A stretch of 64,000 nt of DNA, taken from NCBI RefSeq assembly GCF_001647285.1, contig NZ_LRML01000006.1, positions 186,001 to 250,000 on the forward strand, given 5' to 3'. A program made the translations under genes and the position numbers. The notes under the pieces were generated by a model. The model was not told the origin of the DNA and did not search any database. It was given only the letters and a program-made list of their open reading frames with translations. Every line of letters begins with the position of its first letter. Position 1 is the first letter of the stretch. Source of the stretch: Rufibacter roseus. Its GTDB lineage: Bacteria; Bacteroidota; Bacteroidia; Cytophagales; Hymenobacteraceae. Positions 1 through 64,000 of this stretch are shown one piece after another.

Positions 1-89
1 ACCAAGAGCGCCTGAAAGCTGCTGCCAAAAATGCGAAACGCGATGCATCAGACAATGAGAATGACAGTAAGGGTAAAAATGAAGATTAG
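1..89 (+). CDS. C-terminal end of an unidentified protein (partial)
   Basis: The reading frame is open from the left edge (codons start at base 3) to the TAG at 87-89. It encodes only 28 residues, which are rich in Lys, Asp, Asn and Glu (ending KGKNED). Such a charged, disordered tail is common at the end of many proteins and does not identify the family. The rest of the gene lies outside the window. Confidence 0.5.
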   Translation, partial: QERLKAAAKNAKRDASDNENDSKGKNED

Positions 90-477
90 TTCCTGCTAAA
101 GATGCAAGCAAACTAAGTTTTAAAATGAAGCCGCTTCGTCATACCTTACAAGTCTATACAACCCCATATAAGTTTGACTATACATTAGACTCAGCACAAA
201 GACCTTGTTGGAGTTGTCACCATTGTTGTCAGGCTAAGCCATTCTATTTATTCGTAAAAGAACTCTTGGCATCACCTGCCGCTTTTGTTGTGTGTTTTCA
301 CCAACAAGCAGAAGGACGGTTCAAGACGTAAAAACTCCCCTTTGCTTGCATAAACTGAGGCTTTGCGCGAAAGCCGCTAGACTGAGGGAGCAAAACTGCG
401 TGCCTGGCCCCTGCTATATTACTTTACTAAATTTGACCTAAAATAGCTGTGGATGTTAAACCGACAACAGTTAGAAC
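90..477. other. Long gap with no convincing gene
   Basis: The stretch between the partial first gene and the palindrome at 478 contains one 68-codon open frame at 125-331 on the plus strand. Its product is rich in Cys, His and Phe and resembles no family I know, and there is no TAnnTTTG promoter or other support. I treat the region as non-coding. Confidence 0.4.
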
Positions 478-517
478 CTGTTTTGCGCCTGTTTTACGTA
501 AAACAGGCGCAAAACAG
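478..517. repeat. Nested palindrome repeat, copy 1 (perfect)
   Basis: This is a perfect 40-bp palindrome. Each half holds two direct copies of CTGTTTT spaced 11 bp apart, and the other half holds the matching AAAACAG copies. It is the cleanest member of a family of about 22 elements in this window (see findings). Confidence 0.85.
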
Positions 518-541
518 AATTTCTACTCTAGGTAAGCCCAT

Positions 542-573
542 AAAAAAAGCCCCTCCTAAATGGAGAGGCTTTT
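542..573 (-). terminator. Rho-independent terminator of the cold-shock gene
   Basis: On the minus strand a stem of about 10 bp (arms AAGCCTCTCC and GGAGGGGCTT, one mismatch) is followed by a run of T residues. It lies about 30 bp past the stop codon of the csp gene. Confidence 0.8.
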
Positions 574-600
574 GAAGCAATTTGTCTTTATAGCGAAAGA

Positions 601-792
601 CTAAGCGCGTTTAACGTTGATGGCGTTTAGTCCTTTTCTTCCTTCTTGAAGATCATAGACTACCTCGTCGTTTTCTCTGATTTCATCTACTAAACCAGAT
701 ACGTGCACGAAGTACTCCTGATTTGAATTGCTGTCTTTAATGAAGCCGAAGCCTTTATCATCATTAAAGAATTTTACTGTTCCTTGATTCAT
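601..792 (-). CDS. Cold-shock domain protein (CspA family)
   Basis: This small single-domain nucleic-acid chaperone has the cold-shock OB-fold. The RNP1-like motif KGFGFI and RNP2-like motif FVHVSGL are both visible. Its 63-residue length is typical for single-domain Csp proteins. The ATG at 792 is chosen because the product then starts MNQGTVKFF, as Csp proteins do; a longer frame upstream adds only an Asn-rich stretch. It is monocistronic and ends in a terminator at 542-573. Family assignment is secure; whether it is truly cold-induced is unknown. Confidence 0.93.
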   Translation of the reverse strand: MNQGTVKFFNDDKGFGFIKDSNSNQEYFVHVSGLVDEIRENDEVVYDLQEGRKGLNAINVKRA

Positions 793-918
793 ATTGTTGT
801 TATTATACCTTAATGACACTCCTATACTGGTAATCGTTCAGAAAGTTGGGTAGAAAAACCAGAAACTTTCTAAAACCCTGTTTAGAGTGAATCAAGGGCC
901 AAAAAAATAAAATTAACT

Positions 919-1572
919 CTATACCGGCCACTCCTCTAATCTATAGGCACTATCCCAGAACATCCATTCCAATTTTGAGGCGGTCACATAGGCCGCGGTC
1001 ATGACTTGGTGTTGGGCGGAGGTGCAGGTCTCTGCCACTTCGTCACATACCCGGATGGCGCGGGCCACAATCTTCCCGAACTCCTCGCCGGCGTAGGTGT
1101 TGATCCAGTCCTGATACGGGTTGTCGGGCAGCTGCTCCTGGGCTAAAATGTAGTCGCCTACGGCTTTGTAAATCCAGAAGCAGGGGAGCACGGAAGCCAT
1201 GGCTACCTCTAGGGGTGCCAGCGCTGCCTGGCTGAGCAGGAAATGCGTGTAATGCTGGCAGGTAGGGGAGATGGGTACGTCAGGCATAATGTTCAGCTTC
1301 TGGAAATAGCCCGCGTGCAGCGCCTGCTCTACCACCAGGGCTCCTTCGGCGAAGCGCATGAACTCCAGGGCATGGGCGCTGTGCTGGGCTCGAGCCGCAA
1401 TAAGCGACAAGGCCCGCCCGAAACCCGCCAAATATATTGAGTCCTGCGCAATGTAGAATTTAAACTTTTCAGGAGATAGTGTGCCGTTGATGAGTTCCCG
1501 GATAAACGACATCTGGGTGATCTGCGTGTAAATAGGGTTGCCTGCCTGCCAGGCGGTATTACTCCAGCTCAT
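919..1572 (-). CDS. tenA: TenA family thiaminase II / aminopyrimidine aminohydrolase
   Basis: TenA-family enzymes hydrolyse degraded thiamine or formyl-aminopyrimidines to release the hydroxymethylpyrimidine moiety for salvage. The 217-aa product has the expected length and typical segments: an N-terminal helix around FIRELINGTL, the PCFWIY region near residue 130 and the C-terminal LEWMFWDSAY segment. It is the last gene of the TPP-riboswitch operon and overlaps thiD by 14 bp, suggesting coupled translation. Its position next to thiD and thiM supports pyrimidine salvage over a regulatory role. Confidence 0.92.
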   Translation of the reverse strand: MSWSNTAWQAGNPIYTQITQMSFIRELINGTLSPEKFKFYIAQDSIYLAGFGRALSLIAARAQHSAHALEFMRFAEGALVVEQALHAGYFQKLNIMPDVPISPTCQHYTHFLLSQAALAPLEVAMASVLPCFWIYKAVGDYILAQEQLPDNPYQDWINTYAGEEFGKIVARAIRVCDEVAETCTSAQHQVMTAAYVTASKLEWMFWDSAYRLEEWPV

Positions 1573-2389
1573 GTTTCTGTAGGGGTTGCGGGTGGAAGAA
1601 ATGATTGAGGGGGCCGTGACCTTCGCCGGTTTTCACGTCCTTGCCTTGGTCAATGGCCTCGTACACGTAGGCACGGGCTTGCGCAATGGCGTGGGTGATG
1701 GGGAAACCCAAGCTCAGGTACGCCGCAATGGCTGAGGAAAGCGTGCAACCGGTGCCATGCGTGTTCTGGCTCTGGATTGCTTCTGATTCAAACACCTGCA
1801 CCTCTCCGTGCTGCGGCTGGTACACATCATACAGCCGTGGGCCTTGCAGGTGACCTCCCTTCAACAGCACCGATCCGCAGCCTGTCTGCAGAATTTTCTG
1901 AGCCGCTATTTTCATCTCGTCCACGTTCCGGATTTCTAGGTCACTCAGGATATTTGCCTCGTCTAGATTAGGCGTAGCCACCAGGGCCAGCGGAAAAAGT
2001 ACTTGTTGCAGCAGACTGATAGTCTCATCCTGCATGAGTTTATCGCCGCTGGTAGCTACCATCACCGGGTCCAGCACCACCGGCACTTGGTACTGCCTTA
2101 GTACCTCCGCAATGGCCTGCACCAGCTCGGGGCTATGCACCATGCCAATCTTGATGGCGGCTGGTTTAATGTCTTCCATCACGGCCTTGATCTGCCCTTG
2201 CACCACCTCTGTAGGAATGCTGTGAATACCGGTCACGCCACGAGTGTTCTGTACCGTAATGGCGGTTATAGCCGAGGTACCAAAGCAGCCCAGCGCCGAA
2301 AAGGTTTTCAAATCAGCTTGAATGCCGGCTCCGCCACCGCTGTCTGATCCGGCAATGGTGAGCACAGCCGGGTATTTATAAGTTTTCAT
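1559..2389 (-). CDS. thiD: Hydroxymethylpyrimidine/phosphomethylpyrimidine kinase
   Basis: ThiD phosphorylates HMP and HMP-phosphate to HMP-pyrophosphate, the pyrimidine half of thiamine. The 276-aa ribokinase-fold protein shows the N-terminal motif TIAGSDSGGGAGIQAD and the C-terminal anion-hole motif NTHGTGCTLSSAIAA. It overlaps thiE by 4 bp (ATGA type) and tenA by 14 bp, so the three genes form one translationally coupled unit. Confidence 0.96.
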   Translation of the reverse strand: MKTYKYPAVLTIAGSDSGGGAGIQADLKTFSALGCFGTSAITAITVQNTRGVTGIHSIPTEVVQGQIKAVMEDIKPAAIKIGMVHSPELVQAIAEVLRQYQVPVVLDPVMVATSGDKLMQDETISLLQQVLFPLALVATPNLDEANILSDLEIRNVDEMKIAAQKILQTGCGSVLLKGGHLQGPRLYDVYQPQHGEVQVFESEAIQSQNTHGTGCTLSSAIAAYLSLGFPITHAIAQARAYVYEAIDQGKDVKTGEGHGPLNHFFHPQPLQKHELE

Positions 2390-3027
2390 AAAGCTTTCTC
2401 AATTTGGTTTCTGATGTCCTCGGCGGCTTTCGCTGGGTCTGGCGCGGAAAGGATTGCCGAGACCACCGCCAAGCAATCGGCCCCAGCTTGTACCAATCCA
2501 GCAGCATTGTCCGCATTCACTCGGCCAATAGCCACCAAAGGTTTAGCTATCAAACTTCTGATTCTACTAACGCCTTCTAAACCCCATTCAATGATGGTGT
2601 TAGTCTTGGTAGGTGTCGCGAACACAGGACTCAAGGCTATATAATCGGCGAGCTGCGCATGAGGAAGCTGAAGCTGGGTTTCGTCTTCCAGAGAATACCC
2701 CAGAATGCCGCAGCCGGCCCACGCGTTTCTGATCTGCTGGGGTGATGTATCGTTGTTGCCCACGTGAATGCCTGCCGCCGAGCTCTGCTGGGCAACGCCT
2801 AAGTTGTCGTTTACAACAAGCGGTACCTCGTATTGATCCAGCAATTCCCGCAGCCGCAGTGTTTTCTCCAGGAAAGCAGCCTCAGACAGTTCCTTCTCCC
2901 TGATCTGCACCAGATCCACGCCTCCCTTTACCGCCGCCTCCACCACTTGAAAGAAGTCCCGCCCCAGGCAAGCTTTCTCATCGGTGACCAGGTACAAACG
3001 ATAGGGAAAATCTGGATTCGTGTTCAT
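2386..3027 (-). CDS. thiE: Thiamine phosphate synthase
   Basis: ThiE joins HMP-PP and hydroxyethylthiazole phosphate to make thiamine phosphate. The 213-aa TIM-barrel protein contains the expected LVTDE start, VQIREK substrate-binding motif, VNDNLGVA motif and GIHVGN segment, with a C-terminal VAIGRVNADNA loop. It follows thiM after a 139-bp gap that contains a small GC-rich palindrome. Confidence 0.95.
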   Translation of the reverse strand: MNTNPDFPYRLYLVTDEKACLGRDFFQVVEAAVKGGVDLVQIREKELSEAAFLEKTLRLRELLDQYEVPLVVNDNLGVAQQSSAAGIHVGNNDTSPQQIRNAWAGCGILGYSLEDETQLQLPHAQLADYIALSPVFATPTKTNTIIEWGLEGVSRIRSLIAKPLVAIGRVNADNAAGLVQAGADCLAVVSAILSAPDPAKAAEDIRNQIEKAL

Positions 3028-3061
3028 GTTTAGTCTAATCTTGTATTACAACTTACTGTTA

Positions 3062-3081
3062 TTCCCCCTTCAAAGGGGGAG
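3062..3081. repeat. Short CCCCCTT/AAGGGGG palindrome
   Basis: A short inverted repeat, TCCCCCTT then AAGGGGGA, sits in the thiM-thiE gap. A near-identical core (CCCCC TTTAAA GGGGG) recurs at 43140-43155, so it is probably a dispersed repeat. It could also act as a partial attenuator within the thi operon. Confidence 0.5.
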
Positions 3082-3166
3082 TCTCTCTAAAAGAGCATTA
3101 AGCACTTAAGTACAGTCCGGTATGTCTAAATCTGCAATATGGTGCAGCTAAGCTGCTTTTGTTACT

Positions 3167-3967
3167 TCAAGTAGTTCCGCTAAACTGCATCCGCGACAGA
3201 AATGCTTCTTTGTTTAATCCGTGCAGGGCATCTAAAAAGTGTAGTTGTAAGGTGCCAGGACCGGATGCTTTTTCGGCGGCTATTTCGCCGGCTACACCCA
3301 TCAGGGCCATGGCGGCAAGAGTGGCGGTAAAAAAATCTTTAGAATAAACGGCGCAACAGGCTCCAATGAGCGCGGTGGCGGTACAGCCCATACCGGTAAC
3401 TTTGGCCATGAGTGGGTGCCCATTAGAGAGGGAGCGGTATTGGTTTTGATAAATAATAAGGTCGGTGGCACCCGAGATGCACACCACGGCTCCCGTGGAG
3501 GCACTTAAATCCAGTCCTGCTTCCAGGGCTTCCTGGCTTTGGTGGGTGCTGTCTACGCCTTTGGTCTGGGAAGTGGTTTTCACCAGAGCCATGATTTCTG
3601 AGGCGTTGCCCCGGATGACAGATGGTTTATACTGCAACAATTCCTCCAGCACTTGGTTACGGTAGGCTGTGGCTCCGGCTCCTACAGGGTCTAGAACCCA
3701 AGGTTTCTGTGAGGTTTGGGCTTGCTGGGCGGCCAGTCGCATGCTCTCTACCCAATACTCGTTTAGGGTACCTATGTTCACCACCAAGGCTCCGGCAATA
3801 GTGACCATGTCCTTTACCTCAGGGTGGGCGTGAGCCATGACCGGCGAGGCACCTGCTGCAAGCAGTGCATTGGCGGTATTGTTCATGACCACGTAATTGG
3901 TAATGTTGTGCACCAGCGGTGCCTGTGTTTTAACGGCTGAAATAATGTTCCAGAGTTGCTCCTGCAT
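3167..3967 (-). CDS. thiM: Hydroxyethylthiazole kinase
   Basis: ThiM phosphorylates the thiazole alcohol (THZ) salvaged from thiamine breakdown. The 266-aa ribokinase-like protein shows [13 protein letters not shown] near the N-terminus, the LDPVGAGAT motif near residue 92 and the [14 protein letters not shown] anion-hole motif near residue 190. It is the first gene after the TPP riboswitch. With thiE, thiD and tenA it forms a salvage set that lacks the de novo genes thiC and thiG in this window. Confidence 0.95.
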
Positions 3968-4031
3968 ACTGTTCTTGGTTAAGGTTCAAGATAGGCTCAG
4001 GAGCCTCCGGTGAAAAGGAGGAGTGAATGAA

Positions 4032-4058
4032 AAGAGAGACGGCTGCTAAACCTCTCTT
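4032..4058 (-). terminator. Candidate expression-platform hairpin of the TPP riboswitch
   Basis: On the minus strand, arms AAGAGAG and CTCTCTT flank a 13-nt loop and are followed by TTTC. It lies directly downstream of the aptamer and before thiM, where a regulatory terminator would sit. The stem is modest, so translational control is an alternative. Confidence 0.45.
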
Positions 4059-4137
4059 GCTTTTCCCTACGCCAGTATGACCTGGATCAGGTTCAAAGGG
4101 TACTATCTCAGCTCCATTTTTGGAACGCCCCTAAAGC
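4059..4137 (-). promoter_or_regulatory. TPP riboswitch (THI element) aptamer
   Basis: On the minus strand the conserved blocks TAGGGG, GCTGAGATAGTACCC, TTTGAACCTGATC and the 3' block CTGGCGTAGGGAA appear in the canonical order. The closing P1 stem is GCTTT/AAAGC. It lies about 90 nt upstream of thiM and is expected to shut the thiM-thiE-thiD-tenA operon off when thiamine pyrophosphate is abundant. Confidence 0.95.
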
Positions 4138-4192
4138 CGAGGCCAAGGTAGGAGATTTTGAATTCAGATAAAAACGGTTTACAAACTGAAAG

Positions 4193-4232
4193 CTGTTTTA
4201 GGGCTGTTTTCTGGAAAATAAGCAGAAAACGG
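4193..4232. repeat. Nested palindrome repeat, copy 2
   Basis: Two CTGTTTT units 11 bp apart are followed by imperfect AAAA and GAAAACG arms. It lies in the divergent gap between the thi operon and umuD. Confidence 0.65.
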
Positions 4233-4541
4233 CCCAGGGTAAATAAGACTTATTCTGCTGGTGGTTAGAAAGAAGGAAAAGGGAATTTGTTCTGAAAGAT
4301 GGTGTTGTATCAAGGCGAACGTCTCTGATTTGCAAACTTGAACTTCGTGATAAAGTGAAGTGCACCAGCCAAAAAGTAGTTGATACAGAATTTAACTCAC
4401 AACCATACAAATAGAAGCCTATAAAAGCCTCTCCATCTATACTTTTCCGTTAGTCCGCAACAGCACCCAATTTTGCTGTTGATAAAATTGTTAGTAATTA
4501 ATCCTTCTTATTTATGCCCTTACTGCCGTAATTTCACGTAA

Positions 4542-4560
4542 TTGCCAATTATATTAGCAA
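4542..4560. promoter_or_regulatory. Palindromic operator candidate in front of umuDC
   Basis: A 19-bp imperfect palindrome of the form TTGCnAATnnnATTnGCAA ends 9 bp before the umuD ATG. Its position fits a repressor site controlling the error-prone polymerase operon. It does not match the classical LexA boxes of E. coli or Bacillus, so the regulator is unknown. Confidence 0.5.
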
Positions 4561-4569
4561 TGAATACTT

Positions 4570-5022
4570 ATGGAGGCAGTTGTTTTACCACTACATCCGC
4601 TGAACGAAGAACGGTTTCTGGTGATTATTGACAGGGGCAACTCCCTGCCTTTGTTCACCACCACCGTACAGGCCGGTTTCCCCAGCCCCGCCACCGACTA
4701 CAGCGCCGAGCCTATTGACCTGAACACCTACGCCAGCAATCATCCGGCCTCTACCTTTCTGGTAAAGGTGGAGGGAGACAGCATGATTGGCGCGCACATC
4801 ATGCCCGGTGATTTGGCCATTGTGAACCGAGACATCAGGGCCAGCAGCGGCATGGTGGTGCTGGCGTTTGTGGAGGGTGGCTACACTATTAAGAGACTGG
4901 AGGTACGCAAAGAGGCCGCTTACCTGGTGTCTGAGAACGAAAAATACTCGCCCATCAAGATAGACTCTCCGGAGGGAGGCATGATCTGGGGAGTGGTGGT
5001 AGGCATTCACCGTAAGTTTTAG
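4570..5022 (+). CDS. umuD: UmuD-like S24 peptidase, DNA polymerase V accessory subunit
   Basis: UmuD self-cleaves when RecA is activated and the trimmed form joins UmuC in the translesion polymerase. The 150-aa protein has the cleavage region QAGFPSPA with a likely Ala35-Gly36 scissile bond, the nucleophile Ser71 in VEGDSM and the catalytic Lys108 in YTIKRL. It has no DNA-binding domain, so it is not LexA. It is followed after 3 bp by umuC, and a palindrome immediately upstream may carry its repressor. Confidence 0.94.
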   Translation: MEAVVLPLHPLNEERFLVIIDRGNSLPLFTTTVQAGFPSPATDYSAEPIDLNTYASNHPASTFLVKVEGDSMIGAHIMPGDLAIVNRDIRASSGMVVLAFVEGGYTIKRLEVRKEAAYLVSENEKYSPIKIDSPEGGMIWGVVVGIHRKF

Positions 5023-5025
5023 GCC

Positions 5026-6294
5026 ATGACCAGCCTTTTTGCCCTTGTAGACTGCAACAACTTCTACGCCAGCTGCGAGCGGGCCTTTAACCCAACCCTG
5101 AACGGCAAACCCATAGTGGTGCTCTCGAACAACGACGGATGCGTCATTGCGCGGAGTGGCGAGGCCAAGGCACTGGGCATAAAGATGGGAGCCCCGTACT
5201 TTGAGGTAAGAGATTTAGCGGAAAAGGAGGGGGTACACGTGTTTAGCTCCAACTACGAGTTCTACGGCGACATGAGCCGGCGCGTGGCGCTTATCCTTCA
5301 GGAGTATACTCCTAATCTTGAGATCTATTCCATTGACGAGAGCTTTCTGGACCTGGGTAATTTCCTGCACGTGGATCTGGAGGGGTACGCCCGCGGCATT
5401 TGGGAACGCGTACCCAGGACTACGGGCATTCCGGTGGCGGTGGGCGTGAGTTCTACCAAAACCCTGGCGAAGGTAGCCAACCGGCTGGCGAAGAAATCTG
5501 CGAAGGCCAACGGGGTGCTGGTGCTTACTGATCCCGCCCATATTGAGGCGGCCCTGAAACGCACCGAGGTGGGCGACGTATGGGGCGTGGGAAGGAGGTA
5601 CGCCAAAAAGCTTGCCCAGTACGGCATCTACACCGCCCATGACCTGACTCTAAAGCCCGACAGTTTCATCAAAAAGCACATGACCATTGTGGGGCTGAGA
5701 ACCGCCCGAGAACTGCGGGGGGAGCCCTGCATTGACCTGGAGATGGCTCCGCAGCCAAAGCAGAACATCTGCACCAGCAGGTCCTTCGGGGAGACGCTCA
5801 CGGAGCTGAAAGACATTGAGGAGGCACTGGCCGCGCATACCGTGCGCTGCGCCACCAAGCTCCGGAAGCAACAGTCCTGCTGCTCCGCCCTCACTGTTTT
5901 TTTGGAGACCAGCCGCTTTGCGCTGTCTTACCAAATGTACTTTAACAACCGCACCGTACAGTTGGAGAGTCCCACGGCCAGCGAGCTGGTACTGGTGCCC
6001 CAGGCGCTGGAGGCACTGCGGGCAATTTTCCGCCAGGGCTTCCGGTACAAGAAAACCGGCATTATTGTCTCCGGCATAGTGCCGGCCAACCAGGTGCAGC
6101 AAAGTCTGTTTGAGCCAGACCACCGGCAACGCGACCAGGAACTGATGCAGGCGCTGGATAGTCTCCGGTCCAGGTACGGGCACAGGTCCGTCTTCTACGG
6201 GGTGCAGGGCACGGGCGGCAAATGGCAGATGCAGAACAGCCACCTTTCCCCTTGCTACACCACTAGGCTGGAAGATCTGATCAGGGCAAAATAG
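5026..6294 (+). CDS. umuC: DNA polymerase V catalytic subunit, Y family
   Basis: UmuC is the error-prone polymerase that copies past DNA lesions. The 422-aa protein begins with the Y-family motif FALVDCNNFYASCERAF, has the catalytic SIDESFLDL motif near residue 104 and the VGVSSTKTLAKVANRLAKK segment, followed by HhH and little-finger regions and the C-terminal UmuC-specific part. It is translationally linked to umuD (3-bp spacing). Confidence 0.96.
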   Translation: MTSLFALVDCNNFYASCERAFNPTLNGKPIVVLSNNDGCVIARSGEAKALGIKMGAPYFEVRDLAEKEGVHVFSSNYEFYGDMSRRVALILQEYTPNLEIYSIDESFLDLGNFLHVDLEGYARGIWERVPRTTGIPVAVGVSSTKTLAKVANRLAKKSAKANGVLVLTDPAHIEAALKRTEVGDVWGVGRRYAKKLAQYGIYTAHDLTLKPDSFIKKHMTIVGLRTARELRGEPCIDLEMAPQPKQNICTSRSFGETLTELKDIEEALAAHTVRCATKLRKQQSCCSALTVFLETSRFALSYQMYFNNRTVQLESPTASELVLVPQALEALRAIFRQGFRYKKTGIIVSGIVPANQVQQSLFEPDHRQRDQELMQALDSLRSRYGHRSVFYGVQGTGGKWQMQNSHLSPCYTTRLEDLIRAK

Positions 6295-6375
6295 AAGCAC
6301 CTCTGCTGCAAAAACACTGCTCTGCACTTAGAAAATGTGCGTCATCAGCAGAGGGGCTTGTTTCAAAGCTACTGG

Positions 6376-6972
6376 TTATCCCCGGCGTCTTTCCAGCAAG
6401 ATCATCATCATTAAGCTGAGCACTATGCGTTCGGCCTCACCGCTTTCCAGCTCACTTTCCTGGGTTACTGAAAAGCGCCGGCCAAACAAAGATTTTTGCT
6501 TCTTTAAAACAGCTATTAAGGTGCCATCGGGGCGGGTTACCTCATAAGTAGGGTTGAAGAAATAGCCGGTGAACATACCTAACACCGGAATCTGGCCTAA
6601 CAGAGCATCGCCCACTCTGATCCAGGCATTCGCCTCTCTAATGGTAAAATCCTGCTGCTGGCTTTGATCATACACCTCGTAATGGGCTTTCCACATAGAG
6701 GCCCAGCCTTGACGCGCCACCCGCCCAATTTCACGGCCTTGGTTGTCGGTAAAAATATAGGCGGCAGAAAAGTCGATCCATTGGTTGGCTTTGATGGAAT
6801 ACAGCACTTCTGACTGAGACTCGTCATTATAAACGGTCACTTCTTCTACCAGCTTAAAAAGCTTCTGCCGTACATAGCTGATCGTGAGCCCGTCGGCATC
6901 TTTTACTCTGAAATCATTGGCGAGCGTAGAAATCTTAAATTCAAAGTCTAACGGAAATTCAATATACTTCAT
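6376..6972 (-). CDS. LURP-one-related / scramblase-like beta-barrel protein
   Basis: The 198-aa product reads as a Tubby/LURP-one/phospholipid-scramblase-like domain: a strand-rich core with repeated turns such as VYNDESQSEVLYSIK, YIFTDNQGREIGRV and YEVTRPDGTLIAVLKK, and a hydrophobic C-terminal helix (IVLSLMMMILL). Bacterial members (YxjI-type) have no firmly established function. It has its own ATG and convergent orientation relative to umuC. No operon partner is evident. Confidence 0.65.
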   Translation of the reverse strand: MKYIEFPLDFEFKISTLANDFRVKDADGLTISYVRQKLFKLVEEVTVYNDESQSEVLYSIKANQWIDFSAAYIFTDNQGREIGRVARQGWASMWKAHYEVYDQSQQQDFTIREANAWIRVGDALLGQIPVLGMFTGYFFNPTYEVTRPDGTLIAVLKKQKSLFGRRFSVTQESELESGEAERIVLSLMMMILLERRRG

Positions 6973-7073
6973 GAGGTTGGGTTATGATGAAATTATGTCA
7001 AAAGTGATTTTATAAAACGAAAGCGGAAGAATCAGACTTGAAGAAGTTTGAAACTTACTTTACTCCAGGCCTC

Positions 7074-7772
7074 TCAATCAAACATGCTGTCTTGTTCCGC
7101 CACCGGATCCAGCACGGCCGGTACATCATTTTTAGGGGAATTGACCAATGCGGAAACCGGGTAAGCCAACATTTCATGGGCAGGGTACGGCCTGAGCAGC
7201 TCTACCAATCTGCTGATATCTTCGGTGCCCGAAAGCCACACTTGCTCTTCCTCTGGGTGCAGAATGGCGGGCATGCGGTTATGGATGTTCAGCATCAGTT
7301 CGTTGGGCTCAGTGGTGATAACGGTGAAGGTGTTCAGCACTTCGCCTGTGCTGTGGTCTACCCATTCGTCCCAGAGGCCGGCAAAGGTAAAGAGGGAATG
7401 GTCTTTCAGAATGATCCGGTACGGGGCCTTGTCTTTGCCAACTCGCTTCCACTCATAAAACCCATCGGCGGGCACAAGGCAGCGCCTGCTACTAACTAAC
7501 TGTCTGAAGCTGGCTTTCTCCATGATGGTCTCGGTGCGGGTATTGATAGGGCGCAGGCCGTGTTTCTTCTCTTTCGCCCAACTGGGCAGCAAGCCCCATG
7601 AGAAATGCTGTACTGCCGTGGGGGCTAAGTTGGTGATAACCGGCAGGCTTTGCGAGGGTGCGGCATTATAGCGGTTCTGCTCCTTGTACTTCTGCAGAAT
7701 CTCGGCCACTGAACCCGAGCTCTTAGGATTAGCTTTGCCTTTTTTGGCGATAACGGAATAACGGCCACACAT
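7074..7772 (-). CDS. yedK: SOS response-associated peptidase, SRAP/HMCES family
   Basis: YedK/HMCES proteins form a covalent link through Cys2 to abasic sites in single-stranded DNA and so protect them. The 232-aa protein starts MCGRYS, has the NTRTETI segment and the VPADGFYEWK motif near residue 105, and the HNRMPAIL motif carrying the active-site His. It lies about 0.8 kb from umuDC, which gives the area a DNA-damage theme, though it is transcribed separately. Confidence 0.93.
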   Translation of the reverse strand: MCGRYSVIAKKGKANPKSSGSVAEILQKYKEQNRYNAAPSQSLPVITNLAPTAVQHFSWGLLPSWAKEKKHGLRPINTRTETIMEKASFRQLVSSRRCLVPADGFYEWKRVGKDKAPYRIILKDHSLFTFAGLWDEWVDHSTGEVLNTFTVITTEPNELMLNIHNRMPAILHPEEEQVWLSGTEDISRLVELLRPYPAHEMLAYPVSALVNSPKNDVPAVLDPVAEQDSMFD

Positions 7773-7853
7773 GCTGATAAAATTTCTTTCCTGAACAAGG
7801 TAAGGGTTTAAACCGGAAGAGCACTCGCCTCAGGACGAGAAGTGACGAACAAT

Positions 7854-7892
7854 CTGTTTTATGGCTGTTTTTCAGAAAACAAGCTTAAAACG
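7854..7892. repeat. Nested palindrome repeat, copy 3, overlapping a stop codon
   Basis: CTGTTTT, CTGTTTT, AAAACA and AAAACG units in the family order. The right arm covers the last codons and the stop (7885-7887) of the neighbouring minus-strand barrel gene. Confidence 0.75.
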
Positions 7893-8985
7893 CCTCATAT
7901 AAACTGAAGTACACGCCGGGCATTTCCTCAGACAGAGCCATGTCTATGCGCAGGTTAATGCCTTCATCATTAAGGCGGAAGCGCAGGCCGGCACCGGCGG
8001 CAGGGTGGAGGCCTCTAAAGTTCAGATCTTCCAGGGTAGGGGCTACTTTGCCCGCGCCGGCAAATGCGGCAGCGCCAACGCGCCAGAACAAGGGCACCCG
8101 GTACTCCAGTTGGTACACCATGGCGTGCCTGTCGCGGAAGCGGGCCTCTAAATACCCGCGCAAAATGTTACCGCCGCCTATGGGCGATAAATACTGGAAA
8201 GGTACTTCTCCACTGGTGAACGTGAACAGGCCCTGCCCAGCTAATACCCCGTTAAAAGGTGCCGGCACATACTTCCGGAAATCGAGGCGATAGCGGGCAA
8301 AGTTGCTGCTGCTGCCCAACACTTTGCCGAACCACTGCACTGACGCCTGGTGAAAAGCACCCTTCCGGGGAATGTACAGGTGGTCGCGGGTGTCATAACT
8401 GGCAGTGGGACCCAGCCCGAAAGCATTTGTACCTGCACCTCCCACAATGTTGCCCGTGTTTAACTGCCCTTCGGCTTCCCGTTTGGAAATAACATCGTGC
8501 CTGAAATTTAAAAGACCGCCCAGGTACACTTTGTCCGAGATTTTCTGTTCAAACTGTAATGAACCATATAGGGCACGGCTGGTGTAGTGCTCTTCCGCTT
8601 CTTGTGTGGTATTGTTGCCTATCCCGTAAAACACATAAGGGTAATTCACGAAGTTCATGGTGCCCAACCAATGTTTGCGGTTGTGCTTGCGCCAGATATC
8701 GGTGCGAAGGGTAGAGATAACCTGTTTTCTGAGCGTATAAAAAAACGTGAGGGAATGCGTGCTGGGCCTATCGGTGGCATATCCGCCCACCTGCCTTTTC
8801 ACCAGAATCGCTTTGGCGCCAAAAGAAAAACTGGTTTCTGGGGAATAGGTTGCCGCCGGAAAAACCGTCAGCTTCTTTTTAGCCGCCACAGTGTCTGGTG
8901 CCATGACAGCGGTTTGTGTCTGGGCAACGGTATACGCGCTCTTGACCAGGAAAAGCACCAGCAAGAAAAGAGGTTTAGTTTTCAA
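7885..8985 (-). CDS. BamA/TamA-like outer-membrane barrel without POTRA domains (paralogue 1)
   Basis: The 366-aa product has a signal peptide (hydrophobic, ending VAQTQ) and reads as the Omp85 (Bac_surface_Ag) barrel with no POTRA repeats: FGLGPTASYDTRDH, the FTSGEVPFQYLSPIGGGNILRGYLEARFRD segment and a terminal aromatic residue (YEAF). The RGYLEARFRD segment corresponds to the Omp85 loop-6 (V/I)RGY/F motif. It is paralogous to the next gene. Role unknown; barrel-only Omp85 proteins are known from Bacteroidota. The frame opens with TTG at 8985, since no ATG is available before an upstream stop. Confidence 0.82.
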   Translation of the reverse strand: MKTKPLFLLVLFLVKSAYTVAQTQTAVMAPDTVAAKKKLTVFPAATYSPETSFSFGAKAILVKRQVGGYATDRPSTHSLTFFYTLRKQVISTLRTDIWRKHNRKHWLGTMNFVNYPYVFYGIGNNTTQEAEEHYTSRALYGSLQFEQKISDKVYLGGLLNFRHDVISKREAEGQLNTGNIVGGAGTNAFGLGPTASYDTRDHLYIPRKGAFHQASVQWFGKVLGSSSNFARYRLDFRKYVPAPFNGVLAGQGLFTFTSGEVPFQYLSPIGGGNILRGYLEARFRDRHAMVYQLEYRVPLFWRVGAAAFAGAGKVAPTLEDLNFRGLHPAAGAGLRFRLNDEGINLRIDMALSEEMPGVYFSLYEAF

Positions 8986-9185
8986 AAGTGTTGCTTATGG
9001 CCCTTTCGTTACCGAGCCTCCTTTGGTTCAACTTTAAAGTTAGAAATTTTAAAGCAGAGGGAAAAGCACGAGGCGCCAAATTACTTGAAGCCCCAAACCT
9101 GAAAGCAAAGATATTTACCATGTAAGGAGCTGAGAAGGACCAGAGCAAACACAGATGTAATGTTTGCCCCTCTACCTCATTCACT

Positions 9186-9225
9186 CTGTTTCAGGCCTGT
9201 TTTAGCAAAAACACCGCTAAAACAG
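9186..9225. repeat. Nested palindrome repeat, copy 4
   Basis: CTGTTTC, CCTGTTTT, AAAAACA and AAAACAG units in order, between the two barrel genes. Confidence 0.75.
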
Positions 9226-9260
9226 ATAGTTGAAAAAGGCGCTTTAGCAATTCAAGATTT

Positions 9261-10352
9261 TTAGAATGCCTCGCCGAAGGCAAAGTACACGTACATGCCT
9301 TCTTTGGAATACGCCACGTCGCCCCGAACCACCATGCCTTCATCGTTGAGGCGGTACCGCAAGCCGCCGCCGCCGCTGTTCTTGAACCTGTTGAAGGAGA
9401 AATCAGAATTTTTTCGGGTTACCTGACCAGTTGCGCCGAACACAGCCCCACTTATGCGCCAGAACAACGGAAACCGGTAGTCGGCCTGCAGCACGGCCGC
9501 ATTGTGGTCACGGAAACGGCCTTCCAGAAAACCCCGCATCTGGTTTACCCCGCCCAACGGCGACATAAATTGAAAGGGTACTTCGCCGGAGGCAAACGTG
9601 AACAAGCTCTGCCCAGCTAACACACCGGGGCCTACTGTGTGGTACTTGCGAAGATCAATCCGGTAGCGCATAAAGTTAGAGGAACCGCCCAGCAGTTTGT
9701 TGTAGCTCTGCGCCAGCATCTGCATGAAAACACCTTTGCCCGGCGTAAAGAGATTGTCGCGGTTGTCGTAAAGAAAGACAGGGCCTAGGCCAGACGAAGT
9801 AATGCCTTCGCTGCCTAACACAACATTGCTTTGCAGGAAACCGCCTTCCTCTACCTCGGTAATCCACTCCCGTTTTAAATCATAGCGCATGCCCAGGTAA
9901 AAGTTTCTGGCAAGCCGCTGCTCGAACTGGGCATACAGGTTTATGGTTTTGCTGGTGTAGTTCTCCTCGGCCTCTGCGGGGGTATCATTGCCCACGCCAA
10001 AAAACACATAGGGGTAGTTGTTGTATTCCACCCAACCGTGTATGTGCTGCGCGTTGTGTTTGCGCCAGAAATCTACCAGAAACGTAGACAGCATCTGCTT
10101 TCGGGTGGTGAACACGAGCGAGGGGGAGATGGTGCTGGGCCGATCAGAGCGCAGGCTACCGGCGGAGCGGCGTACCTGCACCGGTTTGGCACCAAAGCCG
10201 AAGCGGGTTTCAGGGGTATAATATGCAATAGGGAAGATGCTCCACTTCACGCTTCTCACGCGCAAAGTGTCATCTGCCGGTAGCGGTGCATCCTGGGCAC
10301 AGACACCCGATGCCGTGGCTAAAAGTGCCAAACCTAAAAGTAGCTTCTTCAT
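9261..10352 (-). CDS. BamA/TamA-like outer-membrane barrel without POTRA domains (paralogue 2)
   Basis: The 363-aa paralogue of the preceding gene starts with a clear signal peptide (MKKLLLGLALLATASGVCAQ). It shares the SSGLGPVFLYDNRDN, FASGEVPFQFMSPLGG and MRGFLEGRFRDH segments and also ends in EAF, the aromatic-terminal signature recognised by the BAM machinery. I use the ATG at 10352 because it starts the signal peptide. The two paralogues probably arose by tandem duplication and are separated by a palindrome repeat. Substrate or function is unknown. Confidence 0.84.
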   Translation of the reverse strand: MKKLLLGLALLATASGVCAQDAPLPADDTLRVRSVKWSIFPIAYYTPETRFGFGAKPVQVRRSAGSLRSDRPSTISPSLVFTTRKQMLSTFLVDFWRKHNAQHIHGWVEYNNYPYVFFGVGNDTPAEAEENYTSKTINLYAQFEQRLARNFYLGMRYDLKREWITEVEEGGFLQSNVVLGSEGITSSGLGPVFLYDNRDNLFTPGKGVFMQMLAQSYNKLLGGSSNFMRYRIDLRKYHTVGPGVLAGQSLFTFASGEVPFQFMSPLGGVNQMRGFLEGRFRDHNAAVLQADYRFPLFWRISGAVFGATGQVTRKNSDFSFNRFKNSGGGGLRYRLNDEGMVVRGDVAYSKEGMYVYFAFGEAF

Positions 10353-10450
10353 GAGTAAAGTTTGTGGCGAAACGGCGCGTTTGGCAATTAGCACGGCCTT
10401 GGGGTACAGCAAGATACTTATAAATTCTCCAATCTAAATCTGCTCCTATT

Positions 10451-10489
10451 CTGTTTTTACGCCAGTTTTAGAAAAACAGCCCTAAAACG
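10451..10489. repeat. Nested palindrome repeat, copy 5
   Basis: CTGTTTT, CAGTTTT, AAAACAG and AAAACG units between a minus-strand barrel gene and a plus-strand HD gene. Confidence 0.7.
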
Positions 10490-10552
10490 CTGTTATACGC
10501 CTGCAGGCGCTTTGAAGCTGGGCTTTCCAGATTTTTTGCCTAGTTTTCGGAG

Positions 10553-11230
10553 ATGAACGAACAAGAACTGGTGAAGCAGACTGCCAAGCATGTAGAAGCT
10601 CTCTTCTCTGGCGAGGGCTCTGGGCATGATTGGTGGCACATCCGGCGGGTGTGGCAAAACGCGCTCAAAATTGGGCAGCAGGAAAAGGCAGATTTACTTA
10701 TAGTGCAGCTGGGTGCGCTGCTGCATGACATTGCCGACTGGAAATTCCACGGGGGCGACGAAGAAGCCGGTCCGCGGGAGGCTGCCAAATGGCTGCGGTC
10801 ATTACAGGCTCCCGAGCATATAATTACAAAGGTGTGCCAGATTATCAGGGAAGTTTCTTACAAAGGAGCCGGTGTAGACACCGAACCCAGCACTCTGGAG
10901 GCGGCCGTAGTGCAAGACGCCGACCGCTTAGACGCCATTGGCGCCATAGGCGTGGGGCGTGCTTTCGCCTACGGCGGACATAAGAACCGGGAGATGTATA
11001 ATCCGCACATAATGCCTCAGCTGCATGCCTCTTTTGAGGAATACAAGAAGAACAGCGGCCCCACCATCAACCACTTTTACGAAAAGCTGTTTCTGCTCAA
11101 AGACAGACTAAACACTTCTACCGGCCTGCAAATGGCTGAGGAGCGGAATAATTTCATGAAACAGTTTGTGCGGCAGTTCCTGGCGGAGTGGCACCCAGAG
11201 GAAGACATTCCAGAATCTTTTCACGTGTAA
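10553..11230 (+). CDS. HD domain phosphohydrolase (YedJ-like)
   Basis: The 225-aa protein carries the HD-superfamily metal motif: His in GHDWWHIRRV (near 23-28), the HD doublet in LLHDIADW (near 61) and Asp in QDADRLDAIG (near 122). These bind a metal for phosphate-ester hydrolysis. It matches the YedJ/YpgQ type of stand-alone HD proteins; the natural substrate is unknown, though nucleotide or diphosphate hydrolysis is usual. It lies 40 bp upstream of the M14 pair and may be co-transcribed with it. Confidence 0.85.
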   Translation: MNEQELVKQTAKHVEALFSGEGSGHDWWHIRRVWQNALKIGQQEKADLLIVQLGALLHDIADWKFHGGDEEAGPREAAKWLRSLQAPEHIITKVCQIIREVSYKGAGVDTEPSTLEAAVVQDADRLDAIGAIGVGRAFAYGGHKNREMYNPHIMPQLHASFEEYKKNSGPTINHFYEKLFLLKDRLNTSTGLQMAEERNNFMKQFVRQFLAEWHPEEDIPESFHV

Positions 11231-11270
11231 GCTCTACTGCCTCCACTCAAATTCACCTTCCAATCTATCT

Positions 11271-12935
11271 ATGAGAAAAAGTACCAAGGCCATATTGTTA
11301 GGGGCAATGCTCTCCGGCCTTAGTTTCAACGGCTGGGCCCAGCACCGCGATTACCCCAGCTACAGCCAGCTGACGGCACGGCTTATGAAAATCGGGAGCC
11401 GTTATCCTAACCTGTGCTCGGTGAACACCATAGGCAAAACCGCTACCGGTAAAGAGGTGTGGCTGCTCACGCTGGGCCGTGACAATGCCGAAAATAAACC
11501 CGCCTTAGTGATTGCGGCAGGGGTAGAGGCTACCCAACTGGCTACGGTAGAGCTCTCTTTACAGATGACGGAGCAGTTGCTGCAGGCTGCCATGGTGCAA
11601 GACTCTGTACGGCAGTTGCTCCAGACCAAGACCATTTATATTTTTCCCAACCTGAACCCAGACGCTACAGAGCAATACTCTGAGAAACTGCGTTGGGAAC
11701 GCTCGGGCAACGCCCAGCCCATGGACGATGACCGCGACGGCCGCATCTTTGAGGACCCCTTTGAAGACTTGAACCGCGATGGTCTTATCACTATGATGCG
11801 AGTCAAAGATCCTACCGGTCCGTACAGGCCGTCAAAGCTAGACCCTAGAGTTATGGTGAAAGCTGATGCGGCCAAAGGCGAAAAAGGAGGATATCTGCTC
11901 CTGACCGAAGGCATTGACAATGACAAAGACGGCAAGTGGAATGAAGACCCGGAGGGTGGCGTTGTGTTCAATAAAAATTTTTCCTTTGACTTCCCTTACT
12001 TTCAGGTGGGTGCGGGGGAGCACCCTATGTCTGAGCGGGAAACCAAGGCTTTTGCTGATTTTCTGTTCGATGCCAAAAATGTGTATGCTGTTTTTGTGCT
12101 TGGCCCAACTAATAATTTATCAGAACCATTAAAATTTGACCGTTCTAATGTAAGCAAACGCATTATTACAGGTTTGCTGGAGAAAGATGCCGCTGTCAAT
12201 AGTCAGGTGTCAAAGCTGTACAATGCCACCACCCAGTTGAAAGATGCTCCTAAAACTCAACCTACCGGAGGTGACGTGCTGCAGTGGGCGTATTTTCACT
12301 ATGGCCGTTACAGTTACTCCACCCCCGGCTGGTGGATTCCCAAACAACCCTTGCCAAAAGATTCTACCTATACGAGCCAAACATATCCGGAGGAAGACCA
12401 TGAAGACCTGAATTTCCTCCGTTGGGCAAAGGCCAATAACGTGGTAGGTACCTTTGTAAACTGGACTCCCATTCAACACCCTGATTTCCCGGGGCAGACA
12501 GTGGAAGTAGGAGGCTTAGCTCCTTACGTGAAGCAAACGCCACCCAAGCACCTGCTGGAGCCTGTTACAAGGCAGCACCTGAAATTTTTTATGGCCTACG
12601 CTGAGCTTATGCCTAGGCTGGAGATTGTAAATATTAAAACAGAGAAAGTAACGGGTGGGCTTACCCGTATCACGGCCGAGGTGCTTAACAATGGCTCACT
12701 ACCTACCCACTCTGAAATTGGCGACCGTACCCGCTGGGTGCAGAAAGTGAAGGTAAACCTTAGGCTCGAAAAAGACCAAACCTTGGTGTCAGGGCCTAAA
12801 ATGCATTTGCACAATGCCATTGCCGGAGGCGATAAAGTCACCGTGTCTTGGCTCGTGAAGGGCAAGGGCTACGTAGGAGTAGTGGCGAGCAGCCCTACCG
12901 CTGGTACTCAAACAAAAGAAGTGGTTCTCAGATAG
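11271..12935 (+). CDS. Secreted M14-family peptidase homologue, predicted inactive
   Basis: The 554-aa protein starts with a signal peptide (ATG at 11271; ending NGWAQ) and aligns throughout with the downstream M14 carboxypeptidase. Where the active paralogue has the zinc motif HSNE, this one has EATQ (residues about 86-89), so both first ligands are lost. The SYHNYGG third-ligand segment is replaced by FVLGPTNNL. It keeps two acidic DxDxDG-like loops (DDDRDGR, DNDKDGK) that could bind calcium. A pseudoenzyme role, for example substrate binding or partner to the next gene 3 bp downstream, is inferred. Confidence 0.8.
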   Translation: MRKSTKAILLGAMLSGLSFNGWAQHRDYPSYSQLTARLMKIGSRYPNLCSVNTIGKTATGKEVWLLTLGRDNAENKPALVIAAGVEATQLATVELSLQMTEQLLQAAMVQDSVRQLLQTKTIYIFPNLNPDATEQYSEKLRWERSGNAQPMDDDRDGRIFEDPFEDLNRDGLITMMRVKDPTGPYRPSKLDPRVMVKADAAKGEKGGYLLLTEGIDNDKDGKWNEDPEGGVVFNKNFSFDFPYFQVGAGEHPMSERETKAFADFLFDAKNVYAVFVLGPTNNLSEPLKFDRSNVSKRIITGLLEKDAAVNSQVSKLYNATTQLKDAPKTQPTGGDVLQWAYFHYGRYSYSTPGWWIPKQPLPKDSTYTSQTYPEEDHEDLNFLRWAKANNVVGTFVNWTPIQHPDFPGQTVEVGGLAPYVKQTPPKHLLEPVTRQHLKFFMAYAELMPRLEIVNIKTEKVTGGLTRITAEVLNNGSLPTHSEIGDRTRWVQKVKVNLRLEKDQTLVSGPKMHLHNAIAGGDKVTVSWLVKGKGYVGVVASSPTAGTQTKEVVLR

Positions 12936-12938
12936 CGC

Positions 12939-14699
12939 ATGTTCATGAAAAATACATTGAAGAAATTTTGTACTGCCGCTGCTGCCTTTTCTCTTTTCCT
13001 TGGCTCATCAGTTGTTCTGGCACAGACCGCTAACCAGGTTTTCAGAGCCGCCGGCACTCCACAAAGCCCTAAAGTCACCGTCAGCTGGAACCGTTATTAT
13101 GACCATGCCGGCATCAATGAAATCTGCCGCAAGCTGGCTGAGGCTCATCCTGACCTGGTGAAGCTGGAAACAGTGGGTGAGTCTTTTGGAGGCAGGAGAA
13201 TGATTGCGCTGGTCATTACCGATTACAAGACCGGTGACCCAAACAAGAAGCCAGGCATGTACATCGACGGCAACATCCACTCCAATGAGATACAGGGAGC
13301 GGAATTTGCCCTGTACACCGCCTGGTATTTAGCCGAAAGCTTCCAAGACAACAAGTTCATTAAAGAACTGCTGCAGCAGAAGACGTTTTATATCGTGCCC
13401 ACTATCAATCCAGATGCCCGTGATCATTTCATGCACTCGGCTAACACGGCTCACTCCCCCAGATCTGGCATGATTCCGCTAGATGATGACGGTGACGGAT
13501 TGGTAGACGAGGATCAGCCCGATGACCTTAACAACGACGGCCATATTACCTTCATGCGCCGCAAATCAGCCAACGGCCGCTATATCATTGATCCGCACAA
13601 CCCCTTCCGGCTGATACCGGCAAAACCTGATCAGGCAGGAGAGTATGAAATTTTGGGTTATGAAGGAATAGACAACGACGGCGACGGTAAAATAAACGAA
13701 GACCCGCCCGGCTATTATGACCCTAACCGCGATTGGGCTTGGAACTGGCAGCCCGATTACGTGCAGCGGGGTGCCTATAAATATCCGTTTTCCATACCTG
13801 AAAACCGCAACGTGAAAGACTTTGTGTTACGCCACCCCAACATTGCCGGCGCGCAGAGTTACCATAACTATGGCGGCATGGTTTTGCGCGGTCCAGGGGC
13901 CGAGGAAGACACCAATACCTACACCCGTGAAGACAACCAAGTGTATGACCAGCTGGGCAATTACGCCGAAACCATTATACCAGGGTATGATTACATGGTG
14001 GTGTATAAAGACCTTTATTCTGCTTTCGGTGGTGAGTTAGATTGGTTCCATGGCGCCCGCGGCGTTTTCACCTTCTCCAACGAGCTGATGTCGCCGTACC
14101 TGCAGTTCCACCGGCGGCAGGCTCCGGGGCAAGACCGTGATCTGGAATTCTATGAGTTTGATAAGATGCTGCTGTTCAGCGATGCCTTTGTGGAGTGGGC
14201 TCCATTTGACCACCCAGCCTACGGCCCCATTGAGATTGGGGGCTTCAAGAAGAATTACTCCCGCGCGCACCCGGGCTTTTTACTGGAGGAAGATGCCCAC
14301 CGCAACATGGCCTTTACCGTGTACCATGCCTACCAAACCCCAAACTTAGTGATTCAGGACGCCACCACCAGAAAGCTGGGAAACGGGCTGACAGAAGTGA
14401 CCGTGACGGTAGCCAATACGCGCTTAATTCCCACGCACTCCAGCCATGACATCAAATACAAAATTGAGCGGCCAGATTACATCACCCTTAAAGATAAAGA
14501 TGTGGTGGCCGGCATAGTACTGGAAAACTCAGATTTGAATTTGGGCAAAGAGCAGAAATATACGCCTCACCGGTTAGAGGTTCCCAATATTCCGGGTATG
14601 GGCTTTGTGAAAGTACGCTGGATTGTCAAGTCTGCCAACCCAAATCTTGAGGTAGAGGTAGATAGCCGAAAGGGCGGGGTGGTTACACGTCGGTTTTAA
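12939..14699 (+). CDS. Secreted M14-family zinc carboxypeptidase
   Basis: This 586-aa protein has a signal peptide (start ATG 12939, or 12945 for a shorter form) and an M14 peptidase domain. The zinc ligands His114 and Glu117 lie in GNIHSNEIQG, the third ligand in AQSYHNYGG, and a candidate catalytic Glu in FTFSNELMS. The two acidic loops LDDDGDG and DNDGDGK resemble calcium-binding loops. The C-terminal region is probably a beta-sandwich. It removes C-terminal residues from peptides outside the cytoplasm; the exact substrate is unknown. It is coupled (3 bp) to its inactive homologue upstream. Confidence 0.88.
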   Translation: MFMKNTLKKFCTAAAAFSLFLGSSVVLAQTANQVFRAAGTPQSPKVTVSWNRYYDHAGINEICRKLAEAHPDLVKLETVGESFGGRRMIALVITDYKTGDPNKKPGMYIDGNIHSNEIQGAEFALYTAWYLAESFQDNKFIKELLQQKTFYIVPTINPDARDHFMHSANTAHSPRSGMIPLDDDGDGLVDEDQPDDLNNDGHITFMRRKSANGRYIIDPHNPFRLIPAKPDQAGEYEILGYEGIDNDGDGKINEDPPGYYDPNRDWAWNWQPDYVQRGAYKYPFSIPENRNVKDFVLRHPNIAGAQSYHNYGGMVLRGPGAEEDTNTYTREDNQVYDQLGNYAETIIPGYDYMVVYKDLYSAFGGELDWFHGARGVFTFSNELMSPYLQFHRRQAPGQDRDLEFYEFDKMLLFSDAFVEWAPFDHPAYGPIEIGGFKKNYSRAHPGFLLEEDAHRNMAFTVYHAYQTPNLVIQDATTRKLGNGLTEVTVTVANTRLIPTHSSHDIKYKIERPDYITLKDKDVVAGIVLENSDLNLGKEQKYTPHRLEVPNIPGMGFVKVRWIVKSANPNLEVEVDSRKGGVVTRRF

Positions 14700-14730
14700 G
14701 CTAATTTTAGAAAAACAGCCCCAAAACATG
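14692..14730. repeat. Nested palindrome repeat, copy 6, running into a stop codon
   Basis: Degenerate copy: GGTTTT (which includes the TTT TAA end of the M14 gene), ATTTT, AAAACAG and AAAACA. It merges with the terminator hairpin that follows. Confidence 0.6.
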
Positions 14731-14766
14731 AAAGGCCGCTAAGTCAGCGGCCTTTCATGTTTTGGG
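14720..14766. terminator. Bidirectional terminator between convergent genes
   Basis: A perfect 21-bp inverted repeat with a 5-nt loop lies between the convergent M14 gene and the secreted protein at 14778. Its A-rich and T-rich ends give T runs in both directions. Confidence 0.85.
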
Positions 14767-14777
14767 AGAATATTCTT

Positions 14778-15548
14778 CTAGAGGGAGTTATAGTAGGCAA
14801 TTACCTTTATCAGTTCCTGCTCTGTGTTCAAACTCAGCTTTTCCTTTTTTAGATAATCTTTTAACTTTTCTTCCTGGTCTACCAAGGCATTCAAAATCGA
14901 TTTTCGGTTAAGTTTCACCTTCTGCATTTGTCCGTTATTTAATACAAAATAGTGCACCTGGTCTACCAGTTGGTCAAATGGTTGGTTTGCACTGTAAGCG
15001 CCTTTGTAGTTGGCGTCTATTTTCAGTTTTCCTGCTCCTTTAAGTAATGTGGCATTGCCCTGGTGCAGTATTGCAAAGAAGGTGTTCGCCAGTTTGGGGT
15101 CTAAAGCTGCGGCTTGTGGGTACTTCCTGAATTCTACCATTTGGTCATAGCCCGGCAATTCCATCTGAAAAGACTTGACCACATCTGTACTCAATAAAAG
15201 CGTGTCTTTGGTGGCCGGAATAATCGCCCCAAGCTGGTTGCTGTACACATCGTATTTTAGCTTCAGCCCAGTGAAAGGTTGGGTCTTTTGGGTATTGCCT
15301 ATTTGCACCTCCAGCTTTCCCGGAAGCCACACATCAACAAAATAAGGGTGACCATTCATGCCTTGGTAACGGTTATCAAACCCCTGCACGCCCGGTGAAT
15401 GATAGTTACCCAGGCTCTGCAGGTAGGTAACTGTCATTTGGCCTGCCGATCCGTCTACCGCCGGGGCATTTGTTTGGGCAAAGGAAAAGGAGGAAAATCC
15501 TATGGCCAACACACAGGACAGGCCTAACTTTGCTACTGGTACTTTCAT
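14778..15548 (-). CDS. Secreted protein of unknown function
   Basis: The 256-aa product starts at the ATG at 15548 with a signal peptide (ending FSFAQ). The mature part is rich in turns and beta-strands, includes YVDVW-like segments near GHPYFVDVWLPGKLEV and ends with a Lys-rich helix (EEKLKDYLKKEKLSL). I do not recognise a characterised domain. It probably resides in the periplasm. Low similarity to other window genes and a separate terminator suggest it is transcribed alone. Confidence 0.6.
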   Translation of the reverse strand: MKVPVAKLGLSCVLAIGFSSFSFAQTNAPAVDGSAGQMTVTYLQSLGNYHSPGVQGFDNRYQGMNGHPYFVDVWLPGKLEVQIGNTQKTQPFTGLKLKYDVYSNQLGAIIPATKDTLLLSTDVVKSFQMELPGYDQMVEFRKYPQAAALDPKLANTFFAILHQGNATLLKGAGKLKIDANYKGAYSANQPFDQLVDQVHYFVLNNGQMQKVKLNRKSILNALVDQEEKLKDYLKKEKLSLNTEQELIKVIAYYNSL

Positions 15549-15687
15549 ACTCAAATTCTTTTTGATACTATTTTAAGACAATTACCCGGCAAAGCAAAGA
15601 GCGCTGTGCTCTTTTAGCACAATGTTTGATAGAAATTACTGTTTATACTGTACTTTAGACTTTAGCTTTACCATAATTCTGTTGCTT

Positions 15688-15930
15688 ATGTTCTTACAAT
15701 ACAAATCTGTTCCGGCTTTACTCGTGGTTATTTTACTTGTGCTTGGCAGTGTTTCGTGTACGCCGCGGTGCCCCATTGCCTCTTGCCAAACCAGAATGAT
15801 ACACCCGCACGGAGGCCAGGATTACAGGGGTATGCCTTGGTACAAAAAGCAGCGTCCGCGCATAGGGGAGAAGCTCCCGAAACCATCAAAAGAAGTACAA
15901 AGAGAAATGAACAAAAATGGCGGCCGCTAG
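15688..15930 (+). CDS. Small lipoprotein upstream of gyrA
   Basis: The 80-aa product (ATG at 15688) has a lipoprotein signal, ALLVVILLVLGSVSC, followed by a short, basic, Pro-rich and Gly-rich mature part (HPHGGQDYRGMPWYKKQRPR). The Cys after GSVS is the likely lipidation site. I infer an envelope location; function is unknown. An in-frame extension upstream exists but would bury the signal peptide. Confidence 0.6.
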   Translation: MFLQYKSVPALLVVILLVLGSVSCTPRCPIASCQTRMIHPHGGQDYRGMPWYKKQRPRIGEKLPKPSKEVQREMNKNGGR

Positions 15931-16015
15931 AAGACCAAAAATTAGTATATCACTATCTTTATGCGTAAATTGCAAGCTTATAAAAAGTGCATCATAAAGC
16001 TGTATTTAAGGTAAA

Positions 16016-18556
16016 ATGGCAGAAAACGAACGGATAATTCCCATAAACATTGAAGATGAAATGCGGGGGGCGTACATCGACTACTCGATGTCCGTGATTA
16101 TCTCCCGAGCCCTGCCCGACGTGCGGGACGGTCTTAAGCCAGTTCATCGGCGTGTTTTGTATGGGATGTCTGAATTAGGAGTTTCCTATAACAAAGCATA
16201 TAAGAAGTCGGCCAGGATTGTAGGAGAGGTGCTGGGTAAATATCACCCGCATGGTGACTCTTCTGTATACGACACTATGGTGCGTATGGCACAGCCCTGG
16301 TCTTTGCGTTACCCGTTGGTAGACGGACAAGGTAACTTTGGTTCTATTGACGGTGACTCTCCGGCGGCCATGCGTTACACCGAGGCCCGCCTGAAAAGAA
16401 TTGCTGACGAGTTGTTGGCAGACCTTGAGAAGAACACAGTCAACTTTGTTCCAAATTTTGACGACTCTCTCAAAGAGCCAAGCGTGTTGCCTGCTAAATT
16501 CCCGAATCTGTTGGTAAACGGAACTTCTGGTATTGCAGTGGGTATGGCTACCAATATGGCCCCCCACAACCTGACAGAAGTGGTGGACGGTATTATAGCC
16601 TACATTGATGACGAAGAGATCACCATTGCTGATCTTATGAAATTCGTCATTGCCCCAGACTTCCCGACCGGTGGTATCATCTACGGGTACGATGGCGTTA
16701 AGTCTGCTTTTGAAACCGGCCGTGGACGTGTCATTGTACGGGCGAAGGCAAACTTCGAGACCTCCAAAACCGGCAAAGAGCAGATTGTGGTGACGGAGAT
16801 TCCGTACATGGTGAACAAAGCGGCCATGATTGAAAAAACCGCTGCGCTCATCAACGACAAGAAAATTGAAGGCATCTCTGACCTACGTGACGAGTCAGAC
16901 CGTGAAGGTTTGCGCATTGTGTATGACCTTAAGCGTGATGCTATTCCGAACGTTGTTTTAAACAACCTGTTTAAGTACACGCAGCTACAGTCATCCTTCG
17001 GGGTGAACAACGTGGCACTGGTTGGTGGTCGCCCCATGACGCTGAACCTGAAAGACCTGGTGAAGCATTTCGTGGATCACCGTCATGAAGTGGTGATACG
17101 CCGCACCGAGTATGAACTGGAAGAAGCCCGCAAGCGTGCGCATATCTTAGAAGGTTTATTGATTGCCCTGGATAACCTGGACGAAGTAATCAATTTAATT
17201 CGCTCTTCCAGAGATCCTGAGGTAGCCCGCGTGGGGTTGATTGAGCGTTTTGCTCTTTCTGAAATACAAGCCCGTGCCATTCTGGACATGCGTCTGCAAA
17301 GACTGACGGGTCTGGAGCGTGACAAGATTGTAAAAGAATACGAAGAGATCAAGGCCTTGATTGATTACCTGACCTCCGTTTTAGCCGATGAAAATCTGCG
17401 CAAGGAAATCATCAAGAATGAATTGATTGAGGTGCGTGACCGCTACGGAGATGCCCGTCGCACTCAAATTGAAATGGTGTCTAGTGACATCTCTCTGGAA
17501 GACATGATTCCGGATGAGAACATGGTGATTACTATATCGCATGAGGGCTATATCAAGCGTACTGCACTGATTGAATACCGCAGCCAAAGTAGAGGCGGAG
17601 TGGGCTCCAGAGGAGTAGCTGCCTCTAAGCAAGACGACTTCACAGAGCATTTGTTTATTGCCAGCACGCACAATTACCTGCTCATCTTTACTGAATCTGG
17701 TAGAGTGTTCTGGGTGAAAGTGTATGAAATCCCTGAAGGAGGTAAGACCACCAAAGGCCGTGCTATTCAGAACCTTATCAATATTGAAAAAGATGACAAG
17801 GTTCGGGCGGTTATTAATGTACATGGGCTAAAAAATCCGGACTACGTACTAAACAACTTCTTAGTATTCTGTACCGAACAAGGTACCATCAAGAAAACGC
17901 CTTTAGAAGCGTACTCCCGCCCAAGAGCCACCGGTATTCAGGCTATCACCATCAATGAAGGCGACCGACTGTTAGATGTACAGTTGACCAACGGCGCCAA
18001 TGACGTGATCATTGCGCTTCGTTCCGGCAGGGCCGTTAGGTTCCCAGAATCCAAAGTGCGTGTTATGGGCCGGACCGCTGCCGGGGTTAGAGGTATCACC
18101 CTAGCCGATGAGCAAGATAAAGTAGTTGGTATGGTTTGTGTACATAACCCAGACACTAACTTACTGGTAGTTTCGGAAAAGGGCTTTGGAAAGCGTTCTG
18201 CCCTTGAAGAGTACCGCATTACTAACCGTGGTGGTAAAGGTGTGAAAACGCTGAACGTAACAGAGAAAACCGGCGCCTTGGTTTCTATACAAGGTGTGGT
18301 AGATACAGATGATTTAATGATCATCAATAAATCTGGCATCACCATCCGTCTGCGGGTAGCTGACCTGCGGGTAATTGGTAGAGTTTCTCAGGGTGTTAGA
18401 TTACTGAGGCTGAACGAAGGCGATGAAATTTCATCGGTGGCCAAAATTGAGGTTGAAGACAAGGCAGAGGTGATAGCTGTAGAATCAGAATTACCAGCCG
18501 ACGAAGCCTTGAACACAGATGATTTGATTGATCCAGAGACGATCAGTGAGAACTAA
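16016..18556 (+). CDS. gyrA: DNA gyrase subunit A
   Basis: GyrA cuts and rejoins DNA in the A2B2 gyrase complex. The 846-aa protein has the catalytic Tyr121 in AMRYTEARL and the quinolone-determining region [17 protein letters not shown], in which the usual Ser82 and Asp86 equivalents are unchanged, so no classical resistance substitution is visible. The C-terminal wrapping domain holds a GyrA-box-like [10 protein letters not shown] and ends in an acidic tail. A TATCTTTA promoter-like element lies about 65 bp upstream. Confidence 0.97.
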
Positions 18557-18629
18557 CCCTTCCTTTGAATTAATTAGTAGATAAACTTTGTTGAACAAAA
18601 AACAAACAATAAACCAACTGAAGAAAGCA

Positions 18630-19787
18630 ATGAGAAAGTTTCTTTTAACGGCTTTTGCTGCTGTTTCAATGCAGGCTGCATTTGCCCAAAATAGCGCTGT
18701 GACTAGTGCTGCCATGTACCAGCAGAAAGGAACGCTAGATAAAGCCAAAACCGAGATTGATAAAGCGGTTGTGCATGAGAAAACCAAGGATAACCCAAAA
18801 GCCTGGTACACCAAAGGCTTGATTTACCAAGGGCTTGCCGTTCACCCAATCTATAGCAAAACCATAGATCCGGCTAAAGTTACGCAAGAGGCGTATGACG
18901 CTTTTCAAAAGGCTGTAGAGTTAGAGAAAGATGCCAAGAAAAAGCAGTATACAGAACTCTCTAACTTACAATTTGATCAGCTGAAGCAAAACTTGTATGT
19001 ATATGCCCTGAACAAAGGCGTAGAAGAGTACAACAACAAGAACTTCGCTGAAGCCAAGAATGCTTATTTAGAAGCCATCAAACATAGACCAGAGGATACA
19101 ACAGCGTATATCTATGCCGCTTATGCCGCCGCTGGGGCTGAAGACTATGCTGGAGCCAAACAGTTGTACAACACTTTGGTTGACAAAAAAATGGCTTCAT
19201 CAGAGGTGTATGGTCAATTACTGTACATTGCCACTGAAGTAGAGAAAAGCGATGAAGAGGCTCTTAAAGTATTAACCAAAGCTCGTGCTGCTTTCCCACA
19301 AGACCGTAACTTCATGCTTCAGGAACTAAGCTTGTTCTTAAAGACAGGCAAAGAAGAAGAAGCCATGAGCAAGTTAGATGCTGCCATCAAAGCTGACCCA
19401 ACCAATGCTAACTTGTACACTGTACGGGGCAACATGAATGAGCGCCTGAAAAAGCAGGATCAAGCCATTGCTGATTACAAGAAGGCAATTGAACTTGACC
19501 CATCCAGCTTTGACGCTCAGTACAACATGGGTGTTTATTACTACAACCAAGGTATCAACCTTAAAAACAGAGCCGAGAAAATGAGCTTGGCTCAATACCA
19601 AAAAAATGGTAAGGCTTTAGAAACCGAGGCTAATAAATTCTTCACCCAGGCGCTTCCATTTTTTGAAAGTGCGTTAAATGCAAAACCAAAAGACGTAACC
19701 ACCATCAAATCTTTGAACAAGGTTTATAATGCATTGGGTAGAAAAGCCGATGCAAACCGTATGGATACGTTACTACAGGAATTATAA
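18630..19787 (+). CDS. Secreted tetratricopeptide-repeat protein
   Basis: The 385-aa protein starts at ATG 18630 with a signal peptide (ending QAAFAQ). It carries several TPR units, for example AWYTKGLIYQGLAVHP, AKNAYLEAIKHRPEDTTAYIY, and the best repeat NERLKKQDQAIADYKKAIELDPSSFDAQYN cut into TPR helices around residues 275-305. TPR solenoids mediate protein-protein contacts. It follows gyrA by about 70 bp and ends in a strong terminator, so the two may share a transcript. Partner unknown. Confidence 0.82.
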   Translation: MRKFLLTAFAAVSMQAAFAQNSAVTSAAMYQQKGTLDKAKTEIDKAVVHEKTKDNPKAWYTKGLIYQGLAVHPIYSKTIDPAKVTQEAYDAFQKAVELEKDAKKKQYTELSNLQFDQLKQNLYVYALNKGVEEYNNKNFAEAKNAYLEAIKHRPEDTTAYIYAAYAAAGAEDYAGAKQLYNTLVDKKMASSEVYGQLLYIATEVEKSDEEALKVLTKARAAFPQDRNFMLQELSLFLKTGKEEEAMSKLDAAIKADPTNANLYTVRGNMNERLKKQDQAIADYKKAIELDPSSFDAQYNMGVYYYNQGINLKNRAEKMSLAQYQKNGKALETEANKFFTQALPFFESALNAKPKDVTTIKSLNKVYNALGRKADANRMDTLLQEL

Positions 19788-19796
19788 GATTTTGAT

Positions 19797-19841
19797 TATC
19801 AAATAAAAAAGGGGCTCTTGTAGCCCCTTTTTTATTTGATA
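19797..19841. terminator. Strong bidirectional terminator after the TPR gene
   Basis: Perfect 20-bp arms (core AAGGGGCT / AGCCCCTT) with a 5-nt loop and A/T tracts on both sides. Confidence 0.9.
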
Positions 19842-19861
19842 TAGGTTTAAGATACTACTGG

Positions 19862-19901
19862 CTGTTTTAGCCTTTGTTTTAGAAAAACAGACCCAAAACA
19901 G
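19862..19901. repeat. Nested palindrome repeat, copy 7
   Basis: CTGTTTT, TTGTTTT, AAAACAG and AAAACAG units in order, just after the terminator. The rest of the 19788-20044 gap shows nothing else. Confidence 0.75.
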
Positions 19902-20044
19902 GATATACAACTATAGATTGTAATACCCTTTTGCAACACCAGTACTATTATTCTCAGGAGCTGATTTTCATTTTTTTAGTAGGTCGTATAAGGCCTTATT
20001 AAAATTAACCAGTAGATTTAGAAGATTAATCTTTAACTCAAACT

Positions 20045-20422
20045 ATGAAAGGAATTGCCCTTATAGCCCACGATGGCAAAAAAGCAGAAATGGTGGCGTT
20101 TATCAAAGACCATTCAGAATTGTTCACACAGGTAAAATTAGTTGCCACCGGAACCACCGGTCAATATGTACAGCAGACTGGTTTGAAGGTGAAAAAACTT
20201 TTATCTGGCCCAAAAGGAGGCGACGCTCAGATAGCCAGTTTAGTGGCGGAAGGCAAACTAAGAGCAGTTATTTTCTTTAGAGATCCGCTGGGAAAACACC
20301 CACATGAACCAGATGTCCAAATGCTCATGCGCCTGTGCGATTTACATAATGTAGCCCTAGCCACAAACCCTTCTACGGCACGGCTTTTAGTTAAAGGACT
20401 CGAAGCCGAGTTCATGGGGTAA
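20045..20422 (+). CDS. mgsA: Methylglyoxal synthase
   Basis: MgsA converts dihydroxyacetone phosphate to methylglyoxal and phosphate, a bypass used when phosphate is low. The 125-aa protein starts MKGIALIAHDGKK, has the ATGTTGQ phosphate-binding loop near residue 36, SGPKGGDAQI carrying the catalytic Asp near residue 61 and the FFRDPLGKHPHEPDV segment with active-site His residues. The length is typical. Confidence 0.95.
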   Translation: MKGIALIAHDGKKAEMVAFIKDHSELFTQVKLVATGTTGQYVQQTGLKVKKLLSGPKGGDAQIASLVAEGKLRAVIFFRDPLGKHPHEPDVQMLMRLCDLHNVALATNPSTARLLVKGLEAEFMG

Positions 20423-20527
20423 TACTTCTTCTCAGGTCTGCGCTTCTCTTTTATCTCAAGTTAACCTTACTTTCATTCCCCCTGTATACCTCTTCAGTAT
20501 TAAATACTTTATAGGTAATATACAGAC

Positions 20528-21067
20528 ATGAAGGAGAAGTTGAAATGGATAGTGGTTAGCATGCTTTTTATAGCAGCTTGTAGCCCTGTGAGGGTGACTC
20601 CAATAGGCTCAAAAAGTGGGTTCACGTTACAAGAATACAAATCATTCGCTTTTTTAGAGGAGAATACTCTTTCTGATTCTATACCGGCCGCATATTCTGG
20701 TCAGGTTGATTTTCTAAAGCGAGAGATTAGAAAGCAACTGCAGGCACGTGGGTTAGCATATAACCCATCCCAACCAGACTTGCAGGTTAATATAGGCGTA
20801 ATGGTAGACGAGAAAGTGCAGACCCGCGAAACAAGCTTCAGGCAAGATGCACCTTATTATACCGGCCAGCGCCGCTACCATTGGGAAAGCGAAGAAATTC
20901 CAGTACGCACGTACAAACAGGGAATCGCTACTATTCATTTGGTAAACCGAGAGCAAAATGAGTTGGTTTGGGCAGGGGAGGTTTCCTCCGTTCTCCCTAG
21001 AAGCGAAGAGTCAATAGAGGAAAGAATTGCAGAGGCAATTGAAAAACTTTTCAAACAGGTGCCTTAA
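20528..21067 (+). CDS. DUF4136 lipoprotein
   Basis: The 179-aa product has a lipoprotein signal (VVSMLFIAACS) and the DUF4136 fold: KSFAFLEE near the N-terminus, REIRKQLQARGLAY in the middle and LVWAGEVSSVLPR near the end. DUF4136 proteins are envelope lipoproteins of unknown function common in Bacteroidota and Proteobacteria. Confidence 0.82.
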   Translation: MKEKLKWIVVSMLFIAACSPVRVTPIGSKSGFTLQEYKSFAFLEENTLSDSIPAAYSGQVDFLKREIRKQLQARGLAYNPSQPDLQVNIGVMVDEKVQTRETSFRQDAPYYTGQRRYHWESEEIPVRTYKQGIATIHLVNREQNELVWAGEVSSVLPRSEESIEERIAEAIEKLFKQVP

Positions 21068-21138
21068 TCTTGTGCATGCTTTAATACTACTGCTGAACCT
21101 GCACCGGTAGCTTATTTATTGTTCATAGAATTATTTTA

Positions 21139-21184
21139 GACTCTGTTTTTGCTGTTTTTCAAAAAACAGCCCCAAAACAGAGTC
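21139..21184. repeat. Nested palindrome repeat, copy 8
   Basis: A near-perfect copy in which the outer arms extend to GACTCTGTTTT / AAAACAGAGTC and the inner arms are CTGTTTTT / AAAAACAG. Confidence 0.8.
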
Positions 21185-21315
21185 TTTTGTTTGAAGAACA
21201 TTCTGTTGCCTTAAAAATATCTCCACGGGTATTTTATGTTTGCTGCAATGAGAAGGCATGACAATAATCATTCTTTTAAGTGACAGCGGTTCCTGACTGC
21301 TTATGCGGTACAATT

Positions 21316-21323
21316 TAATTTTG
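21316..21323 (+). promoter_or_regulatory. Bacteroidota -7 promoter element (TAATTTTG)
   Basis: TAATTTTG matches the TAnnTTTG consensus and lies 20 bp before the ATG of the coiled-coil gene that leads the pta-ackA operon. Confidence 0.6.
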
Positions 21324-21342
21324 TAGCATAAACGATCAGGTC

Positions 21343-21789
21343 ATGAAAAATTCAATTGTTATTGCAGAATTACTTGAGGAACTGCAGGAGCTACACCAAA
21401 CCATTCAGCAGTGGACAGCAGAGTTTAATATACTAGAGAAGGAGTTTTTGCTATTGAAAAAGCAATTAACTTCAGTTGTTTTACCGAACATACAGCGCGA
21501 TTCTATTGACAAAGCTCCGGCTATTTTACAAATAGCTGCTCAATTTGAAAGAAGCCTAAAAGCCTACAATGCTGAGCTACTGGAGTATGTGCTGCAGTTA
21601 GATAGTTACATAGCTAAACCTGAACAAAGTTTCAGCGTCAGTTTCATAACAACTTACTCCAGATTGCAGGCTAAGCTAGCTCATCTTAAATCATCATTCC
21701 AAGAGGTGTTCTCTCTGTTTGTACAATTTCCAAAAGGCTGTATAAACAAAACCACACCTGAGCAGGAGTCGTTTACACAGGTATATTAG
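21343..21789 (+). CDS. Helical/coiled-coil protein of unknown function preceding pta
   Basis: The 148-aa product is almost entirely alpha-helical, with heptad-like Leu/Ile patterns (LLEELQELHQTIQQWTAEF) and no signal peptide. I recognise no family. It ends 12 bp before pta and has its own promoter, so it is probably co-expressed with pta and ackA. An adaptor role in acetate metabolism would be speculation. Confidence 0.6.
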   Translation: MKNSIVIAELLEELQELHQTIQQWTAEFNILEKEFLLLKKQLTSVVLPNIQRDSIDKAPAILQIAAQFERSLKAYNAELLEYVLQLDSYIAKPEQSFSVSFITTYSRLQAKLAHLKSSFQEVFSLFVQFPKGCINKTTPEQESFTQVY

Positions 21790-21801
21790 TGTATCTGTAC
21801 T

Positions 21802-23898
21802 ATGACCAAAAATATATTCATTGCCTCTGCAGAACCTTATAGCGGAAAGTCACTTATTGCGCTGGGGCTGGTAAACATGCTGCTGGGTAAGGCGCAGAAA
21901 ATTGGCTATTTCAAGCCTGTTGTCAATGCTGATACACCAGATAAAAAGGATGTACACATCCAGACGGTTTTAACTCATTTTGACCTGCCCATTTCCTATG
22001 AACAAGCCTACGCCTTTACCCGGCAGGAGGTGATGCGGCATTTTGAAAACGAGACCCAGGGCCAGATGATTGATGCTATTATTGACAAGTTCAAGAAACT
22101 GGAAGCTCAATGTGATTTTACAGTTGTAGAAGGTAGTGACTTTTTGGGAGAGGGCGCCGCTTTTGAGTTTGACTTAAACTTACTCATTGCTAAAAATTTA
22201 GGAACACCTGCCATTCTGGTGGCCTCCGGAGAAAATAAATCCCCTGAGCAGGTAATACAAACTGTGTTGAACCTGCTTCACAATTTCAATGACCGCGAGG
22301 TTCAGGTTTTGGCCATTGTCGCTAACAAAATAAACCCAGCAGACCTGGAAACGGTGCAGCAGCGGATTACGGAAGTAGTACCACCTGAAATTATACTGGC
22401 GGTTATTCCGCAAGATAATGCCTTGCAAAACCCTACAGTTAAAGATATTTTCGAGAGCCTGAACGGCAAGCTCATTTTTGGCGAAGACCAGCTCACCAAT
22501 CAGGTAGATAACTTTATAACGGGTGCCATGAACGTGCCCAACTTCTTAAACTACCTGAAAGAAAATGTTCTGATTGTGACTCCTGGTGATAGGGGAGACA
22601 TTATTGTCAGTTCATTACAGGCTAATCTTTCGTCCAGCTATCCTCGCATTGCCGGTATAGTGCTAACCGCGGGTTATGAGCCTGAAGAACCTATTATCCG
22701 CTTAATAAACGGGCTGCAAAACGTGGTTCCCATCTTATGCGTGAGCAATGGCACCTTTGAAACCATTACGAAAGTAGCCGCAGTAAAAGCGCGCATTACG
22801 CCAGACAACACTAAGAAAATTCAGCTGGCCATTGATTCTTTCAACCGCCATATTGATGTAGAGGCACTTGATTCACGCATTGCAACTTATCACTCAGAAG
22901 CCATTACCCCTCACATGTTCCAATACCAACTAGGGCAGTGGGCCAGGAGGGAACGGAAGCACATTGTTCTGCCCGAGGGTAATGATGATCGGATATTAAG
23001 AGCAGCAGCCCGTTTAGTGGCGCAGGATATTGTCCATCTTACCTTGTTGGGAAACCCTTCAGAAATAGCGGCCTCTATCAAGCGCCTGGGTCTTAATTTA
23101 GATCTAGATAGAATAAATATTCTTAACCCCGCCCAGTCTGAGCAGTATAATTTATACGTGGAAACGCTGTATGAGCTACGAAAAGACAAGCAGGTGACTT
23201 TAGAAATGGCCCGTGACCTGATGACAGACGTTTCTTACTTTGGTACTATGATGGTGTACAAAGGCCACGCTGACGGAATGGTTTCCGGGGCGGTACATAC
23301 TACGCAGCACACCATCAGGCCCGCGCTACAGTTCATTAAAACCAAGCCAGGTATTTCTACCGTTTCATCTGTTTTCTTTATGTGTCTGGAAGACAGGGTT
23401 TCTGTTTTCGGTGATTGCGCCGTGAATCCAAACCCTACCGCTCGGCAATTAGCTGAGATAGCTATTTCCTCGGCAGATACCAGCAAACGGTTTGGTATTG
23501 ACCCAAGAGTTGCCATGTTATCTTATTCATCTGGCACATCAGGAGTGGGGGAAGAAGTGGAGAAGGTTAGAAAAGCAACAGAGCTGGTAAAAGAACTTCG
23601 GCCCGATTTGAAAGTGGAAGGTCCAATACAATATGATGCGGCCGTAGACCCGCTGGTGGGCAAACAGAAAATGCCCAATTCAGAAGTGGCGGGTAAAGCC
23701 AGCGTACTTATTTTCCCAGACCTGAACACCGGCAACAATACGTACAAAGCTGTACAGCGCGAAACCGGAGCCTTAGCCATTGGCCCTATGCTACAGGGCC
23801 TCAATAAACCAGTGAATGATTTAAGCCGGGGTTGTACTGTAGATGATATTTTCAATACCGTTGTAATCACGGCCATTCAAAGCCAACAGGAGGATTAA
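21802..23898 (+). CDS. pta: Phosphate acetyltransferase (long form)
   Basis: Pta interconverts acetyl-CoA and acetyl phosphate. The 698-aa protein has an N-terminal BioD-like P-loop region (SAEPYSGKSLIALG), a central DRTGG-type domain and the C-terminal PTA_PTB catalytic domain (KHIVLPEGNDDRILRAA from about residue 390, then SSADTSKRFGIDP and GPIQYDAAVDP). The length matches the E. coli-type long Pta, where the extra domains modulate activity. It is followed by ackA 21 bp downstream. Confidence 0.96.
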   Translation: MTKNIFIASAEPYSGKSLIALGLVNMLLGKAQKIGYFKPVVNADTPDKKDVHIQTVLTHFDLPISYEQAYAFTRQEVMRHFENETQGQMIDAIIDKFKKLEAQCDFTVVEGSDFLGEGAAFEFDLNLLIAKNLGTPAILVASGENKSPEQVIQTVLNLLHNFNDREVQVLAIVANKINPADLETVQQRITEVVPPEIILAVIPQDNALQNPTVKDIFESLNGKLIFGEDQLTNQVDNFITGAMNVPNFLNYLKENVLIVTPGDRGDIIVSSLQANLSSSYPRIAGIVLTAGYEPEEPIIRLINGLQNVVPILCVSNGTFETITKVAAVKARITPDNTKKIQLAIDSFNRHIDVEALDSRIATYHSEAITPHMFQYQLGQWARRERKHIVLPEGNDDRILRAAARLVAQDIVHLTLLGNPSEIAASIKRLGLNLDLDRINILNPAQSEQYNLYVETLYELRKDKQVTLEMARDLMTDVSYFGTMMVYKGHADGMVSGAVHTTQHTIRPALQFIKTKPGISTVSSVFFMCLEDRVSVFGDCAVNPNPTARQLAEIAISSADTSKRFGIDPRVAMLSYSSGTSGVGEEVEKVRKATELVKELRPDLKVEGPIQYDAAVDPLVGKQKMPNSEVAGKASVLIFPDLNTGNNTYKAVQRETGALAIGPMLQGLNKPVNDLSRGCTVDDIFNTVVITAIQSQQED

Positions 23899-23919
23899 AT
23901 TTAGCAGAGATTCATTTCT

Positions 23920-25116
23920 ATGAACATATTCGTGATTAATGCCGGCAGCAGTTCCGTTAAATACCAGCTGTTTAAGATGCCTGCCGAAAAACCTATTTGC
24001 AGTGGACTGATAGAACGAATTGGCTTACCAGATTCTATCATCACCCACAAAATATTCTCAAACGGCGAGGAAAATATTACTCGTGCTGAATTGCCTCTAC
24101 CAGACCATCAGATGGCTTTGTTAGAAGTAGTTAAATTACTTACTGAACCAGGAATCGGTATAATTCAAGATCCGGCGGAGATAGGGGTGGTAGGGCATAG
24201 GGTAGTGCATGGCGGGGAGCGTTTTTCAGAAACCACCATTATTTCTCCGGAAGTGAAAGAAGAAATAAAACAGCTTATCTCGTTGGCTCCTTTACATAAT
24301 CCGGGAAATTTTCAGGGAATAGAAGTGGCTGAAAAGCTGTTTCCCCACGCTACGCAAATAGCTGTTTTTGATACCGCTTTTCACCAGACCATGCCCGAAA
24401 AGGCGTTCAGGTATGCTGTTCCTACTAATTTATATCATGAGCTTGGGGTACGGGTGTATGGCTTCCATGGCACCAGCCACAAATACGTGGCAGAAAAGGC
24501 TGCCAACTACCTTAATAAACCTGAGGCAAAAATCATTACTATTCACTTAGGAAACGGCTGCAGCATAGCGGCGGTAAAGGCTGGTAAATGCATAGACACT
24601 AGTATGGGTTTCACACCCTTAGACGGTCTGATCATGGGTACACGGTCTGGTGCTATTGATGCTTCGGTAGTATTTTACTTAGCCTCTAAAGCTGGCCTGA
24701 CGGTTGAGCAAATAGATATTTTGCTTAATAGAAAGAGTGGAATGCTCGGTCTTACTGGTTTCAGTGACATGCGGGAAGTTCAGAAAGCCCGCGATGCTGG
24801 CGATGCAGATGCTCACTTAGCTTACGAGATGTATGCATACCGTATTCAGAAGTACATAGGTTCGTACGTAGCCGCACTAAATGGCTTGGATGCGCTTGTA
24901 TTTACCGCGGGTGTAGGAGAAAATGATGCTTTGACTCGTGAACTGGTTTGCAGCAACATGACTTTCTTTGGCTTACAGATTGACCTGAATAAAAATGCAG
25001 AAAGAAGTTCAGAGCTTCGGGAAATCAATAGTGACGCTGCCACTACAAAGATTCTAATTATTCCAACCAATGAAGAACTTGAAATCGCTAATCAGTGCGT
25101 TCAACTCTTGGCTTAG
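23920..25116 (+). CDS. ackA: Acetate kinase
   Basis: AckA makes ATP and acetate from acetyl phosphate. The 398-aa ASKHA-fold protein begins NAGSSSVKYQLF and contains VVGHRVVHGGE, FDTAFHQTMP, VYGFHGTSHKYV, MGTRSGAIDASV and FTAGVGEND motifs. With pta it forms the acetate overflow and acetate activation pathway. Confidence 0.97.
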   Translation: MNIFVINAGSSSVKYQLFKMPAEKPICSGLIERIGLPDSIITHKIFSNGEENITRAELPLPDHQMALLEVVKLLTEPGIGIIQDPAEIGVVGHRVVHGGERFSETTIISPEVKEEIKQLISLAPLHNPGNFQGIEVAEKLFPHATQIAVFDTAFHQTMPEKAFRYAVPTNLYHELGVRVYGFHGTSHKYVAEKAANYLNKPEAKIITIHLGNGCSIAAVKAGKCIDTSMGFTPLDGLIMGTRSGAIDASVVFYLASKAGLTVEQIDILLNRKSGMLGLTGFSDMREVQKARDAGDADAHLAYEMYAYRIQKYIGSYVAALNGLDALVFTAGVGENDALTRELVCSNMTFFGLQIDLNKNAERSSELREINSDAATTKILIIPTNEELEIANQCVQLLA

Positions 25117-25318
25117 TAAGCTAAAATCAATTGAATGATCATTAACGCTCGTAGGATGGCAAATTTTCTTCAAAACGGAAATCAATGAGAGTAGGCGTGG
25201 GTTAAGAATAACTACTTAACATAATATAAATTATAAGACTTTAATAGTAATCTGTTTCTGAACCACCATAGCCACTATATCGGCTTGAAACTTCAAAATA
25301 AATTTTCTCGCTCTGATT

Positions 25319-25358
25319 CTGTTTTTGGCCTGTTTTTCTAATAATAAACCTAAAACAG
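25319..25358. repeat. Nested palindrome repeat, copy 9
   Basis: CTGTTTT, CTGTTTT, degenerate inner right arm and AAAACAG. It lies in the convergent gap between ackA and the DUF2459 gene; the remainder of that 247-bp gap is featureless and AT-rich. Confidence 0.65.
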
Positions 25359-25363
25359 TTTCA

Positions 25364-26038
25364 TCATTTATAATGATAAAAGATGCCTTTGTAAAACGGT
25401 GTCCAAAGGCTTGCTTTTTGACCGGCGGCTTTTAAACCGTTATTGGCCCAGGTGTTGCAAGTGTAAAATAAATTGTAGCTGCCGTGGGCTTCGTAAAAGG
25501 CATCATCAGGTCCGTAGTTAGCGTTCGTTTTGATGTAGATGGCTTTACCAGATCCATCTTCTTTAAAACGGGCTTTCACATAGCTAACCAGCCGTTGGTA
25601 CTGCTCTGCACTCATATTAATGCGCCGACAGATATCACTCTCATACATGTTGCGGTAAAAAGTAGCATGCATGGCTGAGTAACTTAATCCGAAGACTGCT
25701 TTCAACGCGGTGCTTGGTTTCAAGTCGGCCCATGTAGGAGTTTCCAGATAGAAGCCTTTGTCACCCCAGCCAAGGGCTACATATTTTGCCAAAGTGTCTT
25801 TGCCCTCCGTATTTGCAATGGGTATAAATTGCTCCCAATCCATATACTGCGTCTTTACAGGCAACACTAAGTCTGTATGTACGCCATTGGTGAGAATGTA
25901 TATAGAGACCTCTTGCTTATCGTTTGGCTCAGGCTCCACGGCTATCCGGGAAAGCATAAAAGCAGCCAGCAGATACAACACCACTAAAGCTAGTAGTACC
26001 AGCAACACAATCCCTACTATTTTTAAAGCCACTTTCAA
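25364..26038 (-). CDS. DUF2459 / TIGR02117 family membrane-anchored protein
   Basis: The 224-aa protein has an N-terminal transmembrane helix (IVGIVLLVLLALVVLYLLAA) and a periplasmic DUF2459 domain with GVHTDLVLPV, the ALGWGDKGFYLETPTWADL segment and TCNTWANNGLKAAG. The domain resembles NlpC/P60-like papain folds, with the NGVHTD His and the TCNTW Cys as candidate active residues. Function is unknown. The frame opens with TTG at 26038; no ATG precedes the membrane helix before an upstream stop. Confidence 0.75.
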   Translation of the reverse strand: MKVALKIVGIVLLVLLALVVLYLLAAFMLSRIAVEPEPNDKQEVSIYILTNGVHTDLVLPVKTQYMDWEQFIPIANTEGKDTLAKYVALGWGDKGFYLETPTWADLKPSTALKAVFGLSYSAMHATFYRNMYESDICRRINMSAEQYQRLVSYVKARFKEDGSGKAIYIKTNANYGPDDAFYEAHGSYNLFYTCNTWANNGLKAAGQKASLWTPFYKGIFYHYK

Positions 26039-26108
26039 ACTGGTTCGCTTATTATAACAATTGCAATGATTATGTTAACTAAGAACTGAAAGAACTGCCA
26101 TTAACCCT

Positions 26109-26594
26109 TTATTCCTTCTTTTTCCCCGCTAAGGTTTTGTCAAAGAAAATAAACCGGTGGTCGTATTCAAAAGGCTCACGGGCTATGATTTGTACTTGAG
26201 CAAACTCCGGGTGACGGGCATTCAGTACAAAATTATTCTCAGCAGGTACAATGGCAGAAGGCACCTGCAGCAGCAGCGACTCTCCTTTCTGGTACCATGC
26301 TGAACCTATGGGTTGCGTGAGGGCATAATGGCTTTCCACTTTCCAGCTTTTAGGCAAATCCTTCTGGGAAACTACCGTTACAGAGGCTTTATTAGGCACT
26401 TCCAGCACCATAATGGTAAATCTTCCTCCCAATATCCCCTGCCCCATTTTGTGCACCATGTTCTCCATTGAGGCCAGTGAACGGCTTGAGCCAGCGTATA
26501 TGACAAATTCACCGTCGTAGTTCCAGCGGCCAGAGAATCCTGGCGCATACAAGCGGTCTGCGAAACGCTCAAATACAATGCGGTACAGGTGCAT
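26109..26594 (-). CDS. RES-domain toxin (type II toxin-antitoxin)
   Basis: RES toxins deplete cellular NAD+. The 161-aa protein starts at ATG 26594 with HLYRIVFERFAD, followed by FSGRWNYDGEFVIYAGSSRSLASMENMVH, which carries the Arg, Glu and Ser residues that name the family. It lies 4 bp after the stop of the Xre-type antitoxin gene, the standard order for RES-Xre modules. A longer TTG-started frame exists but overlaps the antitoxin and lacks support. Confidence 0.88.
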   Translation of the reverse strand: MHLYRIVFERFADRLYAPGFSGRWNYDGEFVIYAGSSRSLASMENMVHKMGQGILGGRFTIMVLEVPNKASVTVVSQKDLPKSWKVESHYALTQPIGSAWYQKGESLLLQVPSAIVPAENNFVLNARHPEFAQVQIIAREPFEYDHRFIFFDKTLAGKKKE

Positions 26595-26598
26595 AGAG

Positions 26599-27015
26599 CT
26601 AGACGGCGTAGCCGTGGGCAATGCGCAGCATCTGCTTTTCTACTTCCAAAATGCCGGAAATGGAGTTCAATAATGAAATAGGACTTTGGTTATTCAGGCC
26701 GGGCGAAGGAATCTCCAGCCAATCCATAAACTCAGCGGTAGAACCGAACAACTCGTCGCCCAAGGCAAACAAACGGTGCAACTGCAGTAGTTTTTCGGCT
26801 ACGTCGCTCTTGAATTTCTTTTTAGAACGGCGGTAGTTGTCTACCGTTTTAGGGTCTACTCCTACCCAATTGGCTAACTCATCTTTCCGTATGCCAGAGT
26901 GCTTCTGCAGATTGATGAAAAAAGATGGCTCCACCCCTTCCTGCGCCTTATTAACCAGCGCCAGGTTGTCTTTTACTACTACCAATTCTTCCATATGGGT
27001 CTCTGCCGTTTTCAT
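26599..27015 (-). CDS. Xre/MbcA/ParS-type antitoxin of the RES toxin
   Basis: The 138-aa protein has an N-terminal helix-turn-helix region (GIRKDELANWVGVDPKTVDNYRR near 40-62) and a C-terminal DUF2384 toxin-binding region (ALGDELFGSTAEFMDWLEIPSPGL, then SLLNSISGILEVEKQMLRIAHG). It should neutralise the RES toxin and repress the operon. Two operator-like sites lie just upstream of its ATG. Confidence 0.88.
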   Translation of the reverse strand: MKTAETHMEELVVVKDNLALVNKAQEGVEPSFFINLQKHSGIRKDELANWVGVDPKTVDNYRRSKKKFKSDVAEKLLQLHRLFALGDELFGSTAEFMDWLEIPSPGLNNQSPISLLNSISGILEVEKQMLRIAHGYAV

Positions 27016-27038
27016 GAGTTCTGTACTTGGTATAAATA

Positions 27039-27074
27039 TACGTAAAATTCCTTAACAAGAACGGAAATTTCCGT
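27039..27074 (-). promoter_or_regulatory. Operator pair for the RES-Xre toxin-antitoxin operon
   Basis: A perfect 14-bp palindrome, ACGGAAATTTCCGT, lies at 27061-27074, and a related half-conserved copy, TACGTAAAATTCC, at 27039-27051. Both sit 24-60 bp upstream of the antitoxin ATG, where autoregulation sites of such modules lie. Confidence 0.55.
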
Positions 27075-27103
27075 ATTAAAATTTACAGAACCCATACCCC
27101 AAC

Positions 27104-28054
27104 CTATGACTGAAACACCAGCAGACTGATATAACCCACGTACAGCAACACGAAAAGGCCACCCTCCCACCGCAGTAAGCGATTTCCTTTGCCGGTGAAG
27201 AAAAACAGCAATAGACCAGCCAAAATGTTGATGAGAATATCCACCTGAGAACTCGGGTTCACGGGCACCGGGTTAATTATGGTACTCATACCCAATACCA
27301 GGAAAATATTAAAGATGTTTGAGCCCACCACGTTACCAACGGCAATATCTACATTGTTACGGCGTACCGCTGCTACAGACGTAGCCAGTTCAGGCAAGGA
27401 AGTACCAACCGATACAATGGTCAGGCCCACCACGCGCTCAGACATGCCAAAAGAAAGAGCCAGTGATACGGCATTGTCTACGATCAATTTGCCTCCTAAG
27501 ACCAGTCCGCCCAAACCAAGCAACACAAACAAGGTCGACTTTAGGTAAGAATAATGATGCAATTCTTCCCCTACGTCGGCTTTGCCTTTTCTGGCCAGTA
27601 TGAGGTTATACACCAGAAAAATGCTCAGAAACAAAAGCAAAATCAAACCTTCTGACCTGGAGATAAAGTTAGAGGTAGCATTGTCTAAATAAACATCATT
27701 GGCCAGCACTAAAACAGCTATCGCCGCTAATAAACTAAGGGGAATTTCGAGCCAGGTGGTGGTTCTTTTAACAGTTAAGGGCTTGATCAGCGCACAGACA
27801 CCTAAAATTGCCAACACGTTGAACAGGTTACTGCCAATCACGTTGCCTAGCACCATCTCGGTATTTTGATTTACCGCCGCAAAAATGTTCACCACCAGCT
27901 CAGGGGCTGAAGTACCCAAAGACACAATGGTTAAACCAATGACAATGTCAGGCACACCTAACTTTGAGGCAAGGCTAGAAGCACCGTCAACGAGCTTGTC
28001 GGCACCGAACACTAACACTACAAAGCCAACAATCAGCAGTAAAAATTCAAGCAT
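27104..28054 (-). CDS. Calcium/sodium antiporter, CaCA family (YrbG-like)
   Basis: The 316-aa inner-membrane protein has about ten transmembrane helices arranged as two inverted repeats. Both alpha-repeats are present: TIVSLGTSAPELVVN near residue 45 and TIVSVGTSLPELATS near residue 210, each followed by GNVIGSNLFN / GNVVGSNIFN. These acidic residues bind the exchanged cation. Function in sodium- or proton-driven calcium export is expected from the family. Confidence 0.92.
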   Translation of the reverse strand: MLEFLLLIVGFVVLVFGADKLVDGASSLASKLGVPDIVIGLTIVSLGTSAPELVVNIFAAVNQNTEMVLGNVIGSNLFNVLAILGVCALIKPLTVKRTTTWLEIPLSLLAAIAVLVLANDVYLDNATSNFISRSEGLILLLFLSIFLVYNLILARKGKADVGEELHHYSYLKSTLFVLLGLGGLVLGGKLIVDNAVSLALSFGMSERVVGLTIVSVGTSLPELATSVAAVRRNNVDIAVGNVVGSNIFNIFLVLGMSTIINPVPVNPSSQVDILINILAGLLLFFFTGKGNRLLRWEGGLFVLLYVGYISLLVFQS

Positions 28055-28169
28055 TTTTTTATCAAAAGTTAACCGCCCTGCTTTACTCCTATTTGAATTG
28101 AAAGCAGAGGTAGAGTATAACAGGCTTTTTTCCTTCGGCTCTTTTAAATAAGTGATATAGTACCGAAAG

Positions 28170-28209
28170 CTGTTTTAACGCTACTTTTCAGAAAACGGCT
28201 CTAAAACAT
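28170..28209. repeat. Nested palindrome repeat, copy 10
   Basis: CTGTTTT, CTTTT, AAAACG and AAAACA units between divergent genes. Confidence 0.65.
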
Positions 28210-28272
28210 GCTTGCAATCTAAAAGAAAAGTGGATTATCTGGAAATCTCCTGAAATCAAAGGCCATATTCTT

Positions 28273-28280
28273 TACTTTTG
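28273..28280 (+). promoter_or_regulatory. Bacteroidota -7 promoter element (TACTTTTG)
   Basis: TACTTTTG matches TAnnTTTG and lies about 60 bp upstream of the NdpA-like gene. Confidence 0.6.
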
Positions 28281-28340
28281 CATCCCAATTTAACTTTGTA
28301 TTCCGGAAGCCTCTGGCGCCGCAGTAACACCTTTTTCTCC

Positions 28341-29381
28341 ATGAACCTCAGCAACGCGTCGCTCACTAAAGTATCTATTCACCACGTCGGAAACAAAGGG
28401 CTAGATCAAAAGCTCACCCTTTCAGAAAATCCCTTCTCGCCCGGCGATGGGCTCACTGAAAAACTGGAAAAGTTCTTTCTGGGCAAGTTTAGCAATGTGT
28501 TTGAGAAGTTTCGGTTTAGCCATGCGTCTTCACTGCAATTCAACGAAGTATATACCTACGCCGAGAACATCTTTGCTGACAAAGAAAATTTTCATGTTGA
28601 AACAGAGCGCATAGCCAGGCACCTGTTCGAGAGTTCTGCCCACCCTAAAATAAAGCCTGGTGAACTGTACGTGTGCCATTTTATCAACGCAGAGGTAGAA
28701 GACCGGCAGGTGGAGGCGGTAGGCATTTTCAAAACTGAGGTAAAGAATGGATATTTTGACGTGCGCCGTGAAAAGCGGGACTACCTGCTTTCATACCAAG
28801 AGGGAATTGACTCCAATAAATTCGACAAAGGGTGTATCATTTTCAACCTGAACCCAGAGGAAGGCTTTATTGTGGCTATCATAGATAACCAGAACCGAGG
28901 CGGAGAGGCGCAGTACTGGCGGCAGAACTTTCTGGGGCTCACGCAAATCAGCAATGAGTTTCATCAGACAAATCATTTTCTGAACCTCACCAAGGAGTTC
29001 ATCAGCGAACGCATGAGTGAGGAATTTGAGGTAGAGAAAACCGACCAGATTGCTTTGCTAAACAAGTCAGTGGAGTACTTTACAAAGCATGAGTCATTTG
29101 ATAAGGAAGAATTTGAGACCGAGGTTTTCGGTCAGCCAGAACTGATTGAATCTTTCAGGAACTACGACGGTGAGTACCGCCAGAACTATGATGTGGAACT
29201 GGAAGACAGTTTCGAAATTTCGCCACAGGCGGTGAAAAAACAATCAAGGGTTTTTAAAAGCGTGCTTAAGCTCGACAAAAACTTCCACGTGTACATACAC
29301 GGCAACAAAGAAATGATAGAAAAAGGAGTAGACCCAGACGGACGTAAATTTTACAAGCTTTATTTTGAGGACGAGGAATAG
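28341..29381 (+). CDS. Nucleoid-associated protein, NdpA/YejK family
   Basis: The 346-aa cytoplasmic protein belongs to the 37-kDa nucleoid-associated protein family, which binds DNA and RNA in Proteobacteria. Supporting segments are LTKVSIHHVGNK at the N-terminus, ELYVCHFINAEVEDRQVEAVGIFK near residue 120 and the QYWRQNFLGL region. I choose ATG 28341; a TTG-started extension adds 21 residues that lack family similarity. It has its own promoter, and a palindrome repeat follows at the stop codon. Whether it binds DNA here is untested. Confidence 0.8.
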   Translation: MNLSNASLTKVSIHHVGNKGLDQKLTLSENPFSPGDGLTEKLEKFFLGKFSNVFEKFRFSHASSLQFNEVYTYAENIFADKENFHVETERIARHLFESSAHPKIKPGELYVCHFINAEVEDRQVEAVGIFKTEVKNGYFDVRREKRDYLLSYQEGIDSNKFDKGCIIFNLNPEEGFIVAIIDNQNRGGEAQYWRQNFLGLTQISNEFHQTNHFLNLTKEFISERMSEEFEVEKTDQIALLNKSVEYFTKHESFDKEEFETEVFGQPELIESFRNYDGEYRQNYDVELEDSFEISPQAVKKQSRVFKSVLKLDKNFHVYIHGNKEMIEKGVDPDGRKFYKLYFEDEE

Positions 29382-29420
29382 TGTTTTAGACCTGTTTTTT
29401 GAAAAGTAGCCCCAAAACAA
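29381..29420. repeat. Nested palindrome repeat, copy 11
   Basis: GTGTTTT, CTGTTTT, AAAAGTAG and AAAACAA units beginning right at the stop codon of the NdpA-like gene. Confidence 0.65.
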
Positions 29421-29503
29421 CATTACTACTTCCGCTGGATAATTCAGAAAACCAAGCTGTGTCATCACAACAGTTTGTGAAAAGGCAGGGTATATACAGC
29501 ATT

Positions 29504-30439
29504 ATGAAGCTCTTCGTTTATTCAGATTTAAGCACTGACCAAAAGAACTACCTGCGGCAACAATTACCGGATGGTATTGAAGCATACTTCAGCACAGATC
29601 TTTCTTCTGAAGAGCAGCAACAGGCATTTAAAGAGGCCGAAGTGATTTTTGGCAATCCGCCTGCGCAGTGGTTCAGTAATCCGCCAACCGCCTTGCGTTT
29701 CTGGCAGCTGGAGTCGGCGGGGTTTGAACAGTACCGATCTGTGACAACAGCCGCCGTGGTAGCTAACATGGGTGACTTTTTTGCCATTGCCTGCGCTGAG
29801 ACTATGGTAGCCGGAATTTTGGCTATGTATAGAGCTATTCCGAGGCTAGTAAAGCTGCAGGATAAGAAAGAGTGGCAAGGAAAAGAAGTGAGGGCAACGC
29901 TGCAACTGCTGAGCGGCAAAAGAGTGGTCATTCTGGGAGCCGGCACTATAGCGCAGGCCATAAAAAGAATGCTCACAGGCTTTGGATGCCATATAGTGCT
30001 TACCGCCCGCCAAAACCCTTCCGCCGACATACTTTCAAAAGAAGAACTCTACCGCCAATTACCATTGACAGATGTTGTCATCAATACTCTCCCTGGCCAT
30101 CTGGTGCAGTATGTTTCAGGGGAGTTTCTGTCAAAGATGAAGCCGGGAAGCCTGTACGCAAACGTTGGACGGGGCAGCACAACCAATGAAACGGCATTGG
30201 TCAGCGCTCTGCAAGACGGACAATTGTCTGGTGCAGTATTAGATGTAACGGAGCAAGAGCCATTGCCTGCTACTTCCCCCCTATGGCAAATGAATAACGT
30301 GCTGCTCACCCAACATACCAGCGGCGGACAAGCCCGAGAAACCGAAGGCAAAATCAATCGCTTCCTTGAAAACCTTCAGTTGTTTTTGGCCGGAGAAGAA
30401 GTAAAAGATAAACTGGCTGATATTTCCAGAGGATATTGA
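29504..30439 (+). CDS. D-isomer-specific 2-hydroxyacid dehydrogenase
   Basis: The 311-aa protein has the Rossmann NAD-binding motif VVILGAGTIAQAIKRML near residue 145, the catalytic Arg region NVGRGSTTNETAL, the Glu in DVTEQEPLP and the catalytic His in LTQHTSGG. These residues interconvert 2-oxoacids and D-2-hydroxyacids with NAD(P)H. The substrate (glyoxylate, hydroxypyruvate or other) cannot be told. ATG 29504 is used because the domain starts there; the upstream in-frame extension runs through the palindrome repeat. Confidence 0.88.
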   Translation: MKLFVYSDLSTDQKNYLRQQLPDGIEAYFSTDLSSEEQQQAFKEAEVIFGNPPAQWFSNPPTALRFWQLESAGFEQYRSVTTAAVVANMGDFFAIACAETMVAGILAMYRAIPRLVKLQDKKEWQGKEVRATLQLLSGKRVVILGAGTIAQAIKRMLTGFGCHIVLTARQNPSADILSKEELYRQLPLTDVVINTLPGHLVQYVSGEFLSKMKPGSLYANVGRGSTTNETALVSALQDGQLSGAVLDVTEQEPLPATSPLWQMNNVLLTQHTSGGQARETEGKINRFLENLQLFLAGEEVKDKLADISRGY

Positions 30440-30538
30440 TTTGATCATAACTGGCAGGTATTGTATGCCTATGAAAGGGGCTTTTTATAGACACTTACAG
30501 AGAAAGAACTTGAATGATTGCCTACCTTCTAAACTACA

Positions 30539-30583
30539 AAACAAAAAAGCAAGCTTCTATACAAGAAGCTTGCTTTTTTGTTT
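30539..30583. terminator. Strong bidirectional terminator
   Basis: Perfect arms of about 20 bp (core GCAAGCTTCT / AGAAGCTTGC) with a 5-nt loop, between convergent genes, flanked by A and T runs. Confidence 0.9.
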
Positions 30584-30622
30584 ACATGCCTGCTACTAAC
30601 GAGTTAGAAAAGGCAATTGAGG

Positions 30623-31021
30623 TTAGGTGCGTGAAACCGTCAATTCTATAAGAGCCGGTTGATTTGATCTGGAGATTTCGCGGCCTTCGTCATTTCTGTC
30701 TAAGAAGTAGCTGACAACCGCAAGAGCCACAGCAATAACCAAGGCTGGCCAAAAACCATCAATTTTGAAATTGCGCACCAATTTGTCGGCAATTTTAATC
30801 ACTATGGCGGCAACCACTATTCTTACAATTCCAGTGAGCAAGCCTAAGGTGAATAAATTGAGCACCCCCCGTAACAACCAACCAATCAGCACATTCAAAA
30901 TAGCCACCAAAACAGCTACCCAAAGGGCGGTCCAGAAACTTTTAATGGTCACTTGGGGCAGGATATAGGCTAATAGCAAAATCACCCCAGCGCTTACAAG
31001 TAGTTCAATAATCCAATTCAT
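30623..31021 (-). CDS. Phage-holin-4-like membrane protein (YvlD family)
   Basis: The 132-aa protein has four predicted transmembrane helices and the family pattern LLAYILPQVTIKSFWTALWVAV, LNLFTLGLLTGIV and IADKLVRNFKIDGFWPAL. Despite the Pfam name (Phage_holin_4_2), most members are chromosomal membrane proteins of unknown function. There are no phage genes nearby, so a holin role is unlikely. Confidence 0.85.
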   Translation of the reverse strand: MNWIIELLVSAGVILLLAYILPQVTIKSFWTALWVAVLVAILNVLIGWLLRGVLNLFTLGLLTGIVRIVVAAIVIKIADKLVRNFKIDGFWPALVIAVALAVVSYFLDRNDEGREISRSNQPALIELTVSRT

Positions 31022-31099
31022 TTTTCATAGTTTAGGTAGAACAAACAGCCGTTATGGCCAAACAATAGATAGTACTTATACTAAAATTCTTATCCCGGG

Positions 31100-31804
31100 T
31101 TAAAGCGCCTGCCTAAAAGAAGAGACTAAAACGTTTTTTAACTGCTCCCACTTCTCGTGTTTCTGCTCCGGAAATTTTTGATTTACCTCCAGCTCTAGCC
31201 CAGCATACTGCTCATCATTAAATTCCTTGCGAAGGTGTGTCACAAATCCATCGGCTGTGCCTTTATAGGGATAATTATACCGAACTTTAAATTGTGGCGC
31301 CGATTTGTGCAACTGTTGCCGCCAATGGGCCGCAAATAATTGCTCGCGGGCTCTACTTGGGTCATATAGCAAACCGATATCAGTATTGCGTAATTTGCCA
31401 CTCATTACTGGAGTAAAACTATGCACAGATAGGTGCAGCACTTTGAGCCCGTCACGCACCCACTCTCCTATTTTAGTTTCTACTTGGTTACGGTACGGAA
31501 AATAATGCTCCTGCAGAATCTTTTCCTTTACATCTGGCGCTATGTGCTGGGTAAATTCAGAATATAATTTGGGGTGGTGCAACGACCTATTCAGCTCCAC
31601 TAAAAGTCTACTGGTTTGGCTAAAGTGCGTGAAATCTCCTATGTTGCTTTCAAAGTTCTGAAACAATTCTAACGCACCAATGTCATACCCTCTATGCGAC
31701 TCCAGCTCCTCTTTTCCTCCTGAAAAAGTGGTACTATATTCTTCCGGAATTATATTTCCCCCGTGCTCACAGGTAATCAATATTTTAAGGTTTTCCTCTC
31801 TCAC
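31100..31804 (-). CDS. N-formylglutamate amidohydrolase-like enzyme
   Basis: The family cleaves N-formyl or related amides with a zinc centre. The 234-aa protein has CEHGGNIIPEEY near the N-terminus, HRGYDIGALELF and LSVHSFTPV, segments carrying the expected metal and catalytic residues. I place the start at GTG 31804 because it overlaps the GCS2 stop codon as GTGA, a coupled-translation signature; the longer TTG-started frame overlaps that gene by 34 bp. No histidine-degradation genes are nearby, so its substrate is probably a product of the adjacent ligases (inference). Confidence 0.85.
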   Translation of the reverse strand: MREENLKILITCEHGGNIIPEEYSTTFSGGKEELESHRGYDIGALELFQNFESNIGDFTHFSQTSRLLVELNRSLHHPKLYSEFTQHIAPDVKEKILQEHYFPYRNQVETKIGEWVRDGLKVLHLSVHSFTPVMSGKLRNTDIGLLYDPSRAREQLFAAHWRQQLHKSAPQFKVRYNYPYKGTADGFVTHLRKEFNDEQYAGLELEVNQKFPEQKHEKWEQLKNVLVSSFRQAL

Positions 31805-33042
31805 GGTACAAACATTTGGTTCTGTTGCAAACAATTCGCCAACTTCAGGTATACGCTCTTGATTTGCTCTAGATCAGGATTCTGCCCCAGCCCCCGTAAA
31901 AGGCGCTGTGCCAGACAGCCTTCAGAGAGTATCACTTCCACGGCACTAGTCAGTTCAGGGGTGAAGGCGTCTGAATGCTTTACCTGTTCCCACAAGTGCT
32001 GCCATAGCTCCTTGATAGTACACTGGCTACGGTTTAAACCAAACAACTGAAGCAGTTCTGGTTGTTTTATTGCTGTTTCCGGGCCGGTTTTTAAAGAGGA
32101 GAGGAAAACTGAAGCTAACTGCTCCGTTTTAATATTCTGCTGTTGAGGGTAGCTACTCCACCGCTGCTGGGTTAGGTATTTTAATACTTCGGTGACCAAT
32201 GTTACAATGGACACATCAGCCAGCGGACATTCCTGGTTATCAATGATTCTAATTTCAATGGCACCACGGCTAAACCGAGCAATGGCTCCACGTGAATTAA
32301 GGAATTCATCTTGCAGAACACCATCAGGGTCATAGGGCGCAATGGCTTTGAATATGGGGCCAAAAATATGCTCCCCGTATTCCTTCTCAGAAAACACAGC
32401 CTCCGGAACCACTTGTCCAGCAATAGACGGAATCTTTTGCTGATTTTTACGGTACACCTCCAGGCGTGTGTCAAGAAGACCAGAAACGACTCCATCTAAT
32501 AGCGGCGAGGCAGCACTTAAAGCAGGTATCAGCGGCAAAATTAAACGGATGGCAGCGTGCAGCCTGCCAAAATCATCATCATTGCTGAAAGGCAGATTCA
32601 CATGGGTGCTCTGTAAGTTTGACCAACCATGGCCACGGCAATCAAAGATTCTGTTATAAGCCTCGTAAATTTCACTGGCTTCATGGGGCCACAGCTTTGT
32701 TTCTTTGTAGGGGTTCATGAATGGGTGAGCCCCAGTAGGCAGCAGCATGGCATTCATGGGGGCAAGGATCTCATTTATTCGGAGCACCTCTTGATGGAAC
32801 AGCAGCGGCAAACGGTGCAACTCTTTGGCCGGTCCGTTGGTCTTCAGTTCCAATACATGCAGCACCAGCTCATTTGACCATGCCATCTCTCCCCGCTCCA
32901 CGTCAGACGTTATTTCGCCAGCTTCCATTTTCAACACCTCGTCGGCTATGGGCCTTACCTGCAGCGTGTCACGGTCTACAATCATGTATTCCATTTCCAC
33001 GCCATAACCGGCAAAAAGCCCCAGTTTCTTACGCTGGCTCAT
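31801..33042 (-). CDS. Glutamate-cysteine ligase homologue, GCS2 family
   Basis: GCS2 enzymes of the YbdK type form gamma-glutamyl amide bonds using ATP. The 413-aa protein starts GLFAGYGVEMEYMIVD, the metal-binding Glu motif of the fold, with STHVNLPF near residue 165 and the GAIEIRIIDNQECPL segment near residue 265. It overlaps the RimK-like gene by 14 bp and the amidohydrolase by 4 bp. In this context it probably makes a gamma-glutamyl compound other than, or in addition to, ordinary gamma-glutamylcysteine. Confidence 0.88.
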   Translation of the reverse strand: MSQRKKLGLFAGYGVEMEYMIVDRDTLQVRPIADEVLKMEAGEITSDVERGEMAWSNELVLHVLELKTNGPAKELHRLPLLFHQEVLRINEILAPMNAMLLPTGAHPFMNPYKETKLWPHEASEIYEAYNRIFDCRGHGWSNLQSTHVNLPFSNDDDFGRLHAAIRLILPLIPALSAASPLLDGVVSGLLDTRLEVYRKNQQKIPSIAGQVVPEAVFSEKEYGEHIFGPIFKAIAPYDPDGVLQDEFLNSRGAIARFSRGAIEIRIIDNQECPLADVSIVTLVTEVLKYLTQQRWSSYPQQQNIKTEQLASVFLSSLKTGPETAIKQPELLQLFGLNRSQCTIKELWQHLWEQVKHSDAFTPELTSAVEVILSEGCLAQRLLRGLGQNPDLEQIKSVYLKLANCLQQNQMFVP

Positions 33043-34504
33043 GGGTGTTCAGGCTTTTTTTGTTGTCTATGCGCCGTTTTATAGATTTTAGAATAGTCAG
33101 GTACAGATCCTTTTTTAGAATCTGGTCCTCCACGCCGTGGTCTATATTAGGGTTGTCGTTTACTTCAATAATGTACGCTTTTCCATCAATTTCCTTCAAA
33201 TCTACTCCATACAACCCGTCGCCGATAAGGTTGGCCGCTTTCAAAGCCGTGTGCAGCACAAAGAACGGAACATCTGCAAAAGGAACCGTTTCAAAGTTAC
33301 CAGTTACGTCGTTCTTCTTGCCTTCCCAGTTGTAGATTTGCCAATGGTCTTTGGCCATGAAATATTTGCAGGCATACAGCGGTTGCTTGTCCAGTATTCC
33401 TATTCGCCAATCAAAATCTGTCGGTCTGAACTCCTGCCCAATAATCAGGTCAGATTCAAAAAGCATTTCACGCAGCTGTTCCTGCAGTTCCTCTTCTGTT
33501 TTTACCTTCACCACGCCCTGCGAGAATGAGCTGTCAGGTTTCTTCAGTACACAAGGAAGGCCTAAGGTTTCCGTCACTTTCTCACAGTTATCCCGGTGAA
33601 TAATCATTGTTTGAGGAATGTTCACTTTAGCTTTAGTGAGCAGCTCGGCCAGGTATACTTTGTTTGTGCAGCGTAGAATTGAAGCAGGATCATCAATCAC
33701 GACTAAGCCATCGGCGTGGGCTCGGCGGGCAAAGCGGTAGGTATGGTGATTCACCGAAGTTGTTTCCCGGATGAAGAGCGCATCAAATTCAGACAGCCGT
33801 CGGTAATCTTCTTTGGTGATTAATTCTGTGTAGAAACCCAGAGACTCTGCTGCCTCTATAAAATACTGAAGTGCTTTGTCATTTGACGGCGGGTCTGAGT
33901 CGGCGTGATTCACCAGAATAGCCAAGTCGTAGATCTTTTTATTCACCCGCTGCCCCGCAAACCGATTTCGGGCAAAATAAGCTTTCGCGAAACGATGCAG
34001 GTACTTAATATGGTGTTCCGGAACCTCATTGACCGGAATAGGATTTATGTTCTCCAGCACCCACTCCTTGTTATATACAAACTGCGCCCTTAACAGCGGA
34101 GCCTGAAACAGGTCATGCAACTGCTTACTCAGTTTCTCATACTGTTTAGCGACATTCTGGCCGAAATAGATGCTGAGAGTGAAATTTTTAGATTTGAGCT
34201 TGCCCAGGCTTTTCTGAATTGTCTCGTTGATCTCATCAGTAATGGCCCGCACAATAGTAGGCGACTTTAAATCCTGAATGGTAGTTACATTGGGAATAGC
34301 CCTGTGGCCACGGGCCTCGGCCAACAAAGACACGTAGTAGCCGCTGCTTTGGTACCGGTACGAGCGGCACAGATTAAAAATGCGGGCACTTCTTATTTCG
34401 GTGTAGGCTGGGTCAGTGAGGTAACGTTGTGCGTCTACCACTTCCACATCTTCTACGTCCAGATCCCAATCTTTGGGATTATTGACCACAACTAGTTTGC
34501 GCAT
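33029..34504 (-). CDS. RLAN-domain RimK-like ATP-grasp ligase
   Basis: The 491-aa protein has an N-terminal RLAN (RimK-like ATP-grasp N-terminal) region (residues about 1-190, with FNLCRSYRYQSSGYYVSLLAEARG) and a C-terminal ATP-grasp domain with LPCVLKKPDSSFSQGVVKVK near residue 315 and the Mg-binding end IIEVNDNPNID near residue 460. ATP-grasp ligases of this kind add amino acids to a carboxylate through an acyl phosphate. It follows the C39 gene by 17 bp and overlaps the GCS2 gene. Confidence 0.88.
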   Translation of the reverse strand: MRKLVVVNNPKDWDLDVEDVEVVDAQRYLTDPAYTEIRSARIFNLCRSYRYQSSGYYVSLLAEARGHRAIPNVTTIQDLKSPTIVRAITDEINETIQKSLGKLKSKNFTLSIYFGQNVAKQYEKLSKQLHDLFQAPLLRAQFVYNKEWVLENINPIPVNEVPEHHIKYLHRFAKAYFARNRFAGQRVNKKIYDLAILVNHADSDPPSNDKALQYFIEAAESLGFYTELITKEDYRRLSEFDALFIRETTSVNHHTYRFARRAHADGLVVIDDPASILRCTNKVYLAELLTKAKVNIPQTMIIHRDNCEKVTETLGLPCVLKKPDSSFSQGVVKVKTEEELQEQLREMLFESDLIIGQEFRPTDFDWRIGILDKQPLYACKYFMAKDHWQIYNWEGKKNDVTGNFETVPFADVPFFVLHTALKAANLIGDGLYGVDLKEIDGKAYIIEVNDNPNIDHGVEDQILKKDLYLTILKSIKRRIDNKKSLNTHEPA

Positions 34505-34521
34505 GTAGGTTCGTTAATTCA

Positions 34522-35259
34522 TTAAGAATTTGAGGTTACTGGTTTCTCGATAGCCAGAAGATTAGCATCATACGTAACAATTCCCAGCATGATGGCATTG
34601 ATCAGCCGGGACGTGTTCACATTATAATAATTGTTCCGAAAGAGCGGGTTCTCCTGATACGGATCTGCCACAATAACGTGCTCTTTGTCTTGGGCAAAGC
34701 CTGCCAACACAACAAAGTGACCCAAGGGCTCTCCCCTAATATCGTCATAAACTGCTTCGTCGCGCTCGTTTACACGCTCACGGGCACAGTTATATAAGAA
34801 GGTGGCGCTGAGGCCTGCCAGTAAAGGAATGTCTTTGGAAAAATATTCATCCAGCAGGCCAGGCGTTAAATCTCGGTAGCAAATCTCTCCTCCTAACTTT
34901 AAATACTCTATATAGGCTCTGGTGGCAACCTGAAGCTTTATATCAGATTTGTACCGGAGCTGCTCCTGCAGGTTGGCAATTAGCTTCCCTTTTTCGGGCT
35001 TAATAAACCAGGTAGGGTCAAAAACATGTAAATTGAAGGTATAAATGCGGGTTTTATACCCCCTTTTCAAAGCGTGGCAGCCAAGCATAACGGCCAGTGT
35101 TCCTCCCTCTTCCAGAAAAGACACCTCAGAAATAACCTGCTCAAGTGGTATAATATCATTATAATATTGGTACACGGCATGCAGGCTGGTGGGTCCGCAG
35201 GTGGAGTCATCAGGCTGAGTATTAATCTTTAGCGAATTGAGCAGAGTAACAGGAAGCAC
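34522..35259 (-). CDS. C39-like papain-fold peptidase heading the ligase operon
   Basis: The 245-aa cytoplasmic protein (no signal peptide) has a papain/C39 triad: Cys21 in DDSTCGPTSLHAVYQ, His181 in EPLGHFVVLAGF and Asp199 in VIVADPYQ. C39 domains cleave after double-Gly leaders in bacteriocin export, but here there is no ABC transporter, so it probably trims or transfers a peptide or amide intermediate. It starts with GTG at 35259; no in-frame ATG is available. It is the first gene of the four-gene operon. Confidence 0.8.
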   Translation of the reverse strand: MLPVTLLNSLKINTQPDDSTCGPTSLHAVYQYYNDIIPLEQVISEVSFLEEGGTLAVMLGCHALKRGYKTRIYTFNLHVFDPTWFIKPEKGKLIANLQEQLRYKSDIKLQVATRAYIEYLKLGGEICYRDLTPGLLDEYFSKDIPLLAGLSATFLYNCARERVNERDEAVYDDIRGEPLGHFVVLAGFAQDKEHVIVADPYQENPLFRNNYYNVNTSRLINAIMLGIVTYDANLLAIEKPVTSNS

Positions 35260-35309
35260 TTGATTTTGCTTAGTTTGGTGCTCTTATACGTTTTTTTGGG
35301 AGAGAGTTA

Positions 35310-35350
35310 TAGGTACCTCACTTAATTTATGTAGGTGCCACTTAGTTTTG
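35310..35350 (+). promoter_or_regulatory. Promoter region with paired direct repeats upstream of the LytTR gene
   Basis: TAGTTTTG at 35343-35350 matches the TAnnTTTG element. Just upstream, TAGGTACCTCACTTA (35310) and TAGGTGCCACTTA (35332) form a direct repeat with 22-bp spacing, typical of a regulator site. The 260-bp gap lies between divergent genes, so either the ligase operon or the LytTR gene could be controlled. Confidence 0.4.
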
Positions 35351-35520
35351 TAGTCAGGTTTGCAGCTGAAGAATATTTTTTACTATCTTGAACAATCCGC
35401 GCCAATCTTGGTTATGAAAAGATAATTTAAAGCTTCCGCACCACAGAAGGCTAATTGGTCATAACTTTGGAGAACATTAGCCTTTAGGTTATTGTATTTG
35501 AAACTCAACATGAGCAGATT

Positions 35521-36249
35521 TTGAAAAAGGACACCCCCTACCGAGTAATCATTATTGATGATGATGAGCTTAGTCGAATGATATTAGAGCGTCACATCAA
35601 GGCCACTCCCTCACTGGAGCTAGTGCAGGCATTTAATTCCAGCACCGAAGGACTAGCCTGGCTTCTGAAGAATGATTCTATTGATATTTTGTTTCTGGAT
35701 GTGGAAATGCCGGAGATGACGGGTATAGAATTACTAAGAACCTTACCGAAGAAACCTCATACCATTCTTATCACCTCGCATAAAGATTTCGCGTTGCAGG
35801 CCTTCGAATTACAAGTATCTGATTACCTGCTAAAGCCGGTAGATTTCACCCGCTTTACCCAGGCTGTCATCAATACCACTGCCCGCATGGAAGCCGCGCA
35901 ACCGCAACAGGCAGCGGCAGTTGCCGCCACTGTCCATCCAGAGGAAATATTTGTCAAGGTTGACAACAAAATAATTAAGCTGAACCTTAACAACATACTT
36001 TTTATTGAAGCCCGGGGAGATTATGTGGTCATCAACACCGAGAATAAAAAGCACATAGTCTATACAACCATGAGCGCCATAGACCAGAAATTACCTAGTG
36101 ATCAATTTCTGCGGATTCATCGCTCTTTCATCATTAACCTGAAGAAAATAGAGCTCATTGAAGATGATTCTGTGCTGATGCAGGACAAATACATTCCAAT
36201 AGGAGGCTCTTACCAAAGTAAATTCTATAGCCGCATCAACAAGCTTTAA
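35521..36249 (+). CDS. LytTR-type response regulator
   Basis: The 242-aa protein has a receiver domain (acidic DDD near 13-15, phospho-acceptor Asp60 in FLDVEMPEM, Lys in LLKPVDF) and a C-terminal LytTR DNA-binding domain (EEIFVKVDNKIIKLNLNNI, then SDQFLRIHRSFIINLKKI). No sensor kinase is adjacent, so its partner is elsewhere. It opens with TTG at 35521; ATG codons nearby are out of frame. Confidence 0.9.
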   Translation: MKKDTPYRVIIIDDDELSRMILERHIKATPSLELVQAFNSSTEGLAWLLKNDSIDILFLDVEMPEMTGIELLRTLPKKPHTILITSHKDFALQAFELQVSDYLLKPVDFTRFTQAVINTTARMEAAQPQQAAAVAATVHPEEIFVKVDNKIIKLNLNNILFIEARGDYVVINTENKKHIVYTTMSAIDQKLPSDQFLRIHRSFIINLKKIELIEDDSVLMQDKYIPIGGSYQSKFYSRINKL

Positions 36250-36272
36250 AATTTAACCACACCTTTTCACAG

Positions 36273-36316
36273 GCCTGTTTTCAGCTTCTTTTTCAGAAAA
36301 GAGCATGAAAACAGGC
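36273..36316. repeat. Nested palindrome repeat, copy 12
   Basis: Outer arms GCCTGTTTTC / GAAAACAGGC are perfect; inner arms are CTTTTT / AAAAG. It is followed by T-rich sequence and may serve as the terminator of the LytTR gene. Confidence 0.75.
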
Positions 36317-36350
36317 TTTTCTTTTGTCCTTCAATAAACAATTTTTAAAT

Positions 36351-36366
36351 TTGAACAAACGTTCAA
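36351..36366. promoter_or_regulatory. TetR-type operator (TTGAAC-N4-GTTCAA)
   Basis: Perfect 6-bp arms, TTGAAC and GTTCAA, around a 4-bp spacer end 5 bp before the ATG of the TetR gene. The form and position fit autoregulation by the encoded repressor. Confidence 0.6.
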
Positions 36367-36371
36367 TCAAT

Positions 36372-36944
36372 ATGAATAAACGGGTTTTAAAGCGTGAAAC
36401 CAGCGCCCAGAATATTCTTGAGTCTGCTATGGAATTATTTGCGCAGCAAGGTTTTGACCGCACCTCTATCCGCCAAATAGCTCAGTCTGCGGGAATATCA
36501 TTGGGTTTGCTTTACAATTATTACAGCAGTAAAGAAGAGCTTCTGAAGGCGGGTCTTTTAAAAGGAAGACAGTCGGTGCTGGAGTCTTACCAGAAGCCGG
36601 AGGAGCTATCTGCTTATCAGTTTCTGGATCACCACGTACGAACTACTTTCAAAGTGCTAGAAGAAAACAGAAACTTCTGGAAGCTTTACTATAGCCTTAG
36701 ACTACAGTCTGACGTTGTGAAGGCGCTGGAAAAGGAACTGGAGGCTGAGAATCAAAAAAGACTGAACTTATTGACGCAGCATCTTGCAGCGGCAGGCTCT
36801 ACCTCTCCTACCGCCGAGGCAAGATTAATGGTCGCTACACTAGACGGCATGGCGCACCACTACCTCATGCACCCAGATTATCCGCTGCAAGATGTGCTGA
36901 TACGCTACTTACTACAGCTAAAAAATCATTTGAAGTCTGATTAG
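36372..36944 (+). CDS. TetR/AcrR family transcriptional regulator
   Basis: The 190-aa protein has the TetR DNA-binding domain in the first 60 residues (AMELFAQQGFDRTSIRQIAQSAGISLGLLYNYYSSKEELLKAG, split here only as the helix-turn-helix signature) and a helical ligand-binding C-terminus. ATG 36372 is used because it starts the domain. The palindrome just upstream is its likely operator. The regulated genes are unknown; no efflux gene is adjacent, and the next gene, a DUF885 lipoprotein, is a possible target. Confidence 0.88.
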   Translation: MNKRVLKRETSAQNILESAMELFAQQGFDRTSIRQIAQSAGISLGLLYNYYSSKEELLKAGLLKGRQSVLESYQKPEELSAYQFLDHHVRTTFKVLEENRNFWKLYYSLRLQSDVVKALEKELEAENQKRLNLLTQHLAAAGSTSPTAEARLMVATLDGMAHHYLMHPDYPLQDVLIRYLLQLKNHLKSD

Positions 36945-37034
36945 TATAAATTAATACTCCATTGTAGCAAAGCATTAAAATTAGCCCAATCACCTTAAAA
37001 AGTTCATCGTATTTGTCTTAGCTCTTAAAACACA

Positions 37035-38825
37035 ATGCCTATGAAATATTTTGCTCTTGCTTTTTTGTCTGTCTTTTTGCTTTTCTCTTGTCAGAATAAA
37101 AGGGAGACTGCTGCCAACACGCCAGACAATACCCAGTTGGCTACATTGTTTGAGAATTACTGGGAAGAGAATGCCCGACTGTTCCCGCTGGAGGCCACAG
37201 CCCAAGGTGATAACCGCTATAACCACCTGCTGCCAAACAGCAACACCAAGGGTTTCCGTGATTCTTTAAAAACTTACTACCAAAGTTACCTTGATAGGTT
37301 GCGCCAGTTTGAGCGGGCAGAGCTAAATGCCAATGACCAGATCAGTTATGATATTTTTGAGTATGAAATGAACACTCAGCTCGAAGGCCTGAAGCACAAT
37401 ACTTGGATGATCCCGTTCCAGCAGTTCTGGGGTTTGCCGCTTACTATGGGCCAGTTAGGTTCCGGCACGGGCAATCAGCCTTTCAAGACAGTAAAGGATT
37501 ATGAGAACTGGCTGCAGCGCATAGAAGGCTTTACCGTGTGGGCAGACAGTGCCATTGCCAATTTCAGGCTGGGCATTGCCAATGAAGTGGTGTTGCCAAA
37601 GGCATTGGTGGAGAAAATGATTCCGCAAATGGAAAGCCTGGTGACGAAGGAACCAAGCAAAAGCTTATTTTATGGTCCCATCAACAATTTTCCGGAGGAA
37701 ATGGCTAGTGCTGACCGCCAGCGCCTGACGGAAGAATACAAAAAGGCAATCCAGACCAAGCTGGTGCCTACGTACCAAAAGCTAGCGATTTTCCTTCGGC
37801 AGGAATATTTACCTAAAGCACGCACTTCAACTGGTATAGATCAAATTCCGGGTGGCAAAGACCTTTACAATTATTATGTGAAATACTGGACCACCACTGA
37901 CAAATCGGCGGCCGATATTTATACTACCGGGCAGAAAGAAGTAGACCGTATAAAAGGGGAAATGCAAAAGGTAAAAGATCAAGTAGGTTTCAAAGGCACC
38001 ATGGATGCTTTCTTCACCCACCTTCGTAACGACCCCAAGTTCACTCCCTACAAAACACCGGAAGAGGTACTAAGTGCCTTCAAAGCCATTCAGTCTAAAA
38101 TTGAGCCCTACCTGAAAAAGATGTTCAATCAAACGCCTAAAACTCCTTTTGAAATAAGGCAGACGGAAGCGTTCAGAGCGGCATCGGCCAGTGCCGAGTA
38201 TAACCAAGGTTCACCAGACGGATCTCGACCCGGCATTTTTTACGTTCCCATCTTAGATGCCACCAAGTTCAACACCACCTCAGGTATGGAGTCTTTGTTT
38301 TTGCATGAGGCCATTCCCGGGCACCACTACCAGATATCGTTGCAACAGGAAAACGAGGCGTTGCCTAAATTCCGCCGCTTTAGTTGGTACGGTGCCTACG
38401 GCGAAGGCTGGGCGCTATACGCAGAATCGTTGGGCAAAGAGCTGGGGCTGTATACTGACCCTTACCAATATATGGGCGCTTTAGGAGATGAAATGCACAG
38501 AGCTGTGCGGCTGGTGGTGGACGTAGGAATGCACACTAAAGGCATGACCCGCGAAGAAGCGATACAGTACATGTTAAGCAATATGGCCATCAGTGAAGAA
38601 GGTGCCATAGCTGAAATAGAGCGGTACATGGCCATACCAGGTCAGGCGCTATCCTATAAAATTGGTCAGTTAAAGATCAAGGAGCTGAGAGAAAAATACC
38701 AGAAGAAACTAGGTGATCAGTTTAAATTAGCTTCATTTCATGAAGAATTCCTGAAAGATGGCACCATGCCTTTGCGAGTTGTTGAGAAGAAAATGGACAA
38801 CTGGGCAGACCAGCAGAATAAGTAA
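37035..38825 (+). CDS. DUF885 family lipoprotein
   Basis: The 596-aa protein has a lipoprotein signal (FLSVFLLFSC) and the DUF885 fold. Its HEAIPGHHYQ motif near residue 420 and the GEGWALYAE motif near residue 455 look like an HExxH-type zinc site with a downstream Glu, and structures of relatives support a metallopeptidase fold. Envelope location and peptide hydrolysis are inferred. It has an isolated transcript ending in a very strong palindrome terminator. Confidence 0.85.
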   Translation: MPMKYFALAFLSVFLLFSCQNKRETAANTPDNTQLATLFENYWEENARLFPLEATAQGDNRYNHLLPNSNTKGFRDSLKTYYQSYLDRLRQFERAELNANDQISYDIFEYEMNTQLEGLKHNTWMIPFQQFWGLPLTMGQLGSGTGNQPFKTVKDYENWLQRIEGFTVWADSAIANFRLGIANEVVLPKALVEKMIPQMESLVTKEPSKSLFYGPINNFPEEMASADRQRLTEEYKKAIQTKLVPTYQKLAIFLRQEYLPKARTSTGIDQIPGGKDLYNYYVKYWTTTDKSAADIYTTGQKEVDRIKGEMQKVKDQVGFKGTMDAFFTHLRNDPKFTPYKTPEEVLSAFKAIQSKIEPYLKKMFNQTPKTPFEIRQTEAFRAASASAEYNQGSPDGSRPGIFYVPILDATKFNTTSGMESLFLHEAIPGHHYQISLQQENEALPKFRRFSWYGAYGEGWALYAESLGKELGLYTDPYQYMGALGDEMHRAVRLVVDVGMHTKGMTREEAIQYMLSNMAISEEGAIAEIERYMAIPGQALSYKIGQLKIKELREKYQKKLGDQFKLASFHEEFLKDGTMPLRVVEKKMDNWADQQNK

Positions 38826-38833
38826 AAGTAGAA

Positions 38834-38887
38834 ACTATAAAAGAAGAGGGCTGGCAAGTATACTTGCCAGCCCTCTTCTTTTATAGT
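38834..38887. terminator. Perfect 54-bp palindrome acting as bidirectional terminator
   Basis: Both arms of 27 bp match without a mismatch or loop (core GGGCTGGCAAG / CTTGCCAGCCC) and end in A- or T-rich runs. It directly follows the DUF885 gene. Confidence 0.85.
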
Positions 38888-38955
38888 AAAATTTCAGCTC
38901 TTGCACAGGTCTGGTGCACAATACATTATTCTGAGTCTTCACCTTTGCGGCTATC

Positions 38956-38998
38956 TGCCGTTTTTGATGTATTTTTACAGAACCATGCCAAAAACAGC
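38956..38998. repeat. Nested palindrome repeat, copy 13 (degenerate)
   Basis: CGTTTTT, ATTTTT, a decayed inner right arm and AAAACAG. Weak member of the family. Confidence 0.45.
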
Positions 38999-39054
38999 TT
39001 CTATTATTAAGTCTGGTTTTAAGTAGGTAGATATAGATTTGATTTTTTACGCTT

Positions 39055-39891
39055 ATGAAAGTACCCGCTCGCCTTCTGTTCTTGTTAAGTCTTGCTTACA
39101 CAGCCAACGTTAACGGCCAGACGTTAGCCTCCCCCCCTGCCTTGCCAGCTACGTCCAAAGTGGTCACCCCAACGCCTAAGCCTGTATCAGCGCCGGCACC
39201 TAAGCCAATGGTAGTTTCCACTGCGCCTAAAACACTGGCAGCACCAAAACCTCAAGTTGCCAGCACTACTTCAAAAGTACAAACAGTAGCTACTTCAAAG
39301 CCAGCGGCAGCCCCTTCCTTAACCCCTGATGCCGCAGAAGCTCCTGTTGTTAAGCTTACTGCCGCAGAATCTAAAATTCAGCAGCTAATTACAGAACGTG
39401 AGCAGTTGGTGTTAAAATATGACTACCTGAAAGCACAGGAAAACAGCTTTTGGGGCAATGCCTCTAAAAAAGACATGAAAGCTGTGATTGATGCACTGAA
39501 AGAAGTACTGCAAAAAGACACAGAGATTATACATGCTGTTTCTGAACAGACTTTAGAGGCAAGAAGGCTTGCCGCCAAACGTGCCGCTGAATTAGAATAT
39601 GAGACCAAGCGTATAGCTAACCAGGTGCAGGGAGACAAGCGTTTGGTAACTGACAACATATTTGAATTGAAAGCTTCATTAGAGAATTCAAGAAACCTGG
39701 TGCGCCGAAGAGAAAAGCAAATCAAAGACCTGGAGGAAAAATTAGTGGTGTCTGCCGATGCCAAATTTGAGCATGATGCCATCGCCGCTTTCTTCGCTAT
39801 GCTGTCACTGGTGTTAGTGGGCTATATTTCCTGGCTCAGAGGCAAATTGAACAGAGTTCAGGCTCCAAAGAAAAAGCTTAAGAAAGCATGA
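39055..39891 (+). CDS. Secreted/anchored protein with Pro-Ala-Lys linker, coiled coil and C-terminal membrane helix
   Basis: The 278-aa protein has a signal peptide (ending NVNGQ), a low-complexity linker rich in Ala, Pro, Lys and Thr (residues about 25-100, with APAPKP-type repeats), a long coiled-coil region (about 105-235) and a C-terminal transmembrane helix (AAFFAMLSLVLVGYISWL) followed by basic residues. This suggests an envelope-spanning tether. It overlaps the next gene by 4 bp. I do not recognise a family. Confidence 0.6.
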   Translation: MKVPARLLFLLSLAYTANVNGQTLASPPALPATSKVVTPTPKPVSAPAPKPMVVSTAPKTLAAPKPQVASTTSKVQTVATSKPAAAPSLTPDAAEAPVVKLTAAESKIQQLITEREQLVLKYDYLKAQENSFWGNASKKDMKAVIDALKEVLQKDTEIIHAVSEQTLEARRLAAKRAAELEYETKRIANQVQGDKRLVTDNIFELKASLENSRNLVRRREKQIKDLEEKLVVSADAKFEHDAIAAFFAMLSLVLVGYISWLRGKLNRVQAPKKKLKKA

Positions 39892-40253
39892 CAGACCGTT
39901 TTATAACGGTTGCCGAATACATTACTTATGCTGAGGCAGTAGAGTTATACCAAGCTTTAGAGCAGGTGGAAATTCTGTCACTAGTGAAATCCTGCGGCCC
40001 TCCCAGCCTACCTTTTGGCGAAGGAATTTATTACCAACTCCAGATCAAAATTAAAGACCACCAGGTGGCAGAGCCTGTTTTACGGCTATTTTCTGAAAAT
40101 CAGGCTAAAAACAGAGTACAGGTTCCAACCTGTCCAACCTGTGGTTCCGTATATGTAGAGCCAGAAGAAAAATTACCCCTCTGGAGAAAGATCATTTACG
40201 CCGGCACCACAGTATATAAGTGCCAACCTTACCAACATACATTTTTTGTATAA
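39888..40253 (+). CDS. DUF2007-like putative signal-transducing protein with zinc ribbon
   Basis: The 121-aa protein has an N-terminal ferredoxin-like region of the DUF2007 type (FITVAEYITYAEAVELYQALEQVEIL) and a CPTCGS zinc-binding pair in the C-terminal half, with a later Cys in YKCQPYQHTF. It is translated with the upstream membrane-tether gene (ATGA overlap). A copy of the genome's nested palindrome repeat lies inside it (40075-40114) and encodes about 14 of its residues. Function is unknown. Confidence 0.65.
   Translation: MTDRFITVAEYITYAEAVELYQALEQVEILSLVKSCGPPSLPFGEGIYYQLQIKIKDHQVAEPVLRLFSENQAKNRVQVPTCPTCGSVYVEPEEKLPLWRKIIYAGTTVYKCQPYQHTFFV
40075..40114. repeat. Nested palindrome repeat, copy 14, inside a coding region
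   Basis: CTGTTTT, ATTTTC, AAAAT and AAAACAG units match the family order. Here the repeat is in frame inside the DUF2007-like gene and encodes PVLRLFSENQAKN. Confidence 0.7.
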
Positions 40254-40255
40254 CA

Positions 40256-40346
40256 AAGACATAAGAAACAAGATATCAGACACAAGACCTATTTATGGTT
40301 TCGTACACCTGAAGTCTTATATCTTGAGTCTTGAATCATGTGTCCC
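40256..40346. repeat. Heptad-periodic inverted repeat element A
   Basis: Five heptamers at 40256-40290 (AAGACAT, AAGAAAC, AAGATAT, CAGACAC, AAGACCT) are mirrored at 40312-40346 by AAGTCTT, ATATCTT, GAGTCTT, GAATCAT. The two halves can pair through AAGATAT/ATATCTT. It occupies the gap before the helicase. Confidence 0.6.
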
Positions 40347-40353
40347 CACATAA

Positions 40354-42315
40354 ATGGATAAAATCTTAGACGAACTTTTAGAGGTGCGGGCGCTGCTTAA
40401 GCTAGAGCAGGAAGAAGACCGCAAACAATACCAATTAAAGAATGCCCAAACCAGCATCACCGAGCGCAAAGCCCTTGGAATTTGCTGGTACCCCGTCAGC
40501 ATTGTAAAGCAGGAAGTAGGGTTTGGTAATAAAATGGTGGTGGAGTTAGAGCGTACTTCTGCCAGAGACCAACTGCACATGTTTCAGGCGGGTTCTTCGG
40601 CGGCTTTGTTCACCAACGGAGAAGGCGGCTCTTTAAATGGAGTGGTGCTGGAGGTGAAGCGGAACAAATTGCGCTTAGCCACCTCTAAGGAAGACCTTCC
40701 GGATTGGGTATATGGAGGTTCCAGAATGGCTGTGGAGCTTACTTTTGATGAAGTGAGCTACCGCGAAATGGAAATTGCCCTCATGAAAGTAATGGAAGCT
40801 GAAAAAAGCCGGTTGGCTCAGCTACGCGACATTCTTTTGGGTGCAGAACCAGCCATTTTCCGCCGTGAGCGCAGCTATTCACCTATTCCGTCTCTAAATC
40901 AATCGCAGAACGAAGCGGTCAAAAACATTGTACAAGCCAAAGACGTGGCTATCATTCATGGTCCTCCGGGCACTGGTAAAACTACCACACTGGTGCAGGC
41001 TATCATTAAAACTTTAGAGAGCGGTGAACGCAAATTGTTAGTTACCGCCCCCAGTAATACTGCCGTAGATTTACTCACAGAAAAACTTGCCGAACAAGAT
41101 ATCAATGTCATCCGCATCGGTAATCCTTCCAGAGTATCAGAAGTGCTACTGGAGCACACCCTGGATGCCCAGATCATGCACCACCGCGATTTCAAGATGC
41201 TGAAGAAGCTCCGGAAATCTGCCCAAGAATATAAAAGTATGGCTGGTCAGTATAAACGTAACTTCGGCCCGCATGAACGGGAGCAGCGGCGGTTTATGCA
41301 GGAAGAAAGCAAACGTGTCTTAGCCCAAGCCGATGATATTGAGCAGTATATCACTGATGATTTGTTGGAGAATGTGCAGGTAATTACTTGTACGTTAGTG
41401 GGTTCAGCCAATAGAGTGATCCGGCACCTGCAGTACGACACTGTTTTTATTGACGAAGCCGCCCAAGCCTTGGAACCCGCCTGCTGGATACCCATCACCC
41501 GCGCCAACCGAGTCGTACTGGCCGGAGACCACTGCCAATTACCACCAACCGTTAAATCCCTGGCGGCCGAAAAAGGCGGCTTGGGCAGGACTTTATTTGA
41601 GAAATGCATTGAGAGGCAACCAGAAAGCGGGGTAATGCTCAAAACCCAGTACCGCATGCACGAACTCATCATGGGCTTTTCTAACCAGCAGTTTTACGGC
41701 GGTGAACTACAGGCGCATGAATCGGTGAAAACAGCAACACTACATGATGTATTTTCTGAGTTTGCCCCTGGGCTGGTAGTGGAGTTCATTGACACTGCCG
41801 GCTGCGGATTCAATGAGCAAACTATGGGCGAAGGCAGCAGCACCGCCAACCCAGAAGAAGCAGACCTGCTCATAAATCACCTGGTGCAGTTGCTTCAGCC
41901 GTATGAACCCTTTGATTATAAGGAGAACGAAGCACAGGAAAAGCCACTCCGCATTGGCATCATCTCCCCTTACCGCGCCCAGATCAATTACCTGAAAGAT
42001 CAGGTAGAACATGAGCCCAAGCTATTTAAGCTGCAAAACAAGAGGCAGTTATCTGTGGGTACGGTAGATTCTTTCCAGGGTCAGGAACGAGATATTATGT
42101 ATATCAGCATGGTGCGGAGCAATCCAGAAGGCGAGATTGGTTTCTTAGCCGACATACGACGTATGAACGTGGCCATGACCCGTGCTAAAAAGAAAATGGT
42201 GATTGTTGGAGACAGTGCCACGCTGGGAGTGAATGACTTTTATAATCAGTTTCTGCAGTACGCCGAGGGTATAGGTGCTTATAGAAGTGCCTGGGAACTC
42301 CTAACGGAGGAGTAG
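40354..42315 (+). CDS. Upf1/IGHMBP2-like superfamily 1 helicase
   Basis: The 653-aa protein has an N-terminal beta-barrel region (stalk-like, residues about 1-190) and two RecA-like domains. Walker A is GPPGTGKTTT near residue 210, Walker B is FIDEAAQALEP near residue 363, and motif III GDHCQLPPT, motif V VDSFQGQERD and motif VI RRMNVAMTRAKK follow. Eukaryotic relatives unwind RNA or DNA 5' to 3'; the bacterial role is not established. It seems to be transcribed alone. Confidence 0.9.
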   Translation: MDKILDELLEVRALLKLEQEEDRKQYQLKNAQTSITERKALGICWYPVSIVKQEVGFGNKMVVELERTSARDQLHMFQAGSSAALFTNGEGGSLNGVVLEVKRNKLRLATSKEDLPDWVYGGSRMAVELTFDEVSYREMEIALMKVMEAEKSRLAQLRDILLGAEPAIFRRERSYSPIPSLNQSQNEAVKNIVQAKDVAIIHGPPGTGKTTTLVQAIIKTLESGERKLLVTAPSNTAVDLLTEKLAEQDINVIRIGNPSRVSEVLLEHTLDAQIMHHRDFKMLKKLRKSAQEYKSMAGQYKRNFGPHEREQRRFMQEESKRVLAQADDIEQYITDDLLENVQVITCTLVGSANRVIRHLQYDTVFIDEAAQALEPACWIPITRANRVVLAGDHCQLPPTVKSLAAEKGGLGRTLFEKCIERQPESGVMLKTQYRMHELIMGFSNQQFYGGELQAHESVKTATLHDVFSEFAPGLVVEFIDTAGCGFNEQTMGEGSSTANPEEADLLINHLVQLLQPYEPFDYKENEAQEKPLRIGIISPYRAQINYLKDQVEHEPKLFKLQNKRQLSVGTVDSFQGQERDIMYISMVRSNPEGEIGFLADIRRMNVAMTRAKKKMVIVGDSATLGVNDFYNQFLQYAEGIGAYRSAWELLTEE

Positions 42316-42480
42316 AAACCTTAATCTTTTACCTTCAGTGAACCGTAAAAGAAATAGAAACAGGAAAGACCATATCAGATTTTAAGCACTTGGCTTTTTA
42401 TCAGAATTGCTCCTAACTCATGGTTCTTTCTCCTGAATATGTACCTTTACGACAAATCAACACATAAACCCCTTCATCAA

Positions 42481-42993
42481 ATGAAAATAGAAGAGAACAA
42501 AGTTGTAACGCTCACCTACGAGCTACGCGTAACTGACGAAGAAGGCGAAGCAACGCTCGTTGAGACAGCCGACACTGAAAATCCGATGGTCTTTTTATTT
42601 GGTGTCAGTGGGTTACCAGAAAAGTTCGAGCAGGAAATTGCCGGCAAGTCTGAAGGAGAATCCTTCAAATTCACCGTTTCTTCTGAAGAAGGTTACGGCG
42701 ATTTAGATGAGTCTGCTGTTGTGCCGGTGCCTAAAAACGTTTTTGAGGTAGACGGTAAAATAGACGAGGAAATGGTGCAGGTAGGCAATTACATTCCAAT
42801 GTCTGACAACGAAGGAAACCACATGCAAGGCCGCATTATGAGCGTAGAAGAAGACCACGTACTCATGGACTTCAACCACCCGCTCGCCGGAATGGATATG
42901 CATTTTGAAGGCAAAGTAATTGGAGTGCGAGATGCCACTGCAGAAGAAATAGCCCACGGCCACGTACACGGCGAAGGTGGACACCATCATTAA
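42481..42993 (+). CDS. slyD: FKBP-type peptidyl-prolyl isomerase, SlyD-like
   Basis: SlyD is a prolyl isomerase and chaperone with a metal-binding tail. The 170-aa protein starts at ATG 42481 with KIEENKVVTLTYELRV, contains PMVFLFGVSGLPEKFEQEIAGKSEGE split as the FKBP core and GYGDLDESAVVPV leading to the insert-in-flap domain, and ends in a His-rich tail (HGHVHGEGGHHH). A TACCTTTA promoter-like element lies about 32 bp upstream. Confidence 0.93.
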   Translation: MKIEENKVVTLTYELRVTDEEGEATLVETADTENPMVFLFGVSGLPEKFEQEIAGKSEGESFKFTVSSEEGYGDLDESAVVPVPKNVFEVDGKIDEEMVQVGNYIPMSDNEGNHMQGRIMSVEEDHVLMDFNHPLAGMDMHFEGKVIGVRDATAEEIAHGHVHGEGGHHH

Positions 42994-43028
42994 GAGTCTT
43001 GAGTCGCGAGTTCTGAGTCGCGAGTCAT
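42994..43028. repeat. Heptad-periodic repeat element B
   Basis: Five tandem heptamers: GAGTCTT, GAGTCGC, GAGTTCT, GAGTCGC, GAGTCAT. It begins directly after the slyD stop codon. Confidence 0.65.
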
Positions 43029-43034
43029 AATATT

Positions 43035-43072
43035 ACAATAAGAGCAATCCTAGAAGGATTGGCTCTTATTGT
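43035..43072 (+). terminator. Terminator hairpin after slyD
   Basis: Arms ACAATAAGAGC-AATCCT and AGGATT-GGCTCTTATTGT, with one bulge, followed by TTTTC. Confidence 0.7.
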
Positions 43073-43109
43073 TTTCGGCCTGTTTTTTATAAAGTAGCCC
43101 AAAAACAGG
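43070..43109. repeat. Nested palindrome repeat, copy 15
   Basis: TGTTTTC, CTGTTTTTT, AAAGTAG and AAAAACAG units, part of a repeat hot spot at 42994-43257. Confidence 0.65.
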
Positions 43110-43139
43110 AACATTTTTTTTAACCCAATAGTAGAAACT

Positions 43140-43155
43140 CCCCCTTTAAAGGGGG
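43140..43155. repeat. CCCCC-TTTAAA-GGGGG palindrome
   Basis: A perfect 16-bp palindrome followed by CGAAGGGGGATG. It is closely related to the element at 3062-3081. Confidence 0.55.
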
Positions 43156-43236
43156 CGAAGGGGGATGTTTACACTTGCTGGTCCACGCATTGCTGAATAT
43201 AATATTGATTCCACTCTGTGTCCTCCCTGCGCTTTG

Positions 43237-43257
43237 CTAATTCCTAATTCCTAATTA
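43237..43257. repeat. Heptad-periodic repeat element C
   Basis: Three tandem heptamers, CTAATTC, CTAATTC, CTAATTA. The last includes the stop codon of the AcpH-like gene on the minus strand. Confidence 0.55.
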
Positions 43258-43834
43258 ATACTATCTGCTCCTCCACATACCGCTGCAGTTCCGGGAAGAA
43301 CCTGGCAAATTCTTCTTCATAGGAAGCATAATTTAACAGTAACTCCTCTCCTGCTTTTTCCATTCCTGATTCAAAGGTGGTGCGTTGGCTAAGCCCTTGT
43401 AAGGCTCTGGTAATTCCTTCCACTTTGGCATAAGAAACCAGCCAGTTGTGACGGACCATGTGCGGTAAGAAATGGTGTACCCGCTCTGGCAACAGTTCTG
43501 GCCTACTTAATATATGTGAGTAGGCAGCAGCGGCAAACGCAGGCAAAGGCTCAGCGCTGAAATGTGAAAATTGCACCGCCAGAAAATGATCAAAATAAAG
43601 GTCTGCCACCACTCCGGCGTACTTCCGGAAAAGTGGCCGCAGACGAGCTTTGGTTTCGGCTACAATAGGGTGGCAATCGGTAAAGGCATCTATCTGGCGA
43701 TGCAGCTTAATGCCCTGTTGCACCCGCTCCGGATACAGCAGTATCTGGGCACCGCGCACGCTGTCGGCTATGAAATTGCCAATCTGCAGGTCAGGGTCAT
43801 TACCCGAAAGAAAAAGGTGCGCCAGGTAGTTCAA
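43244..43834 (-). CDS. Acyl carrier protein phosphodiesterase-like (DUF479/AcpH)
   Basis: AcpH removes the 4'-phosphopantetheine arm from acyl carrier protein. The 196-aa protein starts MNYLAHLFLSGNDPDLQIGN as AcpH proteins do and has GIKLHRQIDAFTDCHP near residue 60 and AGVVADLYFDHFLA near residue 93, an HD-like helical metalloenzyme. It uses TTG at 43834; no ATG is available upstream. Its stop lies in a heptad repeat. Activity is inferred from the family. Confidence 0.85.
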   Translation of the reverse strand: MNYLAHLFLSGNDPDLQIGNFIADSVRGAQILLYPERVQQGIKLHRQIDAFTDCHPIVAETKARLRPLFRKYAGVVADLYFDHFLAVQFSHFSAEPLPAFAAAAYSHILSRPELLPERVHHFLPHMVRHNWLVSYAKVEGITRALQGLSQRTTFESGMEKAGEELLLNYASYEEEFARFFPELQRYVEEQIVLIRN

Positions 43835-43944
43835 TGGATTCTTTTATAACCAAAGGTACATAAACGGGTTATAAGAGTAGCATAAGAACCCTTCCGGTTT
43901 TAGCCCCGTATTCTTTTAAAACGATTATAAGCATAACTATAACT

Positions 43945-44448
43945 ATGGAAAACGCACAAGAAAATAAGCAGGAACAGATTAAGAACCTGCTAGACAAAAT
44001 CAACGATATCAATACCGCTATGCTAAGTACCGTAGAGCCAGACGGCACTATCCGTTCGCGGCCCATGCGCCACTTACAGACCAATGAAGACGGCACCATC
44101 TATTTCTTCACTGGTTACGCCTCTGGTAAAACGCATGAGATAAAGAATGACAGCCACGTAAACTTAAGCTACGCAAAGCCCGGTGATCAACTATATGTAT
44201 CTGTTTCAGGCAGAGCCTCTGTTTACCGTGACCAGCAGAAAATTGATGAGCTCTGGAATCCAGCTATGCTAGCATGGTTCCCAGAGGGAAAAGATGATCC
44301 AAATATTGGCGTGTTGAAGGTGACCGTGGAGCAGGCGGAATATTGGGACTCTCCGAACAGTGCGGTGGTTCATTTATATGGCATGGTGAAAGCCGCTATA
44401 ACTGGTGAACCTGCTCATCCAGGTGACAACAAAAAGATAAATTTGTAA
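43945..44448 (+). CDS. General stress protein 26-like FMN-binding split-barrel protein
   Basis: The 167-aa cytoplasmic protein belongs to the pyridoxamine-phosphate-oxidase-like split-barrel family, general stress protein 26 branch. It shows AMLSTVEPDGTIRSRPM, GTIYFFTGYASGKTHEI and VNLSYAKPGDQLYVSVSGRA. Members bind FMN and act in stress resistance; the substrate is uncertain. A good terminator follows. Confidence 0.88.
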   Translation: MENAQENKQEQIKNLLDKINDINTAMLSTVEPDGTIRSRPMRHLQTNEDGTIYFFTGYASGKTHEIKNDSHVNLSYAKPGDQLYVSVSGRASVYRDQQKIDELWNPAMLAWFPEGKDDPNIGVLKVTVEQAEYWDSPNSAVVHLYGMVKAAITGEPAHPGDNKKINL

Positions 44449-44478
44449 TAAAAAAGGGAGCTTCGGCTCCCTTTTTTA
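44449..44478. terminator. Terminator after the split-barrel gene
   Basis: Arms AAAAAAGGGAGC and GCTCCCTTTTTT with a TTCG tetraloop. Confidence 0.92.
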
Positions 44479-44500
44479 ATGCACAACAATTTTCAGCCTC

Positions 44501-44540
44501 CTGTTTTCTGCCTACTTTTAGAAAAACAGGCCAAAAACAA
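44501..44540. repeat. Nested palindrome repeat, copy 16
   Basis: CTGTTTT, CTTTT, AAAACAG and AAAACA units directly upstream of the CrtA-like gene. Confidence 0.7.
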
Positions 44541-44548
44541 CACGCAAC

Positions 44549-45277
44549 TTGCTACCCACTGCCCAACCCTCTGCTCCTGCCCATACTACTTTATCACTTT
44601 TCGGCGTAAAACAAGGCCACTGGCGTTGGGGATTGGCTCAAATGGGTACCACTGTCAGGCCGCTGCAACAGGTAAAGGGACTGAATTTCTTTAAACTGCT
44701 GGGAAGTGGACAAGGCCGCGGATTCAGCCTGAAACCGAACTGGTACCGCTACGGATTAATGGCTACCTGGGCCTCACCCGCTGCTGCCGAAGACTTTTTC
44801 CAGAGTCACCCGCTTTTAGAGGAGTACCGGCAGCATACCTTTGAGCAATACACCGTAGCATTACAGCCGTTACAGGCGCATGGACTTTGGAGCGGGCAAA
44901 ATCCTTTCACGGCAGAAACACTTCCGGCGCCGCCCAACGCACCTATTGCCGTACTCACCCGTGCCTCTATTAAACTCTCCAAAGCCATTGACTTTTGGCG
45001 GAACGTGCCTCAAGCCAGCGCCAGCCTTGACCACGCAGAAGGACTTTTGGCTTCTATCGGTTTAGGTGAGGCCCCTTTTCTACGCCAAGCCACTTTCAGT
45101 CTTTGGAAAGACGAAGCCAGCATGAAAGCCTATGCCTACCGAATGGCCGCCCACCGCGAGGTCATTAAACAGACCCGTAGTAAAGGCTGGTATACAGAAG
45201 AGCTTTTCGCTCGTTTTACCCCAATCAGTAGCCATGGCACTTGGAACGGGAAAGACCCGCTGAGTGGCCTGCTATAG
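44549..45277 (+). CDS. Spheroidene monooxygenase (CrtA)-like protein
   Basis: The 242-aa protein resembles CrtA, the carotenoid ketolase of purple bacteria, in the LFGVKQGHWRWGLAQMG start, the LLGSGQGRGFSLKPNWYRYGLMATW segment and the HAEGLLASIGLGEAP region. CrtA carries haem and introduces a keto group at C-2 of acyclic carotenoids. A role in carotenoid modification is inferred; carotenoid genes are not adjacent. It opens with TTG at 44549, since the first in-frame ATG lies inside the conserved part. Confidence 0.7.
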   Translation: MLPTAQPSAPAHTTLSLFGVKQGHWRWGLAQMGTTVRPLQQVKGLNFFKLLGSGQGRGFSLKPNWYRYGLMATWASPAAAEDFFQSHPLLEEYRQHTFEQYTVALQPLQAHGLWSGQNPFTAETLPAPPNAPIAVLTRASIKLSKAIDFWRNVPQASASLDHAEGLLASIGLGEAPFLRQATFSLWKDEASMKAYAYRMAAHREVIKQTRSKGWYTEELFARFTPISSHGTWNGKDPLSGLL

Positions 45278-45301
45278 CTATTGCAACTCTTAAAACCAAT
45301 T

Positions 45302-45341
45302 GTGTTTTCGGCCTCTTTTCTTAAAAACAGCTCCAAAACGG
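45302..45341. repeat. Nested palindrome repeat, copy 17
   Basis: GTGTTTT, CTCTTTT, AAAAACAG and AAAACG units between the CrtA-like gene and leuS. Confidence 0.65.
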
Positions 45342-45401
45342 CTCAGCAACAACTCAATCCTCCAGAAACCAGCTTCAGGTTAAGATTCCTCAGAAATTCA
45401 T

Positions 45402-45409
45402 TACTTTTG
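45402..45409 (+). promoter_or_regulatory. Bacteroidota -7 promoter element of leuS (TACTTTTG)
   Basis: TACTTTTG matches TAnnTTTG and lies 53 bp before the leuS ATG. Confidence 0.6.
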
Positions 45410-45462
45410 CCAATGGCCTTTCAAGCCAATAAGAACCAGAACCTTTCAACAGAAACTATAAT

Positions 45463-48400
45463 ATGTCAGAGTACGATTACCGATCCATTGAACAGAAGTG
45501 GCAGCGCTTCTGGAGCGAGAACAAGACGTTCAAGACCGACATAGACAAAAGCAAGCCTAAGTTCTACGCTATGGATATGTTTCCCTATCCATCGGGGGCA
45601 GGACTGCACGTAGGGCACCCGCTGGGGTATATTGCCTCTGACATTGTGAGCCGCTACAAGCGCCTGAAAGGGTTCAACGTTTTACACCCAATGGGTTTCG
45701 ATTCGTTTGGTTTGCCCGCTGAGCAATATGCCATCCAAACCGGGCAGCACCCGGCGGTAACCACCAAGCAGAACATTGAGCGGTACATTGAGCAGCTGAG
45801 CAACCTAGGCTTCTCTTTTGACTGGGACCGCGAAATTAGAACCTCAGAACCAAGCTATTATAAATGGACGCAGTGGATATTTATGCAGCTCTTCAATAGC
45901 TGGTATAACTATGATACTAATAAAGCGGAACCTATTGAGAAGCTGGTATCTGAATTCAGCATGCGGGGCAATACCACCATAAATGCCGCCTGTGACGAAG
46001 ACACGCCTCACGTAACCGCCGATGCCTGGGCCAGATTATCAGAAAAAGAGCAACAGGATTTGTTACTGAAGTACCGCCTTACTTTCTTGTCAGAAGCTGT
46101 GGTTAATTGGTGTCCTGCTTTGGGAACAGTGTTGGCCAATGACGAGGTAATTGGCGGCGTATCAGAGCGCGGGGGTTACCCAGTAGAGCGCAAGCTGATG
46201 AAGCAGTGGATGATGCGCATTACTGCCTACGCTGAGCGCTTGCTCCAAGGACTTGATACCATTGATTGGCCAGAGCCGGTGAAGGAAATGCAGCGCAACT
46301 GGATCGGTAAATCCGTGGGGGCTGAATTGCGTTTCCAGATTGACGGCCATGAGCACAAGCACATCACCGTTTTCACTACCCGCATTGACACTATATTCGG
46401 GGTGAGCTTTGTAGTGCTGGCGCCGGAACATGAGTACGTAACTGAAATCACCACGCCAGAACAAAAAGCCGAGGTAGAGGAATACGTGGCTTGGGCAAAG
46501 AACCGCTCTGAGCGTGACCGTATGAGCGACGTAAAAACGGTGACCGGAACCTTTACCGGCTCCTATGCCATCAATCCTATTTCCGGAGAGAAAGTACCGG
46601 TGTGGATTGCCGATTACGTATTGGCAGGCTACGGAACCGGCGCTGTCATGGCTGTGCCCGGCCATGACAGCCGCGACTACGCCTTCGCGATAAAATTCAA
46701 TTTGCCTATTCCGGAAGTAGTAGCCGGAGGAGATTTGAGCAAAGAAGCACACGCTGCCAAGGAAGGAAAAATCATCAACTCTGATTTCCTGAACGGGCTG
46801 GAAGTGAAAGAGGCCATTAAAGCTGGCATTCAACGCGCTGAGGAATTGGGTGTGGGTAAAGCCCGTATCAACTACCGCATGCGCGATGCTGTGTTTGGTC
46901 GTCAGCGCTACTGGGGTGAGCCGGTGCCAGTATATTACAAAGACGGTATTCCTGCGTTACTGGAGGAAAGCGAGTTGCCATTAATGTTGCCAGAAGTTGA
47001 TGCATATTTGCCTACTGAAACTGGTGAACCACCGTTGGGCCGCGCACAGGACTGGAAATACCGTGGTGAGTTTGAGTATGAGTTGAGCACTATGCCGGGT
47101 TGGGCGGGTTCCAGCTGGTACTGGTACCGATACATGGATCCTAAAAATGACAAGGCTTTCGCTAGCCAAGAAGCCATAAATTATTGGCAGGCCGTTGATT
47201 TATATATTGGTGGTTCAGAGCATGCTACGGGTCACCTCCTCTACTCCCGCTTCTGGAACAAATTTCTCTTTGATCTTGGATTAGTAAACCAGGATGAGCC
47301 ATTTAAAAAGCTCATCAACCAAGGCATGATTTTAGGAGTATCTGAAAAAATTGTTAGAAGTGGTGGAGCGATTTCTTCGAATATGGAAATCATTCGAACT
47401 ATTACAGGGGCTAGAGAACTTAATGACATAGAGGTATTCAGTCAGTATCTAAGTATGGATGTTGATTCTTTCCTAACTGAAGCGGGTACACAAAAACAGA
47501 ATTCTACTCTATTTGTGCCTATTGAGTTTACAACTAATCACACAATGGAGGTTGAACAAATTCTTGAATTCTTAAGATGGAAGAATGAAAGGATGAGTTC
47601 AGTTTTCACTGTAAAAAACGGATATCATATTTTTCATTATGATAATGCTGAAAATGATTATAAATACTTTGGATTTGAACCTATTTACGAAGGCGAAAGT
47701 CCTAATTTAAATTCTACAGGAATTGGTAATAAGACAAGCCATAATGAAATTCCTTCAGCATTTATGACTCGACCTGAAGTCGAGAAAATGTCTAAGTCAA
47801 AATATAATGTTGTTAATCCTGACGTTCTAATCAAAGAATACGGCGCCGATACACTTCGCATGTACGAGATGTTCCTGGGGCCGTTGGAGCAGTTCAAGCC
47901 ATGGAATACAAATGGCATGGACGGCGTGTACAAATTCCTGCGCCGCTTCTGGAAGCTGTTCTTTGACGATCAGGGCAACTGGGCTGTTACCGAAGAAACA
48001 CCAACTCCTGCTGAACTGAAGTCGCTGCACAAGACCATCAAGAAAGTAGAGGAAGACATTGAACGTTTCTCCTTCGGAACAAGTGTGAGCCAGTTCATGA
48101 TTTGCGTGAATGAACTGACCGCCCTGAAAACAAAAAAACGCGCTATTCTTGAGCCGTTGACGGTGGTGCTGGCTTCTTACGCTCCGCACATTACCGAAGA
48201 ACTTTGGAACAGACTCGGACATTCTGAAAGCATTGCTTATGCCGCCTATCCTGAATGGAAAGAAGAATTCCTAACCGAGAGCACTTTTGATTATCCTATT
48301 TCTGTCAACGGAAAAGTGAAAACCAAACTCACGTTTGATTTAAAGGCATCTAAAGAAGAAGTAGAAAAAGAAGTGCTTGCCTCTGAGCAAGTGCAGAAAT

Positions 48401-48468
48401 TGCTGGAAGGCAAGCCGGTGAAGAAGGTGATTGTAGTTCCAGGTAAAATTGTGAACGTAGTAATTTAA
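45463..48468 (+). CDS. leuS: Leucyl-tRNA synthetase with an atypical low-GC internal segment
   Basis: LeuRS charges tRNA-Leu. The class I HIGH-type motif is HVGHPLGY near residue 47, the editing (CP1) domain follows (TRIDTIFGVSFVVLAPEH), and KMSKSKYNVVNPD lies near residue 775. At 1001 aa it is longer than usual for Bacteroidota (roughly 900-950). The extra length lies before KMSKS (about residues 619-790), where the sequence diverges strongly from normal LeuRS and GC drops to about 33%. The rest of the gene is about 49% GC. The frame is intact and the motifs are kept, so the enzyme is probably functional. Confidence 0.95.
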   Translation: MSEYDYRSIEQKWQRFWSENKTFKTDIDKSKPKFYAMDMFPYPSGAGLHVGHPLGYIASDIVSRYKRLKGFNVLHPMGFDSFGLPAEQYAIQTGQHPAVTTKQNIERYIEQLSNLGFSFDWDREIRTSEPSYYKWTQWIFMQLFNSWYNYDTNKAEPIEKLVSEFSMRGNTTINAACDEDTPHVTADAWARLSEKEQQDLLLKYRLTFLSEAVVNWCPALGTVLANDEVIGGVSERGGYPVERKLMKQWMMRITAYAERLLQGLDTIDWPEPVKEMQRNWIGKSVGAELRFQIDGHEHKHITVFTTRIDTIFGVSFVVLAPEHEYVTEITTPEQKAEVEEYVAWAKNRSERDRMSDVKTVTGTFTGSYAINPISGEKVPVWIADYVLAGYGTGAVMAVPGHDSRDYAFAIKFNLPIPEVVAGGDLSKEAHAAKEGKIINSDFLNGLEVKEAIKAGIQRAEELGVGKARINYRMRDAVFGRQRYWGEPVPVYYKDGIPALLEESELPLMLPEVDAYLPTETGEPPLGRAQDWKYRGEFEYELSTMPGWAGSSWYWYRYMDPKNDKAFASQEAINYWQAVDLYIGGSEHATGHLLYSRFWNKFLFDLGLVNQDEPFKKLINQGMILGVSEKIVRSGGAISSNMEIIRTITGARELNDIEVFSQYLSMDVDSFLTEAGTQKQNSTLFVPIEFTTNHTMEVEQILEFLRWKNERMSSVFTVKNGYHIFHYDNAENDYKYFGFEPIYEGESPNLNSTGIGNKTSHNEIPSAFMTRPEVEKMSKSKYNVVNPDVLIKEYGADTLRMYEMFLGPLEQFKPWNTNGMDGVYKFLRRFWKLFFDDQGNWAVTEETPTPAELKSLHKTIKKVEEDIERFSFGTSVSQFMICVNELTALKTKKRAILEPLTVVLASYAPHITEELWNRLGHSESIAYAAYPEWKEEFLTESTFDYPISVNGKVKTKLTFDLKASKEEVEKEVLASEQVQKLLEGKPVKKVIVVPGKIVNVVI
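47315..47840 (+). other. Low-GC, divergent segment within leuS (leucine-specific domain region)
   Basis: By hand count the 480 bases from 47341 to 47820 are about 33% GC, against about 48-50% in sampled leuS sequence on both sides. The encoded segment has the position of the leucine-specific domain just before KMSKS. Only weak resemblance to the normal Bacteroidota sequence remains. Likely explanations are an imported allele segment by recombination or a lineage-specific domain replacement. Confidence 0.75.
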
Positions 48469-48507
48469 CGTTTTGGTGCTGTTTTTCTGAAAACAGACCC
48501 AAAACAT
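48469..48507. repeat. Nested palindrome repeat, copy 18
   Basis: CGTTTT, CTGTTTT, AAAACAG and AAAACA units starting at the first base after the leuS stop codon. Confidence 0.75.
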
Positions 48508-48516
48508 AATAAAAGC

Positions 48517-48547
48517 AGAAAGTCCGGCCATACTAGCCGGACTTTCT
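48517..48547. terminator. Terminator between leuS and the convergent lipoprotein gene
   Basis: Arms AGAAAGTCCGGC and GCCGGACTTTCT with a 7-nt loop. Confidence 0.85.
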
Positions 48548-48568
48548 TATATGTAAAGGGGGGATATG

Positions 48569-48943
48569 TTACTCCTCTACTATCAGATTGATTTTAGTTA
48601 TTTTGATGAGAGTACTCTCAGAGGTTCCGTTAGTTCCTTTGGCAAATCTAATCTGCACGTAATCCTTTCCTTTGAATCCTGGTTGTGGCTTGTATTTGTA
48701 TTTAATTTCACCTGTCTGTTCTCTCACTAGCTCGCTCACCTCTGCATGAGCTGGATGCATTTCTACTACTGCCCCTGCCTCTACACTTAAAGTACCTAAA
48801 CTGTAATCAACAGAACTATTCTGCTTTACACTCACATTTTCAGTAACAATAGGGTTTCCCTCTACATCTAAACAGCTGGTGCAGGTAAACAGGCAAGAAC
48901 AATAAAGAAGAAGGAACGAAAAGGAATTAGTATAAGCGGGCAT
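48569..48943 (-). CDS. Putative lipoprotein with beta-sandwich domain
   Basis: The 124-aa product has a hydrophobic N-terminus containing several Cys residues (LLLYCSCLFTCTSC), one of which is a likely lipidation site. The mature part alternates beta-strands (SVDYSLGTLSVEAGAVVEM, then KGKDYVQIRFAKGTNG), like an immunoglobulin-like or cadherin-like domain. No named family is recognised. Probably an envelope lipoprotein. Confidence 0.55.
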   Translation of the reverse strand: MPAYTNSFSFLLLYCSCLFTCTSCLDVEGNPIVTENVSVKQNSSVDYSLGTLSVEAGAVVEMHPAHAEVSELVREQTGEIKYKYKPQPGFKGKDYVQIRFAKGTNGTSESTLIKITKINLIVEE

Positions 48944-49037
48944 GATAATAAAATAGATAGTATTTTGGTTGCTTTACTACATAGATTCACTTACCACCCG
49001 AAAGGTTGCTTCAAGATTATAAATTTTATTAAAATGT

Positions 49038-49418
49038 TTAATTCATTGTAGAATCCGGATAATTTTGTAGTTGCAGCTCCTGTCGTTTCTTTTTAGGAAT
49101 ACCATGAAGCACTAAACCATAAGAGTGGTCAATCAATTTCTTAAACAGGTCGGAAGGCAGGTTGCCGGCTGGTAAAACACTGTTCCAGTGTTTCTTATTC
49201 ATATGATATGCTTGCTTTACCGCATCATACTGCTCTCTCAACTCTACTGCCCACTCTGGGTCACACTTCAGCGCCACTCCTGCTTCATACTCAGACAAAC
49301 TAGCAATGGCGAAAATTTTACCCGCAACTTTGAATACCAGCGCATCATTATCAAAAGGAAGGCTTTCAGTTGTGTGTGGCTTTGCTAAGCAATACTCTCT
49401 AAATTCTTCTATGTTCAT
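49038..49418 (-). CDS. MmcQ/YjbR family DNA-binding protein
   Basis: The 126-aa protein has the CyaY-like YjbR fold: MNIEEFREYCLAKPHTTESLPF, VFKVAGKIFAIASL, the CDPEWAVELREQY segment and KKHWNSVLPAGNLPSDLFKKLIDHSYGLVL split near the C-terminus. The name comes from a DNA-binding observation on one relative; the cellular role is not clear. The length is typical. Confidence 0.88.
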   Translation of the reverse strand: MNIEEFREYCLAKPHTTESLPFDNDALVFKVAGKIFAIASLSEYEAGVALKCDPEWAVELREQYDAVKQAYHMNKKHWNSVLPAGNLPSDLFKKLIDHSYGLVLHGIPKKKRQELQLQNYPDSTMN

Positions 49419-49501
49419 GATGCAGCACTTCTAATCGGTTTTTAAACTCAATGGCTTAAATATACTAGAAGTTGTACCCAGTCTAAATAATGTAAAAAAG
49501 A

Positions 49502-49555
49502 GATCCCCCTGTTTTGGGGCTGTTTCCGTTAAAACAGCTCCAAAACAGGGGGATC
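49502..49555. repeat. Nested palindrome repeat, copy 19 (extended, likely also a terminator)
   Basis: Outer arms extend to GATCCCCCTGTTTTGG / CCAAAACAGGGGGATC, and inner arms are GCTGTTT / AAAACAGC. With near-perfect pairing over about 24 bp per arm it should form a stable hairpin. Confidence 0.85.
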
Positions 49556-49576
49556 AACATTCAAAATTATATTGAT

Positions 49577-49747
49577 TTATCTCGTCATCAATTTAAACAC
49601 CAGATACACCAGCCCTGCCAGAAACATCAGCATTGAAATTTTATTAATGAGGTGCATGGTGCGCAGATTGAAGTTGGTCTTACGGTTTGGGTCTTTCTTA
49701 CGGAAGAAATACGTTGCCACTTCTGTGAAATCAAACAAACCTTTCAT
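49577..49747 (-). CDS. Small membrane protein, DUF6728-like
   Basis: This 56-aa gene starts at ATG 49747 and ends at TAA 49577. The product begins MKGLFDFTEVATYFFRKK, has the DPNRKTNFNLRTMHLINK segment and ends in a single membrane helix (MFLAGLVYLVFKLM). It resembles a short protein conserved in Cytophagales (DUF6728). Function is unknown. Confidence 0.75.
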   Translation of the reverse strand: MKGLFDFTEVATYFFRKKDPNRKTNFNLRTMHLINKISMLMFLAGLVYLVFKLMTR

Positions 49748-49816
49748 ATATCTAAATTTAAGTACGTTCTAATTTTAAAAACAACAGCTTGAGGTAAGGA
49801 GTTTACAGAGATGAAA

Positions 49817-51826
49817 TTATTCCCCTGTCCCAACCGGCTCTAACCAGTTGCCATCTTCTCTGATCAGCTCTATTAGCTCATCTACGGCGGCTTCTTCCGG
49901 AACTGATTTTTTAATTACCTGCTGACCGCGGTATAGCGCAATTTTACCTTTTCCTACGCCCACATATCCGTAATCAGCATCAGCCATTTCACCGGGACCA
50001 TTGACTATGCAGCCCATGATACCAATTTTCACGCCTTTCAGGTGGTCGGTACGTTTCCGAATCATGGCAGTGGTTTCTTGCAGATCAAACAGTGTTCGTC
50101 CGCAGCTGGGGCAGCTGATGTACTCCGTTTTACTCATGCGGGTACGGGCTGCCTGCAGAATTCCGAAGGCTAACTTGTTCAGTCCTTCCAGAGTATAGCC
50201 CCACTCCTCTTTTGTGCGGTAACTCAAATCTTGTGTGCTGAGCATGACACCATCGCCAAACCCGTCTATCAGCAAACCTCCTATATCAGTAGCGGCATAC
50301 AGCTGCACTTGCTCATCCGTCAGGTCCTCATAAGATCGCTTAATAATGATAGGTACCGGCTGCCCCTGGTTCATGAGGCGGATGAAAGCTTTGCGCTGCT
50401 CCGGCATAGCATGTTCATTCTCTGTTTCCAGAATCAGCACTACATCTGGTCGAGTATGCAAACGCTCTATAAAGTCATTTGTCAGGTGGCCGATGGTAAC
50501 CAATACAAAGTTGAGCTGTGGGTGCCACGTATCTGCAATCTCAAACTGCTGGGCTGTGTACAGTGGTAACCTGTCTTCTCGGTGTTCGGCTTCTAACCAG
50601 GCAGTATAATCTACAATCTCTTTTAAGCCGTTCGGCAACATGAAACCAACAGGGGTACTACCGGTATAAACATAGTCAGCACCTTGGTCAGTCATGGTGA
50701 ACTTATCCAGCGCCTCTCTATAAATATGCCCTACTGGCCGAAGGTCTTCATATTGCACATTTTCCAATCGGCTCAAGTCTGCTACTACCCTAGGCACGTT
50801 GTGAGCACCAAGGTTCAGCACCTCACGTGTTTCGCGGCGTTGGTATTGAAACGGGTTGTAAGGGAGGTGACAAATAGGCTTAATTGGTGTATGTCCGGCG
50901 CGGGTATTGTAGCGGTCTATCAGCATTTTAGCTACCGGTGCTTCCAGTTCTGGAGCCTCCGTCAATGAAACCCGCACGGTGTCTCCCAAACCGTCCTCTA
51001 ATAAAGTACCTATGCCTACCGCTGATTTAATACGGCCATCCTCACCTTCGCCAGCTTCTGTCACGCCCAGGTGCAGCGGGTAAGGCTGCAGACCTTCCTC
51101 ATGTAGTTTCTGAACCAGTAAACGGTATGCCTGAACCATTACCTGGGTATTGCTGGCTTTCATAGAAAGCACTACATCAAAGTAGTTAAGGTCTTCGCAG
51201 ATGCGCAGGAACTCCAAAGCACTTTCTACCATGCCCAGCGGTGTATCGCCGTAGCGGCTAAGAATTCTATCAGACAATGAGCCGTGGTTCGTACCAATAC
51301 GCATGGCAGTACCGTATTCTTTACAGATGTTTACCAGCGGCACAAAGCGATCCCTTATTCGGTCCAGCTCGGCCTGATAGGTAATATCAGTATACTCTAT
51401 GGTTTGGAATTTCTTTTTATCGGCGTAGTTACCGGGGTTTACCCGTACTTTCTCCACCAGCCTTGCCGCCATTTCAGCGGCATTGGGTGTAAAATGTATA
51501 TCTGCTATAAGAGGTACTGAGTAACCACGGGCACGAAGTTCTTTCTTAATATTACCAAGATTTTCGGCCTCTTTGATGCTTGGTGCTGTAATGCGAACAT
51601 ACTCGCAGCCTGCCTCTACCATTCTTATCACCTGCTCTACAGAGCCAAGGGTGTCCATGGTATCAACAGTGGTCATAGACTGTACCCGAATAGGGTTTGT
51701 GCCCCCCATGGCCAAGTCACCTATTTTCACTTCGCGGGTTAGGCGGCGCTTATAGTCAGTTAAGCTAGGGCAATAAATACCATCTAGCGCAGCGGTTTCT
51801 GTATTCATAGGAAGTATAGATTCCAT
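49817..51826 (-). CDS. ispG: 4-hydroxy-3-methylbut-2-enyl-diphosphate synthase (long form)
   Basis: IspG (GcpE) carries out the iron-sulfur-dependent step of the MEP isoprenoid pathway. The 669-aa protein is the long type found in Bacteroidota, Chlamydiae and plants, with an extra central domain between the TIM-barrel part (IRVQSMTTVDTMDTLGSVEQ, VRVNPGNYADKK) and the C-terminal [4Fe-4S] part (ISCPSCGRTLFDL, GIMGCIVNGPGEMADADYGY). The Cys residues for the cluster are present. Start may be ATG 51826 or the ATG six codons in. Confidence 0.96.
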   Translation of the reverse strand: MESILPMNTETAALDGIYCPSLTDYKRRLTREVKIGDLAMGGTNPIRVQSMTTVDTMDTLGSVEQVIRMVEAGCEYVRITAPSIKEAENLGNIKKELRARGYSVPLIADIHFTPNAAEMAARLVEKVRVNPGNYADKKKFQTIEYTDITYQAELDRIRDRFVPLVNICKEYGTAMRIGTNHGSLSDRILSRYGDTPLGMVESALEFLRICEDLNYFDVVLSMKASNTQVMVQAYRLLVQKLHEEGLQPYPLHLGVTEAGEGEDGRIKSAVGIGTLLEDGLGDTVRVSLTEAPELEAPVAKMLIDRYNTRAGHTPIKPICHLPYNPFQYQRRETREVLNLGAHNVPRVVADLSRLENVQYEDLRPVGHIYREALDKFTMTDQGADYVYTGSTPVGFMLPNGLKEIVDYTAWLEAEHREDRLPLYTAQQFEIADTWHPQLNFVLVTIGHLTNDFIERLHTRPDVVLILETENEHAMPEQRKAFIRLMNQGQPVPIIIKRSYEDLTDEQVQLYAATDIGGLLIDGFGDGVMLSTQDLSYRTKEEWGYTLEGLNKLAFGILQAARTRMSKTEYISCPSCGRTLFDLQETTAMIRKRTDHLKGVKIGIMGCIVNGPGEMADADYGYVGVGKGKIALYRGQQVIKKSVPEEAAVDELIELIREDGNWLEPVGTGE

Positions 51827-52143
51827 TACCTGATAACTATTTTTCTAACGATAATGTTCAGCGAATCCTCTGTAAAAGTAATACCTTTTTGCGAGCCACA
51901 GAAACGCTCTAGGCCAAACAAATGTCTGTTGTGCACTTACCAATGACAGCACGTACTTTTTTCTTTAGATGAGCTGTTCCAATAAATTACGTGTAAAAAT
52001 CATCCTAAACTAAACGACCTATTTGCTATGCATTTATCTCTCTATCAACTATTTTCATGATAGATAAAAAATCATGTAACCAACCACAGCAATAAAACGT
52101 AGCCCGAATATCTGAACCTGTCACCAACTACACCTTCATTCAT
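51827..52143. other. Divergent intergenic region with no gene
   Basis: This gap between ispG and the 52144 gene is AT-rich. On the minus strand a TACTTTTA element lies near 51880 and may be the ispG promoter. A short inverted repeat, CATGAT then ATCATG, lies near 52057-52076. I see no further feature. Confidence 0.4.
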
Positions 52144-52629
52144 ATGTCTCTGCCATTTCTACAAAGAAGCCATGCTTACGCAGCTCGTTTGCTACACAAG
52201 GCTGGATTAACGGTTTCACAGATTCCTGATGCCGTACAGGTTACCCGCACCACCGTTGAAACTTGGTTTAGCCGTGAAATGGCCAAAGGAAATGCCCAAC
52301 AGGCCTTCCAGGTTTTAAAAGGACACGTTCAGGAGAAGGGCTCGCAAATGCTGTTTGAGCAGCTAAAGGAGCTCCTTCTGGTAAAACTGATTATTCATTT
52401 AGGAATTAAAGGAAAACTGGCCACCAATGTTGCTTCTCTTATTTTGCCGTTTGTGCTGAAAAGGGTGTATGAACAGTTTCAAAAGAACGGTAAACTTCAG
52501 ACTTGGTGGCAGGATCAGAACTGGAAAGAGCGTTTGCCCACAACAGGCGAAATTAAGAATAGCCTTATGGGAGTAAAGAAAAACCTTAGTACTTCCAGCA
52601 CAAGCACAGACCAAGCCATGTTCATATAA
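52144..52629 (+). CDS. Hypothetical protein with helix-turn-helix-like N-terminus
   Basis: The 161-aa product has an N-terminal segment AGLTVSQIPDAVQVTRTTVE that looks like a helix-turn-helix, then a hydrophobic helical region (LLLVKLIIHLGIKGKL, SLILPFVLKRVYEQF) that may be membrane-associated, and a Ser/Thr-rich tail. No family recognised. It is followed by a strong terminator. Confidence 0.55.
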   Translation: MSLPFLQRSHAYAARLLHKAGLTVSQIPDAVQVTRTTVETWFSREMAKGNAQQAFQVLKGHVQEKGSQMLFEQLKELLLVKLIIHLGIKGKLATNVASLILPFVLKRVYEQFQKNGKLQTWWQDQNWKERLPTTGEIKNSLMGVKKNLSTSSTSTDQAMFI

Positions 52630-52665
52630 TGTATATTAGACCAATGACTGAAACGGCTAACAACA

Positions 52666-52706
52666 TAAAATAAAAAGCCCCGGAATTTCCGGGGCTTTTT
52701 ATTTTA
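52666..52706. terminator. Bidirectional terminator between convergent genes
   Basis: Perfect 20-bp arms (core AAAAAGCCCCGGAA / TTCCGGGGCTTTTT) with a one-base centre lie between the 52144 gene and glnN. Confidence 0.92.
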
Positions 52707-52729
52707 AAACAAGCTAAGAACTTTGCTAA

Positions 52730-54922
52730 TTAATTACCAAACAGCATTTCGCGGTATTTCACCAATGGCCACTCTTCGTTGTCCACTATCAGCTCTAATT
52801 TATCTACGCTGTAGCGAATGGTATCAAAGAATGACATTACTTCCTCGCTGTACATGATGGCACGCTCACGGGTGTCTTCAATTTTATTGGCCACTTTACG
52901 CTTCTCAACCATGGCATCTACACTAGTCTTGATGGTGGTCAAGTGGCGGGAGATGGCTTTGATGGTATCAAGAGTAGTTTGTGCATACTCATCATCTTCC
53001 AGACCTATTTCACGCAGACCCTTGATGTTTTGCACCAATTTAGTTTGGTAAGCTACTGCTGTAGGAATGATATGGTTCATGGCCAGGTCACCCATAACAC
53101 GAGCCTCAATCTGAACGCGCTTGATATAGTCTTCAAGCAAAATCTCGTGGCGGGCATGTAACTCACGCTCATTGAATATGTTATACTTGGTAAACAGGCC
53201 AGATGCACGCTCATCTACTAGTTTATCTAACGCTTGTGGCGTTTTACGGATGTTGCTCAAACCACGGCCAGCAGCTTCATCTTCCCACTCCTGTGAATAA
53301 CCATTGCCTTCAAAACGAATAGCTTTAGAAGAAATCACATATTCACGCAATACGTCAATTATGGCTACTTCTTTTTTCTTACCCTTTGCAATCATGGCTT
53401 CCACGCTGTTGCGGAACTCAATGAGTTGGTGAGCCACAATCGCGTTCAAAGTAGTCATGGCGTTTGAGCAGTTTGCGGATGATCCCACTGCACGTAACTC
53501 AAATTTGTTACCGGTAAAGGCAAACGGTGAGGTACGGTTACGGTCTGTATTGTCTAACAGGATTTCAGGGATTTTGTCTATACCTAATTTCAGGTATACA
53601 TTGTCTCCTTTATCCAACGGTAACTTTGCAGTACGCTCTAATTCGTCCAGTATCTCAGTTAGTTTTGTACCGATAAAGACAGACATAATAGCCGGAGGTG
53701 CTTCGTTGGCTCCTAAACGGTGATCGTTGCTGGCAGAGGCAATACTGGCTCTTAACAGATCAGCGTACTCATGCACCGCCTTGATGGTGGTGATGAAGAA
53801 AGTCAGGAACTGAAGGTTCTCTTTTGGCTTACGGCCGGGGGCCAGCAGGTTCACACCAGTGTCTGTACTTAATGCCCAGTTGTTGTGCTTACCGCTGCCG
53901 TTTACGCCTTTGAATGGTTTCTCGTGAAGTAACACTTTAAAGTTGTGCTTCTCTGCCACGGTATCCATCAGGTCCATTAACAGCTGGTTATGGTCTACAG
54001 CCAGGTTAGCCTCTTCAAACGTAGGTGCGCACTCAAACTGGTTTGGAGCCACCTCATTGTGGCGGGTGCGCAAAGGAATTCCAAGACGGTGAGCTTCTAT
54101 CTCAAAGTCAACCATGAAAGCATGCACCCGAGAAGGAATAGCGCCAAAGTAATGATCTTCCAACTGTTGTCCTTTAGCTGGCTCATGGCCAAACACGGTG
54201 CGGCCGCTTAATACCAGGTCAGGGCGGGCATCAAATAAAGCACGGTCAACTAAGAAGTATTCCTGCTCAACACCCAGAGTAGTGGTTACTTTGGTAACGT
54301 CTTTGTCAAAATACTGGCAAACGTCAACGGCGGCTTTCTCTACCAATGCAAGGCTCTTTAAAAGCGGAGCTTTATAGTCAAGGGCCTCACCGGTATAAGA
54401 AACGAAAATAGTGGGAATACATAAGGTTTTAGCACCAGCATTCTCTATGATGAAGGCCGGAGAGGTTGGGTCCCAGGCAGTATAGCCGCGAGCCTCAAAA
54501 GTATTTCTGATACCACCGTTCGGGAACGAAGAAGCGTCTGGCTCTTGCTGTACCAGCGCGCTGCCTTTGAAGTTTTCTATGGCGCGGCCGTCAGAACTTA
54601 AATCAAAAAATGAATCATGTTTCTCAGCAGTCTCACCAGTTAATGGTTGAAACCAGTGGGTGTAATGAGTAGCACCTTTCCCTAAAGCCCACGTTTTCAT
54701 GGCGGCGGCCACAGCATCTGCCAGATTACGGTCTACTTTAGTACCAGATTTGATGGTTTGGCGCAGGCGCTTGTAATAATCTCCGGAAAGAGTAGCACGC
54801 ATGGCTTCCAGGCCATACACATTGCACCCGAAGTAATCTGAAATTTTGTCTGAAGGTAACTTCACCTCCACTGGCTCACGTTGGTTAACCAACTCAAGCG
54901 CTTTAAAACGAAGAATAGCCAT
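52730..54922 (-). CDS. glnN: Glutamine synthetase type III
   Basis: GSIII makes glutamine from glutamate and ammonia and is typical of Bacteroidota. The 730-aa protein has THWFQPLTGETAEKHDSF near residue 80, the EVAPNQFECAPTFEEANLAVDHNQ segment split near residue 290, the catalytic NGSGKHNNWALSTDTG near residue 345 and NRTSPFAFTGNKFELRAVGS near residue 470. Two direct repeats lie upstream and may bear on its regulation. Confidence 0.96.
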   Translation of the reverse strand: MAILRFKALELVNQREPVEVKLPSDKISDYFGCNVYGLEAMRATLSGDYYKRLRQTIKSGTKVDRNLADAVAAAMKTWALGKGATHYTHWFQPLTGETAEKHDSFFDLSSDGRAIENFKGSALVQQEPDASSFPNGGIRNTFEARGYTAWDPTSPAFIIENAGAKTLCIPTIFVSYTGEALDYKAPLLKSLALVEKAAVDVCQYFDKDVTKVTTTLGVEQEYFLVDRALFDARPDLVLSGRTVFGHEPAKGQQLEDHYFGAIPSRVHAFMVDFEIEAHRLGIPLRTRHNEVAPNQFECAPTFEEANLAVDHNQLLMDLMDTVAEKHNFKVLLHEKPFKGVNGSGKHNNWALSTDTGVNLLAPGRKPKENLQFLTFFITTIKAVHEYADLLRASIASASNDHRLGANEAPPAIMSVFIGTKLTEILDELERTAKLPLDKGDNVYLKLGIDKIPEILLDNTDRNRTSPFAFTGNKFELRAVGSSANCSNAMTTLNAIVAHQLIEFRNSVEAMIAKGKKKEVAIIDVLREYVISSKAIRFEGNGYSQEWEDEAAGRGLSNIRKTPQALDKLVDERASGLFTKYNIFNERELHARHEILLEDYIKRVQIEARVMGDLAMNHIIPTAVAYQTKLVQNIKGLREIGLEDDEYAQTTLDTIKAISRHLTTIKTSVDAMVEKRKVANKIEDTRERAIMYSEEVMSFFDTIRYSVDKLELIVDNEEWPLVKYREMLFGN

Positions 54923-54953
54923 GGGTTTTGAAAAGGGTTATATATCTATGCCC

Positions 54954-54961
54954 CAAATTTA
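54954..54961 (-). promoter_or_regulatory. Bacteroidota -7 promoter element of glnN (TAAATTTG)
   Basis: On the minus strand TAAATTTG matches TAnnTTTG and lies about 32 bp before the glnN ATG. Confidence 0.6.
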
Positions 54962-55168
54962 GAACAAGAATCTTTATCAGCAATAAAAGGGTATAAAATT
55001 TTAACACCTTTTATTAAAAACTGATGTTTTTTCTTCAAAACCCCTTCAAAACATAAACCCCTTCATTAAAATTTATATTTAATATTTTTAACACCCCCTC
55101 AAAAAACAAACATTAGGTTTTTAACGCTAAAATTGGAGTTGGCCTGTAGTATAAACTATATTTGCTAT

Positions 55169-57016
55169 GTGAAACATATTATATTAAGATCTTTCGCCTA
55201 TTATTTATTCTGGACGTTCTTTTTTGTCATTTGCCGTTTCTTTTTTCTGGGATACCATTATGACAAGGCAGATGAACTGACCTCTATGGAAATTTTTCAG
55301 GTGATCTGGCATGGTCTCCGAATGGATTTATCTTTTGCTGGCTACCTGAGCGTTATACCATTTCTGCTTTTTCTGAATGAAACAGCCTTCCGAAAACCTG
55401 TTTTTATAAAAATACTTTCGGTTTACACGTGGGTGCTACTGGGCTTGATAGCCCTATTGGTAACGGCAGACTTAGAACTATACTCCGCCTGGGGCTATCG
55501 TTTAGACGCAACTCCGCTTCAGTACTTGAATACCCCAGCTGAAATGATTGCCTCTACCAGTTCGGCTCCTTTATGGCTTTTACTCCTTATATATATAGCT
55601 TTAGTAGGAATAGGTTATCTTCTATACAAAGCAGTACGGCCCCTTTGGAATATTTCTCTGCTGAACAGAGGAAAACACTTAGCGGTAGACCTATTGTTAA
55701 GCTTGTTTCTGGTAGCACTTCTGATTTTACCCATCAGAGGAGGTTGGCAGCAGATTCCGCTGAATCAAAGCGATGTATATTTTTCGCAAAAGCTTTTCGC
55801 CAACCATTCTGGGGTTAATGTGCCCTGGAACTTAATGCATTCGCTGATTAAAAAGAATCACCAGACCAAAAACCCCTATGACTATTTTGAGGAAGAAAAG
55901 GCAAGACAACTGGTTGAAGAACTTTACCAAAGCAAATCAGATTCAGTTCCGATTTTGATCAAAGGTAAGAAGCCAAATATACTTTATATTATACTGGAGA
56001 GCTATACCGCTAAGTTTATTGGCCCTCTTGGTGGCCCTACTGATGTAACCCCCAACTTAAATGCTCTTGCAAAAGAGGGGATCTTTTTTACTAATATTTA
56101 CGCCTCCGGCGACCGTAGTGAAAAAGGCATGGTGGCATTATTGAGCGGATATCCTGTACAGACCACTACCTCTATTATTAAAACACCCAAAAAGACGGAG
56201 CGTTTGCCACATTTTGCTAAAGATTTGAGAGACAACGGCTACGCCACCAGCTTTTACTACGGCGGCGAGCTAGCCTTCGCCAACATCAAGTCGTATTTGT
56301 TGAATGGTAAATACGGGCGTTTAATTGAGAAAACTGATTTCTCAAGTGAGCACTACAACTCAAAATGGGGAGTACACGACCATATTCTTTTTGAAAAGGT
56401 ACTGCAGGAGCACAAGATACCGCGGCGGCCATTCTTCACAACTGTGTATACGTTGAGTAGCCATGAGCCTTTTGAAACACCAATACCAACAAAGTTTCCC
56501 GGCTCAGATGATCAATCCAAATTCAAAAATTCAGTTTATTACACTGATTGGGCATTAGGTAAATTCATTGATCAGGCTAAAAAACAGCTATGGTGGGAAA
56601 ATACATTGGTAGTGATTGTGGCTGATCATGGTCACCCTTATCCAGGAAATGATCCGGTAGATGCTCCTTCTAAGTTTAGAATACCTTTACTACTTACCGG
56701 TGGTGCCGTTGCCGTAAAAGATACCATCATCCAAAACATTGGCTCCCAAACTGACATAGCGCCTACTTTGCTTCAGCAGTTAGGTTTTCCAGCCATGGCT
56801 TACTCTTGGGGTAAAAATCTATTAGACCCTAATGCCAAACAATTTGCCTTTTATGTCTTTAACGATGGTTTTGGTATGGTCACTCCAGACGGAGTAGTTA
56901 CCGTAGACAATGTCTCGAAGCGGCCTAACCTCCAGGATTCTACCGTGACAGAAAAGCAGATAGACCAAGGAAAAGCTTACATGCAAACCAGTTTTGCCGA
57001 TTTCCTGAAAAAATGA
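55169..57016 (+). CDS. LTA-synthase-like sulfatase-fold membrane enzyme
   Basis: The roughly 615-aa protein has five N-terminal transmembrane helices (about residues 1-190) and a C-terminal sulfatase-fold domain. Likely metal and catalytic residues lie in ILESYTAKFIGPLGG, YASGDRSEKGMVALLSGYP and VADHGHPYPG. Relatives transfer phosphoglycerol or phosphoethanolamine groups to envelope polymers or lipids; the donor and acceptor here are unknown. I use GTG 55169 because the membrane helix starts there; a TTG at 55133 is the alternative. Confidence 0.82.
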   Translation: MKHIILRSFAYYLFWTFFFVICRFFFLGYHYDKADELTSMEIFQVIWHGLRMDLSFAGYLSVIPFLLFLNETAFRKPVFIKILSVYTWVLLGLIALLVTADLELYSAWGYRLDATPLQYLNTPAEMIASTSSAPLWLLLLIYIALVGIGYLLYKAVRPLWNISLLNRGKHLAVDLLLSLFLVALLILPIRGGWQQIPLNQSDVYFSQKLFANHSGVNVPWNLMHSLIKKNHQTKNPYDYFEEEKARQLVEELYQSKSDSVPILIKGKKPNILYIILESYTAKFIGPLGGPTDVTPNLNALAKEGIFFTNIYASGDRSEKGMVALLSGYPVQTTTSIIKTPKKTERLPHFAKDLRDNGYATSFYYGGELAFANIKSYLLNGKYGRLIEKTDFSSEHYNSKWGVHDHILFEKVLQEHKIPRRPFFTTVYTLSSHEPFETPIPTKFPGSDDQSKFKNSVYYTDWALGKFIDQAKKQLWWENTLVVIVADHGHPYPGNDPVDAPSKFRIPLLLTGGAVAVKDTIIQNIGSQTDIAPTLLQQLGFPAMAYSWGKNLLDPNAKQFAFYVFNDGFGMVTPDGVVTVDNVSKRPNLQDSTVTEKQIDQGKAYMQTSFADFLKK

Positions 57017-57019
57017 TTT

Positions 57020-57075
57020 CAGAAATCAGTGAGCAGTTAACAGTAATCAGTTAATAGTGTTTAGTGAAAAGTTTG
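57020..57075. repeat. Heptad-periodic repeat element D, left arm
   Basis: Eight heptamers in register: CAGAAAT, CAGTGAG, CAGTTAA, CAGTAAT, CAGTTAA, TAGTGTT, TAGTGAA, AAGTTTG. It begins right after the LTA-synthase-like gene. Confidence 0.65.
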
Positions 57076-57113
57076 TAAAGTATGTATAGGAAGTGCAACA
57101 TGCTTCCATGGTA

Positions 57114-57140
57114 GTGTTTTAAGCAATTTTTTTAAAACAC
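57114..57140. repeat. Nested palindrome repeat, copy 20 (partial)
   Basis: Only one arm pair remains, GTGTTTTAA / TTAAAACAC, between the two halves of the heptad element. Assignment to the family is tentative. Confidence 0.4.
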
Positions 57141-57194
57141 GCTTATAAATCACACTCAGCTTTCCAGTTCTTCAATCTCTGAAATCTATTTTTG

Positions 57195-57266
57195 ATCACT
57201 GTATATTTTTTAACTGCTAAATACGTCTCAACAACTGATGACTGTTTACTGTAATTCTGTTCACTG
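57195..57266. repeat. Heptad-periodic repeat element D, right arm (inverted)
   Basis: Read on the minus strand this arm has CAGTGAA, CAGAATT, CAGTAAA, CAGTCAT, CAGTTGT and later CAGTTAA and CAGTGAT, mostly in seven-base register. It is the inverse of the left arm at 57020-57075. Confidence 0.6.
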
Positions 57267-57277
57267 ATAAAATTCCG

Positions 57278-57285
57278 TACCTTTG
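57278..57285 (+). promoter_or_regulatory. Bacteroidota -7 promoter element of mtaB (TACCTTTG)
   Basis: TACCTTTG matches TAnnTTTG. It lies only 10 bp before the ATG, so the transcript would be leaderless or nearly so. Confidence 0.55.
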
Positions 57286-57295
57286 CAACCTGATT

Positions 57296-58615
57296 ATGAA
57301 AAAGGTAGCATTTTATACTCTGGGCTGTAAACTCAATTTTTCTGAGACCTCTACCCTTTCCCGTATCTTTCAGGAGCGTGGGTTTGAGAAGGTGGAGTTT
57401 ACCGACACGCCCGACATATTTGTGATTAACACCTGCTCTGTCACCGACAATGCAGATAAAAAATGCCGCAAGGTGGTGAAGGAAGCCTTGAAGCACTCTC
57501 CTAATGCTTTTATTACTATTGTAGGCTGCTATGCCCAGTTAAAGCCAAAGGAAATTTCTGAAATACCGGGGGTAGATGCAGTTTTAGGTGCCGCTGAAAA
57601 ATTTCAGTTGGTAGACATTCTAGAGACATTTGAAAAGAAAGCTGCGCCGCAGGTGTTTGCCAGCCCAGTGTCAGAAGCCAACACTTTCGTGAACGCTTAC
57701 TCTTTTGGTGACCGCACCCGCACATTTCTTAAAGTACAGGATGGTTGCGACTACTCTTGCACATTCTGCACAATACCGCAGGCCCGAGGCAAAAGTAGAA
57801 GCAATACAATTGAAAAAGTAGTGCAAGAGTCAAAAGCCATTGGAGACTCTGGCGTAAAGGAAATTGTGCTGACAGGTGTAAACACCGGTGATTTTGGCTT
57901 GCAGGAAGGCGAACGGAAGGAAAACTTTTTCCAGCTTATACAGGAGCTGGACAAGGTGGAGAATGTAAGCCGCTTCCGGATTTCTTCTATTGAACCTAAT
58001 CTGCTGAGTGAAGAGATTATCAAATTTGTAGCCTCCTCCAACCGATTTATGCCGCACTTTCACGTGCCGCTGCAGTCGGGCAGCAACAAAATATTAAAAT
58101 TGATGCGCCGCCGGTATTTGCGTGAATTGTATGCGCAGCGGGTAAGCTGGATCAAAGAAGCCATGCCTCATGCCTGTATTGGCGTAGATGTAATTGTAGG
58201 TTTTCCGGGTGAAACCGAGGAAGATTTTCTGGAGACTTACAACTTCCTTAATGGGTTAGATATAAGTTACCTGCACGTGTTCCCTTATTCTGAGCGTGCC
58301 AATACTATGGCCGTTGACATGCCGAACCCGGTGCCGCAGAAAGAAAGAAACCGCCGCGCCGATATGCTGCGCATTCTGTCTGAGAAGAAAAAAAGAGCGT
58401 TCTATGAAAGCCAGATTGGCTACGAGGGCAAGGTTTTGTTTGAAGCAGACATCACCGACGGCTTTATGGAAGGCTTTACCGAGAATTATGTACGGGTGGT
58501 AGCAAAGTATGACCCTGTATTGGTGAACGAAGAAAAACATGTGCGGCTGACTTCTATCACCGCTGCCGGTTTAATGGAAGCTGAGGAAACCTTTGCTGAA
58601 GTTTTGGCTCACTAG
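57296..58615 (+). CDS. mtaB: tRNA t6A37 methylthiotransferase MtaB
   Basis: MtaB adds a methylthio group to t6A37 in tRNAs that read ANN codons. The 439-aa protein has the N-terminal UPF0004 domain with Cys residues (YTLGCKLNFSE, INTCSVTDNAD, VVGCYAQ), the radical-SAM cluster motif CDYSCTFC near residue 150 and a C-terminal TRAM domain. The GCKLN start distinguishes MtaB from MiaB and RimO. Confidence 0.95.
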   Translation: MKKVAFYTLGCKLNFSETSTLSRIFQERGFEKVEFTDTPDIFVINTCSVTDNADKKCRKVVKEALKHSPNAFITIVGCYAQLKPKEISEIPGVDAVLGAAEKFQLVDILETFEKKAAPQVFASPVSEANTFVNAYSFGDRTRTFLKVQDGCDYSCTFCTIPQARGKSRSNTIEKVVQESKAIGDSGVKEIVLTGVNTGDFGLQEGERKENFFQLIQELDKVENVSRFRISSIEPNLLSEEIIKFVASSNRFMPHFHVPLQSGSNKILKLMRRRYLRELYAQRVSWIKEAMPHACIGVDVIVGFPGETEEDFLETYNFLNGLDISYLHVFPYSERANTMAVDMPNPVPQKERNRRADMLRILSEKKKRAFYESQIGYEGKVLFEADITDGFMEGFTENYVRVVAKYDPVLVNEEKHVRLTSITAAGLMEAEETFAEVLAH

Positions 58616-58631
58616 CCATCATACAGTATCT

Positions 58632-58668
58632 AAAAGCCTGACTTCTCTCCAGAAAGCCAGGCTTTTTT
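58632..58668 (+). terminator. Terminator after mtaB
   Basis: Arms AAAAGCCTG and CAGGCTTTT with an inner CTT/AAG pairing and a trailing T run. Confidence 0.8.
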
Positions 58669-58684
58669 GTGCCTAAAATTTATT

Positions 58685-58742
58685 TGTAAAGCAAACTTGA
58701 CTTTTGTAAAATATCCTTTACATTTGTAAAGCAAACTTTACA
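58685..58742 (+). promoter_or_regulatory. Three tandem palindromic operators overlapping a promoter
   Basis: Copies of TGTAAA-N5-CTTTACA start at 58685 (one mismatch in the right arm), 58705 and 58725, exactly 20 bp apart (about two helical turns). The promoter element TACATTTG at 58719-58726 overlaps copies two and three, and the membrane-protein ATG at 58746 follows at once. Autorepression by the HTH protein encoded in the same operon is the simplest reading. Confidence 0.7.
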
Positions 58743-58745
58743 AAA

Positions 58746-59228
58746 ATGAAAACACGTTACCTTTTCCCGCACCGGTTTAAGAAATTGGGCTGGATCATTC
58801 TGATTCCTTCTTTAGCACTTGGGTTGCTCTTGTTGAATGAGGTGGTTTCTTTTCCATGGCTAGACACTCAGGTTTTAGCGCTGTACAGCCCCAAAATGTT
58901 GGGAGAGACTGGCGCAAGTTCCTTCACAGTGATTGAAAACAATGTAGCCGATGAAATCTTAGCTTGCCTGCTCATCATCGGAACGCTTTTGGTGGCTTGT
59001 TCAGAAACCAGAGAGGAAGACGAATACATAGCCAAGCTTCGGCTGGAGTCATTGCTTTGGGCCACCTATGTGAACGCGGCGATGCTGCTGTTCTGCCTTA
59101 TTTTTGTGTATGGGCTAGGCTTTTACCAGATCATGGTGTTCAACCTGTTCACTTTGATGTTGTTGTTTTTGTTGCGCTTCCACCTAGTTTTGTTTCAATC
59201 TGCCAAAGTGCCCGCTTATGAAGAATAA
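58746..59228 (+). CDS. Four-helix membrane protein paired with an HTH regulator
   Basis: The 160-aa protein has about four transmembrane segments (LGWIILIPSLALGLLLL, ILACLLIIGTLLVAC, AAMLLFCLIFVYGLGF, MVFNLFTLMLLFLLRF) and short loops. It resembles small membrane proteins that sit beside Cro-type regulators in many Bacteroidota and Firmicutes. Its stop overlaps the start of the HTH gene. Function is unknown; a sensor that holds or releases the regulator is a reasonable guess. Confidence 0.7.
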   Translation: MKTRYLFPHRFKKLGWIILIPSLALGLLLLNEVVSFPWLDTQVLALYSPKMLGETGASSFTVIENNVADEILACLLIIGTLLVACSETREEDEYIAKLRLESLLWATYVNAAMLLFCLIFVYGLGFYQIMVFNLFTLMLLFLLRFHLVLFQSAKVPAYEE

Positions 59229-59418
59229 CGTCAGAAATGAACGGGCAGCTTTAAAACTGACGCAAGATGAATTGGCAAAATGTATTGGTGTAAGCCGGCA
59301 AACCATAAACGCCATGGAAACCAATAAATACGTTCCTTCTACCGTGCTGGCTCTAAAAGTGGCAAAGGTGCTGAAAAAGAAAGTGGAGGAACTCTTTATG
59401 TTGGAAGAAGGAGATTGA
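59218..59418 (+). CDS. Small Cro/Xre-type HTH transcriptional regulator
   Basis: The 66-aa protein is a single HTH_3 domain (LTQDELAKCIGVSRQTINAMETNKY), of the YozG size class. It overlaps the membrane protein gene by 11 bp and probably binds the three operators upstream of that gene. Confidence 0.92.
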   Translation: MKNNVRNERAALKLTQDELAKCIGVSRQTINAMETNKYVPSTVLALKVAKVLKKKVEELFMLEEGD

Positions 59419-59434
59419 CAAACCCTAAGAACTG

Positions 59435-59474
59435 AAACAGCCCTGTAGCCATAGCTACAGGGCTGTTTGTTTTA
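59435..59474. terminator. Terminator after the HTH gene
   Basis: Arms AAACAGCCCTGTAGC and GCTACAGGGCTGTTT with a 4-nt loop, followed by GTTTT. Confidence 0.88.
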
Positions 59475-59483
59475 CTTACTGAA

Positions 59484-59526
59484 GTGCCTTTTAGGATTTT
59501 ATTTTTTAAAACGAGCCAAAAACATA
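59484..59526. repeat. Nested palindrome repeat, copy 21 (degenerate)
   Basis: Decayed left units, then AAAACG and AAAAACA. Assigned by the right half only. Confidence 0.4.
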
Positions 59527-59563
59527 CAACAGAAACTTCACCTAATAGCTTTTCATTTGTTGT

Positions 59564-60604
59564 TTAATGCTCCTCTTTCTTTAAAGCCATTCTTTGTGCC
59601 AGCACGCTGGCAGCTATTAATTGTAGCGCATGGTAAACCATAAGGGGTAGCAATATAATACCTACCACATCAGCATCTGGGAAGAGCACTTTAGACATAA
59701 CCGTGCCGTGCACCAATGATTTTTTTGAACCGCAAAAGGCCGCTGTAATTCTGTTTTCGCGGGAAAAGCCAAACCAGTTCCCCAACATATTTATCAGCCA
59801 TAGAATCAGAAAAAACAAGCCTAATAACGCTGCCCCTAACAAAAGTAATTGCAAAGGCCCGAAGCCACTGAACATATCCCGCGCAAAGGACTCGCAGAAA
59901 GAAGAGTACACTATCAGCAAGATTATGAACTGATCAAATTTGCGGAGACGTGCTTTATGGGCTTCAGCAAAATGACCAAACCTGCCATTCAGCAATACAC
60001 CCAATAGAACTGGAACCAACACCTGTAGCACCAGTTTTATAATGACACTCCCTAAATCCATTTCAGCACTGGAGCTGGTACTCATGAAAAGCCCCATTAT
60101 TAGCGGGGTCATAAATACACCAAGCAGGCTGGAGATACTGGCGTTGAAAATAGCACTTGGTATGTTCCCGCCAGCAATTGACACCATCACAACTGAACTG
60201 GAAACGGTGGATGGCAATGCGGCAATATAGAATACCCCCAGCCACAGCAAACTTTCTCCTCCTCCGCCTAGAAGAGCACTTCCGGCCCATACAACCAATG
60301 GGAAAAGAAAAAAGGTGCTCAGTTGCACCACCACATGCAATCGCCAGTCTTTGAGCCCGGCTCTTAGTTTTGTGGGGCTAAGCCTAAGTCCATAGAAAAA
60401 GAAGATAAGGGAAACGCCATAGGTGGTAATTTCCTCTAAGGGCAAGGGGCCATGCTCCTCTCCCAGTTCCGGCTTCAGGTAAGCCAAAACGATCATTAAA
60501 AGCATGAGTAACAAAAATGTGTCTAGGCCCATACGTTTGGTAATGGCCTGAATTCTGTGCAGTGGCTTTACACGTATTACTTGCGGTGGGTCAGTTTTAC
60601 TCAA
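59564..60604 (-). CDS. Bile acid:sodium symporter-like transporter (SBF-like)
   Basis: The 346-aa inner-membrane protein has about ten transmembrane helices and the SBF-like pattern VSLIFFFYGLRLSPTKLRAGL near residue 70, AALPSTVSSSVVMVSIAGGNIPSAIFNA split near residue 140 and FCGSKKSLVHGTVMSKVLF near residue 295. Members export or import organic anions with sodium; the substrate cannot be told. The frame opens with TTG at 60604; ATG 60532 (MGLDTFLLL) would give a shorter protein starting at the first membrane helix. Confidence 0.88.
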   Translation of the reverse strand: MSKTDPPQVIRVKPLHRIQAITKRMGLDTFLLLMLLMIVLAYLKPELGEEHGPLPLEEITTYGVSLIFFFYGLRLSPTKLRAGLKDWRLHVVVQLSTFFLFPLVVWAGSALLGGGGESLLWLGVFYIAALPSTVSSSVVMVSIAGGNIPSAIFNASISSLLGVFMTPLIMGLFMSTSSSAEMDLGSVIIKLVLQVLVPVLLGVLLNGRFGHFAEAHKARLRKFDQFIILLIVYSSFCESFARDMFSGFGPLQLLLLGAALLGLFFLILWLINMLGNWFGFSRENRITAAFCGSKKSLVHGTVMSKVLFPDADVVGIILLPLMVYHALQLIAASVLAQRMALKKEEH

Positions 60605-60623
60605 AGACTGTTTCTAATTTAAT

Positions 60624-60662
60624 CTGTTTTACTGCTACTTTTCAAAAACAAGGGCAAAAACG
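60624..60662. repeat. Nested palindrome repeat, copy 22
   Basis: CTGTTTT, CTTTT, AAAAACA and AAAAACG units upstream of the transporter gene. The following 60663-60900 stretch is AT-rich with no recognisable gene. Confidence 0.6.
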
Positions 60663-60910
60663 GAAAACGAAACAAAAGTAGCCCAGGTTATTGGTTTTTC
60701 TCGCAGCCCAAATCAGAAAGCTTGATTATCCTTGTCTGTCTATAGCTAGTCTCTCCCGCTATAGGTTGGTATTAAAATATTCTACCCGCTTTAAATAGAA
60801 ATCAAAATTATTTTTTTAAAACGGGCAACTTTTACCATGCCTCCTGCATCTATGTAAAAAAGCAAGGAAAAATATTTTAACAGTACCTTGCTTTACATAG
60901 TACCTTATAT

Positions 60911-60918
60911 TAGTTTTG
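60911..60918 (+). promoter_or_regulatory. Bacteroidota -7 promoter element (TAGTTTTG)
   Basis: TAGTTTTG matches TAnnTTTG, with a TTG-containing stretch about 20 bp upstream. It may drive the small frame at 60950 and the receptor gene at 61151. Confidence 0.55.
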
Positions 60919-60949
60919 CCTCATCATTAACCAAGTCTCTGCCACAGCT

Positions 60950-61108
60950 ATGAAATCCAGAACAACGAAACCGACTAACTCTAGTAAGAAAATCTCTTCT
61001 ATAGATTTATTGATTATTACAGCACTGCCTGCCTTTTCTGCAGCTTGTATTAGCCTTCTTTTCACTGATACCGCCAAAGCCCTTTTTTTTGGCCCATGTA
61101 CCTTGTAA
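60950..61108 (+). CDS. Possible 52-aa peptide downstream of a promoter
   Basis: ATG 60950 opens a 52-codon frame ending TAA 61106-61108. The product has a Ser/Thr/Lys-rich start (MKSRTTKPTNSSKK) and a hydrophobic middle (IDLLIITALPAFSAACISLL), so it could be a small membrane peptide. It may equally be leader sequence of the receptor transcript. No homologue recognised. Confidence 0.3.
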   Translation: MKSRTTKPTNSSKKISSIDLLIITALPAFSAACISLLFTDTAKALFFGPCTL

Positions 61109-61150
61109 TGCATAGTACTTTATACAATTAGAAATCCTAAACACACCGCT

Positions 61151-63586
61151 ATGAAAAAAATGAATCACTTCCTGCTCTTCTTAATTGCCATGGGCTGTAT
61201 GATACAAGCTTCGTTTGGGCAAACTGCTGGTAGTTTAACCGGCCTAGTGGTAGACGACAAAGGCGAGCCCCTCAGCTACGGAACTGTCACCTTACACAAA
61301 GCACCAGATGCCTCTCTGGTTACAGGCGAAGCCATAGATGTACAGGGTAATTTCAAAATGAAGGCTCCGGCTTCAGGAAAATATTTCTTAAGAATCAGCG
61401 CCATGGGCTTTGCCAACCAAGATTTACCTGTTTTTGAAGTCACCACCGCCTCTTTTAGCAAAGATTTCGGAAAAATAGCCTTAAAACAGGATTCTGAAGT
61501 TTTACAGGAAGTTACCGTGGAAGGTATGCGCCCTATGATAGATCACCAAGCCGATAAAATGGTAGTGAACGTTGAAGGCACTGCCATGGCCGCCGGAAAC
61601 ACCGCTTATGACGTGCTTACTAAAATGCCAGGAGTGTGGGTGGATCAGGACGGGAATATACAGTTAAACGGACAGCAAGGCGCTCGGGTCATGATCAACG
61701 GCAAACTCACCTACTTAGATGGCAAGCAACTGCAGACCATGCTGCAAAGCATGCCAGCCGAAAACCTGAAGAATTTTGAAATTATCACCAACCCTTCGGC
61801 TAAGCATGATGCAGAGGGAACAGCTGGTATTATCAATATCAATCTGAAGAAAAACCAGTTAGATGGATTGAACGGTAGTGTGTACGGCGGCTATCAATTC
61901 AACAAAGAGCACGGCTACAACGGCGGAGCCAGCATTAACCTAAAGCAAGGAAAATGGAGCTCTTTTGCCACCGCAGACCTGTCGCAGAGACCCAGAATGA
62001 GAGAGTTTACCATGAACCGCAACTTTGCCAAGGCCGAAAGTGACAAACAAATGCTGCTTACTGGTGGCGAGGACGGAATGCAGTATTCTCAATCAATAAG
62101 AATTGGCACAGACTATGACTTTAACTCAAACCACAGCCTGGGGGGCAGCGTAAGTTTAGCCCGTTCCACTACAGATAATCTTTTCTTCACCACCACTACC
62201 TCAAACCTCCAGTCTTCTACTGGTCCTGAAGTAAACAGATCTGTAAACAACAACGACAGCAAGTTTGCCAACGCCACCGCTAACCTTCATTATCAGGGAA
62301 AACTAGATTCATTAGGCACTTCCCTTTCAGCTGATGTAGACGTGGTGCGAATAACTGATAAAAGTTTTGGAACATTTAGATTGACTCCTGAAGGTGCTAA
62401 TAACTCTAATGCTGGCTATCTGCTGGAAAACGATAACCCAACATCATATAGTATCTACTCGGCAAAAGTAGATTTCGTCCGGCCGCTGCCCCAGTTGAAA
62501 GGCAAATTTGAAGGTGGTTTAAAAGGAAGCTACGTGCGGTCAGACAACGCAATTAATTTCTTTGAGATAAATGATATCCAGCGCACCCCAATTGCCAACC
62601 GAACCGATCACTTCATTTATGATGAGAATATCTATGCGGCCTATGCAAATTTCAACACTGCTTTGGGTAGCAAATGGAGCCTGCAAACAGGTTTAAGAAG
62701 TGAATACACCCGCTCAAAAGGACATTCTGTGCCTACCAAAGCTACCAACCGCCGTGAGTATTTAGATTTCTTCCCGAGCATTTTCCTTTCCCAACAAGTG
62801 TCAGAAAACTACCAGATCAGCTACAACTACAGCCGACGTATTAACCGTCCCCGTTACAATAACCTGAACCCATTTACCTTGATTATAGATAATGGCACCG
62901 AGGCTACGGGTAACCCGCACCTGAAACCGCAGTACACCAATTCTTTTCAGATGACACAGACGTTTAAGAAGAGCTATAACCTGGTGTTAGGATACTCACA
63001 ATCAAAAGACGCCATGTCTGAGGTACCAGTACCTAATCTTGAGACGAAAAAGATTACTTTTCAGCAGCGTAACGTGGAAAGCGAATTTATGAATGCCACT
63101 TTGGTTACCCCTGTTACAGTTTCTTCAAAATGGAACTTCAATAACAATATCACGCTGGCGTACCAGAAATACACCACCGTCCTTCCGGATATTACCATCA
63201 ATAATGAGCAGGTATCTGTATTTGCGCAAACGAACCACAACGTGATGCTTCCGAATAAATTTAGGTTAGAAGTTAGCGGCGGCTATCAGGGTGCCGGTGT
63301 GTTTAACGTGTACCGCACCTTGCCGAGCTACTGGGTAGACCTTGGGGTAAAAAAGTCATTCCTGAAAGACCAGCTGGACGTTACCTTAACCGCCACAGAT
63401 TTATTTGCGAGCCGCAAGATGAGAGGCACTTCTACAGTTGATGGCACTACAAATGAAATTGACATGTATCACTATAATAGAGGTATCAGGCTGAACCTGC
63501 GCTACCGCTTCAACAAAGGCGAAAAGTTTGAAATGAAACGCCGCAACAACTCTTTAGAAGAGGTAAACCGAGCCGGTGGTAATTAA
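61151..63586 (+). CDS. TonB-dependent-receptor-like outer-membrane protein (OMP_b-brl_3)
   Basis: The 811-aa protein has a signal peptide (ending ASFGQ), a carboxypeptidase-regulatory-like domain (SLTGLVVDDKGEPLSYGTV, residues about 25-110), a plug-like domain (DVLTKMPGVWVDQDGNIQLNG near residue 160) and a large C-terminal beta-barrel ending near RLNLRYRF with a short charged tail. Substrate unknown. No SusD partner follows, so it is not a typical polysaccharide locus. Confidence 0.9.
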   Translation: MKKMNHFLLFLIAMGCMIQASFGQTAGSLTGLVVDDKGEPLSYGTVTLHKAPDASLVTGEAIDVQGNFKMKAPASGKYFLRISAMGFANQDLPVFEVTTASFSKDFGKIALKQDSEVLQEVTVEGMRPMIDHQADKMVVNVEGTAMAAGNTAYDVLTKMPGVWVDQDGNIQLNGQQGARVMINGKLTYLDGKQLQTMLQSMPAENLKNFEIITNPSAKHDAEGTAGIININLKKNQLDGLNGSVYGGYQFNKEHGYNGGASINLKQGKWSSFATADLSQRPRMREFTMNRNFAKAESDKQMLLTGGEDGMQYSQSIRIGTDYDFNSNHSLGGSVSLARSTTDNLFFTTTTSNLQSSTGPEVNRSVNNNDSKFANATANLHYQGKLDSLGTSLSADVDVVRITDKSFGTFRLTPEGANNSNAGYLLENDNPTSYSIYSAKVDFVRPLPQLKGKFEGGLKGSYVRSDNAINFFEINDIQRTPIANRTDHFIYDENIYAAYANFNTALGSKWSLQTGLRSEYTRSKGHSVPTKATNRREYLDFFPSIFLSQQVSENYQISYNYSRRINRPRYNNLNPFTLIIDNGTEATGNPHLKPQYTNSFQMTQTFKKSYNLVLGYSQSKDAMSEVPVPNLETKKITFQQRNVESEFMNATLVTPVTVSSKWNFNNNITLAYQKYTTVLPDITINNEQVSVFAQTNHNVMLPNKFRLEVSGGYQGAGVFNVYRTLPSYWVDLGVKKSFLKDQLDVTLTATDLFASRKMRGTSTVDGTTNEIDMYHYNRGIRLNLRYRFNKGEKFEMKRRNNSLEEVNRAGGN

Positions 63587-63638
63587 TCAAAAATCACCTG
63601 CTTCCAATATTTATTATTAAATTACCATCTTAAACTGT

Positions 63639-63679
63639 TTCACAGGGGCAAAGAAGAACTTTATCTTTGCCCCTGTGAA
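63639..63679. terminator. Perfect hairpin that contains the promoter of the next gene
   Basis: Two perfect 16-bp arms (TTCACAGGGGCAAAGA and its complement) with a 9-nt loop are followed by TTTTTC, as in a terminator for the receptor gene. The TATCTTTG promoter at 63662 lies in the loop and right arm. Confidence 0.75.
63662..63669 (+). promoter_or_regulatory. Bacteroidota -7 promoter element (TATCTTTG)
   Basis: TATCTTTG matches TAnnTTTG and lies 46 bp before the GTG of the OmpH-like gene. Confidence 0.6.
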
Positions 63680-63707
63680 TTTTTCTGAAACCAACAAACC
63701 CTTGATT

Positions 63708-64000
63708 GTGAATCTAGTAAAGAAACTATTAGTAGTTGTGGTAGCCTCGGCTGCCTTTACCGCCTGTAAAAACGACCAAAGCACTGCTCCGGCTGGCAAC
63801 GCCACCGCTCCTGTTGAAACCGAAGATTCTCTTGCCACTGCTTCTGATGACACTACTCTAGAAGCCAGTGCACAAGCCAATCCAGAAATAGTGTACATCA
63901 ACACAGATTCATTAGTAAGCAACTACCAATATTTTGTTGACGCCAAAGCACGTTTAGAAACTAAAGGGCAGCGCCTGGAGCGTGACTTGCGCGCCAAGGC
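63708..64000 (+). CDS. OmpH/Skp-like lipoprotein (partial, runs off the window)
   Basis: From GTG 63708 the frame stays open to the right edge (97 codons). The product has a lipoprotein signal (VNLVKKLLVVVVASAAFTAC), a Thr/Ala/Asp-rich linker and the start of an OmpH/Skp-type helical domain (EIVYINTDSLVSNYQYFVDA, then LETKGQRLERDLRAK). OmpH/Skp proteins chaperone outer-membrane proteins. TTG 63702 is another possible start. Confidence 0.8.
   Translation, partial: MNLVKKLLVVVVASAAFTACKNDQSTAPAGNATAPVETEDSLATASDDTTLEASAQANPEIVYINTDSLVSNYQYFVDAKARLETKGQRLERDLRAK

Follow-up and report, generated by a model that had tools for sequence, protein, structure and literature searches.

The 40-bp dyad and its range

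The window analysed here, a 64-kb stretch of the Rufibacter roseus genome (GCF_001647285.1; contig NZ_LRML01000006.1, positions 186,001–250,000), includes leuS, a gene for an outer-membrane beta-barrel, a TPP riboswitch and several terminator-like palindromes. Among these features lie 22 copies of a rigid 40-bp dyad scoring at least 26 bits and three weak copies, as scored by a position-weight matrix for which the window copies also served as training set (Table 1). In each 20-bp half of the dyad, two T-tracts separated by one helical turn enclose a G/C block, and a 4-bp center joins the halves. The nested dyad proposed in a preliminary description of this DNA is thus confirmed, but its variable gaps of 3–5, 2–5, and 3–4 bp are not, the true spacing being tighter: in most copies, the two T-tracts are spaced 11 bp apart, as are the two A-tracts, and the middle measures 4 bp. 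A matrix copy was found at all 22 places listed there, the lowest-scoring being 57114 (16.7 bits) and 59484 (26.4 bits), and the matrix adds three further places, at 61450 (32.0 bits), 32073 (16.7 bits), and 52684 (12.2 bits).

Table 1. Dyad sites in the window, with matrix scores, surroundings, and retention in testable species.
Position	Score (bits)	Context	Kept in testable species
478–517	48.3	perfect palindrome	
4193–4232	46.1	divergent gap; adjoins TPP riboswitch (4047–4142, minus strand)	
7854–7893	46.3	gene 3' end	
9186–9225	43.8		
10451–10490	43.1		
14690–14729	37.2	right end common to 21-bp terminator-like palindrome (14720–14766)	
19862–19901	45.3	downstream of terminator-like palindrome (19797–19841)	
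21141–21180	43.1	palindrome extends outward	
25319–25358	45.9	convergent gap	
28170–28209	42.0		
29381–29420	47.0	first base is last base of gene 28341–29381	
32073–32112	16.7 (11 with refined matrix)	weak, doubtful candidate within coding sequence 31801–33042	
36275–36314	40.1		0 testable orthologous cells
38958–38997	33.4		5/6
40075–40114	47.2	within open frame 39888–40253 (unselected by gene caller)	13/14
43069–43108	47.9	convergent gap; left T-tract after terminator-like stem	10/10
44501–44540	46.6		14/14
45302–45341	45.8	upstream of leuS	4/4
48468–48507	44.1	first base is last base of leuS stop codon	
49509–49548	45.5	within longer palindrome	1/9 (4/15 with looser intervals)
52684–52723	12.2	weak, doubtful candidate beside terminator-like palindrome	
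57114–57153	16.7	weak, position conserved	14/14
59486–59525	26.4	1.9-kb gap	4/4 (long gap, weak test)
60624–60663	39.4	same 1.9-kb gap as 59486	4/4 (long gap, weak test)
61450–61489	32.0	within coding sequence 61151–63586 (outer-membrane beta-barrel); absent from earlier list	11/14 at 10 bits or more

The window holds 25 sites of at least 12 bits, compared with none in five order-3 Markov shuffles, and the direct-repeat pattern by itself has nine matches against 0.02 expected. Over 463,664 sampled bases of the home genome, 142 sites reach 12 bits; three Markov shuffles of order 4 gave 2, 1, and 0. The density of about one site per 3 kb suggested earlier holds in this sample, and extrapolation gives a total of approximately 1,570 sites per home genome. 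The preliminary description had allowed that the family might be chance AT-rich hairpins, with no excess over shuffled sequence; an excess was found in the window, in the genome sample, and in the genus scan, which points to an origin of the 40-bp sites other than chance.

The site is present in all 16 Rufibacter genomes examined and, among the genomes searched, is restricted to this genus. The 104 genomes of five sister genera gave 0–2 scaffold matches each, like the control, and in 80 kb from each of the five genera the matrix finds no site at 15 bits. A de novo dyad search in the sister genera recovered no similar motif, although this search is not sensitive, as it also missed the site in a degenerate Rufibacter species (G006). 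Isolated model matches, 10 sites in total, occur in six genomes of the sister genera; six of the ten surroundings were viewed and have no neighboring gene in common.

Placement and conservation of sites

Sites are distributed with a strong bias among intergenic regions, convergent gaps being favored over tandem and tandem over divergent ones. About 80% of convergent junctions of at least 80 bp hold a site (157/189 for gaps of 80–600 bp); tandem gaps hold fewer, divergent gaps few (none of 19 shorter than 120 bp), and some sites are localized within coding sequences. Occupancy of convergent gaps does not vary with length once they reach 80 bp and is unaffected by another site within 1.2 kb (75/93 vs. 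82/96, p = 0.44). Of 153 sites in convergent gaps, 46 are no more than 5 bp away from the closest stop codon, compared with 27.2 expected. In the tandem and divergent classes, occupied gaps are somewhat more distant from other sites (p = 0.006 and 0.014, respectively), as a spacing-driven process would also produce. Even spacing as such, at which a first test hinted, is explained by a null model of one site per gap. Long site-poor stretches of contig C1 correspond to long one-strand gene runs.

Coding sequence holds only 5–25% of sites. These exceed synonymous-codon shuffles in all eight species sets (12 vs. a mean of 1.6 in the home genome), and other dialects retain some of them at identical codons, e.g., in 14/14 testable species at contig position 75174. 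Substitution of the sites for terminators was considered and not seen: with a simple detector, intrinsic terminators were found in 51/98 convergent gaps with a site and 16/28 without (p = 0.67), and in 44/140 tandem gaps with a site and 56/189 without (p = 0.81).

Individual sites are conserved in place between species. When 80 sites were compared between G017 and G022, 26 were not mappable and each of the 54 mappable ones had a counterpart, with no empty position; 39 of the pairs have tight anchors. Across 15 species, the site is kept in 234 of 259 testable cells. In tandem gaps, it is present in 129/147 cells if the home genome has one vs. 38/191 if not, and in divergent gaps in 8/9 vs. 19/104. 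The corresponding values for convergent gaps are 64/64 and 38/50, and since this background is high, the former is weak evidence for individual sites. Directly after leuS, a site of at least 17.6 bits was observed in 15/15 other species; the leuS gene of G060 has a frameshift. The site at 49509 is an exception to this conservation. Among the 39 orthologous pairs with tight anchors, T5–T8, T16, and their partners differ in 0–3% of pairs, position 17 in 5%, T4 in 5–15%, positions 15 and 18 in about 20%, and the G/C spacer positions in 15–40%, while the left and right flanks differ in 54 and 43%, respectively.

Species dialects and variation of the arms

Different species spell the site differently at the same positions, and over the 16 species the dialects form a series whose half-sites carry 11.9 to 30.0 bits. 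The matching variation of both arms claimed earlier was not borne out: over 19 copies from the window, the paired share of cells is 77.5%, compared with 77.2% after shuffling. As this test gave no ground for pairing, the model used for the genome search was based on sequence only. In larger samples, agreement between the arms is above chance at columns 8/33, 11/30, and a few others. Double changes between species that keep complementarity number 11, against 6.0 ± 2.3 in shuffled data, and the deviations common to both arms over 16 species (912 vs. 771 expected) amount to a small pooled excess.

Copies resemble each other on one arm beyond shuffled columns in all nine sets tested (z from 2.0 to 17.4), strongly so in R. 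ruber, G048, and G051; in the home set, z is 2.9 for one arm and 0.5 for the whole site. This likeness hints at copying, two classes of sites, or uneven site quality. In R. ruber, 130 pairs of copies agree in at least 38 of 40 bases, compared with seven in shuffled data. Among 136 copies of the home genome, no pair reaches 38/40 and one reaches 36, the same as for shuffled columns. Locus-specific palindromic flanks of at least 5 bp were observed at 10 of these 136 sites, vs. 0.4 expected.

Possible functions of the site

The preliminary description offered three options for the family, namely, REP-like elements, RNA hairpins, and binding sites of a nucleoid protein. The last, the site of a nucleoid-type or dimeric protein, fits best. 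Near-independence of the arms speaks against a hairpin, and conserved positions together with the species G017, free of Y1_Tnp matches at E 0.001, speak against REP. We consider it somewhat probable that the dyad is the recognition site of a putative protein marking the 3' ends of transcription units, probably for purposes of DNA topology or chromosome organization. The site would probably be bound by a sequence-specific protein, as two or four subunits that read the T-tracts and the G/C block. In favor of this reading are the near-invariance of part of each T-tract, the retention of sites in place, their distribution over gap types, the excess in coding sequence, and the near-independence of the arms. 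By that distribution, the sites mark the 3' ends of transcription units, above all in convergent gaps, and apparently stay clear of promoters. Their role would most likely be architectural or topological, the site offering a nucleoid protein or a topoisomerase a fixed place on DNA overwound by converging transcription. No candidate for the binding protein was found. As a genus-specific binder, the HU/IHF family is not supported by copy number, HU having one to three matches per genome in all six genera. Counting against a protein site are the one-arm likeness, the palindromic flanks, the few arm-matching columns, and the retention of site 49509 in one of nine species; moreover, an ordinary DNA-binding protein could change its dialect only with difficulty when so many fixed sites are involved.

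The main rival explanation, although in our view an unlikely one, is a self-recognition signal in DNA uptake or recombination. Here a surface or recombination protein would prefer site-bearing DNA, and molecular drive would keep the sites and rewrite them in place, as for the DUS of Neisseria and the USS of Haemophilus. A copy number of hundreds to more than 1000, dialects that differ by species, and in-place change recall the DUS dialects (PMC3630211), and Neisseria DUS and Pasteurellaceae USS (PMC3630211; PMC12616744) have very many copies with species dialects, as in Rufibacter. In USS, AT-rich blocks lie about two helical turns from the core (PMC12616744). The ComEC family is over its cut-off in 16/16 genomes, and the larger distance from other sites observed for occupied tandem and divergent gaps would agree with uptake as well. 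On the other hand, DUS and USS are short words, while the Rufibacter site is a 40-bp dyad placed by gene junction. Nor does the genus have T2SSE, the ATPase family found in type IV pili and type II secretion, over the cut-off (0/16 genomes vs. 13/14 controls; weak matches below it in 8/16). Occupancy of convergent gaps independent of nearby sites, an evenness of spacing that does not exceed the one-per-gap expectation, and the small coding share also argue against uptake.

We regard as still less probable a bidirectional protein roadblock that halts transcription at gene ends. The symmetry of the site, its placement at 3' ends and in convergent gaps, and the excess next to stop codons would be expected of a roadblock, but the sites co-occur freely with intrinsic terminators, as judged by the simple detector, and some are conserved inside genes.

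Mobility, i.e., a REP or REPIN-type palindrome spread by a RAYT transposase, appears very improbable. The sites are palindromic, intergenic, and close to 3' ends; Y1_Tnp genes occur in 15/16 genomes, and the likeness of copies beyond shuffled columns, including the near-identical R. ruber pairs, could reflect copying. Of the 10 sides of five Y1_Tnp loci, 7 have a site no more than 500 bp away, with a baseline of 36–60% for the sides of similar-sized genes, and the Y1_Tnp gene of G012 has no site nearby. As the preliminary description stated, no RAYT gene lies in the window, all six Y1_Tnp matches of the home genome being elsewhere. GTAG- and CGTC-tagged REPs are, like the Rufibacter sites, palindromes of 20–40 bp located mostly between convergent or tandem genes, often less than 20 bp from the gene end in convergent gaps, and the CGTC type has been described in Bacteroidetes (PMC3733652). 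By inspection, neither tag, which such REPs carry unpaired at one end, is found in the Rufibacter consensus or in the listed flanks, and the arms of the Rufibacter sites vary mostly independently. REPIN/RAYT populations are also long-lasting extragenic sequence populations, as in Rufibacter, but REPINs are duplicated by RAYT transposases (PMC8049555), whereas no gain or loss was seen in 54 mapped Rufibacter sites, and G017 has tight sites with no Y1_Tnp match at E 0.001. Dialects that differ at the same positions and the lack of near-identical pairs in the home genome also speak against mobility.

An RNA hairpin ending or protecting transcripts is the least credible explanation, as its perfect or near-perfect stems in part of the copies, location after genes, and slight excess of matched arm changes are outweighed by nearly independent arms, a best-conserved part that would form weak U–A pairs, the lack of a link with intrinsic terminators, and, in the window, the absence of Rfam families at gathering score from the site places.

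Returning to the recognition site of a putative topological protein, the proposed role may be likened to the one that BIME elements may play in E. coli as gyrase sites. The E. coli REP/BIME elements, of which BIME-2 are gyrase sites, are palindromic, intergenic, and present in many copies, as are the Rufibacter sites, and the gyrase motif is symmetrical about a 4-bp center with AT/GC waves of 10.75 bp (PMC6379681). Of gyrase-like features, the Rufibacter site showed the 4-bp center and faint AT/GC waves in the flanks, which peak nearer 9.5 bp. It differs from the BIMEs in its rigid base sequence, partly near-invariant T-tracts, fixed positions, species dialects, and the period of these faint waves. 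Among the literature matches listed, the titles and abstract openings show no such family in Rufibacter, Hymenobacteraceae, or Bacteroidota, and the main text of a REP survey whose table includes three Bacteroidota genomes contains none of the words Rufibacter, Hymenobacter, and Cytophag-.

More tentatively, and with less confidence than in the recognition site as such, we suggest a chromosome-marking system specific to Rufibacter, with on the order of at least 1000 sites of 40 bp, typically one per transcription-unit end, and a dedicated putative protein whose specificity would drift between species, with each site respelled where it stands, within genes as well. We know of no nucleoid-protein, REP, or uptake system with a like boundary code with dialects. 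Elsewhere, topoisomerases and SMC complexes have sites at convergent genes, comparable to the boundary suggested here. The site may reveal a sequence-coded boundary between bacterial transcription units. It also opens a testable question, namely, how a DNA-binding specificity with so many targets changes without losing them, for which the sixteen related species constitute a natural dialect series.

The dyad element and its distribution

A scoring matrix trained on the window copies found the element at every place listed in the preliminary description, which had reported about 22 nested palindromes. It is a rigid 40-bp dyad with the consensus CTGTTTTNGGSCTGTTTTYN plus its reverse complement. 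The window contains 25 sites scoring at least 12 bits, 22 of them at least 26 bits, and no site of at least 12 bits appeared in five order-3 Markov shuffles. The excess over shuffled sequence holds in a 463,664-base sample of the home genome (the window and 20 stretches from contigs C36 and C1, not a random choice), where 142 sites were identified vs 2, 1, and 0 in three shuffles; extrapolation gives approximately 1,570 sites per 5.1-Mb genome.

Scanning public genome contigs for the exact pattern yielded at least 111 stretches; among the matches listed, 110 are from Rufibacter and one from Sabulibacter ruber, a locus with one site whose right end is poor. A scaffold pattern leaving the spacers free occurs 13–1,141 times per genome in 16 genus genomes, the low count of 13 in G051 being due to a dialect that does not fit the pattern. 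Each of 104 genomes from five other genera has 0–2 occurrences, i.e., control level. In an order-wide draw of 291 genomes, the 287 outside the genus carry 0–6 scaffold matches, with one exception. This genome, from another family of the order (G222), has 16 matches vs 0 in the control, and those listed are mostly a different repeat type with arms TTTTGGGCAA/TTGCCCAAAA.

Nine of the 104 sister-genus genomes contain 1–6 matches to the window model (both strands counted). Six of these nine contain 10 sites in all, and no common gene was found near the 6 of 10 sites whose surroundings were viewed. Two sister genera have Rufibacter-like sites in six genomes (loci L259–L264, 1–3 per genome); some of these sites adjoin accessory genes, and they are perhaps transferred DNA.

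Placement, retention, and species dialects

Occupancy of intergenic gaps is given in the table. Across 16 species, 157 of the 189 convergent gaps of 80–600 bp are occupied, and no effect of neighbouring sites on this occupancy was seen; tandem and divergent gaps bearing a site are somewhat more distant from other sites. Sites are independent of intrinsic terminators (simple detector, six sets). Coding sites (12/138 in the home sample vs 0–3 in synonymous shuffles) exceed such shuffles in 8/8 sets.

Features of the dyad sites and their surroundings. Genes were called by a codon-usage script rather than taken from annotation; occupancy refers to eight species sets; dialect consensuses were built from 32–85 sites per species; coding sites were compared at a 5-bit threshold, three further ones being untestable. 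Positions are in window numbering, extended along the contig where they exceed 64,000, unless a contig is named.
Feature	Position	Observation
Convergent gaps ≥80 bp		123/151 occupied
Tandem gaps 40–120 bp		24/146 occupied
Tandem gaps 120–180 bp		32/92 occupied
Tandem gaps ≥180 bp		147/240 occupied
Divergent gaps <120 bp		0/19 occupied
Divergent gaps ≥400 bp		25/49 occupied
Tandem gaps, retention		129/147 cells with home site vs 38/191 without
Convergent gaps, retention		64/64 cells with home site vs 38/50 without
Divergent gaps, retention		8/9 cells with home site vs 19/104 without
Home half-site dialect		ctGTTTT.gg.cTgTTTTt
G017 half-site dialect		cCGTTTTTGGCCTgtTTTC
G048 half-site dialect		.cGTTTaGgGgCT.TTTTT
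G051 half-site dialect		CCGTTTTcGGGCTCATTTcc, C at position 14 in 99%
Coding site	61450	11/14 testable species
Coding site (outside window)	75174	same codons in 14/14 testable species
Coding site	80134	5/8 testable species
Coding site	146612	8/8 testable species
Coding site	169245	7/9 testable species
TPP riboswitch	4047–4142, minus strand	dyad site upstream
Site and palindrome	14690–14766	right end of site doubles as one arm of 21-bp perfect terminator-like palindrome
Long perfect intergenic palindromes	19797–19841, 30539–30583, 38834–38887, 52666–52706	several of bidirectional-terminator type
LeuS	45463–48468	residues ~633–766 without match in 14/15 other Rufibacter genomes; matches span 1–632 and ~767–1001 (to 723 in G032)
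R. ruber leuS	G060:C123:31228–33995	split across two frames; frameshift in gene or assembly

Two Rufibacter genomes, G017 and G022, have 80 and 76 sites in 200-kb stretches. Of the former, 54 were mappable (23 lack an anchor and 3 lie in rearrangements), and 54/54 have a counterpart, with no sign of mobility; in 15 mapped intervals, which are long, the counterpart is less certain. In the 39 pairs with tight anchors, 54% of left-flank and 43% of right-flank bases differ. Within the site, divergence is 0–3% at T5–T8, T16, and their partner positions, 5% at position 17, 5–15% at T4, about 20% at positions 15 and 18, and 15–40% at positions 9–12 and 14.

Across 15 species, the site is kept in 234 of 259 testable cells (the other 416 of 675 were untestable; the count covers intergenic sites and enters a few two-site gaps twice). 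The comparison of gaps with and without a home site shows clear retention in the tandem and divergent classes, whereas most convergent gaps contain a site either way. Directly 3' of leuS, a site lies at or a few bases from the stop codon in 15/15 other species. Evidence against retention comes from site 49509, embedded in a long palindrome, which only 1/9 species retains. Within LeuS itself, residues ~633–766 are apparently a variable insertion.

Half-site consensus and tightness vary by species, tightness per half being lowest in G006 (11.9 bits) and highest in G051 (30.0 bits). Since each species has its own dialect at orthologous gaps, the simplest account is a change in place; position 75174 is an intragenic case. 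Home copies are hardly more similar than shuffled columns, and near-identical pairs are present in R. ruber. Some shared variation within an arm, observed in all nine sets, could reflect uneven quality among sites or the existence of two classes of half-site; copying is a further possible source.

Pairing between the arms

Units had been described as varying at matching positions in both arms. This was not borne out, as the 19 window copies pair no more than shuffled ones, which argues against an RNA hairpin. With larger samples, independence between arms holds for most columns, and some match above chance: columns 8/33 (52 vs 30% in the home sample; 52 vs 28% in 111 named loci), 11/30 (67 vs 50%, named loci), and 1/40 (53 vs 42%, home sample). 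Over 16 species, 912 deviations are common to both arms vs 771 expected, a few sites being matched along a base run; the excess is real but small. Palindromic flank extensions of at least 5 bp were found at 10/136 home sites (0.4 expected), 23/350 R. ruber sites (~2 expected), and 1/106 sites in leuS regions of 14 relatives (0.4 expected). Such matched changes and extensions look like occasional hairpin-driven template switching rather than selection on pairing, and the overlap at 14690–14766 is a possible trace of it. The two middle bases of the site tend to be non-complementary.

Candidate proteins and proposed role

Near-invariant T-tract positions, drifting spacers, twofold symmetry, and near-independent arms fit a putative protein that would read each half-site. 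Resemblance to the E. coli gyrase motif (PMC6379681) lies in the 4-bp centre and in faint AT/GC waves along the flanks (strongest period 9.5 bp; AT fraction 0.57–0.68 at 21–24 bp from the centre, 0.49–0.54 at 25–27, and 0.60–0.62 at 29–33). The waves could also stem from nearby stop codons and terminators, and the rigid base identity and the dialects speak against a plain gyrase site. A REP-associated transposase (RAYT) is an unlikely agent, as a search of G017 gave no Y1_Tnp match. The home genome has six Y1_Tnp genes (contigs C1, C3, C4, C33, C36, and C39), five RAYT-sized with weak scores and one IS200-like with a strong score. Pilus-based uptake is unlikely because T2SSE exceeds the cut-off in 0/16 genus genomes, though ComEC was found in 16/16. 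HU is not supported as the specific binder, its copy number not being genus-specific.

The observation holds up and is of more interest than an ordinary family of repeats: it comprises genus-specific DNA sites at gene ends, conserved in place and differing by species dialect. Their placement at transcription-unit ends, most of all in convergent gaps, suggests that the putative protein reading the half-sites may act where positive supercoiling accumulates.
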